Notes: generated by a model not told the origin, from the sequence alone. Shown: positions 1 to 64,000, counted from the first letter of the stretch. The stretch: DNA of 64,000 nt from Bryobacteraceae bacterium (GCA_030041985.1 JASIAM010000221.1:1-64000); one strand, 5' to 3'. Numbers and translations: made by a program.

Positions 1-24
1 GTTCGAATCCCTGCCTCCCAGCCA
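1..24 (+). tRNA. 3' end of a tRNA, probably tRNA-Gln (partial)
   Basis: The window opens inside the T arm of a tRNA: a TTCGAAT loop, T-stem strand CCCTG, acceptor strand CCTCCCA, discriminator G and an encoded CCA. The implied 5' acceptor strand TGGGAGG with U1-A72 and G73 is the pattern of bacterial tRNA-Gln (tRNA-Asn also has U1 and G73). The anticodon lies outside the window, so the isotype is inferred. Confidence 0.75.
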
Positions 25-165
25 CTTAATTCAATATTCAGCCGGTTGATTCCCCGAAGAATCCAGCATTTTGATCGCTCAAAGCACGCTCATTTGTGAT
101 TTCAGACCTGCCCTCCGCCAGTAGGCGAAACTGACGCCCGCCGCAAAGCCGGCTTACCTAGACGG

Positions 166-171
166 TACAAT
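166..171 (+). promoter_or_regulatory. -10-like TACAAT 5 nt before the peptidase ATG
   Basis: TACAAT ends five bases before the ATG at 177, so transcription would begin at or next to the start codon. The preceding bases hold no clear -35 and there is no Shine-Dalgarno sequence. It is one of five such cases in this window. Confidence 0.4.
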
Positions 172-176
172 CAAAC

Positions 177-2453
177 ATGGAAAAGCTGGGCATCTACTTC
201 CTCTGCGCGACTCTCCTTGCGCCGGTGACTCCCGCGGCCGATACGGCTCCGGAAAGCGCTTCCATAGCCGGATACACCGCCACAGCAAGCAAGACCGAAC
301 AGGAGTGGGAAACCAAATTCCGCGCCCTTCCCGATCCAGCCAACTTGCGCGCCTACATGCAGCGGCTTACCGCGCGGCCGCACCACGTCGGCTCTCCCTA
401 CGATAAAGACAACGCCGAATGGATTCTTTCCCGCTTTCGCGAGTGGGGCTTGGACGCCAAGATCGAAAGCTATGACGTCCTGTTTCCAACACCCAAGGAA
501 AGAGTGGTGGAGTTGGTGGCGCCCACGCGGTTCACAGCCAAACTGCAAGAGCCTACGGTCGCCGTTGACCCCACTTCCTCCCAGCATGACGAACAGTTAC
601 CCGGCTTCAACACGTATTCGATTGATGGCGATGTCACTGCGCCTTTGGTTTATGTAAATTTCGGCGTTCCGGATGACTACGAGATGCTGGAGCGGATGGG
701 AATCTCCGTGAAAGGCGCCATCGTGATCGCGCGCTACGGGGGTTCCTGGCGCGGCATCAAACCCAAAGTGGCAGCCGAGCATGGAGCCGTGGGGTGCCTG
801 ATTTATTCCGATCCGCATGAGGATGGCTATTTCCGCGGATTGGATTACCCCGATGGTCCGTACCGGCCGAAAGACGGTGTGCAGCGCGGCAGCGTGATGG
901 ACATGCCGGTGCGGCCGGGCGATCCGCTCACTCCCAACGTGGGCGCCACCAAGGATGCGCCGCGAATTCCTCTGAGCCAGGTCGAGACGCTCACCAAAAT
1001 ACCGGTGCTTCCTATTTCTTATGCGGATGCGCAGCCGCTGCTGGAGGCGCTCGGCGGACGCGTGGCGCCCGAGGCTTGGCGCGGCGCGCTGCCTATGACC
1101 TATCGCGTCGGTCCAGGACCGGCACGTGTGCACCTCAAAGTGGCGTTCCATTGGGATCAGAAGCCTTTATACAACGTGATTGCGCGCATTCCCGGCGCTA
1201 CCAGTCCGGATGAGTGGATCATTCGTGGCAATCACCATGATGCCTGGGTGAATGGCGCTGATGATCCGGTTTCGGGTGCATCCGCCGTGCTTGAAGAAGC
1301 GCGCGCATTCTCCGTGCTGCTGCATCAGGGTTGGCGGCCTGCGCGGACCATCATTTTCTGCCTTTGGGATGGCGAAGAGGAAGGCCTGCTCGGTTCGACC
1401 GAGTGGGCCGAAGATCATGCCGATGAATTGCGGCAGAAGGCAGCCGTCTACATCAACTCCGATAACAATAACCGCGGATTCCTGGCGGTGTCGGGCTCGC
1501 ACACACTCGAAAAATTCATCAATGGTGTGGCGCGGGAAATCCCGGATCCGGAAACCAAGCTTACCGTGTGGAAGAGGCTGCAGTTTTACCGCTTAGCAAA
1601 CTCGCCGGCGGGATCCTCTGCCGCAGAGCCGCGCAGCCGCCCCGATCTGCGGATCGGAGCGCTGGGCTCCGGCTCGGATTACACCGCGTTCCTGGACCAT
1701 CTGGGAATTGCTTCCGTGGATATCCGCTTCGGCGGGGAAGGCGATGATGGCGCCTACCATTCGATTTACGACGATTTTTACCGCTACACGCATTTCGAAG
1801 ACACGGATTTCGCTTATGGCCGCGCGCTTGCCCAAACGGCCGGTACTGCAGTGATGCGGCTGGCCGATGCTGCCCTGTTGCCCTACGATTTTGACGACTT
1901 CACCGACACCATCCGCCATTATGTTGACGAAGTGCAGAAGTTGGCGCGCGATATGCGGGACCAGACCATCGAGCGCAACCGCCGCATTGATGAAGGGCTG
2001 TTTGCGGCTGTTACGGATCCCCGCGAAAAACTGCTTCCGCCCGCCAAAGAAACAGTGCCACCGTACCTGAATTTCGCGCCGCTCGAAAACGGGTTGAGCG
2101 CGCTGCAAAGGGCCTCCGAGGAGTACACCAGAACCGTGGCAAAAGCCGGCCCCGGGGTTTCCTCGCGCGACACCGCCGCTCAATTGCGCGCCGTAAATGC
2201 CAAACTCATCGCCGTGGAACAGAGCCTCACGCTCAAGGATGGCCTGCCCAATCGGCCCTGGTTCGAGCATCAGATCTACGCGCCCGGATTTTACACCGGC
2301 TATGGCGTCAAAACCCTTCCCGCCGTGCGGGAAAGCATCGAACAGAGGCAATGGAAGCTGGCCGATGAGCAGATCGTGCGCGTCGGCAAAGTGCTGGAGA
2401 ACGCCGGCGAAGCGATCCAGAGCGCAGCCCAGGCGCTCAATCAAGCGAACTAA
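177..2453 (+). CDS. Secreted M28-family zinc peptidase, glutamate carboxypeptidase II (PSMA)-like
   Basis: 758 residues, about the usual length of the PSMA/NAALADase family. A signal peptide covers roughly residues 1-21, so the protein is exported. A protease-associated domain interrupts the peptidase fold (about 150-290). Aligned with human GCPII, the co-catalytic zinc ligands appear present: H353 and D363 (NHHDAWVNGADD), E400/E401 (WDGEEEGLLGS; general base and ligand), D429 (NSDNNN) and H528 (GAYHSIYDD). A helical C-terminal region resembles the transferrin-receptor dimerisation domain. By family it would remove C-terminal residues from peptides; the exact substrate cannot be read from sequence. 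A -10-like TACAAT five bases upstream suggests a leaderless mRNA. Confidence 0.92.
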   Translation: MEKLGIYFLCATLLAPVTPAADTAPESASIAGYTATASKTEQEWETKFRALPDPANLRAYMQRLTARPHHVGSPYDKDNAEWILSRFREWGLDAKIESYDVLFPTPKERVVELVAPTRFTAKLQEPTVAVDPTSSQHDEQLPGFNTYSIDGDVTAPLVYVNFGVPDDYEMLERMGISVKGAIVIARYGGSWRGIKPKVAAEHGAVGCLIYSDPHEDGYFRGLDYPDGPYRPKDGVQRGSVMDMPVRPGDPLTPNVGATKDAPRIPLSQVETLTKIPVLPISYADAQPLLEALGGRVAPEAWRGALPMTYRVGPGPARVHLKVAFHWDQKPLYNVIARIPGATSPDEWIIRGNHHDAWVNGADDPVSGASAVLEEARAFSVLLHQGWRPARTIIFCLWDGEEEGLLGSTEWAEDHADELRQKAAVYINSDNNNRGFLAVSGSHTLEKFINGVAREIPDPETKLTVWKRLQFYRLANSPAGSSAAEPRSRPDLRIGALGSGSDYTAFLDHLGIASVDIRFGGEGDDGAYHSIYDDFYRYTHFEDTDFAYGRALAQTAGTAVMRLADAALLPYDFDDFTDTIRHYVDEVQKLARDMRDQTIERNRRIDEGLFAAVTDPREKLLPPAKETVPPYLNFAPLENGLSALQRASEEYTRTVAKAGPGVSSRDTAAQLRAVNAKLIAVEQSLTLKDGLPNRPWFEHQIYAPGFYTGYGVKTLPAVRESIEQRQWKLADEQIVRVGKVLENAGEAIQSAAQALNQAN

Positions 2454-2487
2454 GGCCGCTCTCCGGCGATGCTGCTAGCATAATCGG

Positions 2488-3486
2488 TTGATCTCGGTTG
2501 TGGTGGTGAACTGGAACCGCAAAGAGTTGTTGCGCGCCTGTCTCCAATCGTTGCAGACACAGGCGGGCGTGGCGTTTGAAATCATTCTCGTGGATAACGG
2601 CTCCGCAGACGGATCCGCGGATATGGCTGAGCGGGAATTTCCTGTGCGGGTGATCCGCAATCGGGAAAACCGCGGATTTTGTGCCGCTAATAATCAGGGA
2701 ATCCGGGCGGCTGGCGGCGAATTTATTGCGCTGCTGAACAATGATGCGGAAGCCGAACCGGGATGGCTGCGGGCGCTGTGGCAAGCCTGCAGCCGCGCGC
2801 CGGATGTGGGCATGGCGGCGAGCAAGATTCTGGTGTGGGAAGATCCCCGCGTGATCGACAAAGCGGGCCACCTCATTTTTCCGGACGGCCAGAATCGCGG
2901 CCGCGGCAGCGGGACCAAAGACCACGGCCAATTCGACCGCGAAGAGGAAGTGCTGTGGCCGGATGGTTCCGCGGCTCTCTACAGGCGTGCCATGCTCGAG
3001 CAAATCGGAGGGTTCGACGAAGATTTTTTCGCTTATGGCGATGATGCGGAGCTGGGCCTGCGCGCGCGCATTGCCGGTTGGCGCTGCATCTACACGCCTG
3101 CCGCTGTGGTGCGCCACCATAGAAGCGCCACTCTGGGCAAGGATTCTACGCGGCGCATTGAGCTGATCGAGCGCAATCGCCTGCTGCTGGCTGTCAAATT
3201 GTTCCCTCTAAGCCTGCTGTGGTGGAATCCGATGTTTTTTGTGGCGCGGCTTGCTTTTGGCCTGGCGGCGGCGCATAGAGGCGTGGGCGATGCCGCGCAT
3301 TTTCCGGGGATCGCGGGAAAATGGAGAATCGCATGCGCCCTGTGGCGCGGGCAGCTTCAAGCTCTGCGGCTGATCCCTCGCATCTGGCGGAAACGCGCGG
3401 CCATCGCACGAATCCGCCGGCTCAGCGCGCGCCAGGTGCGGCAGTTGATCTTTACTCACCGGCTGCGGTTGCGGGAAGTTGTATGA
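2488..3486 (+). CDS. GT2-family glycosyltransferase (rhamnosyltransferase-like)
   Basis: 332 residues with a GT-A fold signature: an N-terminal nucleotide-binding strand (ISVVVVNWN), DNGSADGS at 36-43, NND at 84-86 as the DXD-type metal/nucleotide motif, and GDDAELGLR at 184-192 followed by HHRSATLG. The C-terminal part (about 230-280) is hydrophobic and basic, suggesting peripheral membrane attachment. The start is a TTG: family members usually begin exactly at this ISVVVVNW strand and no ATG or GTG lies nearby. The stop overlaps the ATG of the next gene, so the gene is translationally coupled to the two methyltransferases. The likely role is transfer of a sugar in cell-surface polysaccharide synthesis; donor and acceptor are unknown. 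Confidence 0.88.
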   Translation: MISVVVVNWNRKELLRACLQSLQTQAGVAFEIILVDNGSADGSADMAEREFPVRVIRNRENRGFCAANNQGIRAAGGEFIALLNNDAEAEPGWLRALWQACSRAPDVGMAASKILVWEDPRVIDKAGHLIFPDGQNRGRGSGTKDHGQFDREEEVLWPDGSAALYRRAMLEQIGGFDEDFFAYGDDAELGLRARIAGWRCIYTPAAVVRHHRSATLGKDSTRRIELIERNRLLLAVKLFPLSLLWWNPMFFVARLAFGLAAAHRGVGDAAHFPGIAGKWRIACALWRGQLQALRLIPRIWRKRAAIARIRRLSARQVRQLIFTHRLRLREVV

Positions 3487-4445
3487 GTGCCTGCCTGCTC
3501 TGCGGGTCCGGACGATTCTCACCTCAGTTTCAGGCCTCGGACCGCCTCTATCGGACCACTGCCCGGCAGTTCGCGGTAGTGCGCTGTTCCGGCTGCGGTC
3601 TGCTGCGGCTCGATCCGCAGCCTTCAGGTGAGGAACTCCGCGAATATTATCCGCCCGCGTATTGGTTCGCTCCTGGCGGCCAGGCGGCGAGCCGGCTGGA
3701 GGAGGCCTACCGGCGTGCGGTATTGCGCGATCATGTGCGCTTCGTGGAACAGGCGCTTGGCCGCGCGGCAGCTTCGGCCACCAAACCACGTGAGCGCTTT
3801 CTGCTCGATGTTGGCTGCGGCGGGGGCTTGTTTCTGCGCATGATGGCGGAGCGCGGCTTTCGTGGGATTGGCCTTGATTTTTCCGAGGATGCCGCGCGCC
3901 TCACCTGGCAGCGGCAGGCCACTCCCGCTCTGTGCGGTTCGCTCGATCATACGCCACTCCGGGCCGGCACATTCCTGTGCATCACCATGTTTCACGTGCT
4001 GGAGCATCTACCTGATCCGCGCATTTTTCTGATCGGGGCGCACCGGCTGCTGGTCTCGGGCGGCCGGTTGGTGGTGCAGGTGCCCAATGCGGCGTCCTGG
4101 CAGGCGCGTCTGCTTGGCCGGCATTGGAACGGAATGGATGTGCCGCGCCACCTGTTTGATTTTCGCGATTGCGACTTGGAAAAATTATTGGAGTCCTGCG
4201 GCTTTGTGGTGGAGCGGCGCAAGTATTTTTCACTGCGGGACAATCCAGCGGGGCTGGCGAGCAGCCTGGCGCCGGCGCTCGATCCCATGGCGCGGCGGGT
4301 GCGCAAGCAAAAGGAGAGCGGCGCTATGCGCCTTGCCTATGACTTGGCCTATTTCTCGCTGGTCCTCGGCGCTTTGCCCTTCACAATCGCGGAAGCCGCC
4401 TGCCGCGCCGGTTCGAGCATCATGATCGAGGCAGCCAAGCCGTGA
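3483..4445 (+). CDS. Class I SAM-dependent methyltransferase with N-terminal Cys4 knuckle
   Basis: 320 residues from the ATG at 3483, which overlaps the previous stop by ATGA. An upstream extension in the same frame would run through the glycosyltransferase gene and is not needed. C4, C7, C35 and C38 form a rubredoxin-like zinc knuckle, common in methyltransferases acting on sugars or surface glycans. SAM-binding motif I is DVGCGGG (109-115), followed by LDFS at strand 2 and MFHVLEHLPDP near 169-179. C-terminal hydrophobic stretches follow. Its place between a GT2 enzyme and a second methyltransferase suggests O-methylation or other tailoring of an envelope glycan, which is inferred. Confidence 0.82.
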   Translation: MSACLLCGSGRFSPQFQASDRLYRTTARQFAVVRCSGCGLLRLDPQPSGEELREYYPPAYWFAPGGQAASRLEEAYRRAVLRDHVRFVEQALGRAAASATKPRERFLLDVGCGGGLFLRMMAERGFRGIGLDFSEDAARLTWQRQATPALCGSLDHTPLRAGTFLCITMFHVLEHLPDPRIFLIGAHRLLVSGGRLVVQVPNAASWQARLLGRHWNGMDVPRHLFDFRDCDLEKLLESCGFVVERRKYFSLRDNPAGLASSLAPALDPMARRVRKQKESGAMRLAYDLAYFSLVLGALPFTIAEAACRAGSSIMIEAAKP

Positions 4446-5161
4446 AGTACACCGCTCTCGCCTACCGCCTTCCCCGGGCCTTGCGCCGCCACATGCTGTA
4501 CTTCGAAGCGGAGATCGAAGAGGCGGTGGCCGATTTCGCGCGGCGGCTGCCTGCAAACGCGCGCATGTTGGACGCGGGCGCAGGAGAGGGCCAATACGCG
4601 CGCTACTTCGCTCATTGCCGCTACTACGGCATCGATCTGGCCGTGGGCGACACCACCTGGGATTACAGCCGGGTCGATGCGATCGCGGATTTGACTGCAC
4701 TCCCCTTTCCGAACGCGTGCATCGACGCAGCGCTACTGATTGTGACCATTGAGCATTTGCGCGAACCGGCGTGTGCGCTGGCGGAACTAGCGCGGACGCT
4801 GGTTCCCGGCGGAGTACTCTTGATCGCCGCGCCGCACGAATGGGAAGTGCACCAGGCGCCCCACGACTATTTCCGCTACACGCGCTACGGCCTTGCCTAT
4901 CTCCTCGAAAAGACCGGATTCACGATTGAAGAGTTGCGTCCGGCGGGCGGCTATTTCCGGCTGCTCGCGCGGCGGCTGCTCAACGGATTGCAGTTCTTCG
5001 CTGGCGGCCTTCGCTGGCTGTTGTTTCTACCGGCCGCGGTTCTGCTGGCGCCGCCGGCGATGATTCTTCCCTTTCTCGACTTCCTCGACCGCGAACGCAA
5101 TTTCACGCTGGGATACATCTCAGTGGCGCGCAAAGCAGAGACCGCGCCGAGGGTACAATAA
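4442..5161 (+). CDS. Class I SAM-dependent methyltransferase
   Basis: 239 residues starting with GTG at 4442, whose GTGA overlaps the preceding stop. Motif I is DAGAGEGQ (44-51), the acidic end of strand 2 is in YGIDLAVGD, and the Methyltransf_11-type motif is TIEHLREP. The last 70 residues are strongly hydrophobic and likely anchor the protein to the inner membrane. It is the last gene of the GT2-methyltransferase-methyltransferase unit. The substrate is unknown; a lipid-linked sugar is plausible given the membrane segment and neighbours. Confidence 0.8.
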   Translation: MKYTALAYRLPRALRRHMLYFEAEIEEAVADFARRLPANARMLDAGAGEGQYARYFAHCRYYGIDLAVGDTTWDYSRVDAIADLTALPFPNACIDAALLIVTIEHLREPACALAELARTLVPGGVLLIAAPHEWEVHQAPHDYFRYTRYGLAYLLEKTGFTIEELRPAGGYFRLLARRLLNGLQFFAGGLRWLLFLPAAVLLAPPAMILPFLDFLDRERNFTLGYISVARKAETAPRVQ

Positions 5162-5179
5162 GACTGCAAGTTGGAGTAA

Positions 5180-6436
5180 ATGCCCTTCGTCTTCAGATTC
5201 CTTCCGGTCCTCCTGGTGTTTCTGGGAGGCCAGGTGTATTTTCTCTGGTGCATCTGTGCGTTTTTGGTTCGCCGAATTCGGAAAACGGCAGGCCGCATCG
5301 CGGCGGTTACGATTGTTCTTGGTGTATACGTTGGGCTGACGGCTTGCTATCTGACATCCGAGGGCCGAGCCGATCTCATGCGCACGCGGATGACATGGCA
5401 GGATGTCTTGATCAGCGCGCCTTTCCTGTGGTGGATTTTCAGCTCGACGGTCGCGTTTATGGTGGTGCTTGTGGTCTGGTTTGTGCGGCTCATTGCCTAT
5501 GCGGTCACACAAATCGCACGGCTGGTGGCACGTTTGGCAGCGCCGCGCGAGAGGCAGGAAGCGCCACCTTCGCCCGCGCGTCGGCAATTTTTGGAGGGCA
5601 TCTCTACGGCGGCGGTGGCCGCGCCTTTCGTCGCGGGCGCGTATGGATTGTTCTGGGGCCGCCTGAACCTTGAGGTGATCCGGCAGCCCATTCGCATCGC
5701 CAAACTGCCGCGCGCGTTCCACGGCTTCCGCATCGCGCAATTGAGCGATATTCACGTGGGGCCGTTCATGAGCGCGGACCAGATTCGCAAGTATGTGCAA
5801 ATGACGAATGAGCTGAAGCCAGACCTGGTCGCCTTAACCGGCGACTTTGTCACGTGGGATGCTTCCACCGCTCCGGTCGTGGTAAATGCACTTTCCGGTC
5901 TTCGGGCGCCCTTCGGAGTTTGGGGATCGCTCGGAAATCACGACGCTTGGGCCAGCGCAGAGGATTTGCTGACCGAGCTATTCGCTCATACCGGTGTCAA
6001 AATGTTACGGCAGCAGCGCACGCCGATTACCTCCGGCGATGACTTCTTCAACCTGATGGGCGTGGATTTCACCAATTCGAACAGAATGTTGGCGGTTGGG
6101 GGACACCTCTCGAGTCAAAGACTCGAAGGAGTGGAGAATCTCATGACGCCAGGCACAGCCAATATTCTGCTAAGCCACAATCCCGATAGCTTTCCGCGCG
6201 CGGCGGAATTGGGAATCGATTTGAGCCTCGCGGGCCATACCCACGGCGGGCAACTTGCGCTCGAATTTATCAGTCCGGAGCTCGCGCCCAGCCGGCTGAT
6301 CACTCCCTATGTGGCTGGGTGGTTTCAACGCCCGGGCGGGCAGCTTTATGTGAACCGCGGAATCGGCACCATCGCCGCGCCCATGCGCGTCGGCGCGCCG
6401 CCCGAAATCACCGTGTACGAGTTGCTGCGGGCGTAG
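5180..6436 (+). CDS. Membrane-anchored metallophosphoesterase (YkuE-like)
   Basis: 418 residues. Three or four hydrophobic helices occupy roughly residues 5-110. A twin-arginine-like ARRQFLEG at about 133-140 precedes another hydrophobic stretch. The calcineurin-like phosphoesterase core follows with all its metal-site blocks: SDIHVG (189-194), GDFV, GSLGNHD, LSHNPD and AGHTHGGQ. The enzyme would hydrolyse phosphate esters at the membrane; lipid-type substrates are known for the YkuE/LpxH side of the family but cannot be assigned here. A TACAAT at 5154-5159 and a GGAG just before the ATG give a short-leader promoter and ribosome site. Confidence 0.85.
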   Translation: MPFVFRFLPVLLVFLGGQVYFLWCICAFLVRRIRKTAGRIAAVTIVLGVYVGLTACYLTSEGRADLMRTRMTWQDVLISAPFLWWIFSSTVAFMVVLVVWFVRLIAYAVTQIARLVARLAAPRERQEAPPSPARRQFLEGISTAAVAAPFVAGAYGLFWGRLNLEVIRQPIRIAKLPRAFHGFRIAQLSDIHVGPFMSADQIRKYVQMTNELKPDLVALTGDFVTWDASTAPVVVNALSGLRAPFGVWGSLGNHDAWASAEDLLTELFAHTGVKMLRQQRTPITSGDDFFNLMGVDFTNSNRMLAVGGHLSSQRLEGVENLMTPGTANILLSHNPDSFPRAAELGIDLSLAGHTHGGQLALEFISPELAPSRLITPYVAGWFQRPGGQLYVNRGIGTIAAPMRVGAPPEITVYELLRA

Positions 6437-6437
6437 A

Positions 6438-9068
6438 TCAATTCTGCAGACCCGCCTGCCAGTTGGTCACTACCGTAAAATCCTGACTGGATTCTCCGCC
6501 CTTCGGCAGCGCCAGAAGGAAATTCTGACCGTCCGGGCTGACGTCGGCCAGATTTCCAGGGGCAGTGGAGCGCATGAAGGCGGTGGGAACCGTAAAGAGG
6601 CGCTCGGGCGTGCCCGCATGGAAAGCCGGTCCGGAAGTGATAGGCACCGCCATGACGCCGCCATCCGGGGCCAGGTAGAACAACTCTTTGCCATCCTGCC
6701 GCCAGTGGATCATACCCACGCCGCCGTCCCTCGATACCAGCCATTTGCCGGTCGTAGCCGCCGAGCCTGCATCGGCCTTCGGTGTAAACGATTCCACGTA
6801 TATCTCCTCGCGGCCGGACTCTTTGGACGGAAACGCTATCCAGCGGCTGTCGGGTGACAGACGCGCTCCGATCTGGATGAAGCTGCTGTGCAAGAAAGGA
6901 ATCGGCTTGCGATCACCCATGAGTGGCAGCACCCAGATAGTGTCGTTGCTGTTGAACACTAAATACCGGCCGTCACGCGACCAGTCGGAAAGCCCGAGAG
7001 CCGGCGCATTCGGCAGTAGAACGTTTTCCGCTCCAGCTCCATTGGTTGATTTCTCGTACAGAGCCTGCATCCCTCCGCGGAGCGAGGCGAAGATGACTCG
7101 TGTCCCATCCGGCGACCAAACGGGATTTGTGTTCGTTGAGGTGAATGTAAATCTGGTGGATGCGCCCGTATTCATATCCATGAGCCAGATGTCCGTGCCC
7201 TTTGTGTCGCGTTTGGCCACCGCGATCCTGGTTCCATCGCGGGAAAGGACAAACATCTGGTAACGGCCCGCTTCGCCTGCGGTGCGCACGGATCTCCCGC
7301 TGCGATCCAGCCAGGTAAGCTGGAGGTCTTCTCCAGCGCTACTGCGATAAACCAGATCGTTTCCGGTTGCCGAGGCCATGCCCAGTAACAAGCCAGGATT
7401 TACTCCAACCTGTTGCTGAACAGGGACCGGCTCACCTTCTATTGCCAGACGGCCCGGATTGAAAGTCTGCGCATACAGGGTGCCATCGCGAACAAACAGG
7501 ATGTGCCCTTTGCCGGAGTTGACTGCGGGAACATACGAAACGTTCGAGCCGGTTTTGAATAAGAGGTTCGCATTCTGCCGTTCCGGTTTGGTGTCGAGCG
7601 AACCCGCGTAAACTCCATATTCACGGCCGGTGAAACGAATGTAGAGGAAGTCCTTCCCATCGGGTAGAAATATTGGGTAGCCGTGCAAGCGATCCCCCCG
7701 CTGGCGATCCAGATCCGTTACCGGAACTGCTGTGCCACCCGCGGCAGACACGCGCATAATTGTGCTGCGGCTGCCCCCAAAGAGAACCACGTCGTTCCCG
7801 TTCCAGGATCCGCCTATCAGCTCACTGCCCGCCGGCAAATCACAGATGTCTTCCGGAGGGCCTCCGCTTACATCGATCTTCTTCAGCTTGCCATCGGATT
7901 CAAAAGCTACGAAACGGCTATCGGGAGACCAGAACATCGGCGCCGCTCGAGTGAAATTGGTTCCCGCCACGGCGTGCGCCTCAAGCGAATCCATCGATCG
8001 GATCCAAAGCTTCTGTTCGCCATTGTCAATGCCTGCGAATACCAGTTTGCGGCCATCGGGAGAGAGAGCGAACGGGCCCGTGGCCGCCAAGGTCACTTTC
8101 TCCGGTGGCTGAATCTGAAAACGCAAACTCTCCTGCTGCGCCGGTGCCGCTCGCCAATGGAGCCAGCCTGCAACGTCCAACACGATTGCGGCTACCAAAG
8201 CAAGAACGGGCCCAAGCCATAACCAAACAGACCGGCGGCCCGCCACGGTAACGGTGGTGCCAGGTTCGTCCAGCAGCAGCAGGGCATCACCGATATCGTT
8301 TAGCCGCTGCCGCGGGTCCTTCTGCAGACAACTTCGCAGCAGCCGCCGCGCCTGGAACGGAACACGGTTGAAGTCGGGTTCCTTGGTGAGTATGTTGGCC
8401 AGGGAATCGGAAACGGTCTCGCCCTCAAACAATTTGCCGCCGGAGAGCATTTCGTACAGCACCGCACCGAATGCCCAGATATCCGCCCGCTTATCTACCG
8501 GCCTTCCGCGCGCCTGTTCCGGCGCCATGTAACCCGCTGTTCCGAGAATCGTTCCGGCCTGCGTGTTGCCCATGGTGAAGGTGGGCGAATCCGCGGTTGA
8601 GAGTCCGGTAGCTGCGGCGCTTGTCGCCGTGGCCAAGCCGAAATCGAGCACTTTGACCGTGCCATCCGGCTTCAGCTTAATATTGGCAGGCTTCAGATCG
8701 CGGTGCACGATGCCCTTTTCATGCGCGGCGCGGAGAGCTTCCGCGATCTGGCGCGCCACGCCCAGCGCTTCATCGAGCGGCATCGGTCCTTCCGCAAGGC
8801 GATCGGCGAGGGTGGGTCCCTCCACCAATTCCATCACCAGGTAATCGGGGCCAATGTCGTACAGGGTGCAGATATTGGGGTGATTGAGCGCGGCGATCAG
8901 GCGCGCTTCGCGCTCGAACCGCTCGCTGAAACGTTCGGCGGAAATCTTGATCGCGACACTGCGGCCCAGGCGCGTATCCTGAGCCCGGAAGACCTCACCC
9001 ATTCCGCCCACGCCCAACCGATCCTGAATTTCATACGGCCCCAGATGTGCCCCGGTCGTAACAGACAT
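6438..9068 (-). CDS. Ser/Thr protein kinase (PknB type) with C-terminal TolB-like beta-propeller
   Basis: 876 residues. The N-terminal kinase domain is complete: glycine loop GVGGMG (19-24), lysine K41 in VAIKI, catalytic loop HRDLKPAN (122-129), DFG (142-144) and GTAGYMAPEQ. A single membrane helix lies at about 279-303, and the remainder carries repeated PD40/TolB-like blades (for example FALSPDGRKLVF, WSPDGTRVIF, RLSPDSRWIAF). The propeller would be extracytoplasmic and the kinase cytoplasmic, a sensor-kinase layout greatly expanded in Acidobacteriota. Substrates and ligand are unknown. The gene converges tail to tail with the metallophosphoesterase (one base between stops) and diverges from the tannase. 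Confidence 0.93.
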   Translation of the reverse strand: MSVTTGAHLGPYEIQDRLGVGGMGEVFRAQDTRLGRSVAIKISAERFSERFEREARLIAALNHPNICTLYDIGPDYLVMELVEGPTLADRLAEGPMPLDEALGVARQIAEALRAAHEKGIVHRDLKPANIKLKPDGTVKVLDFGLATATSAAATGLSTADSPTFTMGNTQAGTILGTAGYMAPEQARGRPVDKRADIWAFGAVLYEMLSGGKLFEGETVSDSLANILTKEPDFNRVPFQARRLLRSCLQKDPRQRLNDIGDALLLLDEPGTTVTVAGRRSVWLWLGPVLALVAAIVLDVAGWLHWRAAPAQQESLRFQIQPPEKVTLAATGPFALSPDGRKLVFAGIDNGEQKLWIRSMDSLEAHAVAGTNFTRAAPMFWSPDSRFVAFESDGKLKKIDVSGGPPEDICDLPAGSELIGGSWNGNDVVLFGGSRSTIMRVSAAGGTAVPVTDLDRQRGDRLHGYPIFLPDGKDFLYIRFTGREYGVYAGSLDTKPERQNANLLFKTGSNVSYVPAVNSGKGHILFVRDGTLYAQTFNPGRLAIEGEPVPVQQQVGVNPGLLLGMASATGNDLVYRSSAGEDLQLTWLDRSGRSVRTAGEAGRYQMFVLSRDGTRIAVAKRDTKGTDIWLMDMNTGASTRFTFTSTNTNPVWSPDGTRVIFASLRGGMQALYEKSTNGAGAENVLLPNAPALGLSDWSRDGRYLVFNSNDTIWVLPLMGDRKPIPFLHSSFIQIGARLSPDSRWIAFPSKESGREEIYVESFTPKADAGSAATTGKWLVSRDGGVGMIHWRQDGKELFYLAPDGGVMAVPITSGPAFHAGTPERLFTVPTAFMRSTAPGNLADVSPDGQNFLLALPKGGESSQDFTVVTNWQAGLQN

Positions 9069-9123
9069 AAGTTTGAGTCAAGTCTACAACACATAGGCAG
9101 CCGCCTGGCGCGAGAGTTCCCAG

Positions 9124-9135
9124 GCGGTATACCGC
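9124..9135. promoter_or_regulatory. 12-bp perfect palindrome upstream of the tannase promoter
   Basis: GCGGTATACCGC is a perfect palindrome 15 bp upstream of the -35 box of the tannase-family gene and within the region divergent from the kinase gene. It could bind a dimeric regulator; nothing identifies which one. Confidence 0.3.
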
Positions 9136-9150
9136 AGGTGGAAAACCGCT

Positions 9151-9178
9151 TTGACACCACCGCGTCTTCTGATATAGC
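9151..9178 (+). promoter_or_regulatory. Sigma70-type promoter of the tannase-family gene
   Basis: TTGACA at 9151-9156 matches the -35 consensus exactly, followed after a 16-bp spacer by TATAGC at 9173-9178. The expected start near 9185 leaves a leader of about 40 nt carrying GGGAGGGAG just before the ATG at 9227. Confidence 0.6.
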
Positions 9179-9226
9179 CTACGGGAAGCCAATGACTGGC
9201 GCCTGGAAGATCGAGGGAGGGAGTGC

Positions 9227-10741
9227 ATGAAGCGCATTGTTCTGGTAGCGATGGGAGTGGCCATATATGGCGCAGTGCTGTACGGGCAAACGGCAAAGTC
9301 CTGCGAGAGCCTGAAATCGGTATCGCTCGCCGATACAACGATCACAGCGGCGGAAATGGTGCCGGCTGGCCCGCTGCAATTACCGCGTGCGCAAGGACGC
9401 GGCCCGGCGGCGCCGCCGCCGATGGCTCCCGCGCATTGCCGCATAGCCGCTGTGCTGACACCTTCGTCTGATTCGCATATCGAAGTCGAATTCTGGCTGC
9501 CGGCGGCCGATTGGAACGGAAAATTCGAAGCCGTGGGCAACGGCGGATTCGCCGGCGTCATCAGCTTTCCCGCCATGGCTGCGGCGCTGCGGGAAGGCTA
9601 TGCCACGGCTTCTACGGATACCGGGCATAAGGGTGGCAGCGCAGCCTTCGCGGTAGGACATCCTGAGAAGTATGTGGATTTCGCCTGGCGATCGATTCAC
9701 GAAATGACAGTCAAGGCGAAGGCTCTGATCACCGAATATTACGGGCGTCCGGCGCAGCTTTCCTATTGGAACGGGTGCTCCACCGGCGGGCGGCAAGGCC
9801 TTAAGGAGGCACAGAGATTCCCAGAGGATTTTGATGCGATCCTGGCGGGCGCCCCTGCTAATTATGAAACGCACTTACACGCCTGGACCGTTGAGGTCGG
9901 CATGGCGGCGATCAAGGGTAACGAGAACATTCTTCCGGCGAGCAAGATGCCGATTATTAATAAGGCAGTTCTTGCGGCCTGTGACTCTCTGGATAAAGTG
10001 AAGGACGGCCTGCTGAACGATCCACGCAAGTGCCGGTTTGATCCGGGTACGCTGCTATGCAAGGGAAGTGATACTGAAAATTGCCTGACGGCGGAACAGG
10101 TAGCCGTCGTTAAACAGATTTACGCTCCCGCTAAGTTCAAGAATGGCGACTTGATTTTCCCATCATTCGAGCCAGGCAGCGAGATGACTTGGGCAAGCGT
10201 AGTGAGCAATGCCGCTCCTCCGCAGATTGGCCTTGATACCTTTGAGTATCTGACGTATGCGGACCCGAACTGGGACTGGCATAACTTCGACCTGGACCGT
10301 GACACTTTGGCTGCGGACAAGCGAGACGATGGAGTAATCGACGCTATTGATCCGGATCTCTCGAAGTTCAAAGCTCATGGTGGCAAGCTGCTGATGTATC
10401 ACGGCTGGAACGATACGGCCATCGCCCCGGAAAACAGCATCAACTATTATTCGAGCGTGCTACAGAAGATGGGATCAAAGCAGAGTGACTGGTATCGCTT
10501 GTTCATGGTGCCGGGGATGCAACATTGCGGCGGCGGCCCCGGCCCGAATCAGTTCAACGGCATGGCGGCGCTGGAGCGCTGGCGCGAATCGGGCGTAGCT
10601 CCGGACATGTTATTAGCCGATCATGTGACAGGCGCGACCGTGGACATGTCGCGTCCTCTCTGCCCTTATCCGCAGGTGGCCGTGTACAAAGGGGCGGGCA
10701 GCACTAACGACGCGGCGAACTTTTCCTGTAAGGCGCCGTAG
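9227..10741 (+). CDS. Secreted tannase/feruloyl esterase-family esterase
   Basis: 504 residues with a signal peptide (about 1-21, ending in LYGQT). The nucleophile motif is GCSTGG, with S185 as the predicted catalytic serine. The lid region contains the paired cysteines typical of the family. The charge-relay aspartate is likely in HGWNDTAI and the histidine in GMQHCGGG near the C terminus. The family hydrolyses ester bonds of plant phenolics such as gallate or ferulate esters, which suits a soil polymer degrader; the actual substrate is unproven. A strong ribosome site (GGGAGGGAG) and a consensus promoter precede it. Confidence 0.88.
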   Translation: MKRIVLVAMGVAIYGAVLYGQTAKSCESLKSVSLADTTITAAEMVPAGPLQLPRAQGRGPAAPPPMAPAHCRIAAVLTPSSDSHIEVEFWLPAADWNGKFEAVGNGGFAGVISFPAMAAALREGYATASTDTGHKGGSAAFAVGHPEKYVDFAWRSIHEMTVKAKALITEYYGRPAQLSYWNGCSTGGRQGLKEAQRFPEDFDAILAGAPANYETHLHAWTVEVGMAAIKGNENILPASKMPIINKAVLAACDSLDKVKDGLLNDPRKCRFDPGTLLCKGSDTENCLTAEQVAVVKQIYAPAKFKNGDLIFPSFEPGSEMTWASVVSNAAPPQIGLDTFEYLTYADPNWDWHNFDLDRDTLAADKRDDGVIDAIDPDLSKFKAHGGKLLMYHGWNDTAIAPENSINYYSSVLQKMGSKQSDWYRLFMVPGMQHCGGGPGPNQFNGMAALERWRESGVAPDMLLADHVTGATVDMSRPLCPYPQVAVYKGAGSTNDAANFSCKAP

Positions 10742-10773
10742 ATTTCCGGACTGACACGCGCCGGGTATCGCTG

Positions 10774-11997
10774 TCACGCAGATTGAGGCATCGCTTCGAG
10801 TCTCGCTCCCAAAGTCAGGTAGTTGAGGAGCGTCGAAGCGATTCCGGATGCGGCGATCACCAAGGCCATGGGAACCGCGGGATTATCGAGAAATGCAAGG
10901 AAAATAGTGGCGACCGCGGCGATCAGAAATTGGTTGGTGCCCAGCAACGCGGATGCGGTGCCTGCGATCTTTCCGTGCCGCATCATCGCAATCGCGGAAC
11001 CGTTCGGAAAGACAAAGCCCTGAGCGGATACATAGGCAAATACTCCCGCGAACACTCCCGGTAAACCGCCAATCCCGGTCAGCACGGAACCGAGCAGCAG
11101 CAACCCCGAGGCCAACTGCACCAGGTTGGCGAGCCGCAACACGCGCCATAAAGGAATACGATGCGGCATTCGCCCGTTGATTTGCGACGCCACTACCATT
11201 CCGGCGGCGATTGCGCCGAACAGCCAGCCGAAGCGCTCGGTAGGAACTTTATATAAGTTGATAAAGACGAATGGTGCGCTGGTAATGTAGGCGAAGGTCC
11301 CGGCAGAACTGAACCCGCACACCACTGACGCCCCAAGGAAAGTTTTGTCCTTCATCAACTGCTCATAAGAGGACCGAATGATATCCAGACGCAGCGGCCG
11401 CATGGCATCGTGAGCGAGCGATTCCGGCAGACGGAAATGCATGCCGACGAGGCACACGCATCCGAGCAGGGCCTGCGTTACAAATGCCGCCTTCCAGCCG
11501 AACCAAAGCAACAGATAGCTGCCGATCAGCGGCGCGATCACTGGCGAAACGCCGAGTACCAGAACCAGCATCGAAAAGACGCGGCGCAACTCTTCGGGCG
11601 GGAACAAATCGCGCACCATGGCCCGCGAGACAACCGATCCGCCGCAGGCTGCGACCGCCTGTACGATGCGGAATGCGGCGATCCAAGGTATGGAGGGTGA
11701 TAAAGCACATGCGGCCGAGGACAAGATGAAAAGTAACAGGCTTGCGTACAACGGCGGTTTGCGCCCAAAGCGATCGGTAATTGGTCCGTATAGAGATTGG
11801 CCGAGGGCGAATCCCAGTAGAAACGTGACCATGGTGCTCTGGACCGCTCCGGCCGATGCGTGGAACACACGCTCCATGACCGGCATCGCCGGCAAGTACA
11901 TGTCGATCGAAAGCGGAGCGAACGCCTGTAGGGCGCCCAACAGGATCAGTAACTCAATGTGGCGTAAGCGGGATGTGGGGCGGGCCGGTGCAACCAT
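10774..11997 (-). CDS. Bcr/CflA-family major facilitator drug exporter
   Basis: 407 residues with twelve predicted membrane helices. The first loop has the MFS motif A of this subfamily (GQSLYGPITDRFGRKPPL), and helix 1 reads LGALQAFAPLSIDMYLPAMP, characteristic of Bcr/CflA proteins. The second-half loop copy of motif A is poorly conserved, as usual. It would export a small hydrophobic compound in exchange for protons across the inner membrane. It lies 77 bp downstream of the radical SAM gene on the same strand and could share its transcript; no terminator is visible between them. Confidence 0.88.
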   Translation of the reverse strand: MVAPARPTSRLRHIELLILLGALQAFAPLSIDMYLPAMPVMERVFHASAGAVQSTMVTFLLGFALGQSLYGPITDRFGRKPPLYASLLLFILSSAACALSPSIPWIAAFRIVQAVAACGGSVVSRAMVRDLFPPEELRRVFSMLVLVLGVSPVIAPLIGSYLLLWFGWKAAFVTQALLGCVCLVGMHFRLPESLAHDAMRPLRLDIIRSSYEQLMKDKTFLGASVVCGFSSAGTFAYITSAPFVFINLYKVPTERFGWLFGAIAAGMVVASQINGRMPHRIPLWRVLRLANLVQLASGLLLLGSVLTGIGGLPGVFAGVFAYVSAQGFVFPNGSAIAMMRHGKIAGTASALLGTNQFLIAAVATIFLAFLDNPAVPMALVIAASGIASTLLNYLTLGARLEAMPQSA

Positions 11998-12074
11998 GTT
12001 GAGCCGTTCCGCCCAGTGTATCAGTTCAATGGCGAACGCATGGGCGGAGCACCTACGGTATGCCCAGCGAGACT

Positions 12075-14171
12075 TCAGTCACCGAAGCTGCCGACTTCTT
12101 CCCGTTCTTCAGCAGTAGCGGGAACGGGCTTGGCGCCGCCAATCTGGACCAGATCGGGCCCCGGCTGCTCTTTCAGCACGTGTTGCCGATAGAGCTTCAT
12201 CATGCGCTCATTTTCCTGCTGCTCTTTCAGTTTAGCGTCGCGCGCCCGCATTTTTTCTTCGCGCGCATTCTTGGCGATGCCCAAGCGATCGAGATCGTGC
12301 TGTTCTTCGTTGGTAATGATCTCTTCGCGAAGCACCAAACCATGCTCTCTCGACGTGAGCGGCACTTGCTTGCCACCTGCGAAGATTTCGTGCCGCCCAT
12401 GCTCCTCGTACCACTTGGTGAGCGACGCCGTCATGTGCATCTTCTCAATGATATTGCGCCAACCCACGCCGGTATTGTAGGCGCAGAAAGAGATTTCCCC
12501 TTCCTGCGTGGCGTAGGGGATGATACACTGCTCCGTGCGCCGGAAATCGTAGTTGAACAAGTCCTGGAACCACATGCCGGCAATAAACAGGAAGTTCCAG
12601 CGGTCCCGGCGTCGCTGCTCGATATCTTCCCTCGTACGGGTCTTGCTTACGTTACCGTAACTTTTTCCAGTGGCGCCAAATGTCTTATCGAGTTTCTGAT
12701 ACCAGTCGCTGAGCTTGAAATGCGTGGGCGCCTGGAATGGATCATAATTGCGGGCGGCCGCGAGTGCCATGCCGATAATGGAAAGCCATTTTCCGCGAGC
12801 GGCATCATTAATACGCGCGACATCTTTGGCCAACCGATCAGCATTGATGAACGCAGTCACCGGCACTTTCTCCCCGGTTTCTTTGTCCACCATTACGGCC
12901 ATGCCTACGCCGCAATTCGGATGACAGCCGCAGCTTAATTGTCCCCACCCGTATTCTGGGCCGTGAACTAAGTCGCTCCAATCGGAGAATGTCGAAATGA
13001 AAGAGATAGGGAACCAGTCACGAGCCGGCTCGCCCAAGCCGGTTTGATTCTTCACGTCATGTGCCAGGTGAGAGAGAGTATATCGCTGCGCCGTACGACG
13101 CTCATCAGTCACTTCTTCATCGCGACCCGTAAAGGATACAGGTTGGAATGACAGGAATGGAATCTTTTTGGGGTTGTCAAGAGCGAACTGAATAATGCGC
13201 CCTACCTGCTCGTTGTTGATACCATTCACCAAAGTGATCACTGGGATGATATCGACGCCGTTAGAGTAGAGGTTTTCTATGGCTCGCAGTTTTACATCGA
13301 ACAGATTGCCCACTTTACGGTGGGAATTAGCGGCGTTGCCGATGCCATCGAATTGCAGGTACGCATACCGCAACCCAGCCTCAGCGGCCTTCCGGCAGAA
13401 TTCGGGATCCTTGGCGAACTCGATACCGTTGGTGGCCGCCTGTACCGATGTATAGCCCACCTCGCGAGCGTATCGAACGGCATCCAAGAAGAAGGGAGAA
13501 AGAGTTGGTTCGCCCCCGGAAAACTGGACGGACATCTGTCTCTTCGGCTTGATCGTAATGGCATTGTCGAGCAGCTTCCGGATATCATCCCAACTCAGCT
13601 CGTGTACAAAACCCACCTGGTTAGCGTCCATAAAGCAGGGATCGCACATCATATTGCACCGATTGGTGAGGTCGATTGTGAGCACCGAACCCCGGCCATG
13701 AGTGATGGTGCTCGAACCGTGGCGGTGGAGTTTCTCATCGTTATGGGCGCGGATGTCCCGGCCAGGAAACACCTTTTCCAAATGCTTGAAAAACGCAGTG
13801 TCAATCGCCATCACGTCTTCGAAGTGACCATGGATCGGGCAGTCCTTTACCATCAAGATCTTGCCGTCTCTTTCGATGATCTTGGCTTTAATTTCCCCAG
13901 GCCGCTGGGAGTAAAGCACATCGAGTGGCGTGGCGCCATCCAGAATCTTCTTGCGGATTTCGGGAACGCAGCGGGGGCAGAGAGAATCGGTCTCGCGCGG
14001 CCAGCCGAGCGGGGGCTTCACTTTCTCCCATGATTTGAGGAGCGGTTTCTCGGACCAAGCCGGCGTGAACCCTGGGTTACGATGAATTTGGTTCACTCGG
14101 TCAAAAACAGTCCAGGCTGCGCCTGCGGCGTATGTGAGCAGTTTTTCCGCGTATTTGATAGGCTTGTGCAT
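12075..14171 (-). CDS. Radical SAM protein of the MJ0619/Tes type, candidate membrane-spanning lipid synthase
   Basis: 698 residues. The N terminus has C65/C68 (LCPRC) paired with C111 in KDCPIHG, the rubredoxin-like element of the family. The radical SAM motif is C172-x3-C176-x2-C179 (NRCNMMCDPC) and the SAM-binding GGE is at 219-221. Later blocks characteristic of the tetraether lipid synthase/MJ0619 family, as I recall it, are FQPVSFTGR, a cysteine cluster CGCHPNCG and a C-terminal NYDFRRTEQC with SFCAYN, which would hold auxiliary Fe-S ligands. Archaeal members join two lipid tails by C-C bond formation; bacterial relatives have been linked to iso-diabolic acid and branched tetraethers, which Acidobacteriota make. 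I do not see the GCPxxCGxC element I remember just before the radical SAM motif of archaeal members. Function is inferred. Confidence 0.72.
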   Translation of the reverse strand: MHKPIKYAEKLLTYAAGAAWTVFDRVNQIHRNPGFTPAWSEKPLLKSWEKVKPPLGWPRETDSLCPRCVPEIRKKILDGATPLDVLYSQRPGEIKAKIIERDGKILMVKDCPIHGHFEDVMAIDTAFFKHLEKVFPGRDIRAHNDEKLHRHGSSTITHGRGSVLTIDLTNRCNMMCDPCFMDANQVGFVHELSWDDIRKLLDNAITIKPKRQMSVQFSGGEPTLSPFFLDAVRYAREVGYTSVQAATNGIEFAKDPEFCRKAAEAGLRYAYLQFDGIGNAANSHRKVGNLFDVKLRAIENLYSNGVDIIPVITLVNGINNEQVGRIIQFALDNPKKIPFLSFQPVSFTGRDEEVTDERRTAQRYTLSHLAHDVKNQTGLGEPARDWFPISFISTFSDWSDLVHGPEYGWGQLSCGCHPNCGVGMAVMVDKETGEKVPVTAFINADRLAKDVARINDAARGKWLSIIGMALAAARNYDPFQAPTHFKLSDWYQKLDKTFGATGKSYGNVSKTRTREDIEQRRRDRWNFLFIAGMWFQDLFNYDFRRTEQCIIPYATQEGEISFCAYNTGVGWRNIIEKMHMTASLTKWYEEHGRHEIFAGGKQVPLTSREHGLVLREEIITNEEQHDLDRLGIAKNAREEKMRARDAKLKEQQENERMMKLYRQHVLKEQPGPDLVQIGGAKPVPATAEEREEVGSFGD

Positions 14172-14392
14172 TGTTCCGAATTCTCCTAGGTGGCTCGGCG
14201 AGCGAGCGAATCACCCCGACAGCAAGTATAGTGGCCGGGGTCGCCGGCTCACCATGGCTTGCCATCAAACTGTTGAATTTATTGGTTGTACGGCGAGTGC
14301 AGGGGTTGAACGGAGCAAGCCAGAGCACGGCCAACAGACGGTGTAGCCGTATGAAAGGGAACGGTTTAACTCAATTAACCACCCTGGGAATT
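14172..14392. other. Intergenic junction between radical SAM gene and phage-like cassette
   Basis: No gene is evident in these 221 bp. On the minus strand, AGGAG lies 11 nt before the radical SAM start, and TATACT (complement of 14225-14230) is a possible -10 without a good -35. No convincing terminator follows the last phage gene and no repeat or integration-site signature stands out. Confidence 0.4.
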
Positions 14393-17122
14393 CTATGCGC
14401 CCATGAAACGCGCGAGCGCCATCCCCTCTCCGAGTGGCAACCGATAACCGATCAGGCAGAATTGGTCGAGCGCAAACAACACAACCGACTCCAAACCCGC
14501 CCCTACGCTTAAGTTCTCCTCTTTGAGCCAAGGCGTCGTGTAGTCACTGATCCCAATTAGATGGCTAGCTTGCGATCGCGCGAATCCGAGCGACATAGGT
14601 AGTTGGATGGAGGTACGAGCCGCGTTCAAATCGCGGTCGCCCGTGAAAGTGAAATTCTCCGTCTTTAAGCAGTTTAGAGCCATGGGTGTCCAAGCTGCGG
14701 TGGGGAAGTTGATCAGTTGATTCAGTGGTGTATCGTTCGTGTCGGGGGGATAGAGCACTTCAAATCTCGTGTTCGGCTGACTTTGCCGCACAAACGCCAT
14801 AATCGCATTCGTGAACTGGCCGATCAGATTCGGCAAGAACGTGCACTCTTGCGGGTAACTCGCGGGAGTTGCATTTTGACTCGTAATGACATCCATTGGA
14901 CGCCCGTAGGTGGCCTGAAATGTACTTGTCGTATAAGCATCGTAGAACGGCATGCCAGAGGAATCAGCGAAATACCACCACTGCACTTCCCCAAACTGAA
15001 GATACGGAACGAGGCCCGCTTCCGCCATCACATTGGCCATATCCAGATAGGCTTGCTGCCAGAAGGCGAGCGAGGCCGGCGAAAAATTAGTTTGTAGCGA
15101 AGGAGTCGAAAGCCACACAGGACCATCCGGATAACACTGCGCGATGCCGGTAGCAGCGCTATCGTCGCCATTGCCTAATTCCATGCTGAATGACACGGCG
15201 GCATCGATACCGTAAGATTTCAGCGCGGCAAGGAAACTGCGAGTCCAATCCCGAGCAGCCCTGTTTATCCTGGGAATCACGTTTAAGTCTGTCCGCCAAA
15301 TTACCTGGGGAGGGCCTTCCGGCGTGGCGTCGACTCCTCCCGCCGGTGCCGCTCCGCTGGTCTGGGCTGTAAACTGAGTGCTATTTGTTGTCACCGAAAC
15401 CGTAAGCCCATTTCCTTGCGCGCCGGTCGCCCGGGCGGTGATCGTAAGTTCCGATCCATTCGCTTGCGCCCATACCGCGCTCGATCCCTGGTTGATCAGC
15501 AGCGCAAAACACGTTGCAATGCTCGCGGCCGTGTCGCCGATCAGATTTTGATGTTGGATTATGGTGCCGCCGATACTAATTTGAGTATAGTCGCTAAATA
15601 CGGGCGCTCCATTAAACTGAATGGTAACTGTCGCGTTCACTGCGCCTGGATCTACGAGATCATAGAACCATAGGGCGCCTGCATAATGATTAGCGCGACC
15701 GATAAACCCCAGAGTATAAATGAGCCACGCAGTCCTTTCAGGGGCCAAAGCCTGCGAGTGTAGCGTGTCCCAATCGGTCGCCAGTGTAATCCGTGGATTT
15801 GGGCCGAACGTGGGCAAGTTTAGGGAAGGCACGGCAATTTCGATAAAGTCGAAATAGAAATATGTGCCATCGCCAGTATTGGTTGCCTTAAATGTGTGAC
15901 TGCCCGGCCCTGACATCTGCGCAAGAAGTATTCTTACCAGGACATCCTCTCCGGATAGCGCCAGATTAATTACGACAGGCGTGCCGTCGTCTACTTGTAC
16001 GCTTACCTGGCCACACGCAGTCGCCAGCCGGCTACCCAGGTATAGTGTGTGAGCGAATTGAGAATAATAGCTGCAGCTTACTTCATTTCCCGGCGTGCTA
16101 GTCGCTGTAATAGAACCGCCGGAGTAATTCCCCCGGCTTTGAGTCCATGACCCCTGCGGTCCCTGATACTGCACCTGCACCGCATCGTCCTCTATTCGAA
16201 AACTTCCTGGCCCGGCTACGCTGTATTGTAAGTTGGAGCCGCTGACGGCCCAATTCGTGACGACTACCGAGAACTCCTGCCGGCGAAAGATGCCAGGCTG
16301 AATAGCAGCGGCATATGTCCATCGTATCTTCCTTACGTTGGACGTGGGCACCTGGACTCCATTGATGTCGAGCAGGTTGCCGAAATTAAGGCTTATCTGC
16401 CAGGCAGAGGGCGAGACACCCCCGCTGAACAGGCAAGATGTGGGTGACCAGGATTCGGAGCCTTGGCCGGAGACTGTGCCATACACACCGATCACATTGC
16501 CATTAAGCCCCAAGGCCTCCGTACAAGTGAGAGTGATTTGGGACCCGCTAGCAACAGCGGATACTCCCCCAGTAGCCTGCCCGGCATTTATGGCCGCTGC
16601 AAGCGAAGCAATGGCTGTTTCAAGCGTATCACCGGCTGCTGTCTGGTAGTTAAAATGTTGGTTAAGCCAGGCCAACTCGATATAATCGCCCGCGGCCGGA
16701 GTGCCCGCTAATTGGAACTGTGCTGTAGCCGGGGTATAGCCACCCGAAGCTGGCGTCGCGTAGTTCGCAAGCGGCACCTGGTACATCGTTTCTGTGCCAT
16801 TTGTATCTGACCAGATTCTCAAATATGGCCAGTCGACCGTTGGATACCAGGTGGAGTCTAAAGGAATGCAATCCGTGCGGCTTTCCTGATACGTAAGAGA
16901 TAATCCACTCAAATTCCCATCAGGAAGGTTGCGCAAAGCCGGATGCTCGAAGACATTGTCACGGTTCCACTCTACCACCGCCCAGTCAAACTGCTGGCGC
17001 CATGTGCCGGATACCGTAAACCCAGTCTCACTGGTTTGACTGAGCGCCGCAATCGCTGAAGGCTCAAAAAAATAGCATTGCAAGTCTCGATTGGGACAAA
17101 GCTTCGTCGAAGTGGTGGGCAT
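14393..17122 (-). CDS. Phage-type tail fibre/tail-tip protein with C-terminal TIM-barrel-like domain
   Basis: 909 residues, last gene of the cassette, overlapping the preceding tail-tip gene by one base. The N-terminal two thirds is rich in Gly, Thr and Asn and beta-strand-like. Two related modules (about 165-245 and 520-600) each contain GDT, an alanine-rich helix ending in IN, then a run of LT and GN strands, a repeat seen in phage tail proteins. From about 620 the sequence becomes alpha/beta and resembles a glycosidase TIM barrel, with acidic residues in SFSMELGN and LQFGEVQWW as candidate catalytic glutamates. Its likely role is host-surface recognition or glycan cleavage at the tail tip. 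The large GTA tail protein gp15 also has a TIM-barrel-like domain. Confidence 0.6.
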   Translation of the reverse strand: MPTTSTKLCPNRDLQCYFFEPSAIAALSQTSETGFTVSGTWRQQFDWAVVEWNRDNVFEHPALRNLPDGNLSGLSLTYQESRTDCIPLDSTWYPTVDWPYLRIWSDTNGTETMYQVPLANYATPASGGYTPATAQFQLAGTPAAGDYIELAWLNQHFNYQTAAGDTLETAIASLAAAINAGQATGGVSAVASGSQITLTCTEALGLNGNVIGVYGTVSGQGSESWSPTSCLFSGGVSPSAWQISLNFGNLLDINGVQVPTSNVRKIRWTYAAAIQPGIFRRQEFSVVVTNWAVSGSNLQYSVAGPGSFRIEDDAVQVQYQGPQGSWTQSRGNYSGGSITATSTPGNEVSCSYYSQFAHTLYLGSRLATACGQVSVQVDDGTPVVINLALSGEDVLVRILLAQMSGPGSHTFKATNTGDGTYFYFDFIEIAVPSLNLPTFGPNPRITLATDWDTLHSQALAPERTAWLIYTLGFIGRANHYAGALWFYDLVDPGAVNATVTIQFNGAPVFSDYTQISIGGTIIQHQNLIGDTAASIATCFALLINQGSSAVWAQANGSELTITARATGAQGNGLTVSVTTNSTQFTAQTSGAAPAGGVDATPEGPPQVIWRTDLNVIPRINRAARDWTRSFLAALKSYGIDAAVSFSMELGNGDDSAATGIAQCYPDGPVWLSTPSLQTNFSPASLAFWQQAYLDMANVMAEAGLVPYLQFGEVQWWYFADSSGMPFYDAYTTSTFQATYGRPMDVITSQNATPASYPQECTFLPNLIGQFTNAIMAFVRQSQPNTRFEVLYPPDTNDTPLNQLINFPTAAWTPMALNCLKTENFTFTGDRDLNAARTSIQLPMSLGFARSQASHLIGISDYTTPWLKEENLSVGAGLESVVLFALDQFCLIGYRLPLGEGMALARFMGA

Positions 17123-20100
17123 TAGATTCGAATAATTACCGTAAGGTCTGAACCTGGATATGTTTGCCCTACCGTGAGAACCGATAGAGTGACTTGCGTC
17201 TGTGCGATCAAAGGTGGCAACGAATTTCCAGGAACAGTATTCGATGTCACTTGCCCCGGGGCTATTGTGAGCTGGCAGTAAGCCGAACCGTTGGCATTCA
17301 ACTGTAACTGAATGGCCGCATCAGCCGGACTACCCAATATCGCGAACACATCGCGAACGGAGTGGGAGCTATCGATCACCAGAGCTGGAACTGCATTCTG
17401 ATCGACGGCGAGAAAGCCCTGTACCTGGACTGAATATTGGCCACCGTAAAGCGTTCGCAAGCCGTTATCCGCAGTCCCGGTCATACAAACGCTGGCAGTG
17501 GGGCTGTTGCCCTGATCATTTGTAACGAATAGTTCAGCGCTGGCGACTCGGACATCCGGAAGCGGCACAGAGTAAGTCCAACTGCCGCTGTAGGGGCTTC
17601 CGAAGAATTCCGATGGGAAGGATGTGATGACTGTCATTGATGTAAGCTGATATACCAGAACGCCAGAGTTGTGCGCAGCGGCCAGGCTTCCATCAGCGCC
17701 CCGAGTTATTTGATACTGCAGGCCATTGTTGCCGATCCCGGTTACTAGCATGACTTCACTATCTATCTGAATCATGGTGTTAGCCTGAGCCGTGCCCGCG
17801 GAATTTAATGTCAAAGATTGATCAGTGGCGGCCATGTTTGCAGCTAGAGCCAGCGTGGGATCTGTCTGTAACTCATTCCAGTAATAGACAGTGAGAGTTG
17901 CCGCCGATATTGTCCGCGTATTCGTGAGGTTAGGAAAGGAGATTCCACTAAGTTGAATTGTCCCGCTTACTTGAGCAGGGTTTATTCCAAATAGAGGTGC
18001 TGGAGGAACCGCGGTGTCGGCGACTCCCGACCCGTCGATTTGCCAGCGTGTCACAGTCGCCAGTTGCGGACTGCTCTCGATGTCGTTGACGTTGGCCGAT
18101 CGCCCGGTAATCTCGACCACCTCGCCCGCCAGGTTGGGAATCTCAAACTGGACCGGGCTGCTCTTGGTCTGCGCTGCAAAGTGCCATCCTGCTTCCGCGA
18201 CGACAAAGAAACTGGTAGCGTCGGGCACGATACTCCAGGCTGGTGAGACCGTCAGGGTGGTCGCGGTGTTGCCGAGAATCGTCCTTTCGTCTCCGCCATC
18301 AGTGCCGCGTGTGATACGCGCCGTCATGCCGGTGTATGCGTTGACGGCCATTTCTAGGGTTCCGTTCCCGATAGTGGTCGGCGAGAAAACGGTCCCTGCG
18401 ACTTCCGGCTGCTCCTCCATCCTCCAGTAGAAGTTCGCGTGATCGAAGTTAGGGTCGGCGGGCGCGATTAATTGTATCGGCAAGCCAGTATCCGTGAATG
18501 TGGTTGCTAAAGTTTGCGCGGTGGCAATGCGGAATAAATTCGCCGGCGTAAGTCCACGATAAATATTAAAGGTGCTTGTATTGGGTGCGAAGCTAAGATC
18601 GGACAGGGTGACGGTGCTGCCGTTGGCTGAAATAACCGCAGTCACCAGAAAGGACAACACGCCTTCGTTACCCGCACTGTCCTGCCCTGAAACCGCATAA
18701 TATAGTGTTTGCCCTCCTTGGAGTGAGCCGCCCGTCCCTATTGTGCACGCCAGACTCACCAGAGGCGCGGGTGGTCCTTGCCCATTTGGCACAGTAGGGA
18801 CCGTAAAACTTACAGTCAGTTCTTCGTCCACCGTACCATCGCTATTGGTTACGGCAGCCTCAGCAATCCCGAACTGCACATTGCCGTTTTGGTCGGTTGT
18901 GCTTCCTAATAGTGGGTTTGGCGTCCCGACGCCCGCGGCCCCCCCGTAGGTATTTCCGGCTGTCGAGGTGGTCTGCCCATTAGTGTCCGCGTACCACTCA
19001 TCGTCGTGTATCTGCGCAGAAATCGTGCATGTTCGATAATTTGTTGACGGCGAGATCTTGAGAACACGAAACGGCTGGCGTTGCAGACCTTCCTTAAGGT
19101 AAGTCACCGTAATAATATCGCCGGGCCGGATTCCGAGCGCTTTGATGCTCGTCTGAAACTGGATATAAGTATTTCCTTGGACGGATTTGTCCAGGTTAAA
19201 TTGTAGGATTCGGGCAGCTTGGTCGTAGTTGGGCAGTCCCAGAGCCATCAAAGTGGTGGAAACTTCTTGTCCGATGAGTTGGATGTCGTCCGGATCGAAT
19301 AGGTCGTAACTATCCTGCTGATAGCTGTTCAAAGCGTCTTGGAACTCAACGCTGAAATCGTTGGGAGTATCGGCAATGCTGCGGGCGGTTATCGTAATGC
19401 TCGGCTCTCCGGTAGGGAGACGCAAGATGTCCGAAAATCCGGAAGAACCGTCTCCGAATTCGTAACTCGGCCAGCCACCATTCAGGGGTTGCGTACTGTT
19501 GGAGTTGGGCATCGGATTCGGCTGTTGCAGAGCGATCGAATTTTCAACCTGTAACTGGAGAATTCCGCCGGGGCCATAGGTCAAATAAAGCCGCGATGCA
19601 TTCCGGACGCCGCGCACAAAATCGCCGCCGCTGCGCTTATTTTGTAGAACTACATTGCATTGAAATCTCGGGATTTGAATCGGGTTGCCATTGAGATCGG
19701 TGGAGTTGATCAACTGATCGCAGTAAGCGGCCGTTGCTGCGAAGCTGGTAAAGTCGATTTCGGAGGCGGCCCAACCGCATTGCCGCAACACGTCCAGCAA
19801 TATCCAGGCTGGGTTACTGGAAAACTCGTTATTAAGATAGTTACCATTCGTATCATACGTGGGCACCTGTATGCCCTGGGCTAACACCTGAACGCTGGGC
19901 AGTGAACTACCGGTGCTAATCGAGTTCGGCACGACCACTGCCAGGTAGCCCATGCTCCCGTAGGGATCACCCAGCGGGTTGCCGTTCGAATCGGTGAAAT
20001 TCAGGTCGAATCCCCCATCGCGGGTTCCGAGCGTGACCACGTTGTACCAGCCGGTGGCTGTCATGTTCTGTCCGGTTACGCCAAGCGGAATCTCATAACC

Positions 20101-21003
20101 GTTGACCAGCACAGTAAGCACGCCTTGCATGACTCCCATTCCCAGGAGCACTTCCATGCGAGTCAGGTTGCCATCGTTCCGCGCGAAAACTACCGGGGGA
20201 TAATACCACGCAGTGCCGTATAACATTGGGACAAAGTCGTTATAGCGGGCTTGATTTATGGAAACGTTAGACTGAACCGAGCCTTGTCCGTATGACCGGA
20301 CGGTGATCACGGCGGGAACAAACTCAATCCCGCCAAACCGGGTCCACATACCTCGCGCCTGGCAGTCGGTCCGAACATATCCGCAGGATGTATAAGCTAC
20401 ACCGCTGTCGAGACTTCCAGTGCCTCCAGGGACATCCGCAGAGTAACCGCAGCGGTAATACGGGGAATACTGACCTTCAGCACCACCATTGACGGCCTCT
20501 GTCCTCTCGTCCAAAGTGGTTGGGAAATTCCATGGACACCGGCGCTGAATGTGAACTGGCGGCAGCGTCAACCTTTGCAGATTCATGCGGTTGGCGGCGC
20601 TCAAACGGAAAGTGGACTCCTTGATTTGATCGGGCGGATTGCAGATCCCCTGAAAAACGACGATAGGATCGGTGAGGGCCTGGCTGTTTGGTAGGTCGTA
20701 GAAGATAAAACTGACGGTAACCTGGGCGCCTTTGAACCCCCTAGATTGCTCGATTTCAGAGAAATAAGAATCGGCGTTGGCTAATAAAACTACGATCCGC
20801 GGGGCGCCATCTATACCCTGATCAGAAGCCGTTTGTATGTCGAATGAGCTGTGCTGCAAGACCCGGGCGTTATAATTCGTCGTACCAACGGATACTGTGT
20901 GCGTGCACCAATGTTCTTCCTCTCCGTCCGCGAGTAAGCAGTCGAATAGCACCAGCGGCGTATCTGTCAGTTCTTGTTGTTTAAGCTGATAAGGTGCTTG
21001 CAT
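17122..21003 (-). CDS. Phage-type tail hub/tip protein (gpJ-like, with DUF2163-like N terminus)
   Basis: 1293 residues. The N-terminal 230 residues resemble the DUF2163/GTA gp13 hub class: beta-rich, ending in a cysteine-containing segment (RRCPWN, YYRCGYS, TDCQARG). The middle carries the gpJ-type block NPAWILLDVLRQCGW. The C-terminal half has fibronectin-like and beta-sandwich repeats, including two copies of an ITRG(T/A)DG-centred motif. It would form the central tail tip and contact the receptor. It overlaps the upstream distal-tail gene by 23 bp. The fusion of hub-like and tip-like parts in one chain is inferred from these motifs. Confidence 0.65.
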   Translation of the reverse strand: MQAPYQLKQQELTDTPLVLFDCLLADGEEEHWCTHTVSVGTTNYNARVLQHSSFDIQTASDQGIDGAPRIVVLLANADSYFSEIEQSRGFKGAQVTVSFIFYDLPNSQALTDPIVVFQGICNPPDQIKESTFRLSAANRMNLQRLTLPPVHIQRRCPWNFPTTLDERTEAVNGGAEGQYSPYYRCGYSADVPGGTGSLDSGVAYTSCGYVRTDCQARGMWTRFGGIEFVPAVITVRSYGQGSVQSNVSINQARYNDFVPMLYGTAWYYPPVVFARNDGNLTRMEVLLGMGVMQGVLTVLVNGYEIPLGVTGQNMTATGWYNVVTLGTRDGGFDLNFTDSNGNPLGDPYGSMGYLAVVVPNSISTGSSLPSVQVLAQGIQVPTYDTNGNYLNNEFSSNPAWILLDVLRQCGWAASEIDFTSFAATAAYCDQLINSTDLNGNPIQIPRFQCNVVLQNKRSGGDFVRGVRNASRLYLTYGPGGILQLQVENSIALQQPNPMPNSNSTQPLNGGWPSYEFGDGSSGFSDILRLPTGEPSITITARSIADTPNDFSVEFQDALNSYQQDSYDLFDPDDIQLIGQEVSTTLMALGLPNYDQAARILQFNLDKSVQGNTYIQFQTSIKALGIRPGDIITVTYLKEGLQRQPFRVLKISPSTNYRTCTISAQIHDDEWYADTNGQTTSTAGNTYGGAAGVGTPNPLLGSTTDQNGNVQFGIAEAAVTNSDGTVDEELTVSFTVPTVPNGQGPPAPLVSLACTIGTGGSLQGGQTLYYAVSGQDSAGNEGVLSFLVTAVISANGSTVTLSDLSFAPNTSTFNIYRGLTPANLFRIATAQTLATTFTDTGLPIQLIAPADPNFDHANFYWRMEEQPEVAGTVFSPTTIGNGTLEMAVNAYTGMTARITRGTDGGDERTILGNTATTLTVSPAWSIVPDATSFFVVAEAGWHFAAQTKSSPVQFEIPNLAGEVVEITGRSANVNDIESSPQLATVTRWQIDGSGVADTAVPPAPLFGINPAQVSGTIQLSGISFPNLTNTRTISAATLTVYYWNELQTDPTLALAANMAATDQSLTLNSAGTAQANTMIQIDSEVMLVTGIGNNGLQYQITRGADGSLAAAHNSGVLVYQLTSMTVITSFPSEFFGSPYSGSWTYSVPLPDVRVASAELFVTNDQGNSPTASVCMTGTADNGLRTLYGGQYSVQVQGFLAVDQNAVPALVIDSSHSVRDVFAILGSPADAAIQLQLNANGSAYCQLTIAPGQVTSNTVPGNSLPPLIAQTQVTLSVLTVGQTYPGSDLTVIIRI

Positions 21004-21769
21004 AAAAGATATTCACGGTAACGGCGTTGTGGTTTACGTCCGTGCTGGTAAACGCCAATCCGCGATCCTGAAAATATGCGGTTGCGTACAGGCCGCCTGT
21101 GGTACTGGGCTTATAAACCGAAGCGGCCGGCTGGACTTCTACCTGCATCCCAAAGACGTTTAGTGAAATGCCGGGCGGTACCTGCAATCCAAATGCAATC
21201 GAGTCCGAAGATGCGTCTCCCTGGCCGGTAATCGAGATTCGGGTCCAGATATTAGGGACACTGGCAGCGCTCTGCTGAGTTCCTAGAAGCAATGTCGCGG
21301 TTGCGGGTATAGATGACTGTACATAGACACTGAGGCAGTATGTGTACCATCCGGGGGCGTTTAGCGTTTGGTGAATTCCCTGAGGGGCCTCCCCCGAATT
21401 GCTCAGGGTCCACCCATTGGTGTCGCCGGTTGGGTCCTTCAAGCCTCCCGTCAGGGCGAGGAACGGATCAGCGGTCCACACGTCATTGGTTAATTGGTCG
21501 CTCCAGGCGAGGAGGTTCGCTGTCGGATCGAGAAAGGTAAAGACATTCAAACTTCCCTCAGCCGCCAGATAGAATTGCTGCAAGCTGGCGGCCTCGGCGT
21601 CCGATAGGCCTTCGTATTGTAGTCGCCACTGGATTGTTTCACCTGCAGGATCTGCCAGCTTGATCACTGTCATATCTGACAATGTATTGACGACCGTTCG
21701 CGTACGTCTCCGTTTAAGCACCGGAAATTGTGTCAAGGCTCCACTTGTCAACTGGGGGTACACGAGCAT
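20981..21769 (-). CDS. Distal tail protein-like (DUF2460-type N terminus) with jelly-roll C terminus
   Basis: 262 residues. The first 100 residues match the pattern of DUF2460 distal tail proteins: an initial PQLTSGALTQFPV, then YEGLSDAEAASLQQFY and FTFLDP. The second half (about 110-235) looks like a carbohydrate-binding jelly roll (WTLSNSGEAPQGIHQTL, YTYCLSVYVQSS), as decorations on siphophage distal tail proteins often are. It would connect tail tube and tip. It overlaps the tip gene and starts nine bases after a second, shorter DUF2460-like gene, so the domain is present in tandem. Confidence 0.6.
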   Translation of the reverse strand: MLVYPQLTSGALTQFPVLKRRRTRTVVNTLSDMTVIKLADPAGETIQWRLQYEGLSDAEAASLQQFYLAAEGSLNVFTFLDPTANLLAWSDQLTNDVWTADPFLALTGGLKDPTGDTNGWTLSNSGEAPQGIHQTLNAPGWYTYCLSVYVQSSIPATATLLLGTQQSAASVPNIWTRISITGQGDASSDSIAFGLQVPPGISLNVFGMQVEVQPAASVYKPSTTGGLYATAYFQDRGLAFTSTDVNHNAVTVNIFYASTLSA

Positions 21770-21778
21770 GCCTAAGCC

Positions 21779-22138
21779 TCAGCCCCCATTTTGAATTACT
21801 GTCAGGGAAGTCGTACCCCTCATTTCGGCTAAAGAGATCATATCCATTTGGTCACTCGCCAGACTGCAGTTCTGGTACACTTGACCAGTCCAGGGGTCGG
21901 TAAATGCGAAACTGCCGAAGGCGCCCTGGTTTTGCTGGAAGAAGGCCTCGAGCGCCGCCATTTCTCCTTCGTCCAATAGGTCAAGGCGGATTACCCAGGT
22001 GTATAGTGGACCTGAGCAATCCCGATATCTTTGGTCAGTTCCATCGATGAAGTGCAAAATCTGCTGCTGAAAACGGAACACTTTGGTTGCAGGATATTGC
22101 GCAACCGCTCCAGTTTTAAGCGTTGGGAAGCTGCTCAT
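21779..22138 (-). CDS. Short distal tail protein-like (DUF2460-type)
   Basis: 119 residues. The beginning (FPTLKTGAVAQYP) parallels that of the next gene, and LLDEGEMAALEAFFQQNQG followed by FAFTDPWTGQVY is the same conserved helix-and-loop block. It lacks the jelly-roll extension. Its ATG overlaps the stop of the tape-measure candidate (ATGA), implying translational coupling. Either both copies form a heteromeric ring at the tail end or one has a distinct role; sequence alone does not decide. Confidence 0.55.
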   Translation of the reverse strand: MSSFPTLKTGAVAQYPATKVFRFQQQILHFIDGTDQRYRDCSGPLYTWVIRLDLLDEGEMAALEAFFQQNQGAFGSFAFTDPWTGQVYQNCSLASDQMDMISLAEMRGTTSLTVIQNGG

Positions 22139-23001
22139 TGTAAATCGTTCACCACATCGTTAATCGGGCTGGAAGTCAACATGGCCTGGCGCACAGCTTG
22201 TGCTATATCGTTGCTACGATCCAGGAAAGATTGCGAGTCTAGTGCTTGTATGGTGACGTTGATTGGCGCTCCCGCGCTGCTCCCACTGCCGCTTGTCCCC
22301 GCAGTGCTAAGTGAACTGGATTGCGAGGCGGCAGTAGTCGTGGTATCGCTGTACAGTCTGGGCATCCCATATTGGTCATAGTCAGCATCCTCAACGCCGC
22401 CCGGCGTGTCAGCGCCGGTGAAGTACAGTTGGTCAGGCTTAACGTATTTTTCCAATGGAGGCGGCTGTGACGATCCTCCTCCAAACAGGCCTATCAGACC
22501 GCTTACTAACGGGATCATTCCTAGTCCGCCACCGAGCGCCGAAGAAACCAGAGACAGGATCGAGCTACCCCCACTCGAACCGCTCGAACCATCCGAACCG
22601 CTCTGTTCGACGGCTATCGTTGTCGGTTCGGCATTCAATCGGTTGCCAGCTTCAGCCGACATGTTGATCACACTCGGCTCGCTCGTGCCGGCGCTGCTCT
22701 CCGGAAAACCACCTACTGAACCTCCACTACCACTTGTGGTTTGTCCAGCACCTTCCTGACTCACACTCAATCCGCTGATGAGCGCGTCCAGCCCTTGAGC
22801 CATACCAGCGCTGCTGCTCGGCCCACTCATTCCCTGATCCGAGCTCAAGCCGCTCATCAATGCACTTAGCCCTTCATTCGTATTACCGCTAATGGCCGGT
22901 GCATTGAACCCAGATTCTAAAGTGGGATCAGTACTTCGATACTGTTGGCTCGATAATGCCTGAATAATATCAAACAGCATTCCTTGTTCGTCGTTCGCCA
23001 T
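22135..23001 (-). CDS. Very short tail tape-measure-like protein
   Basis: 288 residues, far shorter than most siphophage tape measures. The last 40 residues (VTIQALDSQSFLDRSNDIAQ and following AVRQAM) carry a signature I associate with C termini of phage tape-measure proteins. The central part is low-complexity Gly/Ser with one hydrophobic stretch (about 145-170, LSLVSSALGGGLGMIPLVSG), which tape measures need for membrane insertion. The position directly after the tail-assembly chaperones and before the distal tail genes is the canonical one. At about 1.5 angstrom per residue the tail would be roughly 40 nm. The start lies within the chaperone T frame (32-bp overlap). Confidence 0.55.
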   Translation of the reverse strand: MANDEQGMLFDIIQALSSQQYRSTDPTLESGFNAPAISGNTNEGLSALMSGLSSDQGMSGPSSSAGMAQGLDALISGLSVSQEGAGQTTSGSGGSVGGFPESSAGTSEPSVINMSAEAGNRLNAEPTTIAVEQSGSDGSSGSSGGSSILSLVSSALGGGLGMIPLVSGLIGLFGGGSSQPPPLEKYVKPDQLYFTGADTPGGVEDADYDQYGMPRLYSDTTTTAASQSSSLSTAGTSGSGSSAGAPINVTIQALDSQSFLDRSNDIAQAVRQAMLTSSPINDVVNDLQ

Positions 23002-23320
23002 CTCGTATCTCTATAGCCAACTCATGTTCCAACAGGACAAAAGCGTCAGCCTGTCGAGCCGTTAGTTCACCAAGATCCATGCGGCCGAACCGCCGGCGAA
23101 ACGAGAATTCCTCCAGCAAGCTTGCGCTCTCGGCTGATATATAGGATTTCGGGCACGTCCCCAACACTACATGCTTCCGGGCCCAGACTGGTGGACTCTC
23201 CGATTGCTCGCCCAAGCCGAGCCATCCACACCGCCGCTTTTGTTCCAGGCCGGACTTACGGCAGATGTCGCACCTCCAACCGGCCTGGTTAGAAAACTGA
23301 AAATGGAAAGCGACAATCAG
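22970..23320 (-). CDS. Tail assembly chaperone T segment, expressed by -1 frameshift (GT-type fusion)
   Basis: Reading from the frameshift site, this frame is open for 116 codons and continues the 121-residue G protein to give a product of about 237 residues. The region just after the slip encodes WRCDICRKSGLEQKRRCGW, a Cys cluster (C-x2-C-x10-C), followed by the helical LGELTARQADAFVLLEHELA typical of tail-assembly chaperone extensions. There is no ATG with a ribosome site at its beginning; the only in-frame initiator candidate nearby is a TTG at 23215, which would discard the Cys cluster. The GT product would bind the tape measure and recruit tail-tube subunits, as in lambda. Confidence 0.7.
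   Translation of the reverse strand: MIVAFHFQFSNQAGWRCDICRKSGLEQKRRCGWLGLGEQSESPPVWARKHVVLGTCPKSYISAESASLLEEFSFRRRFGRMDLGELTARQADAFVLLEHELAIEIRDGERRTRNAV
23245..23288 (-). repeat. Perfect 9-bp inverted repeat downstream of the frameshift site
   Basis: CCAGGCCGG and its exact complement CCGGCCTGG (23245-23253 and 23280-23288) can pair across a 26-nt loop in the mRNA. The first arm begins about 32 nt after the slippery heptamer, further than the usual 5-9 nt for a stimulatory structure, so a role in frameshifting is only possible. Confidence 0.35.
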
Positions 23321-23682
23321 TTTTTTCGTTCGGTTGAGTTGAGACCCGTCTGCGCTCGAACCGCCTCAAGCGCCTCCCGGAAAAGATCCTCGGGACCATG
23401 ATCGGTCAAGAGTTCCGGCGTCGCCTCCACGCCATCCACTGTCAGCCCTTCGATCGACTTCAATCCCCACGTTAAATAGACACGATTGATTTGGGCCTCC
23501 AGCAAAGCGGCATCCATTTTGTCACCAGGGTCCTCGCCTGCTCTCAGAAATTCCTGCTTTCTGGCCAACTCTCTGATACGCGACATCAGTTCAGCACGCC
23601 TGCCGTAGGACATTTTGTGGACAGTGAATGTCACGCCCGGCGTGATTTGCGATTCGATCACAGCAACGCTTTCGTAAGTCAT
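23317..23682 (-). CDS. Tail assembly chaperone G-like protein
   Basis: 121 residues, mostly helical after a short beta start (ESQITPGVTFTVHKMSYGRR). It sits between the tail-tube gene and the tape-measure gene, where siphophages encode the G/GT chaperones. Its last codons read R-K-N-stop and contain the slippery heptamer A AAA AAC in the correct frame, so a fraction of ribosomes should slip -1 into the T frame. Its stop is two bases from the tail-tube start region, indicating one polycistronic mRNA. Confidence 0.65.
   Translation of the reverse strand: MTYESVAVIESQITPGVTFTVHKMSYGRRAELMSRIRELARKQEFLRAGEDPGDKMDAALLEAQINRVYLTWGLKSIEGLTVDGVEATPELLTDHGPEDLFREALEAVRAQTGLNSTERKN
23320..23326 (-). 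promoter_or_regulatory. Programmed -1 ribosomal frameshift site, A AAA AAC
   Basis: On the coding strand the end of the G gene reads CGA AAA AAC TGA. The heptamer A AAA AAC is a canonical X XXY YYZ slippery sequence, in the right register, and the zero-frame stop follows immediately. The -1 frame is open for 116 codons beyond it. Lambda-type G/GT tail chaperones are produced by this mechanism. Confidence 0.75.
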
Positions 23683-23684
23683 GG

Positions 23685-24857
23685 TTATCCGAATGCTATC
23701 GACACCTCGTTATCAATCGTGCCTTGCGCTCGAGATGTGCGAAACTTCCACTGCAAACGGTTCGAACTATCGTCGAACTCCGGAACCTGCGGAATCACGC
23801 TGTTCATGTTCACGGCAAAAGTCAGTCCTGCGGTCTGCCCTAACTGAAACATTAGTGTCACCGGTGATTGCTGGCGGGCCGCTTGATAAAGTCCTTGGGT
23901 CGCTGAGTCGGTCAGTCCGTATAAGCTAAAAGTGGCAGAGACAGTTCGTGGCCCGGGAGCAATGGCTCGGGGCAAGCTCGAGCCGAATTCGCTCATCCGG
24001 GCGTCCAAGGAGTTTTTCAATTGAACCGACGCGCTGGTAATAGTAAAAAACTGTGCCGGAGATGTCCCCAACCAGGCTTCACCCAGGTTCCCGGGCACAA
24101 TAGTGTAGTCAAAAGCGCCTAGCTGTGGCTCGGCGGGGAAGCTTTGTAGTTGTTCGGGGCCCCCGCCCGCGAAGCTACTCGTGTCAAGCACATCCTGGGC
24201 CATACCCTGGAACTGAAATTCGTGAAAATCACCATTCACCAGGATATTCATCTGATCCACCGCAGCGCCACTTAAGAGCCGCTGAACCGCAGTCGATGGA
24301 TCCCAGTAGTCAAAGATGCTGACGCTAGGTAACTCGTTAGAGGGCGTGTACGTCACAGTGGGACCAGTCATTGCGCCTGTGCCTGGAGTCACCGTGAGGG
24401 GGGCATTGAGTTGCACAGTCTCACTGTTAACGATAGCCGTCACAAATCGGACGTCACCGCCTGATGAAATGGCTTGTCCGACACTGAGACCGTGCGGCCC
24501 AGTGAACGTTAACTGGCCGGTGTTATTTGCGGAACTCACGGTTCCCCCGCCGTACTGCAGTGGAGTCCCACCGAGCGCGGCTTGGAAAAGTGGCCCATAC
24601 GCCGGTCCAGTCGATGGCTGCCAGCTAGTCAAATAGGTTTGCAGTCCGAAGTTAGTTCGGCGCTGTCCGCCTGATGGCAGCCCAACGAACGTTCGGCTTC
24701 CAGTCTTATCTTTTCGTTGTGTTACTTCGAGTTGATTCTGAACAGTCAGCTTCAAAGCCGGAATCCGGTTGCTGGCTGAAATCGTCGGCACGACTCCATA
24801 TGCGCTTTCGAGCGCTGTGTAGAATCGGTTCGCATTCGAGGAGACGTAAGATGCCAT
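23685..24857 (-). CDS. Phage-type major tail tube protein
   Basis: 390 residues. The N terminus (NRFYTALESAYGVVP) and the internal FVGLPSGGQRRTNFGLQTYL are typical of siphophage tail tube proteins that begin by interacting with the head-tail joint. A bacterial-Ig-like insertion (FTGPHGLSVGQAISSGGDVR, about 115-165) is followed by tube-core strands, including GDFHEFQFQGMAQDVLD. Position before the chaperone pair and after the connector genes supports the call. Subunits would polymerise to the tail shaft. Confidence 0.7.
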   Translation of the reverse strand: MASYVSSNANRFYTALESAYGVVPTISASNRIPALKLTVQNQLEVTQRKDKTGSRTFVGLPSGGQRRTNFGLQTYLTSWQPSTGPAYGPLFQAALGGTPLQYGGGTVSSANNTGQLTFTGPHGLSVGQAISSGGDVRFVTAIVNSETVQLNAPLTVTPGTGAMTGPTVTYTPSNELPSVSIFDYWDPSTAVQRLLSGAAVDQMNILVNGDFHEFQFQGMAQDVLDTSSFAGGGPEQLQSFPAEPQLGAFDYTIVPGNLGEAWLGTSPAQFFTITSASVQLKNSLDARMSEFGSSLPRAIAPGPRTVSATFSLYGLTDSATQGLYQAARQQSPVTLMFQLGQTAGLTFAVNMNSVIPQVPEFDDSSNRLQWKFRTSRAQGTIDNEVSIAFG

Positions 24858-24859
24858 GG

Positions 24860-25360
24860 TTAACTAATGCTCACTTCGATTTGAAATGTTATCTTTGCTG
24901 TCTGCAAAAAGTTTCTGCCGCCATGTTTAACAGGGCCTACGGCTACACTATATCCACCAGAGTAGTACAGGCCGTTGCCCCAATCGCCGCGCTCGCCATC
25001 CAACACTTGAGTTACTGAGTCGGCATACAGCTCTAACGTGTTCTGGATTCCATCCAGCCGGTCCTGGGAGTGCCGTACCTCAATGGCCATCTGTATGTTA
25101 CCGGAAAACGTTCGGAATTTCTCCGTCAGCGTGTTCGCGAGTTTTTCGCAGTACACATATACCGACGGGTATGTGGTGGTTTTGCTGCGTTCGGCAAGTT
25201 CTGAGGACACGTTCTGCCCATAAATCTGTCCGGCGTCAATCGGAAATGCGAGCGAGCTGTCAGGCGCGCTCAACGATCCCAAGTTGGCGTTCATGCCATT
25301 AGGCCCACCAATCAACCCTATTACAGTTGTGGTGGCCGTGCTCCCAATGGTATTCATCAT
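24860..25360 (-). CDS. Phage-type tail terminator/head-tail joining protein candidate
   Basis: 166 residues from the ATGATG at 25360, chosen because GGAGAGG lies just upstream and the ATG overlaps the stop of the preceding gene (ATGA). A longer in-frame start would overlap that gene by 100 bp. The sequence has a helix-rich beginning, then beta strands with IQMAIEVRHSQDRL and a C-terminal LQTAKITFQIEVSI that resembles tail-terminator proteins, which form a ring at the tail top. The assignment rests mainly on its position directly before the tail tube; no sharp motif is visible. Confidence 0.45.
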   Translation of the reverse strand: MMNTIGSTATTTVIGLIGGPNGMNANLGSLSAPDSSLAFPIDAGQIYGQNVSSELAERSKTTTYPSVYVYCEKLANTLTEKFRTFSGNIQMAIEVRHSQDRLDGIQNTLELYADSVTQVLDGERGDWGNGLYYSGGYSVAVGPVKHGGRNFLQTAKITFQIEVSIS

Positions 25361-26121
25361 CCTCTCCAAAGTACCCGCGGAAGCGGTCTCAAATAAGTTG
25401 GTGTTTGCCCGGTCCCTGGCATGGATCCACTCGTTGCCGGCGGAGTCATCTGTTCCCACATTTGGCCCAGTGCCAGCGGTGTAGTGTTTTGAACGTACAT
25501 GGATCCCGGCGCATTCCCTACGTATACGTTCCAGCCGGTCGCCTTCTGCGGAGTCGCTAGGGGTTGCACCCCGAAAGCGCTGCTCGAAGTCGTAATTGCA
25601 TCGGGAACTGCACTTGCGCCCTCCTCCCCGGCCTCGTTGATCCAGGCCATGGTTGCATAATATGTTGCGTCCGGAAGGCTCCCAGATATTGAAACAAGCT
25701 GTGGTGTGAGAGCCTGAGGAATCGGATTTACAGCGATCCCGATTCCGATTCGAATCAGCCGCTCTCGCGCCGACTCTGCAGCCTGGTGAAATTGGTCGCG
25801 TTTTGCTCCATACCTGTCATTAAGCTGATCGAAGTAAGCATCGCTGTATACCATCTCCAGCGAGCGGTACGTGTGCCAGAGCTTCAAAGCCAGCGTTACC
25901 ACAATCTGTTCCAGATGTGGTTCTTTTACCCACCACCCAGGCCAACCCTCAAATCTCAGTCCCCGGAGCATGGAAATAAGATCAAGACCGATCTCTTCTT
26001 GCGCCAGTGCAAGTTTCTGGGTGACATTGATTCCCTCTTCGCTAGCGATATTTAGAAGTTGTGAATCTTGCGCTGCTAGGTCATCCAGATTCGAGATGCA
26101 GCCATCTATGAACAGAGCCAT
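25357..26121 (-). CDS. Phage-type head-tail connector candidate with Ig/FnIII-like C terminus
   Basis: 254 residues. The N-terminal 140 residues are helical with many charged residues (SLEMVYSDAYFDQLNDRYGA), compatible with a head-tail adaptor. The second part (about 145-220) is a beta sandwich of fibronectin type (YYATMAWINEAGEEGAS, WNVYVGNAPGS), a common decoration of phage structural proteins. It lies between the small gene after the coat gene and the tail terminator candidate. No known family can be named with confidence. Confidence 0.45.
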   Translation of the reverse strand: MALFIDGCISNLDDLAAQDSQLLNIASEEGINVTQKLALAQEEIGLDLISMLRGLRFEGWPGWWVKEPHLEQIVVTLALKLWHTYRSLEMVYSDAYFDQLNDRYGAKRDQFHQAAESARERLIRIGIGIAVNPIPQALTPQLVSISGSLPDATYYATMAWINEAGEEGASAVPDAITTSSSAFGVQPLATPQKATGWNVYVGNAPGSMYVQNTTPLALGQMWEQMTPPATSGSMPGTGQTPTYLRPLPRVLWRG

Positions 26122-26129
26122 CGGCCTTC

Positions 26130-26366
26130 CTACTTGGTCGCCGGCTGAGCAGGCGCCTTGCGTGCGTGAAACGCCTGTCTTTCTTCCGGAGTGGCGAGGC
26201 GAGCAATTCCATCCACAATCATTTTTGCGGCCAAGGCTCGCGGCACCTCCGTCTGCGTCCCGGCCTTACCGCCATCTGCGGTCTCCAGACTTACGATCAC
26301 CGTGCAATTGTCCGCAATCTTCGACGCGATATCCTTTACCTTTTGGTAATAGTTCCTTAAATCCAT
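26130..26366 (-). CDS. Small phage-cassette protein, function unknown
   Basis: 78 residues from the ATG at 26366, chosen because AAGGAGAG lies just before it; an upstream in-frame ATG lacks a ribosome site. The protein starts with a charged helix (MDLRNYYQKVKDIASKIAD), then a beta/alpha segment and a Lys/Ala/Pro-rich tail. It follows the coat gene, a position where phages encode decoration or head-completion proteins. No family is recognised. Confidence 0.45.
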   Translation of the reverse strand: MDLRNYYQKVKDIASKIADNCTVIVSLETADGGKAGTQTEVPRALAAKMIVDGIARLATPEERQAFHARKAPAQPATK

Positions 26367-26395
26367 GTCTCTCTCCTTCGTGTTTTCACTGGGAT

Positions 26396-26423
26396 GCGGT
26401 CCGCTTGGCAACTAGCGGACCGC
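26396..26423 (-). promoter_or_regulatory. Strong hairpin just after the coat gene
   Basis: Two perfectly complementary 10-nt arms (26396-26405 and 26414-26423, GCGGTCCGCT type) enclose an 8-nt loop, starting eight bases after the coat gene stop. No U tract follows on the coding strand, so it is more likely an mRNA 3'-end stabiliser, processing site or partial terminator than a full intrinsic terminator. Confidence 0.5.
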
Positions 26424-26431
26424 GTGGCTGG

Positions 26432-27343
26432 CTAAGTGTTGAACTGGACTCCCGCACTGTTCATCAGGATTCCACACCCATACAGAACGTCCACTGTAAA
26501 TTGTTGCGCCAGCGTATTCGGCTGATAACTCATCACTACTCGCATTCCGAAATTGCCCAGCTCCGCGTACTCGGCAATCGCGCCGGTGCCGGGCAGCGGC
26601 TGCGGAAGTCTTCGGATTACGAGGCCAATCGCATCGCGTGTGAAGGCCAGGTTATGCGTATTTACCGGACTGGTACCGGTCTTCTGCACATATTGCGAAC
26701 GGAAAACGTAAAAGTCCTTGAACTTTCCGATTGTGCCTTGAATTAATGTTTGCAGACCTGCCGCCCCGGCGGTCTGGAATTCCTCAAATAGCGGAATCTG
26801 CCGCCATGCCGAGTATGCGAGGGCGTCTACCACAATGTATCTCTGCTGATTAGGTGGAATCATCGCCAGGAAGAGAGCAGTTTCTGCGGCATCCACTGTC
26901 GCTTCCGTAAGCGGTGTGCCAGCAGTGCCCACCGGCGTGTTTGCGGTGAAGCCGGCATATAAGTTGAGCAAGTCGGTCTCGATCCTCTCTGCAATCGCCA
27001 CGACCGCCGGCTGCATATAGACTTTTAGTAGGTCAGGAACAGCCAATACCTTAGTAACATCCGGTATTTGAAATGTCGCCTCCACATGGGTGTTCAGTAC
27101 AATCTGCGCATTTCCCAAGCTTGGGTTCTGCGGTTGTACGCTTCCACCTTCCAGAATGTTGTTCGCCACCATCACCGGTGGTATGGGGATATTGATCGTA
27201 TCGCCAGCGTGTGCCAAAACCGGCTCGTAATCGCGATTTACCAGGTTACCCATCACGAGGTTCCCGACCAGCACCGGCAATGCGTCCGCCGCCACCAGCT
27301 TCACAATCGCATTTGCGACGTTACTTGATGTGATAACTCCCAT
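26432..27343 (-). CDS. Phage-type major capsid (coat) protein, P22-coat-like
   Basis: 303 residues. The N-terminal block GNLVNRDYEPVLAHAGDTIN (residues 28-47) followed by IPIPP is characteristic of the P22-like coat family. The remainder fits an HK97-fold coat: a long helix with IAERIETDLLNLYAG, a P-loop-like YIVVDALAYSAWRQIP and a C-terminal beta segment. No protease gene accompanies it, consistent with P22-type scaffold-based assembly. A good AAGGAG precedes the ATG. Strong hairpins lie on both sides of the gene, which may raise coat expression relative to its neighbours. Confidence 0.75.
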   Translation of the reverse strand: MGVITSSNVANAIVKLVAADALPVLVGNLVMGNLVNRDYEPVLAHAGDTINIPIPPVMVANNILEGGSVQPQNPSLGNAQIVLNTHVEATFQIPDVTKVLAVPDLLKVYMQPAVVAIAERIETDLLNLYAGFTANTPVGTAGTPLTEATVDAAETALFLAMIPPNQQRYIVVDALAYSAWRQIPLFEEFQTAGAAGLQTLIQGTIGKFKDFYVFRSQYVQKTGTSPVNTHNLAFTRDAIGLVIRRLPQPLPGTGAIAEYAELGNFGMRVVMSYQPNTLAQQFTVDVLYGCGILMNSAGVQFNT

Positions 27344-27365
27344 CCGTGCTCCTTTTGATCCTGTT

Positions 27366-27382
27366 ACCGGCCGATGGCCGGT
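27366..27382 (-). promoter_or_regulatory. Hairpin in the coat gene leader
   Basis: ACCGGCC and GGCCGGT pair perfectly around a 3-nt loop, about 22 nt upstream of the coat ATG on the minus strand and inside the 128-bp gap that separates the scaffold and coat genes. This is the only sizeable gap in the head module. It may act as an mRNA processing or stability element. Confidence 0.4.
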
Positions 27383-27471
27383 CTATACTCACTAGTCAGG
27401 TTCCACTGACCTCGATTCGTCCCGCGCAGCACCGTGCCGCAGGCCGGACCCGCTTCCTCGCGCCACGCAGA

Positions 27472-28023
27472 CTAGAGGCCCCGCAGCGTCTGCGACGCGA
27501 CCCGCACAATCTCCTCGCGCACTCTCTGCATTTCCTCCGCGTTCATGCCGGGACGGATCTTTGCAATATCCACCGCCTCCCGGCCGCCGTGGGACGACTT
27601 CGACGCCGTCGTCATTCCCGTACCGCCCGAAATCCTCGCAGGCAAGAATTCCGGATTTTCCGCCACAAACGTTGCGAGATAGTCCTTCATTGCCATATCG
27701 CCATCGTCAGAACGAGCCACGAGCCGTCCGTCCTCTTTGCGTTGAATGGCATCTTGCACTGCCTTAAAAGCCAAATCGACTTTAGCCACCCCTAGCCGCT
27801 GCAGCTCCGAACGAATCGCCGTGCTGCGCTCCGCTTCTTCTGCCATTCTCCGGCTGCGTTTGTTTTCCTCCACCAGCTCGTTCATTCGCCGCTCGAGCTG
27901 CTCCCGCCGCTTCCGCTCCTCCTGCAGTTCCGCCTTGTAGGCCGGCTCGCTCTTCGCTTGATCCTGGTTTACGTACTCCTGAATCGCGTTCCGAATCAGC
28001 GCCTGTACATCAAGTTCTTCCAT
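27472..28023 (-). CDS. Phage-type scaffolding protein
   Basis: 183 residues from the ATG at 28023, four bases after AGGAGG; a GTG one codon earlier is possible but sits too close to the ribosome site. It is highly charged, with a predicted coiled coil (about 30-75, KAELQEERKRREQLERRMNE), a helical middle and a basic C terminus, the classic design of capsid scaffolds. Position between portal and coat genes is canonical. It would template procapsid assembly and then leave. Confidence 0.65.
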   Translation of the reverse strand: MEELDVQALIRNAIQEYVNQDQAKSEPAYKAELQEERKRREQLERRMNELVEENKRSRRMAEEAERSTAIRSELQRLGVAKVDLAFKAVQDAIQRKEDGRLVARSDDGDMAMKDYLATFVAENPEFLPARISGGTGMTTASKSSHGGREAVDIAKIRPGMNAEEMQRVREEIVRVASQTLRGL

Positions 28024-28031
28024 CACGCCTC

Positions 28032-29423
28032 CTAACTGGCATACTTCGTTGCGTCAATCTCTTCTGCGACCTTATTCTTCAGTTCCTGGCGTGCATCGCA
28101 GAGATATTTGAACGCTAGCTTCTTGAACACCTGTTTTGTCAGTGTCTCCGAACCTATACCGAGATCCAGCAACTTTTTGGCATCATCCAGGTCATTGCCA
28201 AAATCGCCGAGATCAAATTCGTCCAGGCCCCTCACATCAATCGCCACCCCATCTTGCCGTGCGGCCCCAATCGCCCGGAGCACCTGTTTCATCGTGTCTT
28301 TCGCTGAGTCGCCGTAGGCGCGCAACACTTCCTGCGTGATGCTGAAGTCCCGCTGTTTGCTCGCTGCCGACAGTCTTAAATCGCCCGCGCTGGCGTTTCC
28401 CGCTTGGTTCATCAGGTAGCAAACCCGGTAAATTTCATCCTTCAGGCGTACGAGGTTATCCGCGGCAATCTGATAAACTTTCCCATCTGGCTCTGTCCAA
28501 CCAAAGCGATCTTGCGGTCCAAGCTGGATGTAGTAGGACTCCCCTACAATCTGATTCCACTCGCGGTCCGAATATACAACGGGCATCGCAAACAGGCTCA
28601 TGGTTAGGGCCCACGAAAGCGCATTCGACTTATTAAAGTGTTCCAATTGGAGCAATGCCGCCTTATTCATCAGCCACAGCCCTTCACTGACCCGTAACTG
28701 GAAGATGGGCACCCTTCGGAGGCTAGCCAGGCCATGCTGGCCTTCGCTGATCAATTCTGTCGGCTGGCTTTCTCCCGACTTGCGATAAAGTTGAAAGTTC
28801 TCCCGATCGTAGTAGATCCAGCGAGTCTCGGCTTCCCACCTGGTATCCGTCACTCTTGACTGCTTTAGACAGGAAGTTCGGATTACTACCCACTCCAGAC
28901 CGCCGGTTTCGTCGTAATTCCAATTAATAACTTCGTCAGGCCAATAATCGACCAGATACGCTCTCGATTGGCCCGAAGCATCCTCTTCCGCGCGCGTTAA
29001 TACTGTGCTGTTGCCTCGGGGAAACTCAATCGCTATATAGCTGGATCCGCACGCCAATGCCTGGATCATTCGTTGGCGAAAGAATTCGCTGAAACTGGTT
29101 CCCTTTAGATCACAGTCTTCTGCGAAAAAGCTGAAGAAGGTCTTTGCCGCGGTGTCGGCTCCCTCAAACAACAGTACCGGCTCCCGGCGCATGAGCGTCG
29201 CCGCGTACCAATCGATTATGGACCCGATGTAGTTTTCATAAAATACGCGCGTTAGCCGTTCGGCGTATACTTCCCCTGGCTCCTTGTGCCTACGGATCAA
29301 GTATTCGAAAGCGTTTTCCCGTAGTCGCTCGCCGCCGGCATAAAGATCTTTATACTTCCTCCACATATGCTTGCGGATGATATATTCCGGATGCTCGCGG
29401 TTGATATTTGGGATATCGATCAT
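28032..29423 (-). CDS. Phage-type portal protein
   Basis: 463 residues. Features of SPP1/P22-type portals are present: N-terminal helices with RVFYENYIGSIIDWYAATLM, a clip/stem region with MIQALACGSSYIAIEFPRG, a wing segment with WPDEVINWNYDETGGLEW, and a C-terminal helical crown with the long DLDDAKKLLDLGIGSETL segment. The N terminus (MIDIPNINREHPEYI) overlaps the terminase stop by four bases. As a dodecamer it would be the DNA entry channel of the capsid. The frame is intact with no visible damage. Confidence 0.72.
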   Translation of the reverse strand: MIDIPNINREHPEYIIRKHMWRKYKDLYAGGERLRENAFEYLIRRHKEPGEVYAERLTRVFYENYIGSIIDWYAATLMRREPVLLFEGADTAAKTFFSFFAEDCDLKGTSFSEFFRQRMIQALACGSSYIAIEFPRGNSTVLTRAEEDASGQSRAYLVDYWPDEVINWNYDETGGLEWVVIRTSCLKQSRVTDTRWEAETRWIYYDRENFQLYRKSGESQPTELISEGQHGLASLRRVPIFQLRVSEGLWLMNKAALLQLEHFNKSNALSWALTMSLFAMPVVYSDREWNQIVGESYYIQLGPQDRFGWTEPDGKVYQIAADNLVRLKDEIYRVCYLMNQAGNASAGDLRLSAASKQRDFSITQEVLRAYGDSAKDTMKQVLRAIGAARQDGVAIDVRGLDEFDLGDFGNDLDDAKKLLDLGIGSETLTKQVFKKLAFKYLCDARQELKNKVAEEIDATKYAS

Positions 29424-30709
29424 ATGATCCGTTCCTGGCGCTCACCTATTGGCCTTTGGAGACGGTACTCCGACCAAAGCAGGTATCCCAACGCATCGGA
29501 AAGATGTGTTCTGTGGCGATCGCGCTCTTTGTCGATCTCGTATCGGTCTTCTTTGAAACAGACTTGCTCGAAATCCATGATTAGTTCTTTGCATTTCGGG
29601 TCCACCAGGAGTTCGACGTTGCCGGAGGAGGACCGTAGTTTGCCGTTGGTCAGATTGATTCGCTGCCGCACACTGGGGTTCGCCTTCTGCGCACGGTAAG
29701 AGACCCGCAAATTGGCGTGTTCCGCCATGAAGTCTTGAACTATCTCGTAATCTGACGATCCGCTTGTCTTTTCGGCATGCCCGGAGGCGTCTCCGTAGAT
29801 CAGAATTTCCGCTCTTTGCCCAGGTATGCGCTTGAGAAACTCCTCGCAAGCCTGCACTGTAGTCCCGTGCTGGAGTACAATCTCGTCCAGCACTTTCAAA
29901 ATCGGCCCGGCCTTTTGAGCGATGAGTGAACACATGGGGTTCACGTTGAAATCGAGTGTCCATAGCACGGGAATATTCGGTTCCCGTTCGAGCTTCACGA
30001 CATTTTCCGGCCGCGAGAAGGAACTGTAAACCAATCCGGTCGTAATGTTGAGATACTCGCCGAGTACCTCCTGTTTGTAGAAAGTCTCGTCGTAGCTGGA
30101 TTGCAAGTACTCGTAGTAATCCGGGGCGAGGAACCGGTTCTCTCTGGGCTTCGCAAAAATAGCCTGATAATCGTTCTTTTTACCGTCCGAAACGAACCTG
30201 CGGTAGACCCAGTCGTAACCTTTAGGCGTCCATACCGCGAATCCGGATAGCCGGGAAGCCTTGCCGTCGCGCAGCCGTGCTTCCAGCCGTAGCCACGCAT
30301 CCTCGTGTGTGTAAGTAAGTTCGTCTATACCAAACCACGCTAGATTCGTGCCACGAAGCCGTTCGATCTCGTCCACGGGGCGGAACAGAACTCTGGATCG
30401 GGTCTGGGTCATCATCAAAATGTTCTCGGCCTTGTTGAGATCGAACGGAATATGGTTGCTTTCCAGAATCTCGAGTAAAGTGGCCTGTGTGGCCGACCGC
30501 AACATCGGGTAAGTCGGGGCCCCCAGCAGCCCCATCCGGCCCTGGTTGATGTAACTGAGCCTGATGGCTTCGTGGCAAAGCGCTTGACTCTTGCCGCTCC
30601 CAACCGGTCCGGAGAAGCCTTTAAACCTGGATTGGCAGTTGTGAAACTCAAGCTGAGATGGGAGCGGATCATAAGTTATTTCGTGGCTTTTAAGAGTGGA
30701 TCCACCCAT
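29420..30709 (-). CDS. Phage-type terminase large subunit
   Basis: 429 residues, full length. The ATPase has Walker A GPVGSGKS (34-41) and Walker B FGIDE (D129/E130). The RNase H-like nuclease has its three acidic residues in DFNVNP (D253), YGDASG (D307) and HLSDALGY (D405). All catalytic positions are therefore conserved, so the motor and nuclease look functional. It would cut and pump DNA into the prohead. It overlaps the preceding small gene by 34 bp. Whether packaging is headful or site-specific cannot be judged. Confidence 0.85.
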   Translation of the reverse strand: MGGSTLKSHEITYDPLPSQLEFHNCQSRFKGFSGPVGSGKSQALCHEAIRLSYINQGRMGLLGAPTYPMLRSATQATLLEILESNHIPFDLNKAENILMMTQTRSRVLFRPVDEIERLRGTNLAWFGIDELTYTHEDAWLRLEARLRDGKASRLSGFAVWTPKGYDWVYRRFVSDGKKNDYQAIFAKPRENRFLAPDYYEYLQSSYDETFYKQEVLGEYLNITTGLVYSSFSRPENVVKLEREPNIPVLWTLDFNVNPMCSLIAQKAGPILKVLDEIVLQHGTTVQACEEFLKRIPGQRAEILIYGDASGHAEKTSGSSDYEIVQDFMAEHANLRVSYRAQKANPSVRQRINLTNGKLRSSSGNVELLVDPKCKELIMDFEQVCFKEDRYEIDKERDRHRTHLSDALGYLLWSEYRLQRPIGERQERII

Positions 30710-30972
30710 GTGACCTTGATTTCCTTAGGTCCTTCGTCGTTGTCAGTTTCTTTTTGTATTTCCCAAGCGACCTGCATCAACCGTAAGTAGTCGCCCAGGG
30801 AAGGCTTGAGTGTCTCATTTGCTGCCAGCCGGGCCTCAAGCCCATCGCACGCGGCGCTCAATAACTTCGCCAGTCGCAGTCTTTGTTGTTTAATGTCTGG
30901 CGAGTGTTCGCCGGTATCAGGCGCATCTAGCACCACTTCTTTTCTTTCCTTGGCGGTTCGCTTGTAGCCCAT
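30676..30972 (-). CDS. Terminase small subunit candidate
   Basis: 98 residues, first gene of the cassette and directly before the large terminase. It is charged and helical (QQRLRLAKLLSAACDGLEAR, SLGDYLRLMQVAWEIQKE) but too short for a firm family call. The first ATG follows immediately after the U tract of a terminator-like hairpin and has no ribosome site. A GTG at codon 13 (30936) has AAGGA about ten bases upstream and may be the true start. By position it would recognise DNA for packaging. Confidence 0.5.
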   Translation of the reverse strand: MGYKRTAKERKEVVLDAPDTGEHSPDIKQQRLRLAKLLSAACDGLEARLAANETLKPSLGDYLRLMQVAWEIQKETDNDEGPKEIKVTWVDPLLKATK

Positions 30973-31003
30973 AAAAAAATGGCCCCGGAGTCTCTCCGGA
31001 GCC
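30973..31003 (-). terminator. Intrinsic terminator or attenuator abutting the first cassette gene
   Basis: On the minus strand GGCTCCGGAG pairs with CTCCGGGGCC across a 3-nt loop with one A-C mismatch, and is followed by A and seven U residues. The U tract ends exactly at the ATG of the terminase small-subunit candidate. It would stop transcription entering the phage-like cassette, or act as an attenuator. Confidence 0.65.
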
Positions 31004-31258
31004 GCAACCCTCTTCCGTTCTCAAAAATAACATTCTTATTTGTGCCGGAATTAAAAGAGTGTCTAGTATGTGCTTGAAAAGAAAGAAAACAAAGTTTCCA
31101 ATGATTAGTGACCCCATGACGGCGCTACGGGCCGGCACAACCAGTGGAAATTCCCCGCGATGTTATCCGACTCGAACGACAGCGGTATCCGAATCCGGCT
31201 GAGTACCGGGCCGATTACGGCGCAGAGCCGTTTTCACGCCGCCGGCGTGGGCCTTAGA
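31004..31258. other. A/T-rich gap upstream of the phage-like cassette
   Basis: No coding sequence is supported here. The stretch 31021-31100 is conspicuously A/T-rich compared with surrounding DNA and could contain a minus-strand promoter for the cassette, but no hexamer pair with good spacing stands out. Confidence 0.35.
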
Positions 31259-31438
31259 TTACTTCATAGTGAGTGGCGAATCGCCCGGGCCGCCGTACTG
31301 CCCCTTGCGCCTCTTCGGGTCCCGGCGGAACTGGCCCTCGGTTTGGCCGCCGCTCTTCCGGCCGGGGCCGGAGTGCGAGAACCCGAGTGCACCGGTTTTC
31401 CCTCGGGATTTTGGTTTGTGCGCTTTCTTTCCTGGCAT
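31259..31438 (-). CDS. Small basic Gly/Lys-rich protein, unknown function
   Basis: 59 residues, rich in Lys, Arg and Gly, beginning MPGKKAHKPKSRGK and ending RRKGQYGGPGDSPLTMK. AAGG sits five bases before the ATG. The C-terminal pattern RRDPKRRKGQYGG followed by GDSP resembles small conserved hypothetical proteins I associate with soil bacteria, but I cannot name the family. The basic, disordered composition suggests nucleic-acid binding. It lies between the phage-like cassette and a P450 relic. Confidence 0.5.
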   Translation of the reverse strand: MPGKKAHKPKSRGKTGALGFSHSGPGRKSGGQTEGQFRRDPKRRKGQYGGPGDSPLTMK

Positions 31439-31555
31439 GAGACCTTCTCATACTTCTTCCGAGCAAGCAGCGCACCAAAGGTCCGCAAGTTCCTGGCCGG
31501 CTCTTCCCGCTGAACGCCGAATCAGCTCCGGACCTTGACGTGCCCACCCCTAAAT

Positions 31556-32075
31556 ATGGGCCAGTTACACCCCGCCGATTTCGAATTCTCGCCCACCACT
31601 ACCGTGGATGCTTACGCGTCCGTTCCTCATGCAACGATTCTCGATACGGCAGCCCTCTTCGGCGACGTCTTTCTTCCCACACTGGCCAACGGCGTAATCA
31701 TTCGGCGCCGCCATCATGCGGCTGGCGGAACTCCTCCAATTCGACCGCCGTGCGATCCGCCGCATGCAGCACATACGGAACAAGTATGCTCCGGGCCCAT
31801 TACTGCTGTGGTTTCCCGGGCGTTCTCTGGCGCTGATCCTCGATCCCGAACACGTTCACCGCGTGCTCGCCGGGTCTCCCGAACCTTTCGCAACCGTGAG
31901 CGCCGAAAAGCGAGCCGCGCTCGCGCACTTTGAGCACAGCAACGTTCTGATTTCATCGGGCGGGCGCCGCTACAACGAACAGGAATTGGATGCGCATGAC
32001 CCCTTTACATCGCCTCGCGCCCCATCTTTTCGAAATCGTAGCCTCCGAAGCGCGCCTCCTCTGGCGGGGCATCCC
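31556..32075 (+). pseudogene. Decayed 5' fragment of a cytochrome P450 gene
   Basis: Three consecutive frames together read as the N-terminal third of a bacterial P450. Frame one gives ATILDTAALFGDVFLPTLAN followed by GVIIRR. Near 31710 it shifts to a second frame with RKYAPGPLL-like NKYAPGPLLLWFPGRSLALI and SPEPFATVSAEKRAALAHF. Near 31990 a third frame gives LHRLAPHLFEIVASEARLLW. The similarity ends near 32075. The heme-binding cysteine region is missing. At least two frameshifts plus a 3' truncation make it a clear relic. Confidence 0.65.
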
Positions 32076-32161
32076 AAGGGGTGGTGAATTCAAATACACC
32101 GGAAAGAGACGGAGCCCGGTTCGGCTAAGAAGTGACTGGCTAAGAAATAACCCGGGCCAGT

Positions 32162-33049
32162 TCACGCCCGCCGCAAAAACAAGCTGCTCCACGAAGGGTC
32201 GAGATACAACCAGCGCTCGGTGTTGTAACCGCTCGCGCGAATCTCGGGAACATGCAGCAATCCGTGGCCGCGGGCGCACACCAATTCGGTGCCGTACCAA
32301 CCAAGGAAGGTGTGCGAAGGCTCGCCGATGCGCGTAGGATTGGTAAGGCTCCGCAGGCATACCGGGCAGCGGTTTCGCTGATCGGCTACAGCCCAGCGGA
32401 ATACGACGAGGTAGGAAAGTACGATGCCAATACCTCCCGCCACGCCCATATCGAACGAAAGAAAGACCGCGATTACCGCCACCAGCGCGCTCTTAACAAC
32501 GAAGAAAACATAGCGGCCGAGCCGTGCGACGCCACGCGGCGCGTAACGGCTCGGCCGGTTTTCCTCGATCGGCCGAGGAGGCAGATGAAGATCCAGAGTT
32601 ACCATGCCTTGTTGATCTAAGGCATTCTGCAGGCTTTCGAGTCCACGCCGCGCGGCGTGCACACCCATAACCCCAACAGTCAGGAAGGCCGCAAACTCGA
32701 AGGCGTCGACGATCAGTGCGGCGCGCGGCATTGGTGGGCGGGGTGGGCTTGGTCCGTCCGGAAAAGGCACCACATACGCCAGTAACACAAGTGCAGCCGC
32801 TATCCCCGCTAAAGCAGCAAGACAGAAATAAGGCGATGCCGGAGGGAACGCGGGCATCGCGTTGGGCAGCGAATTTCGCCGCAACCAGAACGCATCGCGA
32901 AACGCGCCCAGACAGAAAGCAGTAGCTTGACTCTCCACTTCCTGCTCCACATAAAAAAGCTCCGCTTGCCATTCCGCCAGCCACTCCGAGCGCTGTTCGC
33001 GCGGCACCAGCCAACCGGCAGTGCGCAGGATAGCTAATCGGATGCTCAT
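32162..33049 (-). CDS. Membrane protein with zinc-ribbon motif, co-transcribed with PadR
   Basis: 295 residues from the ATG at 33049, which overlaps the padR-like stop (ATGA). The N-terminal 75 residues are soluble and helical (REQRSEWLAEWQAELFYVEQ), like the permease prefix domain often found next to PadR regulators. Three to four membrane helices follow (about 80-225). A zinc-ribbon-like CPVCLRSL with later C and H residues (LVCARGHG) lies in the soluble C terminus. Function is unknown; coupling to the regulator suggests a role in the same stress response as the divergent ABC genes. Confidence 0.7.
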   Translation of the reverse strand: MSIRLAILRTAGWLVPREQRSEWLAEWQAELFYVEQEVESQATAFCLGAFRDAFWLRRNSLPNAMPAFPPASPYFCLAALAGIAAALVLLAYVVPFPDGPSPPRPPMPRAALIVDAFEFAAFLTVGVMGVHAARRGLESLQNALDQQGMVTLDLHLPPRPIEENRPSRYAPRGVARLGRYVFFVVKSALVAVIAVFLSFDMGVAGGIGIVLSYLVVFRWAVADQRNRCPVCLRSLTNPTRIGEPSHTFLGWYGTELVCARGHGLLHVPEIRASGYNTERWLYLDPSWSSLFLRRA

Positions 33050-33372
33050 GCCTTCTCCATCTCGGCAGGAGGCATCAGGCCGGCGAGCAGCGGATAGCGC
33101 TTCTGCGAGGCCTCCAGCGTCGCCTTCCCGGAGCGAGTGAGTTTGTAATATTTTCGCGCGGGACGAAGCGCCCGATCGGCGGCCGTCTGCCGCTCCCACT
33201 CCGAGCGGATCAGCCCATCCCGCTCCAGCCGCCGCATCGCCGGATACACCGTTCCGCTCGGCAGGCCGGTCACTTCCATCACGCTGAATCCATAAACGTA
33301 GCCAGCGTGGATCGCGTGCAAAATCATGGCCGCTGTGTGCGACAGCTTCGGCTCAGGAAGCATCACCCCCAT
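33046..33372 (-). CDS. PadR-family transcriptional regulator
   Basis: 108 residues with the PadR winged helix: LSHTAAMILHAIHAGYVYGF, then SGTVYPAMRRLERDGLIRSE as the recognition segment and wing, and YYKLTRSGKATLEA. It is the short PadR subtype. ATG at 33372 is used; a second ATG three codons later is also possible. It is divergent from the ABC genes, and two ATGT-N8-AC(A/T)T sites lie in the 72-bp region between them, one right at its own start, so it probably represses both directions until an effector binds. Confidence 0.88.
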   Translation of the reverse strand: MGVMLPEPKLSHTAAMILHAIHAGYVYGFSVMEVTGLPSGTVYPAMRRLERDGLIRSEWERQTAADRALRPARKYYKLTRSGKATLEASQKRYPLLAGLMPPAEMEKA

Positions 33373-33379
33373 TTTACCT

Positions 33380-33395
33380 ATGTAGAATGCTACTT
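33380..33395. promoter_or_regulatory. Imperfect PadR operator near the padR start
   Basis: ATGTAGAATGCTACTT has the PadR spacing ATGT-N8-ACNT with one deviation from a perfect palindrome. It lies seven bases upstream of the regulator ATG and partly overlaps the -35 of the ABC promoter, fitting autoregulation. Confidence 0.55.
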
Positions 33396-33422
33396 GACAA
33401 GGCCGGCATTCAAATGTAGCAT
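33394..33422 (+). promoter_or_regulatory. Promoter of the ABC/beta-lactamase-like operon
   Basis: TTGACA at 33394-33399 is a perfect -35 box; TAGCAT at 33417-33422 follows after 17 bp as a -10. The -10 box lies inside the perfect PadR operator and the -35 touches the imperfect one, so repressor binding would block polymerase. Confidence 0.6.
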
Positions 33423-33429
33423 GCTACAT
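33414..33429. promoter_or_regulatory. Perfect PadR operator
   Basis: ATGTAGCATGCTACAT is a perfect 16-bp palindrome that matches the established PadR consensus ATGT-N8-ACAT exactly. It sits in the divergent region between the PadR gene and the ABC ATPase gene and covers the predicted -10 box. Confidence 0.75.
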
Positions 33430-33444
33430 AGATCGGCTGCCGAT

Positions 33445-34209
33445 ATGCTGCAACTCCTCAACGTTTCCAAACGCTTCAATGGCATCCCCGCGGTGGATGG
33501 CATTAGCTTCTGCGCCCGCCCCGGCGAAGTGACCGGATATCTGGGGCCGAATGGCTCCGGCAAATCCACGACCATGAAAATGATTACCCTGCTGATCGAA
33601 AAAACGTCCGGGGAAATCCTGTTCGATGGCGAGCGCACCGACCGCGACCCCATCGCTTTCAAACGGCGCATGGGCTACGTGCCGGAAGAGCCGCATCTCT
33701 ATCCGCATCTCACTGGCCTCGAATATCTGGTCATGGTCGGCCAGTTGCGCGGCCTTCCGGAGAAGCGCACCGCGGAGCGTATCGATGGATTGCTGCGGTC
33801 ATTTTCTCTGCACAGCGACCGCCACCTGCCTCTCTCCTCGTACTCCAAGGGAATGCGCCAGAAGGTGCTGCTGGCCGCCGCGCTGCTCCATAACCCCGAT
33901 TTGATTTTGCTGGATGAACCCTTCTCCAGCCTGGATGTGGCCTCGGCCCTGGTAATACGCAGCCTCCTCCAGGAACTGGCCGCGCGCGGAAAAGTGGTGC
34001 TGTTCAGCTCGCACGAACTGGATACGGTCGAACGCATTGCGGCACACGTGATTATTCTGCACCGCGCCCACGTGGTGGCGGACGATTCCATCGAGCATCT
34101 GCGAACCCTGATGGCGCTGCCCACGCTCGAAGACATCTTTTCTCAACTCGCCGTGGAGCAGGATACCGCGGCGGTCTCCCGCGAGATCGCGGACCTCATC
34201 CGGCTATGA
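33445..34209 (+). CDS. ABC transporter ATP-binding protein
   Basis: 254 residues from the ATG at 33445; longer in-frame starts would run across the promoter and operator. Walker A is GPNGSGKS, the Q loop is replaced by YVPEEPHL, the signature is YSKGMRQKV, Walker B is LILLDEPFSS and the switch histidine is in SSHELD. The signature and C-terminal extension resemble ABC-2-type exporters with CcmA-like ATPases. It overlaps the start of the membrane partner (ATGA). It would energise export by the following membrane protein under PadR control. Confidence 0.9.
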   Translation: MLQLLNVSKRFNGIPAVDGISFCARPGEVTGYLGPNGSGKSTTMKMITLLIEKTSGEILFDGERTDRDPIAFKRRMGYVPEEPHLYPHLTGLEYLVMVGQLRGLPEKRTAERIDGLLRSFSLHSDRHLPLSSYSKGMRQKVLLAAALLHNPDLILLDEPFSSLDVASALVIRSLLQELAARGKVVLFSSHELDTVERIAAHVIILHRAHVVADDSIEHLRTLMALPTLEDIFSQLAVEQDTAAVSREIADLIRL

Positions 34210-37004
34210 GCAAACTGCAATTTCGGGTTCTCTACCGCGAGTTTCTGTTCCGCCTGGTGGATCTGGAGATCCTCACATCGCAGGGCGATATTACGAAACT
34301 GCTCGGGCAGTTTGCCGCATTGCTTCTGTTCGTGGGCATGTACATCATGCTGCCCGTAGTAGTGGGCCTCGGCTCCTCCGACGCGGTACCGGAAATCGGT
34401 CTGCTGGGTGCCTGGACAGCAGAGCACTTTGTGATCTCGACCACCATGCTGGTAGTCGGACTGTTCGCTGTGATGAGTTGGGATTCGATGTTTCCAGACC
34501 GGCGCGATGTGCTCGTGCTTTCGCCCTTACCAGTGCGCGCCCCAGCATTATTCGCGGCCAAAGCCGCCGCGGTCGCGACAGGACTGGGTGTCACCGTACT
34601 CGCGCTGAACGCGTTCGCCGGCATCGGTGGGGCCTTTGTCTTCGCCTCGGCGCCGGTTGCTCCTCCAGTGCAGTTCGATGCAGCCATGGCTCCCGTCGGA
34701 ATCGACCACATGCAAGCCGTCCTGGATCACGATTTGATTCCCGCGTTCGCTCCCAATGGCGCTCTGGCGCGTGGCAATGGCGCGGGCGCTGTCGTCGGAA
34801 TCGTACAGCACGGGGAGCGCCGCATTTTCGCCTATGGAGCGGCCTCGCCCGACTCGATCTACGAGATCGGCTCCCTCAGTAAAACCTTCACCGCACTCAT
34901 CCTCGCGCGTATGGCGGCGGAGGGCCGCGTGCAGCTCGATCAGCCCGTTCGCGAACTTCTGCCATCCGGCGTGGTTGCCAAGCCGAACGGTCCCGAAATT
35001 ACTCTCCTCGACCTGGCCACACATCACTCCGGCCTTCCGCGAATGCCCGGCAATCTCGACTTCGAAACCATGGACTTGGCGCTTGCCCGGTATCGCACCT
35101 CCGATCTGTACACGTTCCTCGCCAAGCATGGCGTTCGAAAACCGGCCAACGCACATTTCCGTGATAGCGACCTCGGTTTCGGACTTTTGGGCGAAGCGCT
35201 GGCGCACCGCGCGGGAACGTCCTACGAGAAGCTCCTGGCAGCCGAGATTACGGTACCGCTTGGCATGAACGACACCACAACCAAGGTGCCGGCAGAGCAA
35301 CGGGTACGGCTAATCCAGGCCTACAATCAGCGGAACAAGCCCGTTCCCGCGTGGGACATGGGTGCGCTTGCGGGCGCGGGAACGGTCCGCTCGACGGCCG
35401 CCGATATGTTGACATATCTCGAAGCCCAACTCCACCCGGAGAAGCTTCCCCCGAATCTCAGCACGCTGCGGACCGCGATTGTCAGTTCGCACGAGCTTCG
35501 CGCCGATGCCGGCTCCGGCCAGCGCATCGCATTAGCGTGGCTGTTCGTACCTTTGCTCGGCGTTTACATCCACGACGGTTCCATCTCCGGATATACCAGC
35601 TATGCCTTCTTCCAGCCCCAGGCCGATTTCGGCGGCGTAGTGCTCTTTAATGCAGCCACTCCCGCGGGCTTTGCCGGACTGCTGGCGCAACACATCGGGG
35701 CGAGGTTAACGGGACTACCCGCATTTTCTCTCGTCAACCAGGTGATCCCCGGAAAAGGCGGCGCGCTGGCCACACTACGCTCGTTCGCAGCTTACTGGAT
35801 CACCATGGCGGCCAGCGGCATTTTCCTTTTTGGCCTGGTTCTAAGCATTCAGGGCTTGGCGCAATTACTGCCGCGCCAGCTTTTTCTGCGCGTCTCGTCG
35901 TTCCTGCAACTCGCCTTCTTTGTCGCTTTGCTGACGGTCTACTTTCTGCAGCCGGGTTTCTCCGATCTGGAAACGCTTGCCGAAAACCAGACGACGCTTG
36001 GCTGGTTGCCTTCGTACTGGTTTTTTGGATTGTTCCAGCAGCTAAACGGTCCCCTAAATCCGAATCTCGCTTTTCTGACGCACCGCGCCTGGATCGGACT
36101 GGGAGCCGCGATCTGCGGCGCTGCGGGAGCTTACCTGCTCTGTTACCTCCGCACTCTGCGGAAGATCGCCGAACAGCCGGACATCCTGCCGGATCGCCGC
36201 CTCTTTCGCTGGATGCCGCGATTCGGCGGCCCGTTCCCAACCGCCATCGGACAATTCAGCGTGCGCAGCCTGCTGCGCAGCCGCCAGCATCGCGTTCTGC
36301 TCTCGTTCTATTTGGGTGTGGCTTTCGGATTGGCGCTGTTCATCGCCAAAGCGCCTGCGCTCGGCGAGGAGCGGCCGGACGACTTGTGGTATCAGGTGAA
36401 CGCCTCGCTGCTGGTGGCAAGCGTCCTGATGATCTGCTCCTCCGCCATCGGCGTCCGCGTGGTTTTCGCCATGCCGATCGAGCCGCGTGCCAACTGGATG
36501 CTTCGCGTAATGCCCCTGCCGCCGCTGCCGCAATGTCTGCCGGCCATTCGGCGATCGCTGTATGCGCTGGCCCTGGCGCCCGTTTGGGTGATTTTGGCCG
36601 CACTCCTGTTCTGGATATGGCCTTGGCGTATTGCGGCGGAGCACCTCACGGTTCTCGCGCTCATCGGCATCATCGTCGCCGAACTGTGGCTCGCCGGCTT
36701 TCAAAAGATTCCGTTCACGTGTTCCTATCAGCCCGGCAAATCGAAATTTCACATGGCCGGACTCATCTTCGTAATTCTCATGTTTCTGGCCATCCGCGGA
36801 TCCGCTCTGGAGCGCGGCGCGCTCGATAGTCCACGCCTCTTCGCCATCACCGCGGGGGCGCTCGCGTTGATCGCAATCCTGCTGCGATACCGCACCAATA
36901 TGCAGGCCCGCGAAGAAGGCGCAGTCCTCCACTTCGACGATCCTCCCGAACCAGCCGTTCTTTCTCTCGGCCTCTACCGCGACGGCGTGCTACCGCTTTC
37001 GTAA
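34206..37004 (+). CDS. ABC-permease-like membrane protein with inserted serine beta-lactamase-like domain
   Basis: 932 residues. The first 150 residues hold three to four membrane helices with an ABC-2-like start. Residues about 160-500 form a class C beta-lactamase/penicillin-binding fold: SLSK at 223-226 is the SxxK nucleophile motif, and HDG at 456-458 replaces KTG. At the second motif, where YSN is usual, I read DSD (320-322), so the catalytic tyrosine seems to be missing. Several further membrane helices (about 525-890) complete a permease-like half. The ATPase gene overlaps it by four bases. It could sense or export a cell-wall-related compound; this is inferred. Confidence 0.75.
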   Translation: MSKLQFRVLYREFLFRLVDLEILTSQGDITKLLGQFAALLLFVGMYIMLPVVVGLGSSDAVPEIGLLGAWTAEHFVISTTMLVVGLFAVMSWDSMFPDRRDVLVLSPLPVRAPALFAAKAAAVATGLGVTVLALNAFAGIGGAFVFASAPVAPPVQFDAAMAPVGIDHMQAVLDHDLIPAFAPNGALARGNGAGAVVGIVQHGERRIFAYGAASPDSIYEIGSLSKTFTALILARMAAEGRVQLDQPVRELLPSGVVAKPNGPEITLLDLATHHSGLPRMPGNLDFETMDLALARYRTSDLYTFLAKHGVRKPANAHFRDSDLGFGLLGEALAHRAGTSYEKLLAAEITVPLGMNDTTTKVPAEQRVRLIQAYNQRNKPVPAWDMGALAGAGTVRSTAADMLTYLEAQLHPEKLPPNLSTLRTAIVSSHELRADAGSGQRIALAWLFVPLLGVYIHDGSISGYTSYAFFQPQADFGGVVLFNAATPAGFAGLLAQHIGARLTGLPAFSLVNQVIPGKGGALATLRSFAAYWITMAASGIFLFGLVLSIQGLAQLLPRQLFLRVSSFLQLAFFVALLTVYFLQPGFSDLETLAENQTTLGWLPSYWFFGLFQQLNGPLNPNLAFLTHRAWIGLGAAICGAAGAYLLCYLRTLRKIAEQPDILPDRRLFRWMPRFGGPFPTAIGQFSVRSLLRSRQHRVLLSFYLGVAFGLALFIAKAPALGEERPDDLWYQVNASLLVASVLMICSSAIGVRVVFAMPIEPRANWMLRVMPLPPLPQCLPAIRRSLYALALAPVWVILAALLFWIWPWRIAAEHLTVLALIGIIVAELWLAGFQKIPFTCSYQPGKSKFHMAGLIFVILMFLAIRGSALERGALDSPRLFAITAGALALIAILLRYRTNMQAREEGAVLHFDDPPEPAVLSLGLYRDGVLPLS

Positions 37005-37012
37005 AGACCGCC

Positions 37013-38086
37013 ATGCAGCAATTCCGTGTGCTGTATAGCGAGTTTCTCTTCCGGGTCGTCGATCTGGAGATCCTGACGCCGCAGGGTGAGATCAGCAAAC
37101 TGCTTGGTCAGTTCGCGGCGTTGCTGCTAGTCCTGAGTCTATGGCTCACACCGTTCGTCGGGATCTTCGCCTCTGTCAGTTCCATCCCTGAAATTGGCTT
37201 AGCCGGTGCCTGGATCGCAGAGCACTTCCTGATCGCCACCACCATGCTGATCGTAGGCATGTTCGCCGTGCTGAGCTGGGATGCCATGTTCCCGGACCGC
37301 CGCGATGTGCTCGTGCTTTCGCCTCTCCCGTTGCGCGCGCTTACTCTGTTTACCGCCAATATTGCCGCGGTTGCCACAGCCCTAAGCCTCACAGTGTTCG
37401 GCTTCAATCTATTTACGAGCCTGTTGGCACCCCTAGAATTTGCCACGGCGCCGGCCCTTCCCCCTCCCCATTACGATGCAGCCATGGCGCCACTCGAAGC
37501 GGCGGACCTGAAACCCGTGCTCGACCGCGATCTGGCGCCCGCATTCGCCGCTCCCAACGGCGCTCTCGCGCCGGGAGTTGGTGCGGGCGTCACTGTCGGC
37601 ATCGTGAAGCATGGAAAGCGGCGTATCTTCACGTATGGAACCGCGAAGCCCGACTCCATCTACGAGATCGGTTCCACCAGCAAAACATTCACCGCGCTCT
37701 TGCTGGCCCGCATGGTGGCCGAACATCGCGTGCGCTTGGACGAACCGGTCCGCGACCTTCTGCCGCGCGGCGTCGTGCCCAAACCTGCAGGCGCCGAAAT
37801 CACTCTGCTCGATTTGGCCACGCATTCTTGCTCCTACCAGCCCGGCAAATCGTGCATCCACATGCTTGGAGGAACCTTCGGTGCGTTTCTGTTTCTGATG
37901 TACAAAGGCGCCGCATGGGAACGAGCCGCGCTCGCGAGTCCAATGCTCTACGTCATCGCAGTGGCCTTTCTCGCCTCAGCCGCGATCCTGCTCCGCCGCC
38001 GCACCAAAGCGCAGTCCCATTCCGAAGGAGCGGCGTTGCAGTTTGACGATCCGCCCGAACCGGCTATCCTTTCCCTCGGCCTATAA
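37013..38086 (+). CDS. Internally deleted paralog of the ABC-permease/beta-lactamase fusion
   Basis: 357 residues, starting eight bases after the previous stop. It matches the 932-residue neighbour from its start to LLDLATH (about 273), then jumps in frame to the neighbour's CSYQPGKS (about 839) and follows it to LSLGL. About 565 residues are absent. It therefore keeps the N-terminal helices, the SxxK motif (STSK) and the final helices, but lacks the second and third beta-lactamase motifs and most permease helices. The frame is open, so it is translated or only recently inactivated. A regulatory subunit is possible, but a duplication-deletion relic is the simplest reading. Confidence 0.72.
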   Translation: MQQFRVLYSEFLFRVVDLEILTPQGEISKLLGQFAALLLVLSLWLTPFVGIFASVSSIPEIGLAGAWIAEHFLIATTMLIVGMFAVLSWDAMFPDRRDVLVLSPLPLRALTLFTANIAAVATALSLTVFGFNLFTSLLAPLEFATAPALPPPHYDAAMAPLEAADLKPVLDRDLAPAFAAPNGALAPGVGAGVTVGIVKHGKRRIFTYGTAKPDSIYEIGSTSKTFTALLLARMVAEHRVRLDEPVRDLLPRGVVPKPAGAEITLLDLATHSCSYQPGKSCIHMLGGTFGAFLFLMYKGAAWERAALASPMLYVIAVAFLASAAILLRRRTKAQSHSEGAALQFDDPPEPAILSLGL

Positions 38087-38127
38087 CGATTTACTCCGCG
38101 GCCTACATTCACCCGCGCGGGCGTTGT

Positions 38128-38133
38128 TATCAT
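38128..38133 (+). promoter_or_regulatory. -10-like TATCAT 6 nt before the cupin ATG
   Basis: TATCAT fits the TANNNT pattern and ends six bases before the ATG at 38140. No Shine-Dalgarno sequence is present, consistent with a leaderless mRNA. Confidence 0.35.
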
Positions 38134-38139
38134 GCCCGT

Positions 38140-38649
38140 ATGGCTGCCATGAATCTGATCTCGGAGGCGCTGTTCGATGCCGTAGCGCTCGATGCGTCGG
38201 GATCTCCGCGCCGCAGGATGAACCACAATTTCCACTCGGGTCCCGATGACAATCCACACCGGTTCCTAAACGTTCTGCTGTTGGGAACCTATATACGGCC
38301 GCATCGTCACGCCGATCCTCCAAAATCCGAGACGTTTGTGGTGCTCGAAGGGGCCGCCGACGTACTGATATTTAATGAAGACGGTGTCATTTTGGAGCGG
38401 CACCGGCTTGGCACCCTCGAGAGCACGCGATCGCCGGAGGGCCGGCTTTGTCGATCGCCGGAAGGCCGGCTCTGGGGAATCGATTTGCCGGCCGGTGTAT
38501 GGCACACGATTCTCGCGCGGACCGAACGCGTGGTCTGTTTTGAAGTGAAGCCCGGTCCGTGGAAGCCAGCGAGTGATAAAGAGTTTGCTCCTTGGGCGCC
38601 GGCTGAAAATGATGCGGCGGCGGCCGCTTACCTTGAATCCCTGCTGTAG
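38140..38649 (+). CDS. WbuC-family cupin-fold metalloprotein
   Basis: 169 residues. The family pattern is clear: RRMNHNFH, RFLNVLLLGTYIRPHRHADP with the cupin metal histidines, ETFVVLEGAADVLIFNEDG, LPAGVWHTI, and the C-terminal FEVKPGPW and KEFAPWAP. WbuC proteins occur in O-antigen and sugar clusters but their reaction is not established. Between two conserved strands the protein carries the tandem octapeptide RSPEGRL(C/W), encoded by a 24-bp duplication, which looks like a recent loop insertion. Confidence 0.85.
   Translation: MAAMNLISEALFDAVALDASGSPRRRMNHNFHSGPDDNPHRFLNVLLLGTYIRPHRHADPPKSETFVVLEGAADVLIFNEDGVILERHRLGTLESTRSPEGRLCRSPEGRLWGIDLPAGVWHTILARTERVVCFEVKPGPWKPASDKEFAPWAPAENDAAAAAYLESLL
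38428..38475 (+). repeat. 24-bp tandem duplication inside the cupin gene
   Basis: Two adjacent 24-bp units begin CGATCGCCGGA and match at 21 of 24 positions. They encode RSPEGRLC and RSPEGRLW in frame. Each unit is partly palindromic around GGCCGGC. Confidence 0.7.
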
Positions 38650-38700
38650 TATCCGGCGGAGCTTTGACCGGCGCCCCAGGCCCAACGGCTGGCTCAATCG

Positions 38701-38706
38701 TACAAT
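38701..38706 (+). promoter_or_regulatory. -10-like TACAAT 6 nt before the polX GTG
   Basis: TACAAT, preceded by G as at several other genes here, ends six bases before the GTG start at 38713 and there is no ribosome site. This fits leaderless transcription. Confidence 0.4.
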
Positions 38707-38712
38707 TGAAGC

Positions 38713-40440
38713 GTGGAGAACCAGGAAATTGCGCGACTGCTTTTGGAGACGGCCGACCTGATGGAGATTGCGGGCGAAGATTCGTTCCGCATTCGCAGTT
38801 ATCGTAACGGCGCCACGGCAGTCGAGGGATATCCCGAGCGAATCGAGGATATCCTGCGAGACCCGCAACGCAAAGTGACGGATATTCCGGGAATCGGCAA
38901 GGGCCTCGCGGGCGTGTTGGCCGAAATCGCGGACCACGGCTCGTGCGAACGGCGCGACCTGCTGCTCGAAAAGTTCCCTCCAACGGCGCTCGAGTTTCTC
39001 AAGATCCAGGGACTGGGTCCGAAGGGCATCGCGCTCATCTTCGAGCATTATCATACGAGCACCATCGACGACCTGGAGCGGCTGTGCCGCGAACAGAAAT
39101 TGCGCGTGCTGCCGCGCATGGGCGCCAAGCTCGAAGAGAAGGTGCTGCGCTCGATCAGCCAGTACCGCCAGCGCACCGGGCGGTACCTGCTGAGCTACGC
39201 GGAAGGGATCGCGGAGGAATTGACCTCGGTATTCCGGGAGGTTCCGGGTGTGGAGGCCGTCACTCCGGCTGGGAGCCTGCGCCGCGGGCGCGAAACGGTG
39301 GGCGATCTCGATCTGCTGGTCACGGGACCACACGCCACAGCGGCGCTCGATCGCTTCATTCGATACCCCAAGGTGGACGAAGTGCTGGGGCGCGGCGAAA
39401 ACAAGGCAAGCGCTAAGGTGGGGCGCGATGGGCTACAGGTGGATGTGCGCGTGCTGCCCAAGGAAAGTTTCGGCGCGGCCATGCAGTACTTCACGGGCAG
39501 CAAAGACCACAACGTTGCCATACGCACGCGTGCCGTAAAAATGGGGCTGAAACTGAGCGAGTACGGTTTGTATCGCGTGGAGGATGAGGCGCAGGTGGCG
39601 GGCGAAACGGAGTCGGGCGTCTACGAGATGCTGGGCTTGCGATGGATTCCGCCGGAACTGCGCGAAAATGGCGGTGAAATCGAAGCCAGCGAGGAGGGCC
39701 GGCTTCCCGAGTTGGTGGAGCTGAAACAGATTCGCGGCGACTTGCATATGCATACCGTGGAGACCGACGGCCGGGCCACACTGCAGGAGATGGCTGCGGC
39801 CGCCCGCGAGCGCGGCTATGAATACATCGCCATTACCGATCATTCGAAGGCGCTGGCGATGGCGAACGGCTTGGACGAGGCCCGCGCCGTCGCGTTTGCC
39901 AAGCAGGTGCGCGAGATCAACCGCGACGGCTTGGGTATTCGAATCTTCTCTGGCCTGGAGTGTGACATTCTGCGCGATGGTACGCTCGATCTGGCCAACG
40001 ACGCGCTGGCGGAATTGGACGTGGTGATCGGCAGCGTGCACAGCCACATGAATCTGGAAGCCGCAGAAATGACCGACCGGCTTCTGCGCGCGCTCGAATG
40101 TCCCTCACTGAAAATTCTGGGGCATCCCACGGGCCGCATCCTGCTGCATCGCGACCCGTTCCCGTTCGATTTCGAGCGCGTGGTGGAGGAAGCGGTCCGG
40201 CGCGGCGTGTGGCTCGAAATCAACTCTTATCCGGAGCGGCTCGACCTGAATGCCGCCATGATCCACACAGCCAAGGCCATGGGCGCGAAATTCACCATTT
40301 CGACTGATTCGCATCATCCGTCGCACCTTGGCTTTATGCGGTACGGCGTGATCACCGCGCGGCGCGGCTGGCTGGGGCCTGATGATATTTTGAACACGCT
40401 CCCGGCGGACCGGTTGGCGGCCGCTCTGCACAAATCATGA
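38713..40440 (+). CDS. polX: DNA polymerase X family protein with PHP domain (PolX)
   Basis: 575 residues, the normal length of bacterial PolX. Helix-hairpin-helix elements (IPGIGKGLAG at 58-67 and IQGLGPKGIA) bind DNA. The nucleotidyltransferase core has GSLRRGRETVGDLDLL with D198 and D200, and D244 in QVDVRVL. The C-terminal PHP domain shows its metal motifs DLHMHT (343-348), ITDHS, GLECDIL, GSVHSHM, GHPTGR and STDSHH, so 3'-5' exonuclease activity is expected. The enzyme fills small gaps in base excision repair. The start is GTG. It overlaps the Nudix gene by ATGA, forming a repair/sanitation pair. Confidence 0.95.
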   Translation: MENQEIARLLLETADLMEIAGEDSFRIRSYRNGATAVEGYPERIEDILRDPQRKVTDIPGIGKGLAGVLAEIADHGSCERRDLLLEKFPPTALEFLKIQGLGPKGIALIFEHYHTSTIDDLERLCREQKLRVLPRMGAKLEEKVLRSISQYRQRTGRYLLSYAEGIAEELTSVFREVPGVEAVTPAGSLRRGRETVGDLDLLVTGPHATAALDRFIRYPKVDEVLGRGENKASAKVGRDGLQVDVRVLPKESFGAAMQYFTGSKDHNVAIRTRAVKMGLKLSEYGLYRVEDEAQVAGETESGVYEMLGLRWIPPELRENGGEIEASEEGRLPELVELKQIRGDLHMHTVETDGRATLQEMAAAARERGYEYIAITDHSKALAMANGLDEARAVAFAKQVREINRDGLGIRIFSGLECDILRDGTLDLANDALAELDVVIGSVHSHMNLEAAEMTDRLLRALECPSLKILGHPTGRILLHRDPFPFDFERVVEEAVRRGVWLEINSYPERLDLNAAMIHTAKAMGAKFTISTDSHHPSHLGFMRYGVITARRGWLGPDDILNTLPADRLAAALHKS

Positions 40441-40973
40441 AAATCACTTCTTCACGCGAAGTATATAAATGCAGCCTGTTCCGTGTAACCGAGGATCAGG
40501 CGGCCGATTCCCGCAACGGCATTCAGATACACCGAGCGGTGGTGCGCCACGCCGGTTCGGCCGTCATGATGGCGGTAGATGAAAGGAAGCGGATTCTGCT
40601 GGTGCGGCAATACCGTTTGCCGGCCGGCGGGAATCTGTGGGAGTTGCCCGCTGGACGGATCGATCCAGGTGAGAAGCCGCTACAGACAGCGCGCCGGGAA
40701 CTTGCCGAGGAGACCGGCTACCGCGCGCGCACCTGGAAAAAACTGGTCTCCTTTTGGGTGAGCCCCGGTTACGTGGAGGAGAAGATGACCATCTTTCTCG
40801 CGACCGAGCTGACCGCGGGCGAGGCTACTCCAACGGAAGATGAGCGCATCGAAATGCGCTGGTTTTCGCGGAGGGAAATCGCGGAGATGATCCATTCGGG
40901 CAAAATCGAAGACGCCAAAACCATGATCGGGTTTCTACTGTGGGAACGGTTGGGGAAGGCGGCCCCTCGTTGA
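40437..40973 (+). CDS. Nudix hydrolase, ADP-ribose pyrophosphatase-like
   Basis: 178 residues with a complete Nudix box (about 73-95): GRIDPGEKP, then RRELAEETGY, matching GX5EX7REUXEEXGU. The upstream RQYRLPAGGNLWELPAG is typical of the ADP-ribose pyrophosphatase subfamily. It would hydrolyse a nucleoside diphosphate linked to another group, probably ADP-ribose, in the cytoplasm. The ATG overlaps the polX stop, so the two are translated from one message. Confidence 0.9.
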   Translation: MKITSSREVYKCSLFRVTEDQAADSRNGIQIHRAVVRHAGSAVMMAVDERKRILLVRQYRLPAGGNLWELPAGRIDPGEKPLQTARRELAEETGYRARTWKKLVSFWVSPGYVEEKMTIFLATELTAGEATPTEDERIEMRWFSRREIAEMIHSGKIEDAKTMIGFLLWERLGKAAPR

Positions 40974-40990
40974 TGTGTTCGGCATCATCA

Positions 40991-41011
40991 TTTGATGCGA
41001 ATAGCATCTAA
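40991..41011. promoter_or_regulatory. Possible VapBC operator
   Basis: GATGC and GCATC arms around a 5-bp spacer form an inverted repeat with near-matching TT/AA flanks, 20 bp before the antitoxin ATG. TAATAT at 41015-41020 could be the -10. Toxin-antitoxin complexes normally repress at such sites. Confidence 0.35.
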
Positions 41012-41030
41012 TGGTAATATGGAATCGCCT

Positions 41031-41285
41031 ATGAGAACGACGGTGGATATCGCCGAACCGCTTTTGAGAAACGCCAGGCGATCCGCGGCCCGGCGCGGCG
41101 TAACAGTCAGTGTTGTGCTGGAGGATGCGCTGCGACGCTACCTGGCTATGAAGCCGGATGTTGCGGCTCCGCCTTTCGAATTGCTTACGGTGCGCGGAGA
41201 GCTGGTTGATCCGAACGTTAACCTGGACCGGACGTCCGAATGGATCACGCGCGACGATGAGGCTCGGTTCGGAACAGCCGGATAG
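41031..41285 (+). CDS. Ribbon-helix-helix antitoxin (VapB-like)
   Basis: 84 residues from the ATG at 41031; the RHH fold begins right there with MRTTVDIAEPLLRNARRSAA, then RGVTVSVVLEDALRRYL. The C-terminal half is acidic and would wrap the toxin. It precedes the PIN-domain gene by nine bases, the standard antitoxin-toxin order. Upstream extension in frame is possible but would run through the predicted operator. Confidence 0.82.
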   Translation: MRTTVDIAEPLLRNARRSAARRGVTVSVVLEDALRRYLAMKPDVAAPPFELLTVRGELVDPNVNLDRTSEWITRDDEARFGTAG

Positions 41286-41294
41286 CAGAAGCCC

Positions 41295-41720
41295 GTGCTG
41301 ATGCCCGATGTGAATGTCTTGGTCTACGCGCATCGCGAAGAGACCGAGGGGCATGAGCGCTCCACGGCATGGCTTGTGGAGATGGCAACGGGGCCCGAGC
41401 CCTTCGCCATTTCCGAGCTCACAGTTCACGGATTTCTGCGGATCGTGACCAACCCGCGGATCTTCCGCCCGCCATCCACGAGGAAGCAGGCTATGGACTT
41501 TGTCGATTCGCTACTGGCAAGGCCGGGCTGCTGTTTCATCCGCCCGGGCCCGAATCACTGGAGTATCTTCCGAGAGTTGTGCGAAAGGGGCGGGCTGAAA
41601 GGAAAGATCGTGGCCGATGCTGTCCATGCCGCGCTGGCAATTGAAAACGGCTGCGAGTGTGTCACAGCCGATACGGATTGCGGCCGATTCGCGCCGCCGC
41701 TACGCTGGCAGCATTTGTAG
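41295..41720 (+). CDS. PIN-domain toxin (VapC-like ribonuclease)
   Basis: 141 residues. The start is GTG (LMPDVNVLVYAHR follows), which fits VapC relatives that begin MLMPDVN; an ATG two codons later is the alternative. PIN-domain acidic residues are in MPDVNVLVYA, ISELTVHGFLRI, VADAVHAALAI and TADTDCGRF, so the nuclease site looks complete. The expected action is Mg-dependent cleavage of specific RNAs (tRNA or rRNA), blocked by the adjacent antitoxin. Confidence 0.85.
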   Translation: MLMPDVNVLVYAHREETEGHERSTAWLVEMATGPEPFAISELTVHGFLRIVTNPRIFRPPSTRKQAMDFVDSLLARPGCCFIRPGPNHWSIFRELCERGGLKGKIVADAVHAALAIENGCECVTADTDCGRFAPPLRWQHL

Positions 41721-41787
41721 CGTCTGATTGGAAAAGGTTCGGGAACACAATGCTCCCGCTACCCGCCATGCGGCAGCGGTTCAAAGG

Positions 41788-42171
41788 CTAAAACTCCCAT
41801 GTGCGGAAGACGTGTTGGTGGGCTGCCATATCCACGCGCTTGCCGCGGAAGCGCACACCCTCCATTTCAAGTCGAAAGCGCTGCTCGCTGGCGGTTTCGT
41901 ACTTGAATTTGATTTCGCCGCCCGCTCCCACTACGCGCTGCCAGGGAAGCGACCCTCCGGCCTTGCGCAGCACCTGCACCACCTGCCGATGGTAGAGCGG
42001 ATATCCGGCGGCGGCTGCGACTTGCCCGTAGGTTGCGACCTTGCCGCGAGGGATCTGACGAATCGCCTTGCGGATCGCGGCATCCCGCTGGCCGCTTTTC
42101 GGCGCGCGCAGGAGCTTGCGCACAACTTTTCCCAGTTCCCAGTTTCGGCGAGTGGTCATCTTCTTCTTCAT
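41788..42171 (-). CDS. Alkyltransferase-like (ATL) DNA repair protein
   Basis: 127 residues of the MGMT C-terminal fold: IPRGKVATYGQVAAAAGYP is the DNA-binding helix region. At the active site, where O6-alkylguanine transferases have PCHRV, this protein has PWQRVV (76-81). Replacement of cysteine by tryptophan is the mark of ATL proteins, which bind O6-alkylguanine, flip it out and hand it to nucleotide excision repair instead of repairing it. It overlaps the stop of the upstream amidohydrolase gene (ATGA), though functional linkage is not obvious. Confidence 0.88.
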   Translation of the reverse strand: MKKKMTTRRNWELGKVVRKLLRAPKSGQRDAAIRKAIRQIPRGKVATYGQVAAAAGYPLYHRQVVQVLRKAGGSLPWQRVVGAGGEIKFKYETASEQRFRLEMEGVRFRGKRVDMAAHQHVFRTWEF

Positions 42172-43478
42172 AGTCCGTAGAGGTGGCGCGCATTGTCGCG
42201 GAGAACCATGCGGGCGAGCTCGCGCGCACGGTCCCGGCTGATTTCGCCATCCCGCAGCATTCCGGTCAATGCGATGGCCAGCGCTTGCCTCCCATTATGC
42301 GCAGCGATCCAGCCGGATTCCTCCCAGCCCAACTGGTCCGAATAGGGGTAAGCGTCCGTGCCGAACAAAACCTTCTCGGGTACCCATTCCAGCCACTCCC
42401 GCATGTCCGCGGCCAGCGCAGCGGGGGTTCGCAGCAGGTCCTGCATGGAGAAATCAAGATAAGCATTGGGGCGCTCAAGCAGCGCCGTGATTTCCCGCGT
42501 GAATGGCCAGCCGCCATGCAGCATCACGAAACGCGTCCTGCGCAGGCCGGGATCTTCGAGCACCGGTTCGAGCAGCAGCGGATTGGCGCCCGCAATATCA
42601 AAATAGCTTCCCGCGCCCGCAGCGCAATGGATGTGCACGGCCATTCCCAGCCTGCCGCATTCCGCCGCGATGTAGCGAAACAAAAAATCCTGTAACTGTT
42701 TGTATTCGCCATCCGGAGGCGCCCCGCGGGATCGAAACTGGCTATAGATACGCGCGGCCGTAGCCTGGTCCACGGGATCAAACGCGAGCGATCGCAGATA
42801 GGCGGCCTCGAACTTCTCGGCTATGGCCCCGCCCTGCTTGTGCCGTTCGAGCGTTGGAGTCACCACGCGGGAAAGGTAATCGGCTAGCGTGGGCGGCAGC
42901 GTGCGCGCGCCGGCTTGCTGGAGGTAACGCCCGCGCAGCGCGTCTTCGAGCGCAAAGAATGCCTTGCGATCGGAATTGCGCGCGGCCAGGCGGGAGTTCT
43001 CGAGCGGAAAGATCAGCGCGTCTACATACGGCACCCAGCGGAATCGCGGCGCTTGAATGCTATTACCCATCGCCACACGATTGGCGAGCATTACTTCGAC
43101 ACCCATTTGGTTGAGCACCCAGGCCGGGTAGTCATCGCCCTCTTTTTTTATGACCGCCTGCTTGCTGGCAGAGCCGTAAAGCTGTTTGTGCGCTTCGAGC
43201 ACAGCCGGTGCGTTGGGCCGCAGAATCAGCGGATCGGAAGAGGGTTCCATGTTATCCACCGGCAAAGCGTCGAATTCGCGGTCCGGTGGACCATTCCAGA
43301 CGGGGCGCACCGGATGCGCGTGATTATCGATCGCGCGAATGCTTTGAATGCCGGCCAGAATCGAGGGATCGGTAGCGCTCTCCGCCGCCGGCCGCGGCTG
43401 GTAAAGAGACAGCCCCGCTGGCCGCTGACAGCCCGGCAACAACAGCAGGACGGCGCAAACTGCCCACAAGCTTTTCAT
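42168..43478 (-). CDS. Lipoprotein amidohydrolase (metal-dependent hydrolase, amidohydrolase-2 type)
   Basis: 436 residues from the ATG at 43478, which opens a lipoprotein signal peptide ending LLLLPGC (C17 as lipidation site); an earlier in-frame ATG would spoil it. The TIM-barrel metal ligands are in DNHAHP, VHIHCAAG, MLHGGWPF and FGTDAYPYS. The family includes uronate isomerase-like and decarboxylase-like enzymes; the reaction cannot be specified. The mature protein should sit on the periplasmic side of a membrane. GTACAAT eight bases before the ATG points to a near-leaderless transcript. Confidence 0.85.
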   Translation of the reverse strand: MKSLWAVCAVLLLLPGCQRPAGLSLYQPRPAAESATDPSILAGIQSIRAIDNHAHPVRPVWNGPPDREFDALPVDNMEPSSDPLILRPNAPAVLEAHKQLYGSASKQAVIKKEGDDYPAWVLNQMGVEVMLANRVAMGNSIQAPRFRWVPYVDALIFPLENSRLAARNSDRKAFFALEDALRGRYLQQAGARTLPPTLADYLSRVVTPTLERHKQGGAIAEKFEAAYLRSLAFDPVDQATAARIYSQFRSRGAPPDGEYKQLQDFLFRYIAAECGRLGMAVHIHCAAGAGSYFDIAGANPLLLEPVLEDPGLRRTRFVMLHGGWPFTREITALLERPNAYLDFSMQDLLRTPAALAADMREWLEWVPEKVLFGTDAYPYSDQLGWEESGWIAAHNGRQALAIALTGMLRDGEISRDRARELARMVLRDNARHLYGL

Positions 43479-43486
43479 TCGAGAGC

Positions 43487-43492
43487 ATTGTA
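43487..43492 (-). promoter_or_regulatory. -10-like TACAAT 8 nt before the amidohydrolase ATG
   Basis: On the minus strand GTACAAT lies eight bases upstream of the ATG at 43478, inside the 29-bp divergent gap to the methyltransferase gene. Confidence 0.4.
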
Positions 43493-43507
43493 CGCGAAAA
43501 TCATCGC

Positions 43508-44392
43508 ATGACACTCACTCGTCATCTGCCGCTCGAAGTGGTTCGGTTGTGTTATGCGGAAGACGTTCGTTCGCGCGCCAACATACCCGCGGGCCGCCTG
43601 GCGCAGGCCTTTGCCACGGTACCCAGGGAGCGCTATCTTGGCGGCGGCCCATGGGACGTATTCCGGCTGGGCGATTACATCACCACCGAAGATGATGACC
43701 CGCGCCACCTGTATCATGACGAACTGGTGGCTTTGGACCGGTCCCGCTGGCTGAATAACGGCCAACCTTCCGCCCTGGCCGCATGGTTCCAACTTCTCGA
43801 TCTCGAGCCCGGCAATCGCGTGTATCATGCTGGTTGCGGCGTGGGATACTACACCGCGATTTTGGCCGAAGTGGTCGGCCCGAGCGGCAATGTATTAGCC
43901 GTGGAGATCGATCCGGAACTGGCCAAGCGCGCGCATGTCAACCTGGCTCATCTGCGCAACGTCAGGGTAGTGGCAGCCGATGCCATCACCTACGATCCCG
44001 GAGAGTGCGACGCCATTTTCATCAACGCCGGCGTCACGCACCCGCAACCTTTATGGCTCGATCGCCTCAGGCCCAATGGCCGCCTGATGGCGCCGATGAC
44101 CGTGGTCCAGCCGGCGCCCTACGACCCCAAAGGCGTCATGGGCACGGGCCACATGCTGCTGGTGCGGCACGTTCACGAAAATTACCCGGCTTCGTTTGAA
44201 TCGATAGTAGGCATTTACTCGAGCCCGACTGGCCGGGATCCGGCGTTCAACGCGATGCTCGGCAAACTGTTCCAGGAAACAATCCTAGGAAAACGCGCGG
44301 ACATCCGTAGCGTGCGCCGCGACCCGCACCAGCCGGCAGAAACCTGCTGGCTGCACGGCGAGGGGTTTTGTTTATCGACAGAAGCACCTTAG
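43508..44392 (+). CDS. Protein-L-isoaspartate O-methyltransferase-like protein
   Basis: 294 residues. The PCMT-type layout is visible: an N-terminal helical part with VPRERYLG, then WLNNGQPSALAAWFQLLDL and SAM motif I with HAGCGVGYYTAILAEVVG. VEIDPELA marks the end of strand 2, followed by DAIFINAGVTHP and LRPNGRLMAPM. It is longer than classical PCMT (about 210) owing to a C-terminal extension. It may repair isoaspartyl residues, but divergent members methylate other substrates. It is divergent from the amidohydrolase with a 29-bp gap. Confidence 0.82.
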   Translation: MTLTRHLPLEVVRLCYAEDVRSRANIPAGRLAQAFATVPRERYLGGGPWDVFRLGDYITTEDDDPRHLYHDELVALDRSRWLNNGQPSALAAWFQLLDLEPGNRVYHAGCGVGYYTAILAEVVGPSGNVLAVEIDPELAKRAHVNLAHLRNVRVVAADAITYDPGECDAIFINAGVTHPQPLWLDRLRPNGRLMAPMTVVQPAPYDPKGVMGTGHMLLVRHVHENYPASFESIVGIYSSPTGRDPAFNAMLGKLFQETILGKRADIRSVRRDPHQPAETCWLHGEGFCLSTEAP

Positions 44393-44771
44393 CCGGGACT
44401 CGCCGCTTCCTCAAAGCCACCCAATACCTGCCGATATGTTCTTTTGATGAACCCGGTCAGCATATTGTCTTTTAGCTCGGCGCTGTGTAGTGCGGCCGGC
44501 AGCAGTTGAAGTTCGCCGGCGCGCCCGGCCGGGGCGCAGGCTAATTCGGGAGATTCGAACCCGCAAGATGTAGTTTCCCTCAGTGCGGCCGCCGGTTCCA
44601 GCGCCACGGGAAGCACCGGGACAGCGAGCCGAAAAAACGCCACCGCTTCCGAGAGTCAGAAAGGGCAGCTTGTCGACCTGATGGCCTGATGATGATTACT
44701 TTCTCTGCTTCTCGTGCAGCGCCGTGGAAACGGGTTGTCGGAAATGCTCGTAGTGCGTCAAAATCTAACCT
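44393..44771. other. 379-bp gap without a supported gene
   Basis: Short open frames occur on both strands but none has a ribosome site, family motif or sensible context. A minus-strand frame ending near 44389 has an amphipathic stretch (DNMLTGFIKRTYRQVLGGFE) that may be a remnant. No terminator or repeat is obvious. Confidence 0.4.
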
Positions 44772-45284
44772 ATGGTTGATGTTGCGGAACCTTGGCTTCG
44801 CGGCCCGATTTCCGGGGTGGACCCTCTGCTGGCGCCGCTGCTTTATGCCTTCGAGCACGCCCGCGAAGATCTCAGCCGTTGGGCCGGCGACCTTACTCCA
44901 GCGCAGATTTGGAAGAAGCCGTATGGCTTTGGTTCCGTTGGATTCCATATCGTTCATATTGGCGGCAGCACGGATCGTCTCTTGACTTATCTGCAGGCGT
45001 GCGATCTTACCAAAGAACAAATGGCCGCTCTGGCGTCGGAGCAGGAGACGAGAGAGCAAGGCGCCGCGGAACTGCTGCGAGAATTAGACCGCGTGTTTGA
45101 AAGAGCGGAAGCAGTGGTTCGGGCCATTGACCCTGCGACTCTCCGCGAACCGCGCTGGGTGGGAAGGAAGCGATTGCCTACTACGGTTATCGGCCTGTTG
45201 ACGCACATCGCAGAGCACACCATGCGGCACGTCGGGGAGGCGATCAGCGCGGCCAAACTGGCCGTACAAGCGGACAGGCATTGA
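44772..45284 (+). CDS. DinB-family protein
   Basis: 170 residues forming the DinB/YfiT four-helix bundle: LLAPLLYAFEHAREDLSRWA, IWKKPYGFGSVGFHIVHIGG, and the final helix HIAEHTMRHVGEAI. The metal-binding triad is probably H in GFHIVHI plus the two histidines of HIAEHTMRHVG. Members are metal-dependent thiol transferases or unknown stress proteins; there is no specific substrate to name. It converges on the cytochrome c-like gene with ten bases between stops. Confidence 0.85.
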   Translation: MVDVAEPWLRGPISGVDPLLAPLLYAFEHAREDLSRWAGDLTPAQIWKKPYGFGSVGFHIVHIGGSTDRLLTYLQACDLTKEQMAALASEQETREQGAAELLRELDRVFERAEAVVRAIDPATLREPRWVGRKRLPTTVIGLLTHIAEHTMRHVGEAISAAKLAVQADRH

Positions 45285-45294
45285 TATTACGGCT

Positions 45295-46602
45295 TTAATG
45301 CACCGTTTCCTTGGTGACCACCTTAGCTGGATCGGCGTGCGGATCTACCATCACTCCCACCCACGCAAAAATCATTTCATCCCAGCTTTGTTCGCCCCAG
45401 CGGACCGCCTTCGCCGGATCGGGATTGTACTTATTAGCGGCCGAATTATCCCAGTGCGCGGTGAGTTCCACTTGCGTGCCCTTAGGCAAAAGGCGCGTCT
45501 TTTGTTCAAAGTAGATGAGCTGCCAGCCGAAGTCGTAGTGCGGCACGCTAACCAGAGTTTCCGATTCTCCGGTAGGGTACTTCAGTTGGATCGCCATATC
45601 TTTGCCGCGCAGATGCATGTGCGGCTGCGAGTAGATCAGTTCCACCGGCTCATTGAAAGTCGCTAACGCATGGGCTTCGCAATTGGGGTCGCCGGGCGGA
45701 ATTACGAAGGTGTCGTCGTACACCGGCACGGTCAGCAGACGCTTTTGCGGCGGCTCCTTCGCCAGGACGAAACCGACCTTGGTTTGATCCACAGCTTCGG
45801 TGCCGTTAGCCGTGTAGTGCATTTCGAAGACTATATCCGAGCCGGCCGGAATCAGCTTGGCGGCCTTGTGCCCGCGGTCGAAATAGCTTTGGGTTTGTGT
45901 TCCCGGCACATAACCGAGGAGCCACTCATTGGCGACGCTGACATTCGGGTCGACGGGAGCGGGCGGCGCTGCCTCACCGTTACTGCCCGGCGGTATGTAC
46001 GCTTCGCCCGGTTTGGCATCCTTCATCCACTGCGAACCGGGAGGCCGCACGTGGACGCTGGCATGATGCACGACGGCGCGATTCCCCGGCCGCACCTCCG
46101 CGTCGATAACCCAGGTGTCTTTAGTAAAGCCCGTCGGAACCACAAAGTACGTGTAGAGCACCGTCCCTTTGGCTGGCACGCGATAAGGTTTGGGCATCGA
46201 AAAAACCACATCCGGTTTGATGTTCCAGCCATCCGTCCACGCGACAGGCGCAGGCTTATCCTTAGCGGCTCCTTCGAGCGCGCCTCCATCGACCCAAGCC
46301 GCAATCGTGCGGATATCGGCATCGCTCAAGCGGCGGTCGTTGGCAAAGTGGCCGTATTGGGGATCCGCAAACCAGGGCGGCATCTTGCGTGTGAGCACCG
46401 CCGTTTTGATCGCCTTCGCCCAAGGGCGCGTGCTCTCGTAGGTGAGGAACGAGGAAGGGCCGATCTCGCCCGGCCGGTGGCATACCTGGCAGTTCTGCTG
46501 CAGGATCGGCAGCACATCTCTATTAAACGTCACGTTCGCCGAAGCGGCAGATAATGCCCCGGTGGTAATTGCCAGTATCGTTCCGGCCAGCAGGTGTCGC
46601 AT
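45295..46602 (-). CDS. Secreted cytochrome c fused to a copper type II monooxygenase-like domain
   Basis: 435 residues with a signal peptide (about 1-22). A single c-type heme site is C38-QV-C41-H42, with M74 in RKMPPWF as the likely sixth ligand. The rest resembles the ascorbate-dependent copper monooxygenase (PHM/DBH) fold: H179, H180 and H184 in VHHASVH, H262 in MHYTANG, and H328/H330 in PHMHLRG. Together they suggest a periplasmic redox enzyme in which the heme donates electrons to copper. The class is common in Acidobacteriota and Planctomycetes, but its substrate is unknown. GGAGG precedes the ATG. Confidence 0.8.
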   Translation of the reverse strand: MRHLLAGTILAITTGALSAASANVTFNRDVLPILQQNCQVCHRPGEIGPSSFLTYESTRPWAKAIKTAVLTRKMPPWFADPQYGHFANDRRLSDADIRTIAAWVDGGALEGAAKDKPAPVAWTDGWNIKPDVVFSMPKPYRVPAKGTVLYTYFVVPTGFTKDTWVIDAEVRPGNRAVVHHASVHVRPPGSQWMKDAKPGEAYIPPGSNGEAAPPAPVDPNVSVANEWLLGYVPGTQTQSYFDRGHKAAKLIPAGSDIVFEMHYTANGTEAVDQTKVGFVLAKEPPQKRLLTVPVYDDTFVIPPGDPNCEAHALATFNEPVELIYSQPHMHLRGKDMAIQLKYPTGESETLVSVPHYDFGWQLIYFEQKTRLLPKGTQVELTAHWDNSAANKYNPDPAKAVRWGEQSWDEMIFAWVGVMVDPHADPAKVVTKETVH

Positions 46603-46987
46603 GCCGAATCCTCCGAGAAAATTGCCACTACAATACCACAGTCTACCGAGCCGCCGATAAGTTGCATGTGACCCTGGTGCGCGACATTAGAAGTGCCTGA
46701 CGCGGGCACCGTCAGAACCAGGAAATCAGGGAATGTGGAATGGCGCGGCGAGCGAGCTATGGCCGGCTCCACGTTGGTGCGTTTCTGCCCGCGTAGAAGT
46801 ATGGCTCCGGTCCTGGCGATCATGCGATTGATGGCGGCAGCTTCGCAAGCAGTGCCGGCATCTACCGAAATTTTGGCACCTGCCGGCTCCGCGGCTCTGC
46901 CAACCGCCCCACCAGAAACTAACGCCTTTAAAATGAGTAATCCCCATTTGGCTATGTACTTGCGCTTGCGCAACCCCGAAGAGGTAA
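46603..46987. other. 385-bp gap without a supported gene
   Basis: It lies between the divergent cytochrome c-like gene and the STAS/efflux operon, so it should hold promoters for both. A TATTGT on the minus strand about 30 bp before the cytochrome ATG is a possible -10. An open frame from 46693 overlaps the STAS gene in another frame and lacks any family signature. Confidence 0.4.
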
Positions 46988-47347
46988 ATGCCAATGCTTC
47001 GGGTTTCTTACTCCGAAAGCGCCGAGGGACAACGTTGGAGTCTCTGCGGCCGCCTCGCCGGTCCATGGGTTGGCGAGTTGCGCTCGTGTTGGGGGCAAGC
47101 CCGGGAACGGGCGCCGCTCGCGCACGCGATTGTAGATCTGAAAGATGTCGTGTTCATCGATGAAGCCGGCGAACAGTTGCTCGCTGAAATGGAGAGCGCG
47201 GGCGCGCAACTGGTCGCCGCCGGAGTGGAAAACCAGCACGTCATCGCATCGTTAAAGAATGGTTCCGGCCGTCCGCTGCGGCGCTGGCTTGAAGGCCTTT
47301 GCGGAAATCGCCCGGAAGGGGAACAAGCACGCCAAAAGGACAAGTGA
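46988..47347 (+). CDS. STAS-domain protein (anti-sigma factor antagonist-like)
   Basis: 119 residues. The STAS pattern is visible: WSLCGRLAGPWVGEL for the first strand-helix, IVDLKDVVFIDEAGEQLLAE for the central strand and helix, and LVAAGVENQHVI. At the position of the usual phosphorylatable Ser/Thr (D-S/T-G) the sequence reads IDEAG, so phospho-switching may be lost. The C-terminal tail is basic. It ends two bases before the efflux adaptor gene, so it may tune efflux expression or activity, which is inferred. Confidence 0.68.
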   Translation: MPMLRVSYSESAEGQRWSLCGRLAGPWVGELRSCWGQARERAPLAHAIVDLKDVVFIDEAGEQLLAEMESAGAQLVAAGVENQHVIASLKNGSGRPLRRWLEGLCGNRPEGEQARQKDK

Positions 47348-47349
47348 AC

Positions 47350-48591
47350 ATGAAACGAAATCATCTGATTGCTGTGTGCGCGGCCCTCGTGGCAATCGCG
47401 GCTATCGCCATCGTCTTAAGCCGGCCGAAAAGCACCGCTGCGGCCAAGCCCGAGCAGGCGCCTACGGTCCAGGTAGCCGAAGTCATCGAGCGCGATTTGC
47501 CGATTGAGCGTGAATGGGTCGGCACTCTGGACGGCCTGGTCAATGCAGCCATTCGGGCCCAGGTCACCGGTTATTTGCTCCGTCAGGACTACAAGGAAGG
47601 CTCCCTCGTCCGCAAGGGGCAACTGCTTTTCGAAATCGATCCGCGGCCCTTTCAGGCGGCGGTGGACCAGGCTCAGGGGCAACTAGCCCAAGCCCGTGCA
47701 CAACTGGCCCAGGCTAAAGCCGGCCTCACCCAGGCGCAAGCCCAGGTTGTCACTGCCCAAGCCAATCAGCGCAGGGCACAACTCGATGAAGATCGCTATA
47801 TCCCTCTAGCCAAGCAGCAGGCTGTTACGCAGCAGGATTTGGACAATGCCCGCGAGACGAATTCGGCTCAAAAGGCGACAGTCGCCGCGGCCAAAGCCCA
47901 GATCGAGACCTCGCAAGCGCAGATTGAAGCCGCCGGCGCTGGCGTGGAAGCGGCCCAGGCGGCACTCGAAACGGCTGAGGTAAATCTCGGCTTCACCAAG
48001 CTGACATCTCCCATCGATGGTATCGCCGGCGTTGCCACCATTCAGGTCGGCAACCTCGTCGGTCCCGCGGGTAATGCGATCACCACCGTGTCCACGCTCG
48101 ATCCTATCAAAGCCAACTTCACCGTCAGCGAGCAGGAATATCTCGCCCTCGCGCGTGCCGATGCGCTCCATAAGTTGCAGCTTCACGTCATTCTGGCCGA
48201 TGGCTCCGTCCATCCGCGGCCGGGACGATTCTCCTTTGCCGATCGCCAGGTGGACCCGGCCACCGGCGCAATCCAACTAACGGGCCTCTTTCCCAATCCC
48301 GGTAACATTCTTCGTCCCGGGCAGTACGCCAAGGTGCGCGCGGAGACCGGCATCGACCGAGGCGCTTTACTCGTTCCGCAATCCGCGGTAACCGAGCTGC
48401 AAGGCAGCTACCAAGTGCAAACGGTGGGATCCGATAACCGCGTGGCCACTCACACGGTCCAGGTCGGAGACCGCGTCGGCACTTTGTGGGCGATTAACCA
48501 GGGGTTGAAGCTGGGCGACCGCGTGGTGGTCCAAGGTCAATCCGTAAGGCCGGGCACCCTGGTAGCTCCCCAGCCCTTCCAAGGCAATTAG
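47350..48591 (+). CDS. RND efflux periplasmic adaptor (membrane fusion protein)
   Basis: 413 residues from the ATG at 47350 with AAGGAC upstream; an upstream in-frame ATG overlaps the STAS gene. An N-terminal hydrophobic anchor (about 7-24) is followed by a lipoyl half (GYLLRQDYKEGSLVRKGQLL), a long Gln/Ala coiled coil (about 105-210), the second lipoyl half (LGFTKLTSPIDGIAG), a beta barrel (DPIKANFTVSEQEYLALAR) and a membrane-proximal domain. It would bridge the RND pump and the outer-membrane channel encoded next. Confidence 0.92.
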   Translation: MKRNHLIAVCAALVAIAAIAIVLSRPKSTAAAKPEQAPTVQVAEVIERDLPIEREWVGTLDGLVNAAIRAQVTGYLLRQDYKEGSLVRKGQLLFEIDPRPFQAAVDQAQGQLAQARAQLAQAKAGLTQAQAQVVTAQANQRRAQLDEDRYIPLAKQQAVTQQDLDNARETNSAQKATVAAAKAQIETSQAQIEAAGAGVEAAQAALETAEVNLGFTKLTSPIDGIAGVATIQVGNLVGPAGNAITTVSTLDPIKANFTVSEQEYLALARADALHKLQLHVILADGSVHPRPGRFSFADRQVDPATGAIQLTGLFPNPGNILRPGQYAKVRAETGIDRGALLVPQSAVTELQGSYQVQTVGSDNRVATHTVQVGDRVGTLWAINQGLKLGDRVVVQGQSVRPGTLVAPQPFQGN

Positions 48592-48606
48592 AGGACGTCG
48601 AAAACC

Positions 48607-51600
48607 ATGTCTAATTTTTTTATCAAGCGCCCCATCGTCGCGATGGTCATCGCCATCCTCACCGTAATCGTAGGCGTCATCATGATCGTGGCTTTGCCGG
48701 TGGCGCAGTTCCCCAACATCGTCCCGCCGGAAATCCGCGTGCAAGCCACCTACGTGGGCGCTGACGCCACTGCCCTCGAGCAGGCCATCGCCACGCCCAT
48801 CGAACAGCAGATCACCGGCGTCGACAACCTGAGTTACATGTACTCCGTCAACGCGACCAATTCCGCCTCAACTACTTTATTCGCCGATTTCGATCTCAAA
48901 ACCGATCCCAACATGGACCTTATCCTCACACAGTCGCGCGAGCAACTCGCTTCGGGGCAGCTCCCGCCGGAGGTAAACGCTTACGGGGTCACGATCCGCA
49001 AGTCCACCACCGCTCCTCTCATGCTGATCGGTCTATTCTCGCCGCATGGCACTCGCGACGCTACCTTTCTGGCCAATTACGCCTATATCAATCTCAACGA
49101 TCCCATTGGCCGCTCCTACGGCGTAGGGCAAACCAACGTCTTCGGAGCCGGCCAGTACGCCATGCGGCTCTGGGTAAAACCCGATCAGCTCGCGAAGTTG
49201 GGCATCACGGTCACCGATATCATCAACGCTATCCAGGCGCAGAACACCATCAACCCGGCCGGCCAGGTGGGCGGCGAACCCGCTCCCGCCAACCAGCAGT
49301 TCACTTACGCGGTCCTGGCGCAAGGCCGGCTCACCTCGCCGGAACAATTCGGGGATATCGTGGTCCGCGAGGCCCCCAATGGTGGAATCGTGCGGGTAAA
49401 AGATGTCGCGCGCGTCGAACTGGGCGCGCAGAACTACAGCGTCATCGGGCGCCTCAATGGCAAGCCTAGCGCCATTATCCCGGTCTATCAATTGCCCGGA
49501 TCGAATGCTGTGCAAACGGTCGACGGCGTCCGCAAGCTGATGGCCCAGATGAAAAAGCGCTTCCCTGAGGACGTCGATTACGCCATCTCGCTCGATCAGA
49601 CGCGACCGGTCACTGAAGGCATGAGGGAGATCGGTGAAACTCTGGGTATCGCCATCGTATTGGTCATCCTGGTCGTCTACCTCTTCCTGCAGGACTGGCG
49701 CGCCACCTTGATCCCCATGCTGGCCGTGCCCGTTTCGCTCGTCGGCACCTTCGTGCTCTTTCCGCTGTTCGGCTTCTCCATCAATACGCTGTCCATGTTA
49801 GGTTTGGTGCTCGCCATTGGCCTCGTGGTCGATGACGCCATTGTGGTTGTCGAAGGCGTGCAGCGCCACATCGAAGAAGGCTTGGCTCCTAAGCAGGCGG
49901 CTCAAAAAGCCATGTCAGAACTTTCGGGGCCCGTCGTCGGTATCGCTCTCGTCCTGGCGTCCGTGTTCGTGCCCACCGCTTTCATCCCGGGCATTACCGG
50001 AAGGCTGTATCAACAGTTCGCGCTCACCATCGCCATCTCCGTAGTCATCTCTGCCTTTAACGCGCTCTCGCTCAGCCCCGCACTGGCCGGTATGCTGCTG
50101 CGCGCCAAGCCCGAGAAGCAAAGCCGCGGACCGCTGGCCAGATTCTTCGGTGTCTTCAATCGCTATTGGGAGAGTAGCACGCACGGGTTTGTCCGCTGGT
50201 CGGGCGCTGTGATTCGCAAGGGCGCTCTCGTGTTTCTGCTGTTGGCTGTCTGCGGCGCAGGTGCGGTTTTCGTTGTCGGCCACCTGCCCTCCAGCTTCCT
50301 GCCTGATGAAGACCAGGGCTACATCTACGCGAGCCTGCAGCTTCCCGTGGCATCATCCATGGAGCGCACCGACGCGGCCGCCAGGCAAGTAGAGAAAATT
50401 CTCGCCAACACGCCTGGCGTTGCCTACACCACCACCGTAATCGGCTTCAACCTGCTCAGTTTCGCCCAGACCACATACAATGCCTTCTTCTTCGTTACTT
50501 TCAAACCTTGGGGCGATCGCCAAACGCGCGCAGAGCAGTATCAATCCATTAAGGACACCTTGAACCGTGAACTCGGCAAACTGCCGCAAGGAACGGTTTT
50601 CACGTTCGCGCCGCCCGCTATCCCCGGCGTCGGCACCACCGGCGGATTTCAGTTCGTCCTCGAAGACCGTGCCGGCAAGGATGTGAAATTCCTGTCCGAT
50701 AACTTGGACAAATTCCTCGCGGCCGCCCGCAAGCGCCCCGAAATCGGCTCTATCAGCACTACCTTCCTGCCCAGCGTGCCGCAGCGCTTCATTCAGGTCG
50801 ATCGTGACAAAGTTCTGAAGCAAGGCGTCTCCATAGGCGATGTCTATCAAACCATTCAGGCGTACATGGGCGGACTGTTCATCAATTACTTCAACGATTT
50901 CGGCCGTACCTGGCAGGTATATGTCGAGGCCGAGGCTCCTTACCGCGCGACCACTCAGAACCTCGACCAGTTCTATGTGCGCAACAACCAGGGTCAAGCC
51001 GTGCCCCTTTCTTCGCTGGCGCATTTCGAGACCCGCACAGGTCCCGAATTCACTCTGCGTTACAACGAATATCGCGGCGCGCAGATCAACGGTAACGCGG
51101 CCTCCGGCTACAGCTCGGACCAGGCCACCGCCGCTCTCGAAGAAGTCTTTCAACAAACCATGCCCCCCGAAATGGGTTTCGATTACATGGGCATGTCGTA
51201 TCAGGAGCAGAAGGCGCGCCAGGGCGTGCCCTCCTGGGTCATCTTCGGTTTTGCCCTGATCTTCGTGTTTCTGATTCTGGCGGCGCTCTACGAAAGCTGG
51301 TCGCTGCCCTGGAGCGTGCTACTCAGCACCCCCGTGGCGGTCTTCGGCGCTATCCTCGCGCTCTGGCTGCGGAGGGTTGTTCTCTTGGCGTTCCTGCCCA
51401 AGTACATGGTGCAGATCGAAAACGACGTCTACATGCAAATCGGCCTGGTGATGCTGATTGGCCTGGGCGCGAAGAACTCCATCCTGATCGTCGCCTTCGC
51501 TAAAGAGGAGTACGAGCGGGGCCGGCCTCTGGTCGAAGCCGCTCTCGACGCGGCCAGGCTTCGCTTCCGGCCCCTCATGATGACAGCGCTCGCGTTCATC

Positions 51601-51810
51601 GTCGGATGCATACCGCTCTGGATCGCTTCCGGCGCGGGCTCGGTCGCTCGTCAAATCATCGGGACCACGGTCATCGGAGGCATGCTAGCGGAGACCTTCA
51701 TCGGCAGGTTCTTCGTGCCCGCCATTTTCACGGAAGTTGAGAAGCTTTCGGGCGCCAAGGCCCCCAATGCCGGGATGGACCCCTTGCCCTCACCCGCTCA
51801 AGGAGACTGA
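48607..51810 (+). CDS. RND multidrug efflux pump, inner-membrane subunit (HAE1/AcrB type)
   Basis: 1067 residues, slightly longer than AcrB. It starts SNFFIKRPIVAMVIAI, diagnostic of HAE1 pumps. TM4 carries the proton-relay aspartates in GLVVDDAIVVVEGVQ and TM10 the lysine in GLGAKNSILIVAFAKEE. The two large periplasmic loops and twelve helices are intact. It would export hydrophobic or amphiphilic drugs by proton antiport as a trimer. It lies between adaptor and channel genes, in the standard operon order. Confidence 0.95.
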   Translation: MSNFFIKRPIVAMVIAILTVIVGVIMIVALPVAQFPNIVPPEIRVQATYVGADATALEQAIATPIEQQITGVDNLSYMYSVNATNSASTTLFADFDLKTDPNMDLILTQSREQLASGQLPPEVNAYGVTIRKSTTAPLMLIGLFSPHGTRDATFLANYAYINLNDPIGRSYGVGQTNVFGAGQYAMRLWVKPDQLAKLGITVTDIINAIQAQNTINPAGQVGGEPAPANQQFTYAVLAQGRLTSPEQFGDIVVREAPNGGIVRVKDVARVELGAQNYSVIGRLNGKPSAIIPVYQLPGSNAVQTVDGVRKLMAQMKKRFPEDVDYAISLDQTRPVTEGMREIGETLGIAIVLVILVVYLFLQDWRATLIPMLAVPVSLVGTFVLFPLFGFSINTLSMLGLVLAIGLVVDDAIVVVEGVQRHIEEGLAPKQAAQKAMSELSGPVVGIALVLASVFVPTAFIPGITGRLYQQFALTIAISVVISAFNALSLSPALAGMLLRAKPEKQSRGPLARFFGVFNRYWESSTHGFVRWSGAVIRKGALVFLLLAVCGAGAVFVVGHLPSSFLPDEDQGYIYASLQLPVASSMERTDAAARQVEKILANTPGVAYTTTVIGFNLLSFAQTTYNAFFFVTFKPWGDRQTRAEQYQSIKDTLNRELGKLPQGTVFTFAPPAIPGVGTTGGFQFVLEDRAGKDVKFLSDNLDKFLAAARKRPEIGSISTTFLPSVPQRFIQVDRDKVLKQGVSIGDVYQTIQAYMGGLFINYFNDFGRTWQVYVEAEAPYRATTQNLDQFYVRNNQGQAVPLSSLAHFETRTGPEFTLRYNEYRGAQINGNAASGYSSDQATAALEEVFQQTMPPEMGFDYMGMSYQEQKARQGVPSWVIFGFALIFVFLILAALYESWSLPWSVLLSTPVAVFGAILALWLRRVVLLAFLPKYMVQIENDVYMQIGLVMLIGLGAKNSILIVAFAKEEYERGRPLVEAALDAARLRFRPLMMTALAFIVGCIPLWIASGAGSVARQIIGTTVIGGMLAETFIGRFFVPAIFTEVEKLSGAKAPNAGMDPLPSPAQGD

Positions 51811-51811
51811 C

Positions 51812-53224
51812 ATGCGCGCTTCCACTATTGCAATTGCCGCGGCAGCCGTACTGCTCGCCGGATGCACTGTCGGGCCGAACTATAAGCGTCCGCAAGTCGC
51901 GATTCCCGAAAATTTCCGCGCGCCGTCGCCACTGCCAGCTCCGCAGGCTGCATCGCTTGCGGACCTCAAGTGGTTCGAAGTCTTCCACGACCAGCAGCTT
52001 CAGAGCCTGATCCGCACCGCGCTCGCGCAGAATTACGATCTGCGCGAAGCCGTGGCGCGGGTCGAAGAAGCACGCGCCAGTCTCGGAGCCACGCGCTCCA
52101 ACCAGTTCCCCCAGGTGAGCGCTTCGGGCGATCTCCAGGTCGAGCGGCTTTCGCGCGATGGCCAGTTTCCCCTGTCTCCCTCATTTCTCCCGAACCAGAA
52201 TCGCATCTACGGAGAGGGCGGTCTCAACCTCCTGTCCTTTGAAATCGATCTCTGGGGGCGCCTCCGCCGCGCGACCGAAGCGGCCCGCGCTAACCTGCTC
52301 AACGCCGAGTGGAACCAAAAAACCGTAATGAGCACGCTGGTGAGCCAGGTCGCGACCGATTATTTCCAATTAGTCGAATTGGACGCCGAACTGCAGATTT
52401 CGCAGAGTACGCTCCAGTCGCGGCGTGACTCGCTCAAGCTTACGCAGGACCGGCAGCGCGGTGGCGTGGCGACACTGCTCGACCTGCGCCAGGCCGAAGA
52501 ACTCGTCTATACCGCGTCCGAAAGCATTCCTCAGCTTCAGCAGCAGATCGAACAGACTGACGATCAGATCTCGCTGCTCCTGGGAAAAAATCCCCAAAAT
52601 ATCGAGATCGCGCACGGCCTGCGTGACGACTCTGTTCCGCCCGAAGTGCCCTCGGGCTTGCCATCGGCGCTGCTCGAGCGCCGTCCCGATATCCGCGCGG
52701 CCGAGCAGTCACTGGTCGCCGCCAACGCCAATATCGGCGTTGCCAAAGCAGCCTTCTTCCCGCAGATCACTCTGACTGGAAACATCGGGGGCCAAAGCTC
52801 CACGCTCGCCAACCTGTTCTCCGGGCCGGATGGCGTTTGGAGCTTCGTGCCGCAAATCACACAGCCCATCTTCACCGCCGGCCGCCTCAAATCCAACTTG
52901 CAGCTTGCCAAAGCGCAGCGCGAGGAAATGCAAGCCGCCTATGAAAAATCGATCCAGACCGCTTTCCAGGAGGTTTCCGATGCCCTGATTGCGCACCAGC
53001 GCACACGCGAAAGCCGCGTCGAGCAGGAACATCTGGTCACCGCGCTCGAAGACCGCAAACGCCTCGCCTACGCGCGCTACACCGGCGGCGTGGACACGCA
53101 ACTCAATGCGCTCGATGCCGATCGCGACCTGCTTTCCGCCGAACTGACTCTCGCGCAGATCCGCTACGCCGAGCTCACGAGCGTAGTCCAGCTCTATAAA
53201 GCCCTCGGCGGCGGTTGGGAGTGA
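51812..53224 (+). CDS. TolC-family outer-membrane efflux lipoprotein (NodT type)
   Basis: 470 residues from the ATG at 51812, two bases after the pump gene and preceded by AAGGAG. The signal peptide ends VLLAGC (lipoprotein), then TVGPNYKRP, the hallmark of NodT-type factors. Two repeated outer-membrane-factor halves follow (LIRTALAQNYDLREAVARVE and LVAANANIGVAKAAFFPQIT). A trimer would form the exit duct of the RND system. A 14-bp perfect palindrome follows two bases after the stop. Confidence 0.93.
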   Translation: MRASTIAIAAAAVLLAGCTVGPNYKRPQVAIPENFRAPSPLPAPQAASLADLKWFEVFHDQQLQSLIRTALAQNYDLREAVARVEEARASLGATRSNQFPQVSASGDLQVERLSRDGQFPLSPSFLPNQNRIYGEGGLNLLSFEIDLWGRLRRATEAARANLLNAEWNQKTVMSTLVSQVATDYFQLVELDAELQISQSTLQSRRDSLKLTQDRQRGGVATLLDLRQAEELVYTASESIPQLQQQIEQTDDQISLLLGKNPQNIEIAHGLRDDSVPPEVPSGLPSALLERRPDIRAAEQSLVAANANIGVAKAAFFPQITLTGNIGGQSSTLANLFSGPDGVWSFVPQITQPIFTAGRLKSNLQLAKAQREEMQAAYEKSIQTAFQEVSDALIAHQRTRESRVEQEHLVTALEDRKRLAYARYTGGVDTQLNALDADRDLLSAELTLAQIRYAELTSVVQLYKALGGGWE

Positions 53225-53226
53225 TA

Positions 53227-53240
53227 ACGTACCGGTACGT
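53227..53240. repeat. 14-bp perfect palindrome after the efflux operon
   Basis: ACGTACCGGTACGT immediately follows the channel gene stop. It has no loop or U tract, so it is not a standard terminator; an operator or cruciform site is possible. Confidence 0.3.
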
Positions 53241-53261
53241 GCAACACTGTGCTGTCTTTCA

Positions 53262-53291
53262 TTGACACTGAAAGCGCCCGCGCATTACAAA
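53262..53291 (+). promoter_or_regulatory. Possible promoter of the GT4 gene
   Basis: TTGACA (53262-53267) and TACAAA (53286-53291) are separated by 18 bp. This would give a leader of about 160 nt before the ATG at 53461, in a gap that contains no other recognised gene. Confidence 0.35.
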
Positions 53292-53460
53292 AGAATCAGC
53301 AGCGGCCTTCTGGGTCGCAGAATATACCGCCACCGCCTCACGGAAAACTCACGAACTGAGAGCGCATAGGACGCGGCGGCGTCCTCGCTAGTGCTAAAGA
53401 ACGATGCCGCGGCGTTCCGTTGTGTGCGTTTACGGGGAGAGAGTTAAGAGGGAAACCGGG

Positions 53461-54537
53461 ATGAGAATTGCGCAAGTCGCGCCTTTGTATGAAAGTGTGC
53501 CTCCACGACTTTATGGTGGAACAGAGCGGGTTGTTTCTTATTTAACCGAGGAATGCGTGCGGCAAGGCCACCAGGTTGTGCTTTTTGCCAGCGGAGACTC
53601 GATCACACAAGCCGAACTTCGCCCGGTTTGCAAACGGGCTCTGCGCCTGGAGGGGGACAAGATCGTCGATTCGTTGTCTCATCACATACGCATGCTGGAA
53701 ATGGTGGCGAGCGCGGCGGCAGATTTCGATATCGTGCACTATCATATCGATTATCTGCATTTTCCCCTGACCCGCCGGCAGGGTATTTGCACGGTCACAA
53801 CTCTGCATGGCCGCCTCGATATTCGCGACCTGCACCCGTTGTTCCGTGAATTTATGGACATGCCGCTGGTATCCATTTCGAGCGCGCAGCGCCGCCCCAT
53901 GCCTTGGGCTAATTGGGTGGCCACAATCCATCATGGTTTGCCGGCAAATTTGTATCGTCTCGAAAAAACCCCCGGCCGGTATCTTGCATTTCTCGGCCGC
54001 ATCTGTCCGGAAAAGCGCGTGGACCGTGCCATTGAGATCGCCAGGCGCGCCGGCATGCCTCTGAAAATTGCAGCCAAGATCGATAGAGTGGATAAAGAGT
54101 ATTTCGAAACCAGGATTCGCAAGCTGCTGGACGATCCCCTGGTGGAGTACATCGGCGAAGTTGGGGAACACGAAAAATCCGAGTTCCTGGGCAATGCCTA
54201 TGCGCTGCTGTTTCCCATCGATTGGCCGGAGCCGTTCGGTCTCGCGATGATCGAGGCGATGGCTTGTGGAACGCCGGTTATCGCTTTTCGCGGAGGGTCA
54301 GTGCCGGAGATCATCGACGAAGGGACCACGGGGTATGTCGTAGACAACATCGAGGAAGCCGTGAAGGCCGTGCACAACGTGGGGTCTTTGGACCGAACCG
54401 TCTGCCGGCAGGTCTTCGAAGAGAGGTTCAGCGTGAGCCGGATGTGCTCGAACTACCTCGCCATTTACCGGCAGCTCTGTGGGATCGAAACAACCCATTT
54501 CGCGGCCGGCACGGAGATCGTTTCGCCGCAGCCTTAG
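53461..54537 (+). CDS. GT4-family glycosyltransferase
   Basis: 358 residues from the ATG at 53461, where the typical MRIAQVAPLYESVPP of the family begins. The N-terminal domain has a glycine-rich YGGTERVVSYL acceptor loop and the C-terminal GT-B domain has LAFLGRICPEKRVDRAIEIA and WPEPFGLAMIEAMACGTPVI, the nucleotide-sugar binding site with its E-x7-E arrangement. It is followed after 24 bases by a glucosidase-like gene active on alpha-glucans, which hints at a role in glycogen or trehalose-like glucan metabolism, but surface glycans are equally possible. Confidence 0.87.
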   Translation: MRIAQVAPLYESVPPRLYGGTERVVSYLTEECVRQGHQVVLFASGDSITQAELRPVCKRALRLEGDKIVDSLSHHIRMLEMVASAAADFDIVHYHIDYLHFPLTRRQGICTVTTLHGRLDIRDLHPLFREFMDMPLVSISSAQRRPMPWANWVATIHHGLPANLYRLEKTPGRYLAFLGRICPEKRVDRAIEIARRAGMPLKIAAKIDRVDKEYFETRIRKLLDDPLVEYIGEVGEHEKSEFLGNAYALLFPIDWPEPFGLAMIEAMACGTPVIAFRGGSVPEIIDEGTTGYVVDNIEEAVKAVHNVGSLDRTVCRQVFEERFSVSRMCSNYLAIYRQLCGIETTHFAAGTEIVSPQP

Positions 54538-54561
54538 CTCCGAGGAAATCGTTTCTCTGCC

Positions 54562-56748
54562 ATGCTTACTGGCAATTCGCATACAACGGACATCATCACC
54601 ATCGGCAATCAGTTCTACATTCGTGCCGAGTCGTCTTTGGCGGATGGCCGGATTCTCTCCCTGCTGCACAAAGATACGTTCGCGATTTTCGATCGCCGCG
54701 GCGATATACAACCGCTCGGCCTCTGGCAGCAGGGCATCTTTCACCAGGACACGCGGCATTTGTCGATGCTCGAATTCCGGATTGCCGGGCTGCGGCCGGT
54801 GCTGCTCAGTTCCTCGATTCACGAGGACAACATCCTGTTGAGCGCCGATCTGACGAATCCGGAAATCGAGCTTCCGTCCGGCGAGTTTCTGGCGCGCGGC
54901 ATGTTGCATCTGCATCGGGATAAGTTTCTCGCGGAGGCCGCCTGCTTCGAGCGCATCACGGTGCGTAACTTCGCCCGGCAAACACTGGACATCGAGCTGT
55001 CATTCTCGCTCGCAGCCGACTTTGCAGACGTCTTCGAGGTGCGGGGACTCAAGCGCGAGCGCCGCGGAACCTGTTATCCGGAAGAGATTGACGGACGGTG
55101 TTTGACGCTGAGCTACGAAGGCCTCGACCACGTGGTTCGCCGGACGCGAATCCAAAGCTCGCTCACGCCCGCCAGAATCGGCTCTGGAAAAATCGCGCTG
55201 CTGATCCACCTGGAGCCGGAACAGGAAGTGGTGTTTTCGTTCGATATTAATTGCGAATCCGATGGAGAGGCGAATTGCTCGCAGGGACATGACGAGGCGC
55301 TGCAGCGCGTGAATCTGCAGCGTCTTTCGTCGCCGCTCACCGGTTTCCACATCTATACGTCGAATGAACAATTCAATGACTGGTTCCAGCGTTCCCGCGC
55401 CGACCTTCAGATGATGTTGACAGCGACGCCACTCGGGTTCTATCCCTATGCCGGCGTGCCCTGGTTCAGTACCGCGTTTGGGCGGGATGGCATCATCACG
55501 GCGCTGGAACTGCTCTGCCCGGCGCCCGAGGTTGCCAGAGGCGTGCTGGCCTTTCTGGCAGCCACTCAATCCACAACCGACGACCCCGAAGCCGACGCCC
55601 AGCCGGGGAAGATTCTCCACGAGACGCGCAAGGGAGAAATGGCGCGGCTGCGCGAAGTGCCCTTCGGAAATTATTACGGCAGCGTGGACTCCACGCCTTT
55701 GTTCCTTATGCTAGCCGCAGCCTACTATGAGCGCACCGCCGATCTCGACTTTCTGCGTTCTATCTGGCACAACATCGAAGCGGCGCTCAAGTGGATCGAC
55801 CGGTTTGGCGATCTGGATGGCGACGGATTCGTGGAATATGCGCGGCAATCTCAGTCCGGCCTTTTGCAGCAAGGCTGGAAAGATTCCCAGGATTCGGTCT
55901 TCCATAGCGACGGCAGCCTCGCTCAAGGACCGATCGCGCTCTGCGAAGTTCAGTCTTATGTCTACGCAGCCCGCAGCGGGATTGCGGTAGTAGCTGCCGA
56001 CCTTGGTTGCCTGTCGGTTGCCGAAGCGCAGCGGGCCAAAGCGGAGGAACTTCGCTCTAGATTCGAGGCTGCCTTCTGGTCTAGCGAACTTTCGATGTTC
56101 GCCATGGCGCTCGATGGAGACAAGCGCCCGTGCCGCGTCCGCAGCTCCAACGCCGGTCACTGTCTGTTCTCAGGCATAGCCTCAGCCGACCACGGCCAAC
56201 TCGTAATGGAGAGCCTGCTGGCGCCGGGACTGTTTTCGGGATGGGGCGTCCGTACCATCGCTTCGGAAGAGAAACGCTATAATCCCATGTCCTATCACAA
56301 TGGTTCCGTCTGGCCGCATGATAACGCGCTGATCGCCTACGGTGCCATGGGATCGCGCGTGAAAGATCTTCCGCTCCGAATTCTTTCCGGGCTGCTCGAT
56401 CTGTCCATTTTCCTGGACCTGCACCGCTTGCCGGAACTGATCTGCGGCTTCCCGCGACGCCCGGGCAAAGGACCAACCTTGTACCCCGTTGCCTGTTCGC
56501 CGCAAGCCTGGGCCTCCGGTGCCTGTTTTCTGGTGCTGCAGTCTTGTCTGGGGCTCTCCATCAGCGCTAAGGATTCGCGTATCTATCTCCGCCACACGGC
56601 GCTGCCGGAAGCACTACCGCGGGTGGAGATTCATAACCTTCGCGTGGGCAAGGCATCGGTCGATCTGACCTTCGAGCGCCATGCCGAAACGGTGGGGTTC
56701 GACATCCCCCGGCGCACCGGCGATGTCGAAGTGATTGCTCTGCGATAG
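54562..56748 (+). CDS. Amylo-alpha-1,6-glucosidase family (glycogen-debranching-like) enzyme
   Basis: 728 residues. The N-terminal beta-sandwich domain (about 1-240) begins FYIRAESSLADGRILS and contains GIFHQDTRHLSMLEF, the standard GDE N-terminal signature. The (alpha/alpha)6 catalytic domain has PWFSTAFGRDGIITALELL, LQQGWKDSQDSVFHSDGS and YHNGSVWPHDNALIAYG, where the acidic active-site residues lie. It would release glucose from alpha-1,6 branch points of glycogen or related glucans in the cytoplasm; no signal peptide is seen. It probably shares a transcript with the GT4 gene. Confidence 0.87.
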   Translation: MLTGNSHTTDIITIGNQFYIRAESSLADGRILSLLHKDTFAIFDRRGDIQPLGLWQQGIFHQDTRHLSMLEFRIAGLRPVLLSSSIHEDNILLSADLTNPEIELPSGEFLARGMLHLHRDKFLAEAACFERITVRNFARQTLDIELSFSLAADFADVFEVRGLKRERRGTCYPEEIDGRCLTLSYEGLDHVVRRTRIQSSLTPARIGSGKIALLIHLEPEQEVVFSFDINCESDGEANCSQGHDEALQRVNLQRLSSPLTGFHIYTSNEQFNDWFQRSRADLQMMLTATPLGFYPYAGVPWFSTAFGRDGIITALELLCPAPEVARGVLAFLAATQSTTDDPEADAQPGKILHETRKGEMARLREVPFGNYYGSVDSTPLFLMLAAAYYERTADLDFLRSIWHNIEAALKWIDRFGDLDGDGFVEYARQSQSGLLQQGWKDSQDSVFHSDGSLAQGPIALCEVQSYVYAARSGIAVVAADLGCLSVAEAQRAKAEELRSRFEAAFWSSELSMFAMALDGDKRPCRVRSSNAGHCLFSGIASADHGQLVMESLLAPGLFSGWGVRTIASEEKRYNPMSYHNGSVWPHDNALIAYGAMGSRVKDLPLRILSGLLDLSIFLDLHRLPELICGFPRRPGKGPTLYPVACSPQAWASGACFLVLQSCLGLSISAKDSRIYLRHTALPEALPRVEIHNLRVGKASVDLTFERHAETVGFDIPRRTGDVEVIALR

Positions 56749-56814
56749 GTGGAAGCCGAACTGAATCACAGGATCGCGCGTGGAGTACAATCGTAGGCCG
56801 AAACCGAGGTCTCG

Positions 56815-58821
56815 ATGTCGAAAATCGCACAGCGGGCGCACGCCGCCGTTTTGGCAATGCTCGTGATCATCACCGCCAGTAGCGCCGGCGCTGCCGATAA
56901 GGTTGCCGCTAAAGAATTCTATGCGGAGCCGCCTACGTTGATCTCGTTGGGGTTCGAATGGCAGATCGATGGCGACGACAACCACAACGCATCGGTGGCG
57001 GTTTCCTATCGCAAGAAAGGCACGCAGGCATGGGAACAAGGGCTACCCTTAATGCGGCTCGATCACGAACACATTACCGAAAACGCATTCAACTACACTA
57101 CGCCGAACATGTTCGCCGGCAGCATCTTTGATCTCGAGCCGGATACCGAGTATGAGTGCCGCTTCGTTCTTAACGATCCTGACGGCGTTGTAGGCAAGCG
57201 GGAAAACGTTGTAACCGTGCGCACGCGCTTCGAGCCGAAGCCGGCCGTCGGGGGAAAGACCTATCACGTTTATCCGGCCGATTACAAGGGTCAGAAACTG
57301 CAGCCTGCGTTTACGGGACTGCTGGCGGCTTACTACCTGGGCGCGAGTCATTCGGATAACTTCAATACGTACGGACCACGCGTACAGCCGGGAGATGTCA
57401 TCCTGGTGCACGGCGGGCTGTACAAAGATGACCGTTTTCGTTACGGGGGAGGTGGCCCTGGCGGAACGGCCCCGTCCGATGGCACTTACTATCTGACTCA
57501 GAGCGGCACACCGGAGAAACCCATCGTGATCAAAGCCGCGGGCGACGGCGAACCGATCTTCGATGGGGATGGAAATTTCAACCTGTTCAATGTGATGGCC
57601 GCCAATTACAACTATTTCGAAGGAATCACGGTACGGAATACGGACTTGGCGTTCCTGGCAGGCCTCAAGAATATTGCAGGCGCGCGCGGCATCACGCTGA
57701 AGAAGTGCCACGTCGAAAATGTTGGTCGCGTTCTCTATACCGATTGGTCGGGATCGCGCGATTTCTATATTGCCGACAACGTTTTTCTGGGCAGGTTCGA
57801 TCCCAACCATCTGATGGGGTTTACCGGCCGCACCTGGCAGAAGTATTTCGAGTCCGCTCCGCCGAAACTGGTATCAGAGTACGCGGTTAAGGTATATGGA
57901 CCCGGGCATGTTGTGGCTTACAACCATATCGCTAACTTTCATGACGGAATCGACGTGGCAACCTACGGAAATCCGGACGGCACGCCGAATCCGATCCGCG
58001 GCCGCATGCCAGTGTCGATCGATTTCTACAACAACGAGATCACGAACATGGAAGATAATTGCATGGAAGCGGACGGGGGCGCTTATAACATCCGCATTTT
58101 CCGCAATCGCTGCTTCAATCACGGGCACCGCGCGCTGAGCGTGCAGCCGGCTTTCGGGGGGCCGGTATATTTTATACGGAACATCGTTTACCACGCGCCG
58201 GAAGGCGGGGCGGCGAAGTTCACGGCCACTTCCTCGGGTATCGTGGTTTACCACAATACCCTGCTGGCGCCGGTGAAACCCATGCTGGGCGCGGTCTCCA
58301 ACATTCATTTTCGGAATAACCTGATACTCGGAAGAAGCGACACGCTGGAAACATTTTCGGTCGACACGTACACCAACTACTCGAGTTCCGATTACAACGG
58401 ATTCGGCATCAACGAAGGAGCGGAATTTTCGTTCGGATGGAGTTCGCCTCCTTTTTCCATTCGGGCCGATAACCGGTCTAAGGCCGGCATGTCGCCGCAA
58501 CAGCGGGCGCAGGCCGAAGCCGGTTCCCGGGAAACCCGCAATTTCAAAACACTCAAAGAATTCACCGAAGCCACGGGACAAGACCGGCACAGCATAGTAG
58601 TGGATTACAGTATTTTTCAGAAGGCCGCGCCGCCTGATCCGAACGATCCCCGAAAACTTTATAATCCGGCCGATTTCGATTTCCAATTGAAGGCCGGATC
58701 CGCTGCGGTGGATGCCGGGGAAGTGCTGCCGAATATCAACGACGGCTTCACCGGGCGCGCTCCGGACTTGGGCGCTTATGAACTCGGTCAGGCGCCTCCG
58801 CACTACGGACCACGCGAGTGA
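56815..58821 (+). CDS. Secreted right-handed parallel beta-helix protein
   Basis: 668 residues with a signal peptide (about 1-26). An FnIII-like domain follows (PDTEYECRFVLNDPDG, about 100-130). From about 190 on, repeated short strands with Asn-ladder turns (GDVILVHGGLY, YFEGITVRNTDLAF, ARGITLKKCHVENVGR, IDFYNNEITNMEDNC) form a parallel beta helix like those of chondroitinase/alginate lyases. A polysaccharide lyase or hydrolase role is plausible but catalytic residues cannot be assigned. TACAAT at 56786-56791 lies 23 bp before the start. Confidence 0.75.
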   Translation: MSKIAQRAHAAVLAMLVIITASSAGAADKVAAKEFYAEPPTLISLGFEWQIDGDDNHNASVAVSYRKKGTQAWEQGLPLMRLDHEHITENAFNYTTPNMFAGSIFDLEPDTEYECRFVLNDPDGVVGKRENVVTVRTRFEPKPAVGGKTYHVYPADYKGQKLQPAFTGLLAAYYLGASHSDNFNTYGPRVQPGDVILVHGGLYKDDRFRYGGGGPGGTAPSDGTYYLTQSGTPEKPIVIKAAGDGEPIFDGDGNFNLFNVMAANYNYFEGITVRNTDLAFLAGLKNIAGARGITLKKCHVENVGRVLYTDWSGSRDFYIADNVFLGRFDPNHLMGFTGRTWQKYFESAPPKLVSEYAVKVYGPGHVVAYNHIANFHDGIDVATYGNPDGTPNPIRGRMPVSIDFYNNEITNMEDNCMEADGGAYNIRIFRNRCFNHGHRALSVQPAFGGPVYFIRNIVYHAPEGGAAKFTATSSGIVVYHNTLLAPVKPMLGAVSNIHFRNNLILGRSDTLETFSVDTYTNYSSSDYNGFGINEGAEFSFGWSSPPFSIRADNRSKAGMSPQQRAQAEAGSRETRNFKTLKEFTEATGQDRHSIVVDYSIFQKAAPPDPNDPRKLYNPADFDFQLKAGSAAVDAGEVLPNINDGFTGRAPDLGAYELGQAPPHYGPRE

Positions 58822-58856
58822 AGGCTGGAGCTATGCGGCCCAGTGCAGAGCCGTCG

Positions 58857-58862
58857 TATAAT
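58857..58862 (+). promoter_or_regulatory. Consensus -10 box before the secreted unknown
   Basis: TATAAT is a perfect -10, 41 bp upstream of the ATG at 58904. The -35 region is not consensus. Confidence 0.4.
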
Positions 58863-58903
58863 TCATTAGTTACAAACGCAAGAAGCGCTGAGAGCTGAAG
58901 GCT

Positions 58904-59791
58904 ATGACAAGCGGACTCCCATTTTCGACAACGCTGCTTCTGATCGCCGGCGCTTGTAGTCCTGCGTTCAGCCAGTTCGCCGGCTCCATGAACGCTTCCC
59001 AGGGGATGGATCTCAGCGGAAGCTGGGCGCCGGCCCCACACGAGGAAAGCACCGGGAATCCGGCCATCGCCGAATATTACGGCGTGCCGATTACCGATGG
59101 CGCGCGCGCCTGGGCGCTGGCTTATGATCCATCGCGTCTCACCCTGCCGGAGCATCAGTGTAAGGTCCATGTGGTTTCCTACATTTTCGGTGGTCCGAAC
59201 AACCTTCGCATCTGGGAAGAGCGGGACCCGAAGTCGCAGCGTGTCATCGCGATCCGGCAATACATCAGCACCTATGAGCAGAATCGCACCATCTGGATGG
59301 ACAATCGTCCGCATCCTCCCGATATCGCGCCGCACACCTGGATGGGATTTTCCACCGGCAAGTGGGAGGGAAACATGTTGACTGTCTACACCACGCATAT
59401 CAAGGAGGGCGAACTCAGGCGCAATGGCCTTCCCGAAAGTGACCGGGCAACACTCATCGAACATTTCATTCGCAGCGGCGACTACCTGACTCACGTGAGC
59501 ATCGTCAGTGACCCGGTCTATCTCACCGAGCCGTTCGTCCGCAGCCAGGCCTTTCGCCTGGTGGTTCCGGAAGGTCAGAATTGGCTCTATCCCTGCGAAT
59601 CGGTCGAAGAAATTTCCGGCCGCCCCAGGGGAGAGGTTCCTCATTTCCTTCCGGGCGCCAATCCTTTTGTAAACGAATTTGCAGCCAAATACCATATCCC
59701 GGCCGAGGCAGCCTTAGGAGGCGCTGAGACTATGTATCCTGAATATCAACGGAAGCTACAGAGCGCCGCCAGTGCCCCGGCCAGTAAATAG
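58904..59791 (+). CDS. Secreted protein of unknown function
   Basis: 295 residues with an N-terminal signal peptide (about 1-23, LLLIAGACSPAFS). The body contains DLSGSWAPAPHEE, then LPEHQCKVHVVSYIFGGPNN and MGFSTGKWEGNMLTVYTTHI, the latter close to the WEGDTLVV pattern found in many secreted acidobacterial proteins with lipocalin-like beta structure. Two cysteines (in EHQCKVH and YPCESVEE) could pair. I do not recognise an enzymatic motif. It lies just before leuB but is unlikely to be functionally linked. Confidence 0.7.
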   Translation: MTSGLPFSTTLLLIAGACSPAFSQFAGSMNASQGMDLSGSWAPAPHEESTGNPAIAEYYGVPITDGARAWALAYDPSRLTLPEHQCKVHVVSYIFGGPNNLRIWEERDPKSQRVIAIRQYISTYEQNRTIWMDNRPHPPDIAPHTWMGFSTGKWEGNMLTVYTTHIKEGELRRNGLPESDRATLIEHFIRSGDYLTHVSIVSDPVYLTEPFVRSQAFRLVVPEGQNWLYPCESVEEISGRPRGEVPHFLPGANPFVNEFAAKYHIPAEAALGGAETMYPEYQRKLQSAASAPASK

Positions 59792-59811
59792 GGCGCCTGA
59801 ATCATTCGGAC

Positions 59812-59817
59812 TACCAT
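59812..59817 (+). promoter_or_regulatory. -10-like TACCAT 7 nt before the leuB ATG
   Basis: TACCAT fits TANNNT and ends seven bases before the ATG at 59825, the spacing expected for a leaderless mRNA; no ribosome site is visible. Confidence 0.35.
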
Positions 59818-59824
59818 TCTCTAA

Positions 59825-60907
59825 ATGAACCTCCACATTCTTGTTCTCCCAGGTGATGGCATTGGCACGGAAGTCACGCGCGAAGCCGTTCGTGTGCTCC
59901 ACGCAGTTGCCGGCAAATGGCATCACCGGTTGACCGTCGCCGAGGGCCTGCTGGGGGGCGTGGCGATCCACAAAACGGGCGATCCACTCCCACCCGAAAC
60001 CGCGCGCCTCGCCGCCGATGCCGATGCCACTCTCATGGGCGCCGTGGGCCTTCCCGAATTCGACGATGCGCCGCCCGAAAAACGGCCCGAAAAAGGACTG
60101 CTCGGAATCCGTAAAGCGCTCGGCGTCTATGCCAACCTGCGCCCCGTTCGCGCTTATCCTTCCCAGCTCGATTCCTCTCCGCTCAAAAATCACCTCGTGG
60201 CCGGCACCGACATGGTAATCGTCCGCGAATTGACCGGCGGCATTTATTACGGCACGCCCCGCGGCATCTTCGAAAACGGCGCGGAGACCCGCGCGGTCAA
60301 TACCATGACCTACACTCGCGCGGAAATCGAACGTATTGCGCGCATGGCTTTCCAGCTTGCCCGCGGCCGGCGTAAAAAAGTCACTTCCGTGGACAAATCC
60401 AACGTGCTCGAAAACTCGCAGCTCTGGCGGCGCGTGGTGACCGAGGTTGGCCGCGAATTTTCCGATGTCGAACTCGATCACCTTCTCGTCGATAATTGCG
60501 CCATGCAACTCGTCCTCAATCCCCGCCGTTTCGACGTGGTGCTCACCGAAAACATGTTCGGCGATATTCTGAGCGATGAAGGCGCGGTGCTCGCGGGGTC
60601 CATCGGCATGCTTCCCTCGGCCTCCATCGGCGACCGCAAGCCATCCGGCGCCTGGACCGGCCTTTATGAACCGGTGCACGGCTCGGCGCCCGACATTGCC
60701 GGACAAAACAAGGCCAACCCCCTCGGCGCGATCGGTTCGGTTGCCGCTATGCTGGAATATAGTTTCGGATTAAAGGAAGAAGCGGCGGCAGTGAACGCCG
60801 CCATCGAAGCAGTTATGCAGAGCGGTAAAGTCACCGCAGATTTACGGCCCCCGGGTTCCCCCGCGACCACCGAAGAAGTGGGCCAGGCGGTGTGTGCGGC
60901 AGTTTGA
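59825..60907 (+). CDS. leuB: 3-isopropylmalate dehydrogenase
   Basis: 360 residues. Signatures of the beta-decarboxylating dehydrogenase family are complete: ILVLPGDGIGTEV at the start, MGAVGLPEFD, LRPVRAYP with substrate-binding arginines, RELTGGIYYG, and NMFGDILSDEGAVLAGSIGM containing the metal-binding aspartates. HGSAPDIAGQNKANP binds NAD. It oxidises and decarboxylates 3-isopropylmalate in leucine biosynthesis. It precedes leuC and leuD on the same strand. Confidence 0.96.
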   Translation: MNLHILVLPGDGIGTEVTREAVRVLHAVAGKWHHRLTVAEGLLGGVAIHKTGDPLPPETARLAADADATLMGAVGLPEFDDAPPEKRPEKGLLGIRKALGVYANLRPVRAYPSQLDSSPLKNHLVAGTDMVIVRELTGGIYYGTPRGIFENGAETRAVNTMTYTRAEIERIARMAFQLARGRRKKVTSVDKSNVLENSQLWRRVVTEVGREFSDVELDHLLVDNCAMQLVLNPRRFDVVLTENMFGDILSDEGAVLAGSIGMLPSASIGDRKPSGAWTGLYEPVHGSAPDIAGQNKANPLGAIGSVAAMLEYSFGLKEEAAAVNAAIEAVMQSGKVTADLRPPGSPATTEEVGQAVCAAV

Positions 60908-60960
60908 AAAAAGCGATCAGCCGTCAGCGTTCAGCTATCAGCCAAAACCAAAGGCGATTT

Positions 60961-60994
60961 AGCTGAAAGCTGAAAGCTGGTAGCTGAAAGCTGA
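60961..60994 (+). repeat. Short tandem repeat (AGCTGAAAGCTG) before leuC
   Basis: Three related copies of AGCTGAAAGCTG-type units fill the 90-bp leuB-leuC gap up to four bases before the ATG. Similar AGCTGA/TCAGC simple repeats are frequent intergenic junk in many bacteria. No ribosome site for leuC can be seen within it. Confidence 0.6.
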
Positions 60995-60997
60995 TTT

Positions 60998-62392
60998 ATG
61001 ACCATCATCGAAAAAATCTGGGACTCGCACGTCGTCTACCAGCAACCCGGCGCGCCGGCCCTGCTCTATATCGATTTGCACCTGATTCACGAAGTCACTT
61101 CGCCGCAGGCCTTCCAGGGCCTGCGCGAGCGCGGGCTTAAAGTCCGGCGGCCCGATCTCACCGTCGCCACTACGGACCACAGCATTCCGACTACCGACCG
61201 TTCGTTACCTATCGTGGATGAAATTGCCGCCCGCCAGGTGGCTCAGCTCGAAGCTAACTGCCGCGAATTCGATATTCCTCTCTATGGCATCCATAGTGAC
61301 CGGCAAGGCATCGTCCACGTGATCGGCCCCGAACTGGGTCTTACACAGCCCGGTATGACGGTGGTTTGCGGTGATAGCCACACCGCTACCCATGGCGCAT
61401 TCGGCGCTTTGGCGTTCGGGATCGGCACCAGCGAAATCGAACACGTGCTTGCCACCCAATGCCTCCTCCAGCGCAAATCGAAAACCCTCCAGGTGCGCGT
61501 AGATGGCGCATTAAAGCCGGGCGTTTCCGCCAAAGACATCATCCTCGCGCTAATCGCCCGGATCGGCATCGGCGGTGGCACGGGCTCGATTATCGAATAC
61601 ACCGGCAATGCCATCCGCGCTCTCTCTATGGAAGAGCGCATGACGGTATGCAACATGACCATCGAAGGCGGCGCGCGCGCAGGCCTGGTCGCGCCCGATG
61701 ACACCACCTTCCAATATCTTCACGGCCGGCCGCACGCTCCCAAGGGCGCCGAGTGGGATGCCGCCGTCGCCCGCTGGAAGCAACTCGTCACCGATGCGGA
61801 CGCAACTTACGGCCGGACCATCACCATCGACGCCGGCGCCCTCGAACCCATGATCACCTTTGGCACCAATCCGGGCATGGGCATTCCCATTGGCGCGCCA
61901 GTGCCGGAGCCTTCCCAGGTCTCCGATCCCGGTGAGCGTGAAGCGCTCCAGCAGGCGCTCACTTACATGGGCCTCGAAGGCGGTAAGCCGCTCGCCGGTC
62001 ATCCCGTGAACGTGGTGTTCATCGGAAGCTGCACCAATTCGCGCATCTCCGATCTGCGTACCGCCGCGCGCTTGCTCGCGGGCCGCAAGGTGAACCCCAA
62101 AGTGCGCGTGCTGGTCGTACCGGGTTCGCAGGAAGTCAAACGCCAAGCCATCGCCGAAGGCCTGCCGGAAATCTTTCGCGCGGCCGGAGCGGAATGGCGC
62201 GAGCCGGGCTGCTCCATGTGCATTGCCATGAACGGCGATTCGGTAGCCGCCGGCCAGTACAGCCTCTCCACCAGCAATCGCAACTTTGAAGGCCGCCAGG
62301 GCAAGGGCGCACGCACCTTCCTCGCCAGCCCCCTGACCGCCGCCGCCAGCGCCATCACCGGCGTGGTCACTGACGTGAGGACCCTGCTATGA
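60998..62392 (+). CDS. leuC: 3-isopropylmalate dehydratase large subunit
   Basis: 464 residues, aconitase family. The Fe-S cluster ligands are expected in [11 protein letters not shown] and in the C-x2-C of [34 protein letters not shown] and [15 protein letters not shown] are family blocks. With LeuD it isomerises 2-isopropylmalate to 3-isopropylmalate. The stop overlaps the leuD start (ATGA), consistent with one-to-one synthesis of both subunits. Confidence 0.96.
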
Positions 62393-62994
62393 AATTTCAA
62401 ATGCTTCAAAGCCGCATGGTGCCGATGCCTCAGCGCAACATCGATACCGACCAGATCATTCCCGCGCGTTTCCTCAAGACGATTTCCAAAGAGGGCTTGG
62501 GCGATAACCTCTTCTGTGATTGGCGCTACGATGCCCAGGGCAAGCCCAAGGCCGATTTCATCCTCAACCAGCCTCGCGCGGCCGGTGCGCAGGTGCTGCT
62601 GGCCGGTGATAACTTCGGCTGCGGCAGTTCCCGGGAACACGCTCCCTGGGCGCTGATGCAGTTCGGTTTCCGCGCTTTGATCAGCACCTCGTTCGCGGAT
62701 ATTTTCCGCGCCAACTCACTCAAGAATGGTCTACTGCCGGTGATCGTCCCGGCCGATGTCCACGCCGCCCTGTTTGATGCCGTTGCGTCTGACCGCAACG
62801 TCGAGGTCCGCATCGACCTTCAGAACCAAACTCTGACCACCCCGGACGGACGCACCGTAGAGTTCCCGGTAGACAGTTTTTCGAAACACTGCCTGCTCGA
62901 GGGCGTGGACGAAATCGGCTACACCCTTCAACATCAGGCCGAAATCGCAGCGTTTGAGGCGCGCCGCGTGGGTTCCGTAAACACGACGGCGTAA
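62389..62994 (+). CDS. leuD: 3-isopropylmalate dehydratase small subunit
   Basis: 201 residues. The swivel domain has [15 protein letters not shown] near the start and [17 protein letters not shown], the substrate-binding loop. It pairs with LeuC in the second step of leucine-specific synthesis. The leuA gene is not in this window. No obvious terminator follows. Confidence 0.96.
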
Positions 62995-63011
62995 TTTTAA
63001 CAGTCAGAGCT

Positions 63012-63629
63012 TCACACGCCTGGCCGGATCATTTCAAAGCGGCTACGCGTATGCGTGTACTCGTTGCCGCCCATGCGGCCTATGGCCCGCAGTTTCTCCG
63101 CGTCCACGCGAAAATTCTGCGTAATCGCCCGGTCGATATGAAAGCGGACAACTTCGCCCAGCACCAGGCTGCCCCCCAATGGCCGCGTGCTCACCTCGAT
63201 GATCTGCAACAGTTTGCATTCCATGTTAACCGGCGATTCCAGTACACAAGGCGGTTGTACGAGATCGCTGGCTACGGGCGTCAGCCCGGCAATCGCGAAC
63301 TCACTCACGCCCGCCGGATACTCGCCGGAAGTGAGGTTCATCTTCTCCGCGATCTCCTCGGTAACGATGTTGACCACAAACTCCCCCGTGGCGCGCACGT
63401 TTGCCAGCGTGTCCTTCGGCGGCTGGCGGACGCCGGAAGCGAAGCAGACCACCGGCGGATTCCCACATACCGCATTGAAGAAACTGAACGGCGCAAGGTT
63501 CGGCACGCCGCCGGCCGAAACCGAGGAGATAAACCCGATCGGACGAGGCACAACCGAGCCGATCAGTAGCTTGTAGCTGTCTTGTGGCGGCTGCGAAGCC
63601 GGATCAATGGCAAGTTTTTCCGTGTGCAT
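63012..63629 (-). CDS. Flavin reductase family protein
   Basis: 205 residues. The FMN-binding split barrel is recognised by GSVVPRPIGFISSVSAGGVP, NLAPFSFFNAVCGNPPVV and KDTLANVRATGEFVVNIV. The C-terminal segment with LVLGEVVRFHID is typical. Members reduce FMN/FAD with NAD(P)H for a partner monooxygenase or are stand-alone flavoproteins; no partner gene is adjacent. It converges with leuD. Confidence 0.88.
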   Translation of the reverse strand: MHTEKLAIDPASQPPQDSYKLLIGSVVPRPIGFISSVSAGGVPNLAPFSFFNAVCGNPPVVCFASGVRQPPKDTLANVRATGEFVVNIVTEEIAEKMNLTSGEYPAGVSEFAIAGLTPVASDLVQPPCVLESPVNMECKLLQIIEVSTRPLGGSLVLGEVVRFHIDRAITQNFRVDAEKLRAIGRMGGNEYTHTRSRFEMIRPGV

Positions 63630-64000
63630 GGGGATTCCTACCCATCACACCACAAATCCACCTCCCACTACGTTCCGCCGCCGGCACCCATTTGCAGGCT
63701 CCGGCGTTATGGCAACCACCAGCGGCCACACTTGGATGAATCCAACCTGGATTCGCCTTTGGCCACGTTTCTAATAAGGGCCTTCCAAGGCCAATCTTGT
63801 ACAGCATTCTTGGAAATATATGACTCAAAAAGGAGTTGGTAGCGCTAACGGGAATCGAAACCGACTCGGGTCATCTGATCTGGTCCGATCGAGGCGTAAC
63901 TAGCTGATTCTGCGGGGATGCAGGTCGGTCTTTTCCGCATGATAGCCCCTACGGAAGCCTACGGTGTGATCAATGTGTGATCAACAACTCTTGCCCCCGG
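63630..64000. other. Gene-free right end with direct repeat and tRNA-like relic
   Basis: No supported coding sequence. It contains an isolated tRNA 3'-end-like sequence near 63840 and a direct repeat GTGTGATCAA in two adjacent copies close to 63965-63985, which may belong to an adjoining mobile region beyond the window. Confidence 0.4.
63837..63859 (-). other. Isolated tRNA 3'-end-like sequence, possible attachment-site relic
   Basis: On the minus strand a TTCGATT loop is followed by CCCGT, TAGCGCT, A and CCA, the exact spacing of a T loop, T-stem strand, acceptor strand, discriminator and CCA. The bases upstream do not pair as a T stem and no anticodon arm is present, so this is not a functional tRNA. 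Integrated elements commonly leave such 3'-end copies. Confidence 0.4.

Follow-up and report, generated by a model that had tools for sequence, protein, structure and literature searches.

A gene transfer agent (GTA) is a domesticated virus by which host DNA passes from cell to cell; its particles are filled with random pieces of host DNA, too small for the entire cluster. RcGTA, the GTA of Rhodobacter, has a capsid module of the HK97/protease type and also a short tape measure, a DUF2460 protein and a Phage-tail_3 protein, as in the cassette described below. PBSX particles do not propagate themselves; they have a contractile tail, and their lysis genes lie within the cluster. The frequency of GTAs outside the Alphaproteobacteria is an open question, because homology cannot separate GTAs from defective prophages (PMC11841831). 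Here, trees, synteny and selection separate a GTA-like cassette from a defective prophage without recourse to RcGTA homology. The window that we analysed, i.e., the whole stretch of 64,000 nucleotides from a Bryobacteraceae bacterium, belongs to a draft genome of 6.0 Mb (98% complete), in which it lies on an 81-kb contig, and carries the cassette at positions 14393-30972 of the minus strand.

Like RcGTA, the cassette is a head-tail cluster of about 15-17 kb that is inherited vertically in a large clade, evolves under purifying selection and has no linked replication or integration genes. Both have a sugar-binding part in the distal tail, which in RcGTA is an insertion with an oligosaccharide-binding fold in the distal tail protein (PMC7296036). 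The cassette differs from RcGTA by its P22-type coat and scaffold, its NCTSP TIM-barrel gene, its leader terminator and its host phylum, and by the fact that transfer has not been shown. We rejected membership of the RcGTA family (Rhodogtaviriformidae and relatives) since the coat is a P22 coat (PF11651) and not an RcGTA-type capsid; RcGTA chains appeared in the PDB profile searches only as a weak head-spike match (E=0.0019). Judged by the features that a sequence can test, the cassette is GTA-like, but it lies outside the RcGTA family and is not detectably derived from RcGTA. It shares with PBSX the chromosomal, domesticated head-tail genes, and differs from it by a non-contractile tail and the lack of linked lysis genes. 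A tailocin, i.e., a headless tail, was also rejected: terL, portal, scaffold and coat are present and among the most constrained genes.

The element has been seen before. A 2025 paper (PMC11924767) reports newly found 'group (i)' proviruses of Bryobacterales, among whose hosts are Ca. Solibacter usitatus Ellin6076 and Paludibaculum fermentans P105. In an earlier survey (PMC5900883), Ellin6076 and Bryobacter aggregatus were each credited with a single prophage, which may or may not be this element. The Ellin6076 record IMGVR_UViG_639633060_000001 corresponds to one of our loci (L179), where the 14 core genes are all present and in unchanged order, at 44-82% identity. The cassette is the same element as the 'group (i)' proviruses of the 2025 paper. 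There they are described as proviruses, with no test of vertical inheritance, selection or absence of lysogeny genes in the sections consulted, and the words 'gene transfer' do not occur. We found no paper proposing a GTA in Acidobacteriota, in a search that left out subscription papers and most preprints. An earlier reading of the window, made from the sequence alone (the sequence-only reading), had suggested that this may be an independent GTA-like system. One limit on that reading is that the element is in print as a provirus group (PMC11924767), though, in the searchable papers, not as a GTA. New to its anatomy are the conserved slippery site for -1 frameshifting in the gene of the tail chaperone and the covarying leader terminator.

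Gene content and boundaries of the cassette

The cassette comprises 16 reading frames, all on the minus strand, which follow one another in packaging order almost without gaps, so that 98.9% of it is coding; the frames and their order were verified as first read. All the genes around it are host genes: a radical SAM protein (12075-14171, minus strand), a Bcr/CflA transporter and a kinase on one flank, and an ABC transporter ATPase (33307-34209, plus strand) and AmpH-like proteins on the other. The radical SAM protein resembles tetraether lipid synthase (Tes), with 317 bits against the Tes model, under its cut-off of 450 bits, and bears on the membrane-spanning lipids of Acidobacteriota. No tRNA was found at the locus, nor any att-like direct repeat of at least 11 nt between the flanks of the cassette. 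Integrase, holin and repressor are absent among the matches listed for the 109 flank reading frames (the best 25 of 47 PHROG families). With the same restriction, no conserved integration, replication or lysis module was found in or beside the cassette, which upholds what had been claimed from the sequence. Within this limit, the cassette does not qualify as an active temperate prophage, which would have an integrase, a repressor, modules for replication and lysis, and att sites. Its composition (54% GC, 59% GC3) falls under that of the flanks (60% and 70%), which is phage-like and counts against the GTA reading.

The packaging and head genes come first. A candidate small terminase subunit (TerS; 30676-30972, 98 aa, start codon uncertain) was proposed for its position ahead of terL and has homologues in about half of the relatives (33-57% identity). 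It stays a candidate only, because no family model in the profile libraries matches it: of the original terS claim, the position stands and the family identity is unconfirmed. The large subunit, TerL (29420-30709; phrog_2, 8.7e-37; PF03237; PF17289), has Walker A, Walker B and nuclease Asp residues that are invariant across 16 homologues from many genera, so the conservation of its catalytic residues holds. It is followed by the portal protein (28032-29423; phrog_145, 3.8e-44; PDB portal 8ts6, 5.4e-20 by profile) and by a probable head scaffolding protein (27472-28026), conserved among relatives and identified by its position and a weak match to phrog_2303 (E=0.013). The major capsid protein (26432-27343, 303 aa) is of the P22-coat type, as had been proposed (PF11651, 1.8e-12; phrog_283, 1.1e-39). 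It measures 303-304 aa in nearly all relatives, with 71-90% identity across the family; the prediction of its fold was unsuccessful (AlphaFold pLDDT 40). Next are a small conserved head/neck protein (26130-26411; about 36-65% identity among relatives), a candidate head-tail connector or head closure protein (25357-26121; phrog_8040, weak, E=0.0013) and, by position, a candidate neck or tail terminator protein (24860-25459). Because the homologues of the latter have about 165 aa, its annotated start is probably too early, with the true start near 25357.

The tail genes start with a tail tube or minor tail protein (23685-24857; phrog_290, 5.5e-14). Tail assembly chaperone G (23317-23682) was identified by its position and by the slippery heptamer directly ahead of its stop. 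The window shares this -1 heptamer (A-AAA-AAC, 23326-23320) with 10 of the 10 relatives examined. Reading can continue in the -1 frame, without a stop, through the heptamer and on into the T extension (22970-23330), a part that is conserved among relatives with constant spacing. The frameshift in the G/GT chaperone, already suspected, is therefore well supported. The short tape-measure candidate (22135-23001; phrog_3779, E=0.0005) has 288 aa in the window and 178-255 aa among relatives. Where two DUF2460-like genes had been claimed, one is confirmed (21779-22138; PF09343, 5.2e-9). The other (20981-21769, 262 aa) is not DUF2460 in Pfam; its AlphaFold model (pLDDT 91) matches CBM22/CBM4 and a T5 tail-tip protein in Foldseek, making it a distal-tail-like protein with a carbohydrate-binding module (CBM), and it has a weak profile match to Rcc01080 of RcGTA. 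The tail hub or tip protein (17122-21003, 1293 aa) matches PF13550 (Phage-tail_3, 1.4e-10) and phrog_1101. The last gene (14393-17122), once read as a plain fibre, instead encodes an NCTSP-like TIM-barrel tail protein (PF23845, 2.2e-16; PDB 9lc0, 8.4e-10 by profile) and is missing from some relatives; PF23845 is the TIM barrel of a non-contractile tail sheath. In genome G044 (L119:6887-10399), an insertion of about 3.5 kb lies between the DUF2460 and tape-measure genes.

A conserved leader of about 118 nt (30969-31086, minus strand) precedes the first gene and was defined by alignment, pair counts and a covariance model. It has a box A (TTTTCAA...), a box B, which in relatives is an extended -10-like GATGnTACTCTCAA, and then an intrinsic terminator hairpin with a T-run (31003-30981), directly ahead of the first gene. 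The hairpin covaries: 97% of the cells are paired, against 39-49% in slid controls, and there are 18 double changes, against 3.1 in shuffles. A terminator scan of the leader by pattern alone did no better than chance. Searched with the covariance model, the window reaches 79.9 bits, the sole match in that genome, and 18 fetched loci (window included), mostly from the window's own clade, reach at least 78 bits. GTAs have accessory loci for lysis, regulation and receptor binding at other places of the host genome; here the model revealed no second cassette-linked leader site, and no lysis or regulatory locus was found; a regulon sharing the element was rejected, since the strong match is at the cassette only. 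Two genomes (G024 and G063) have about 20 weak matches each, which resemble unrelated hairpins, perhaps a repeated family of GC-rich hairpins. In phage late operons controlled by antitermination, the terminator stands directly behind the promoter, as it does here, and we infer that the leader works by antitermination in the cassette.

Distribution, inheritance and selection

TerL is present in 191 of the 237 genomes of the host family (126 of the 148 of good quality) and in 68 of its 76 genera, nearly always in a single copy, and none of the matches listed has an internal stop. The named relatives with the cassette are mostly Bryobacterales/Solibacter MAGs. In a sample of the phylum (297 genomes) the cassette is confined to the family; outside it, only single genomes carry it (G039, G044, G057 and G265), and the portals of phage isolates reach at most 28% identity. 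Two MAGs filed as 'Bordetella parapertussis' (L085) and 'Arcobacter sp.' (L061) have Bryobacteraceae-type cassette genes, and these records are probably mislabelled or misbinned. The sequence-only reading had named two patterns that would refute it, patchy presence with frame decay and integrase, lysis or replication genes conserved beside the cassette in relatives. Neither was seen, the second within the best 25 of 47 PHROG families.

Gene order and strand are kept at all 76 loci that reach from the portal to the tail hub gene (some genomes are present in both collections and thus counted twice), and the chromosomal site is common to multi-genus groups. At 9 of the 29 loci with enough sequence, a Wzt-type ABC gene for polysaccharide export lies directly downstream; these loci come from deep clades, genus g51 among them. 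The copy in the window is at a different chromosomal site. Loci with a Wzt-type O-antigen/polysaccharide export ABC gene in this place are L101, L102, L103, L105, L108, L109, L117, L279, L281 and L290. A functional link between the cassette and this gene is conceivable, because the head fibres of RcGTA bind capsule polysaccharide (PMC7296036).

To assess inheritance, we compared the tree of the cassette proteins (4196 columns) with that of the proteins of the S10-spc-alpha ribosomal operon (4366 columns) in 30 genomes, with support values from FastTree. The trees have 18 of 27 splits in common (RF 18), whereas 1000 label shuffles gave RF values of at least 48. When the ribosomal set itself is divided in two, the trees of its halves have 17 of 27 splits in common (RF 20), which serves as the yardstick. 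The Mantel correlation (r 0.78) was reached in none of 5000 permutations. The conflicts mostly concern deep, short branches; the exceptions, which have good local support, are the placements of G011 (the strongest conflict) and G022. Pooled over ten close pairs, dN/dS is 0.08-0.32 for every cassette gene, lowest in coat (0.076), scaffold (0.08) and portal (0.10), 0.15 in TerL, and highest in the distal-tail CBM protein (0.32). That the head genes are the most constrained is an argument for a particle with a capsid and against a tail weapon. Tree congruence with the host, conserved synteny and purifying selection, the three checks put forward beforehand, all came out as expected of a GTA-like cassette. 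A strain-specific or decaying prophage is ruled out by the family-wide presence, the low dN/dS and the tree congruence. We have little doubt that the cassette was domesticated and then inherited vertically for long under selection, which is well supported.

Possible functions of the particle

We think it probable, if far from settled, that the cassette is a phage head-tail operon captured and kept by the host, most likely as a GTA independent of RcGTA; particles, packaged DNA and transfer have not been shown. It meets the GTA criteria of host-resident, phage-derived head-tail genes that are inherited vertically with intact frames under purifying selection, and that of having no linked self-replication or integration genes (in the best 25 of 47 PHROG families of the flanks). 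Presence, congruence, synteny and dN/dS thus support the GTA-like reading first made, while the function itself is inferred and is beyond proof by sequence. On a fuller version we are evenly balanced: an independent GTA with a P22 coat, gated by the leader terminator, family-wide, older than the family and possibly as old as the class, with a particle in genus g51 that lacks a linked terminase.

If so, an ancestor of the Bryobacteraceae would have captured the operon, which selection would have kept since. From the anatomy of the leader, the terminator ahead of the first gene would hold back its promoter, and an activator or antiterminator would be needed to lift this block. The protein families suggest that scaffold and P22-type coat would build a procapsid on the portal, which TerL, its ATPase and nuclease residues being intact, could then fill with host DNA; we infer that TerL would be limited to chromosomal DNA because the cassette has neither an att site nor a module for replication or excision. 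A short non-contractile tail would be attached, with the chaperone made via -1 frameshifting and the length set by the shortened tape measure. Genes encoded elsewhere, still unidentified, would lyse the cell, and the carbohydrate-binding distal-tail protein and the hub may bind a surface sugar and deliver the DNA to kin.

The chief rival is a domesticated PBSX-like particle, which may pack random host DNA and would benefit its host by killing competitors or by some other non-transfer function. We hold it to be unlikely, yet serious: vertical inheritance and purifying selection fit it equally well, genus g51 retains the particle genes without an adjoining terminase, and the variable or lost NCTSP-like gene and the top dN/dS of the CBM distal-tail gene (0.32) are as in a target-binding part. 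It has to contend with the strong constraint on the head genes and the invariant catalytic residues of TerL, which a pure tail weapon does not need. A host-restricted active prophage or satellite might also co-speciate with the Bryobacteraceae, relying on a helper or on unlinked excision and replication functions. The single copy per genome, the orthologous sites in deep clades, a tree congruence equal to that between ribosomal proteins, the lack of an att repeat and of an integrase among the matches listed (the best 25 of 47 PHROG families) make this quite doubtful. The databases can be read both ways, since the coat patterns match at least 600 stretches of IMG/VR but the 80 contigs kept span only 4-25 kb; in its favour are the related complete viruses in the same hosts and the name 'group (i) proviruses' in the published description (PMC11924767).

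An ordinary defective prophage in decay, which the sequence-only reading took for the main alternative, would account for a structural arm standing alone and for the internal deletions in some relatives (L082, L084). It is contradicted by frames that are intact in nearly all genomes, by presence in 68 of 76 genera, by dN/dS far below 1 in every gene and by the tree congruence, and we regard it as highly improbable. If the cassette is indeed a GTA, a means of exchanging genes is built into a family that is widespread in soil, and many of the contigs filed as 'provirus' or 'viral' in soil databases, among them the IMG/VR stretches that match the coat patterns, are host genes. The cultured carriers (Ca. 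Solibacter usitatus Ellin6076 and Paludibaculum fermentans P105) make the question testable at the bench.

Genus g51, deleted copies and a viral relative

A few genomes have internally deleted copies (L082, L084) and some good genomes have no cassette, which counts against the GTA reading. In genus g51 (L279, L281 and L287), the genes from portal to hub are kept and no TerS or TerL adjoins them; at L279 and L281 the cassette directly adjoins ribAB. The head-tail genes of this genus have dN/dS below 0.2 where measurable, with dS saturated. The packaging functions may be supplied in trans, or else the particle has no DNA; the GTA reading leaves packaging in g51 unexplained because there is no adjoining TerL or TerS. 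A split orphan terminase-like family (ATPase and nuclease reading frames), found in all eight genomes, was considered as the replacement terminase and rejected as a specific one, since it is multicopy and common across the family. Its genes consist of an ATPase reading frame of 260-300 aa and then a separate RNase-H-like nuclease frame, with 1-15 per genome in Bryobacteraceae; at L291 and L293 they lie beside toxin-antitoxin-like genes, with no phage genes around, and they also occur at L294.

One genome, G237, holds its own cassette and a homologous complete element, a virus or prophage (L284, L282, L283). The latter has homologues of terL (35% identity), portal (36%), coat (67%), tube, DUF2460, hub and NCTSP in the order of the cassette, with extra genes interspersed and spread over about 25 kb. 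It also encodes a DNA polymerase, a helicase, a primase, HNH nucleases and an endolysin, and its tape measure has 1145 aa, against 288 aa in the cassette of the window. With the portal as query, G237 gave two matches and its sister G230 a single one; the viral portal was not found in G230. This contrast suggests that the viral relatives are patchy and complete, whereas the cassette is near-universal and reduced. Adjoining the viral relative in G237 is a second, lone coat gene (L284:19037-19906), of 63% identity and in the opposite orientation.
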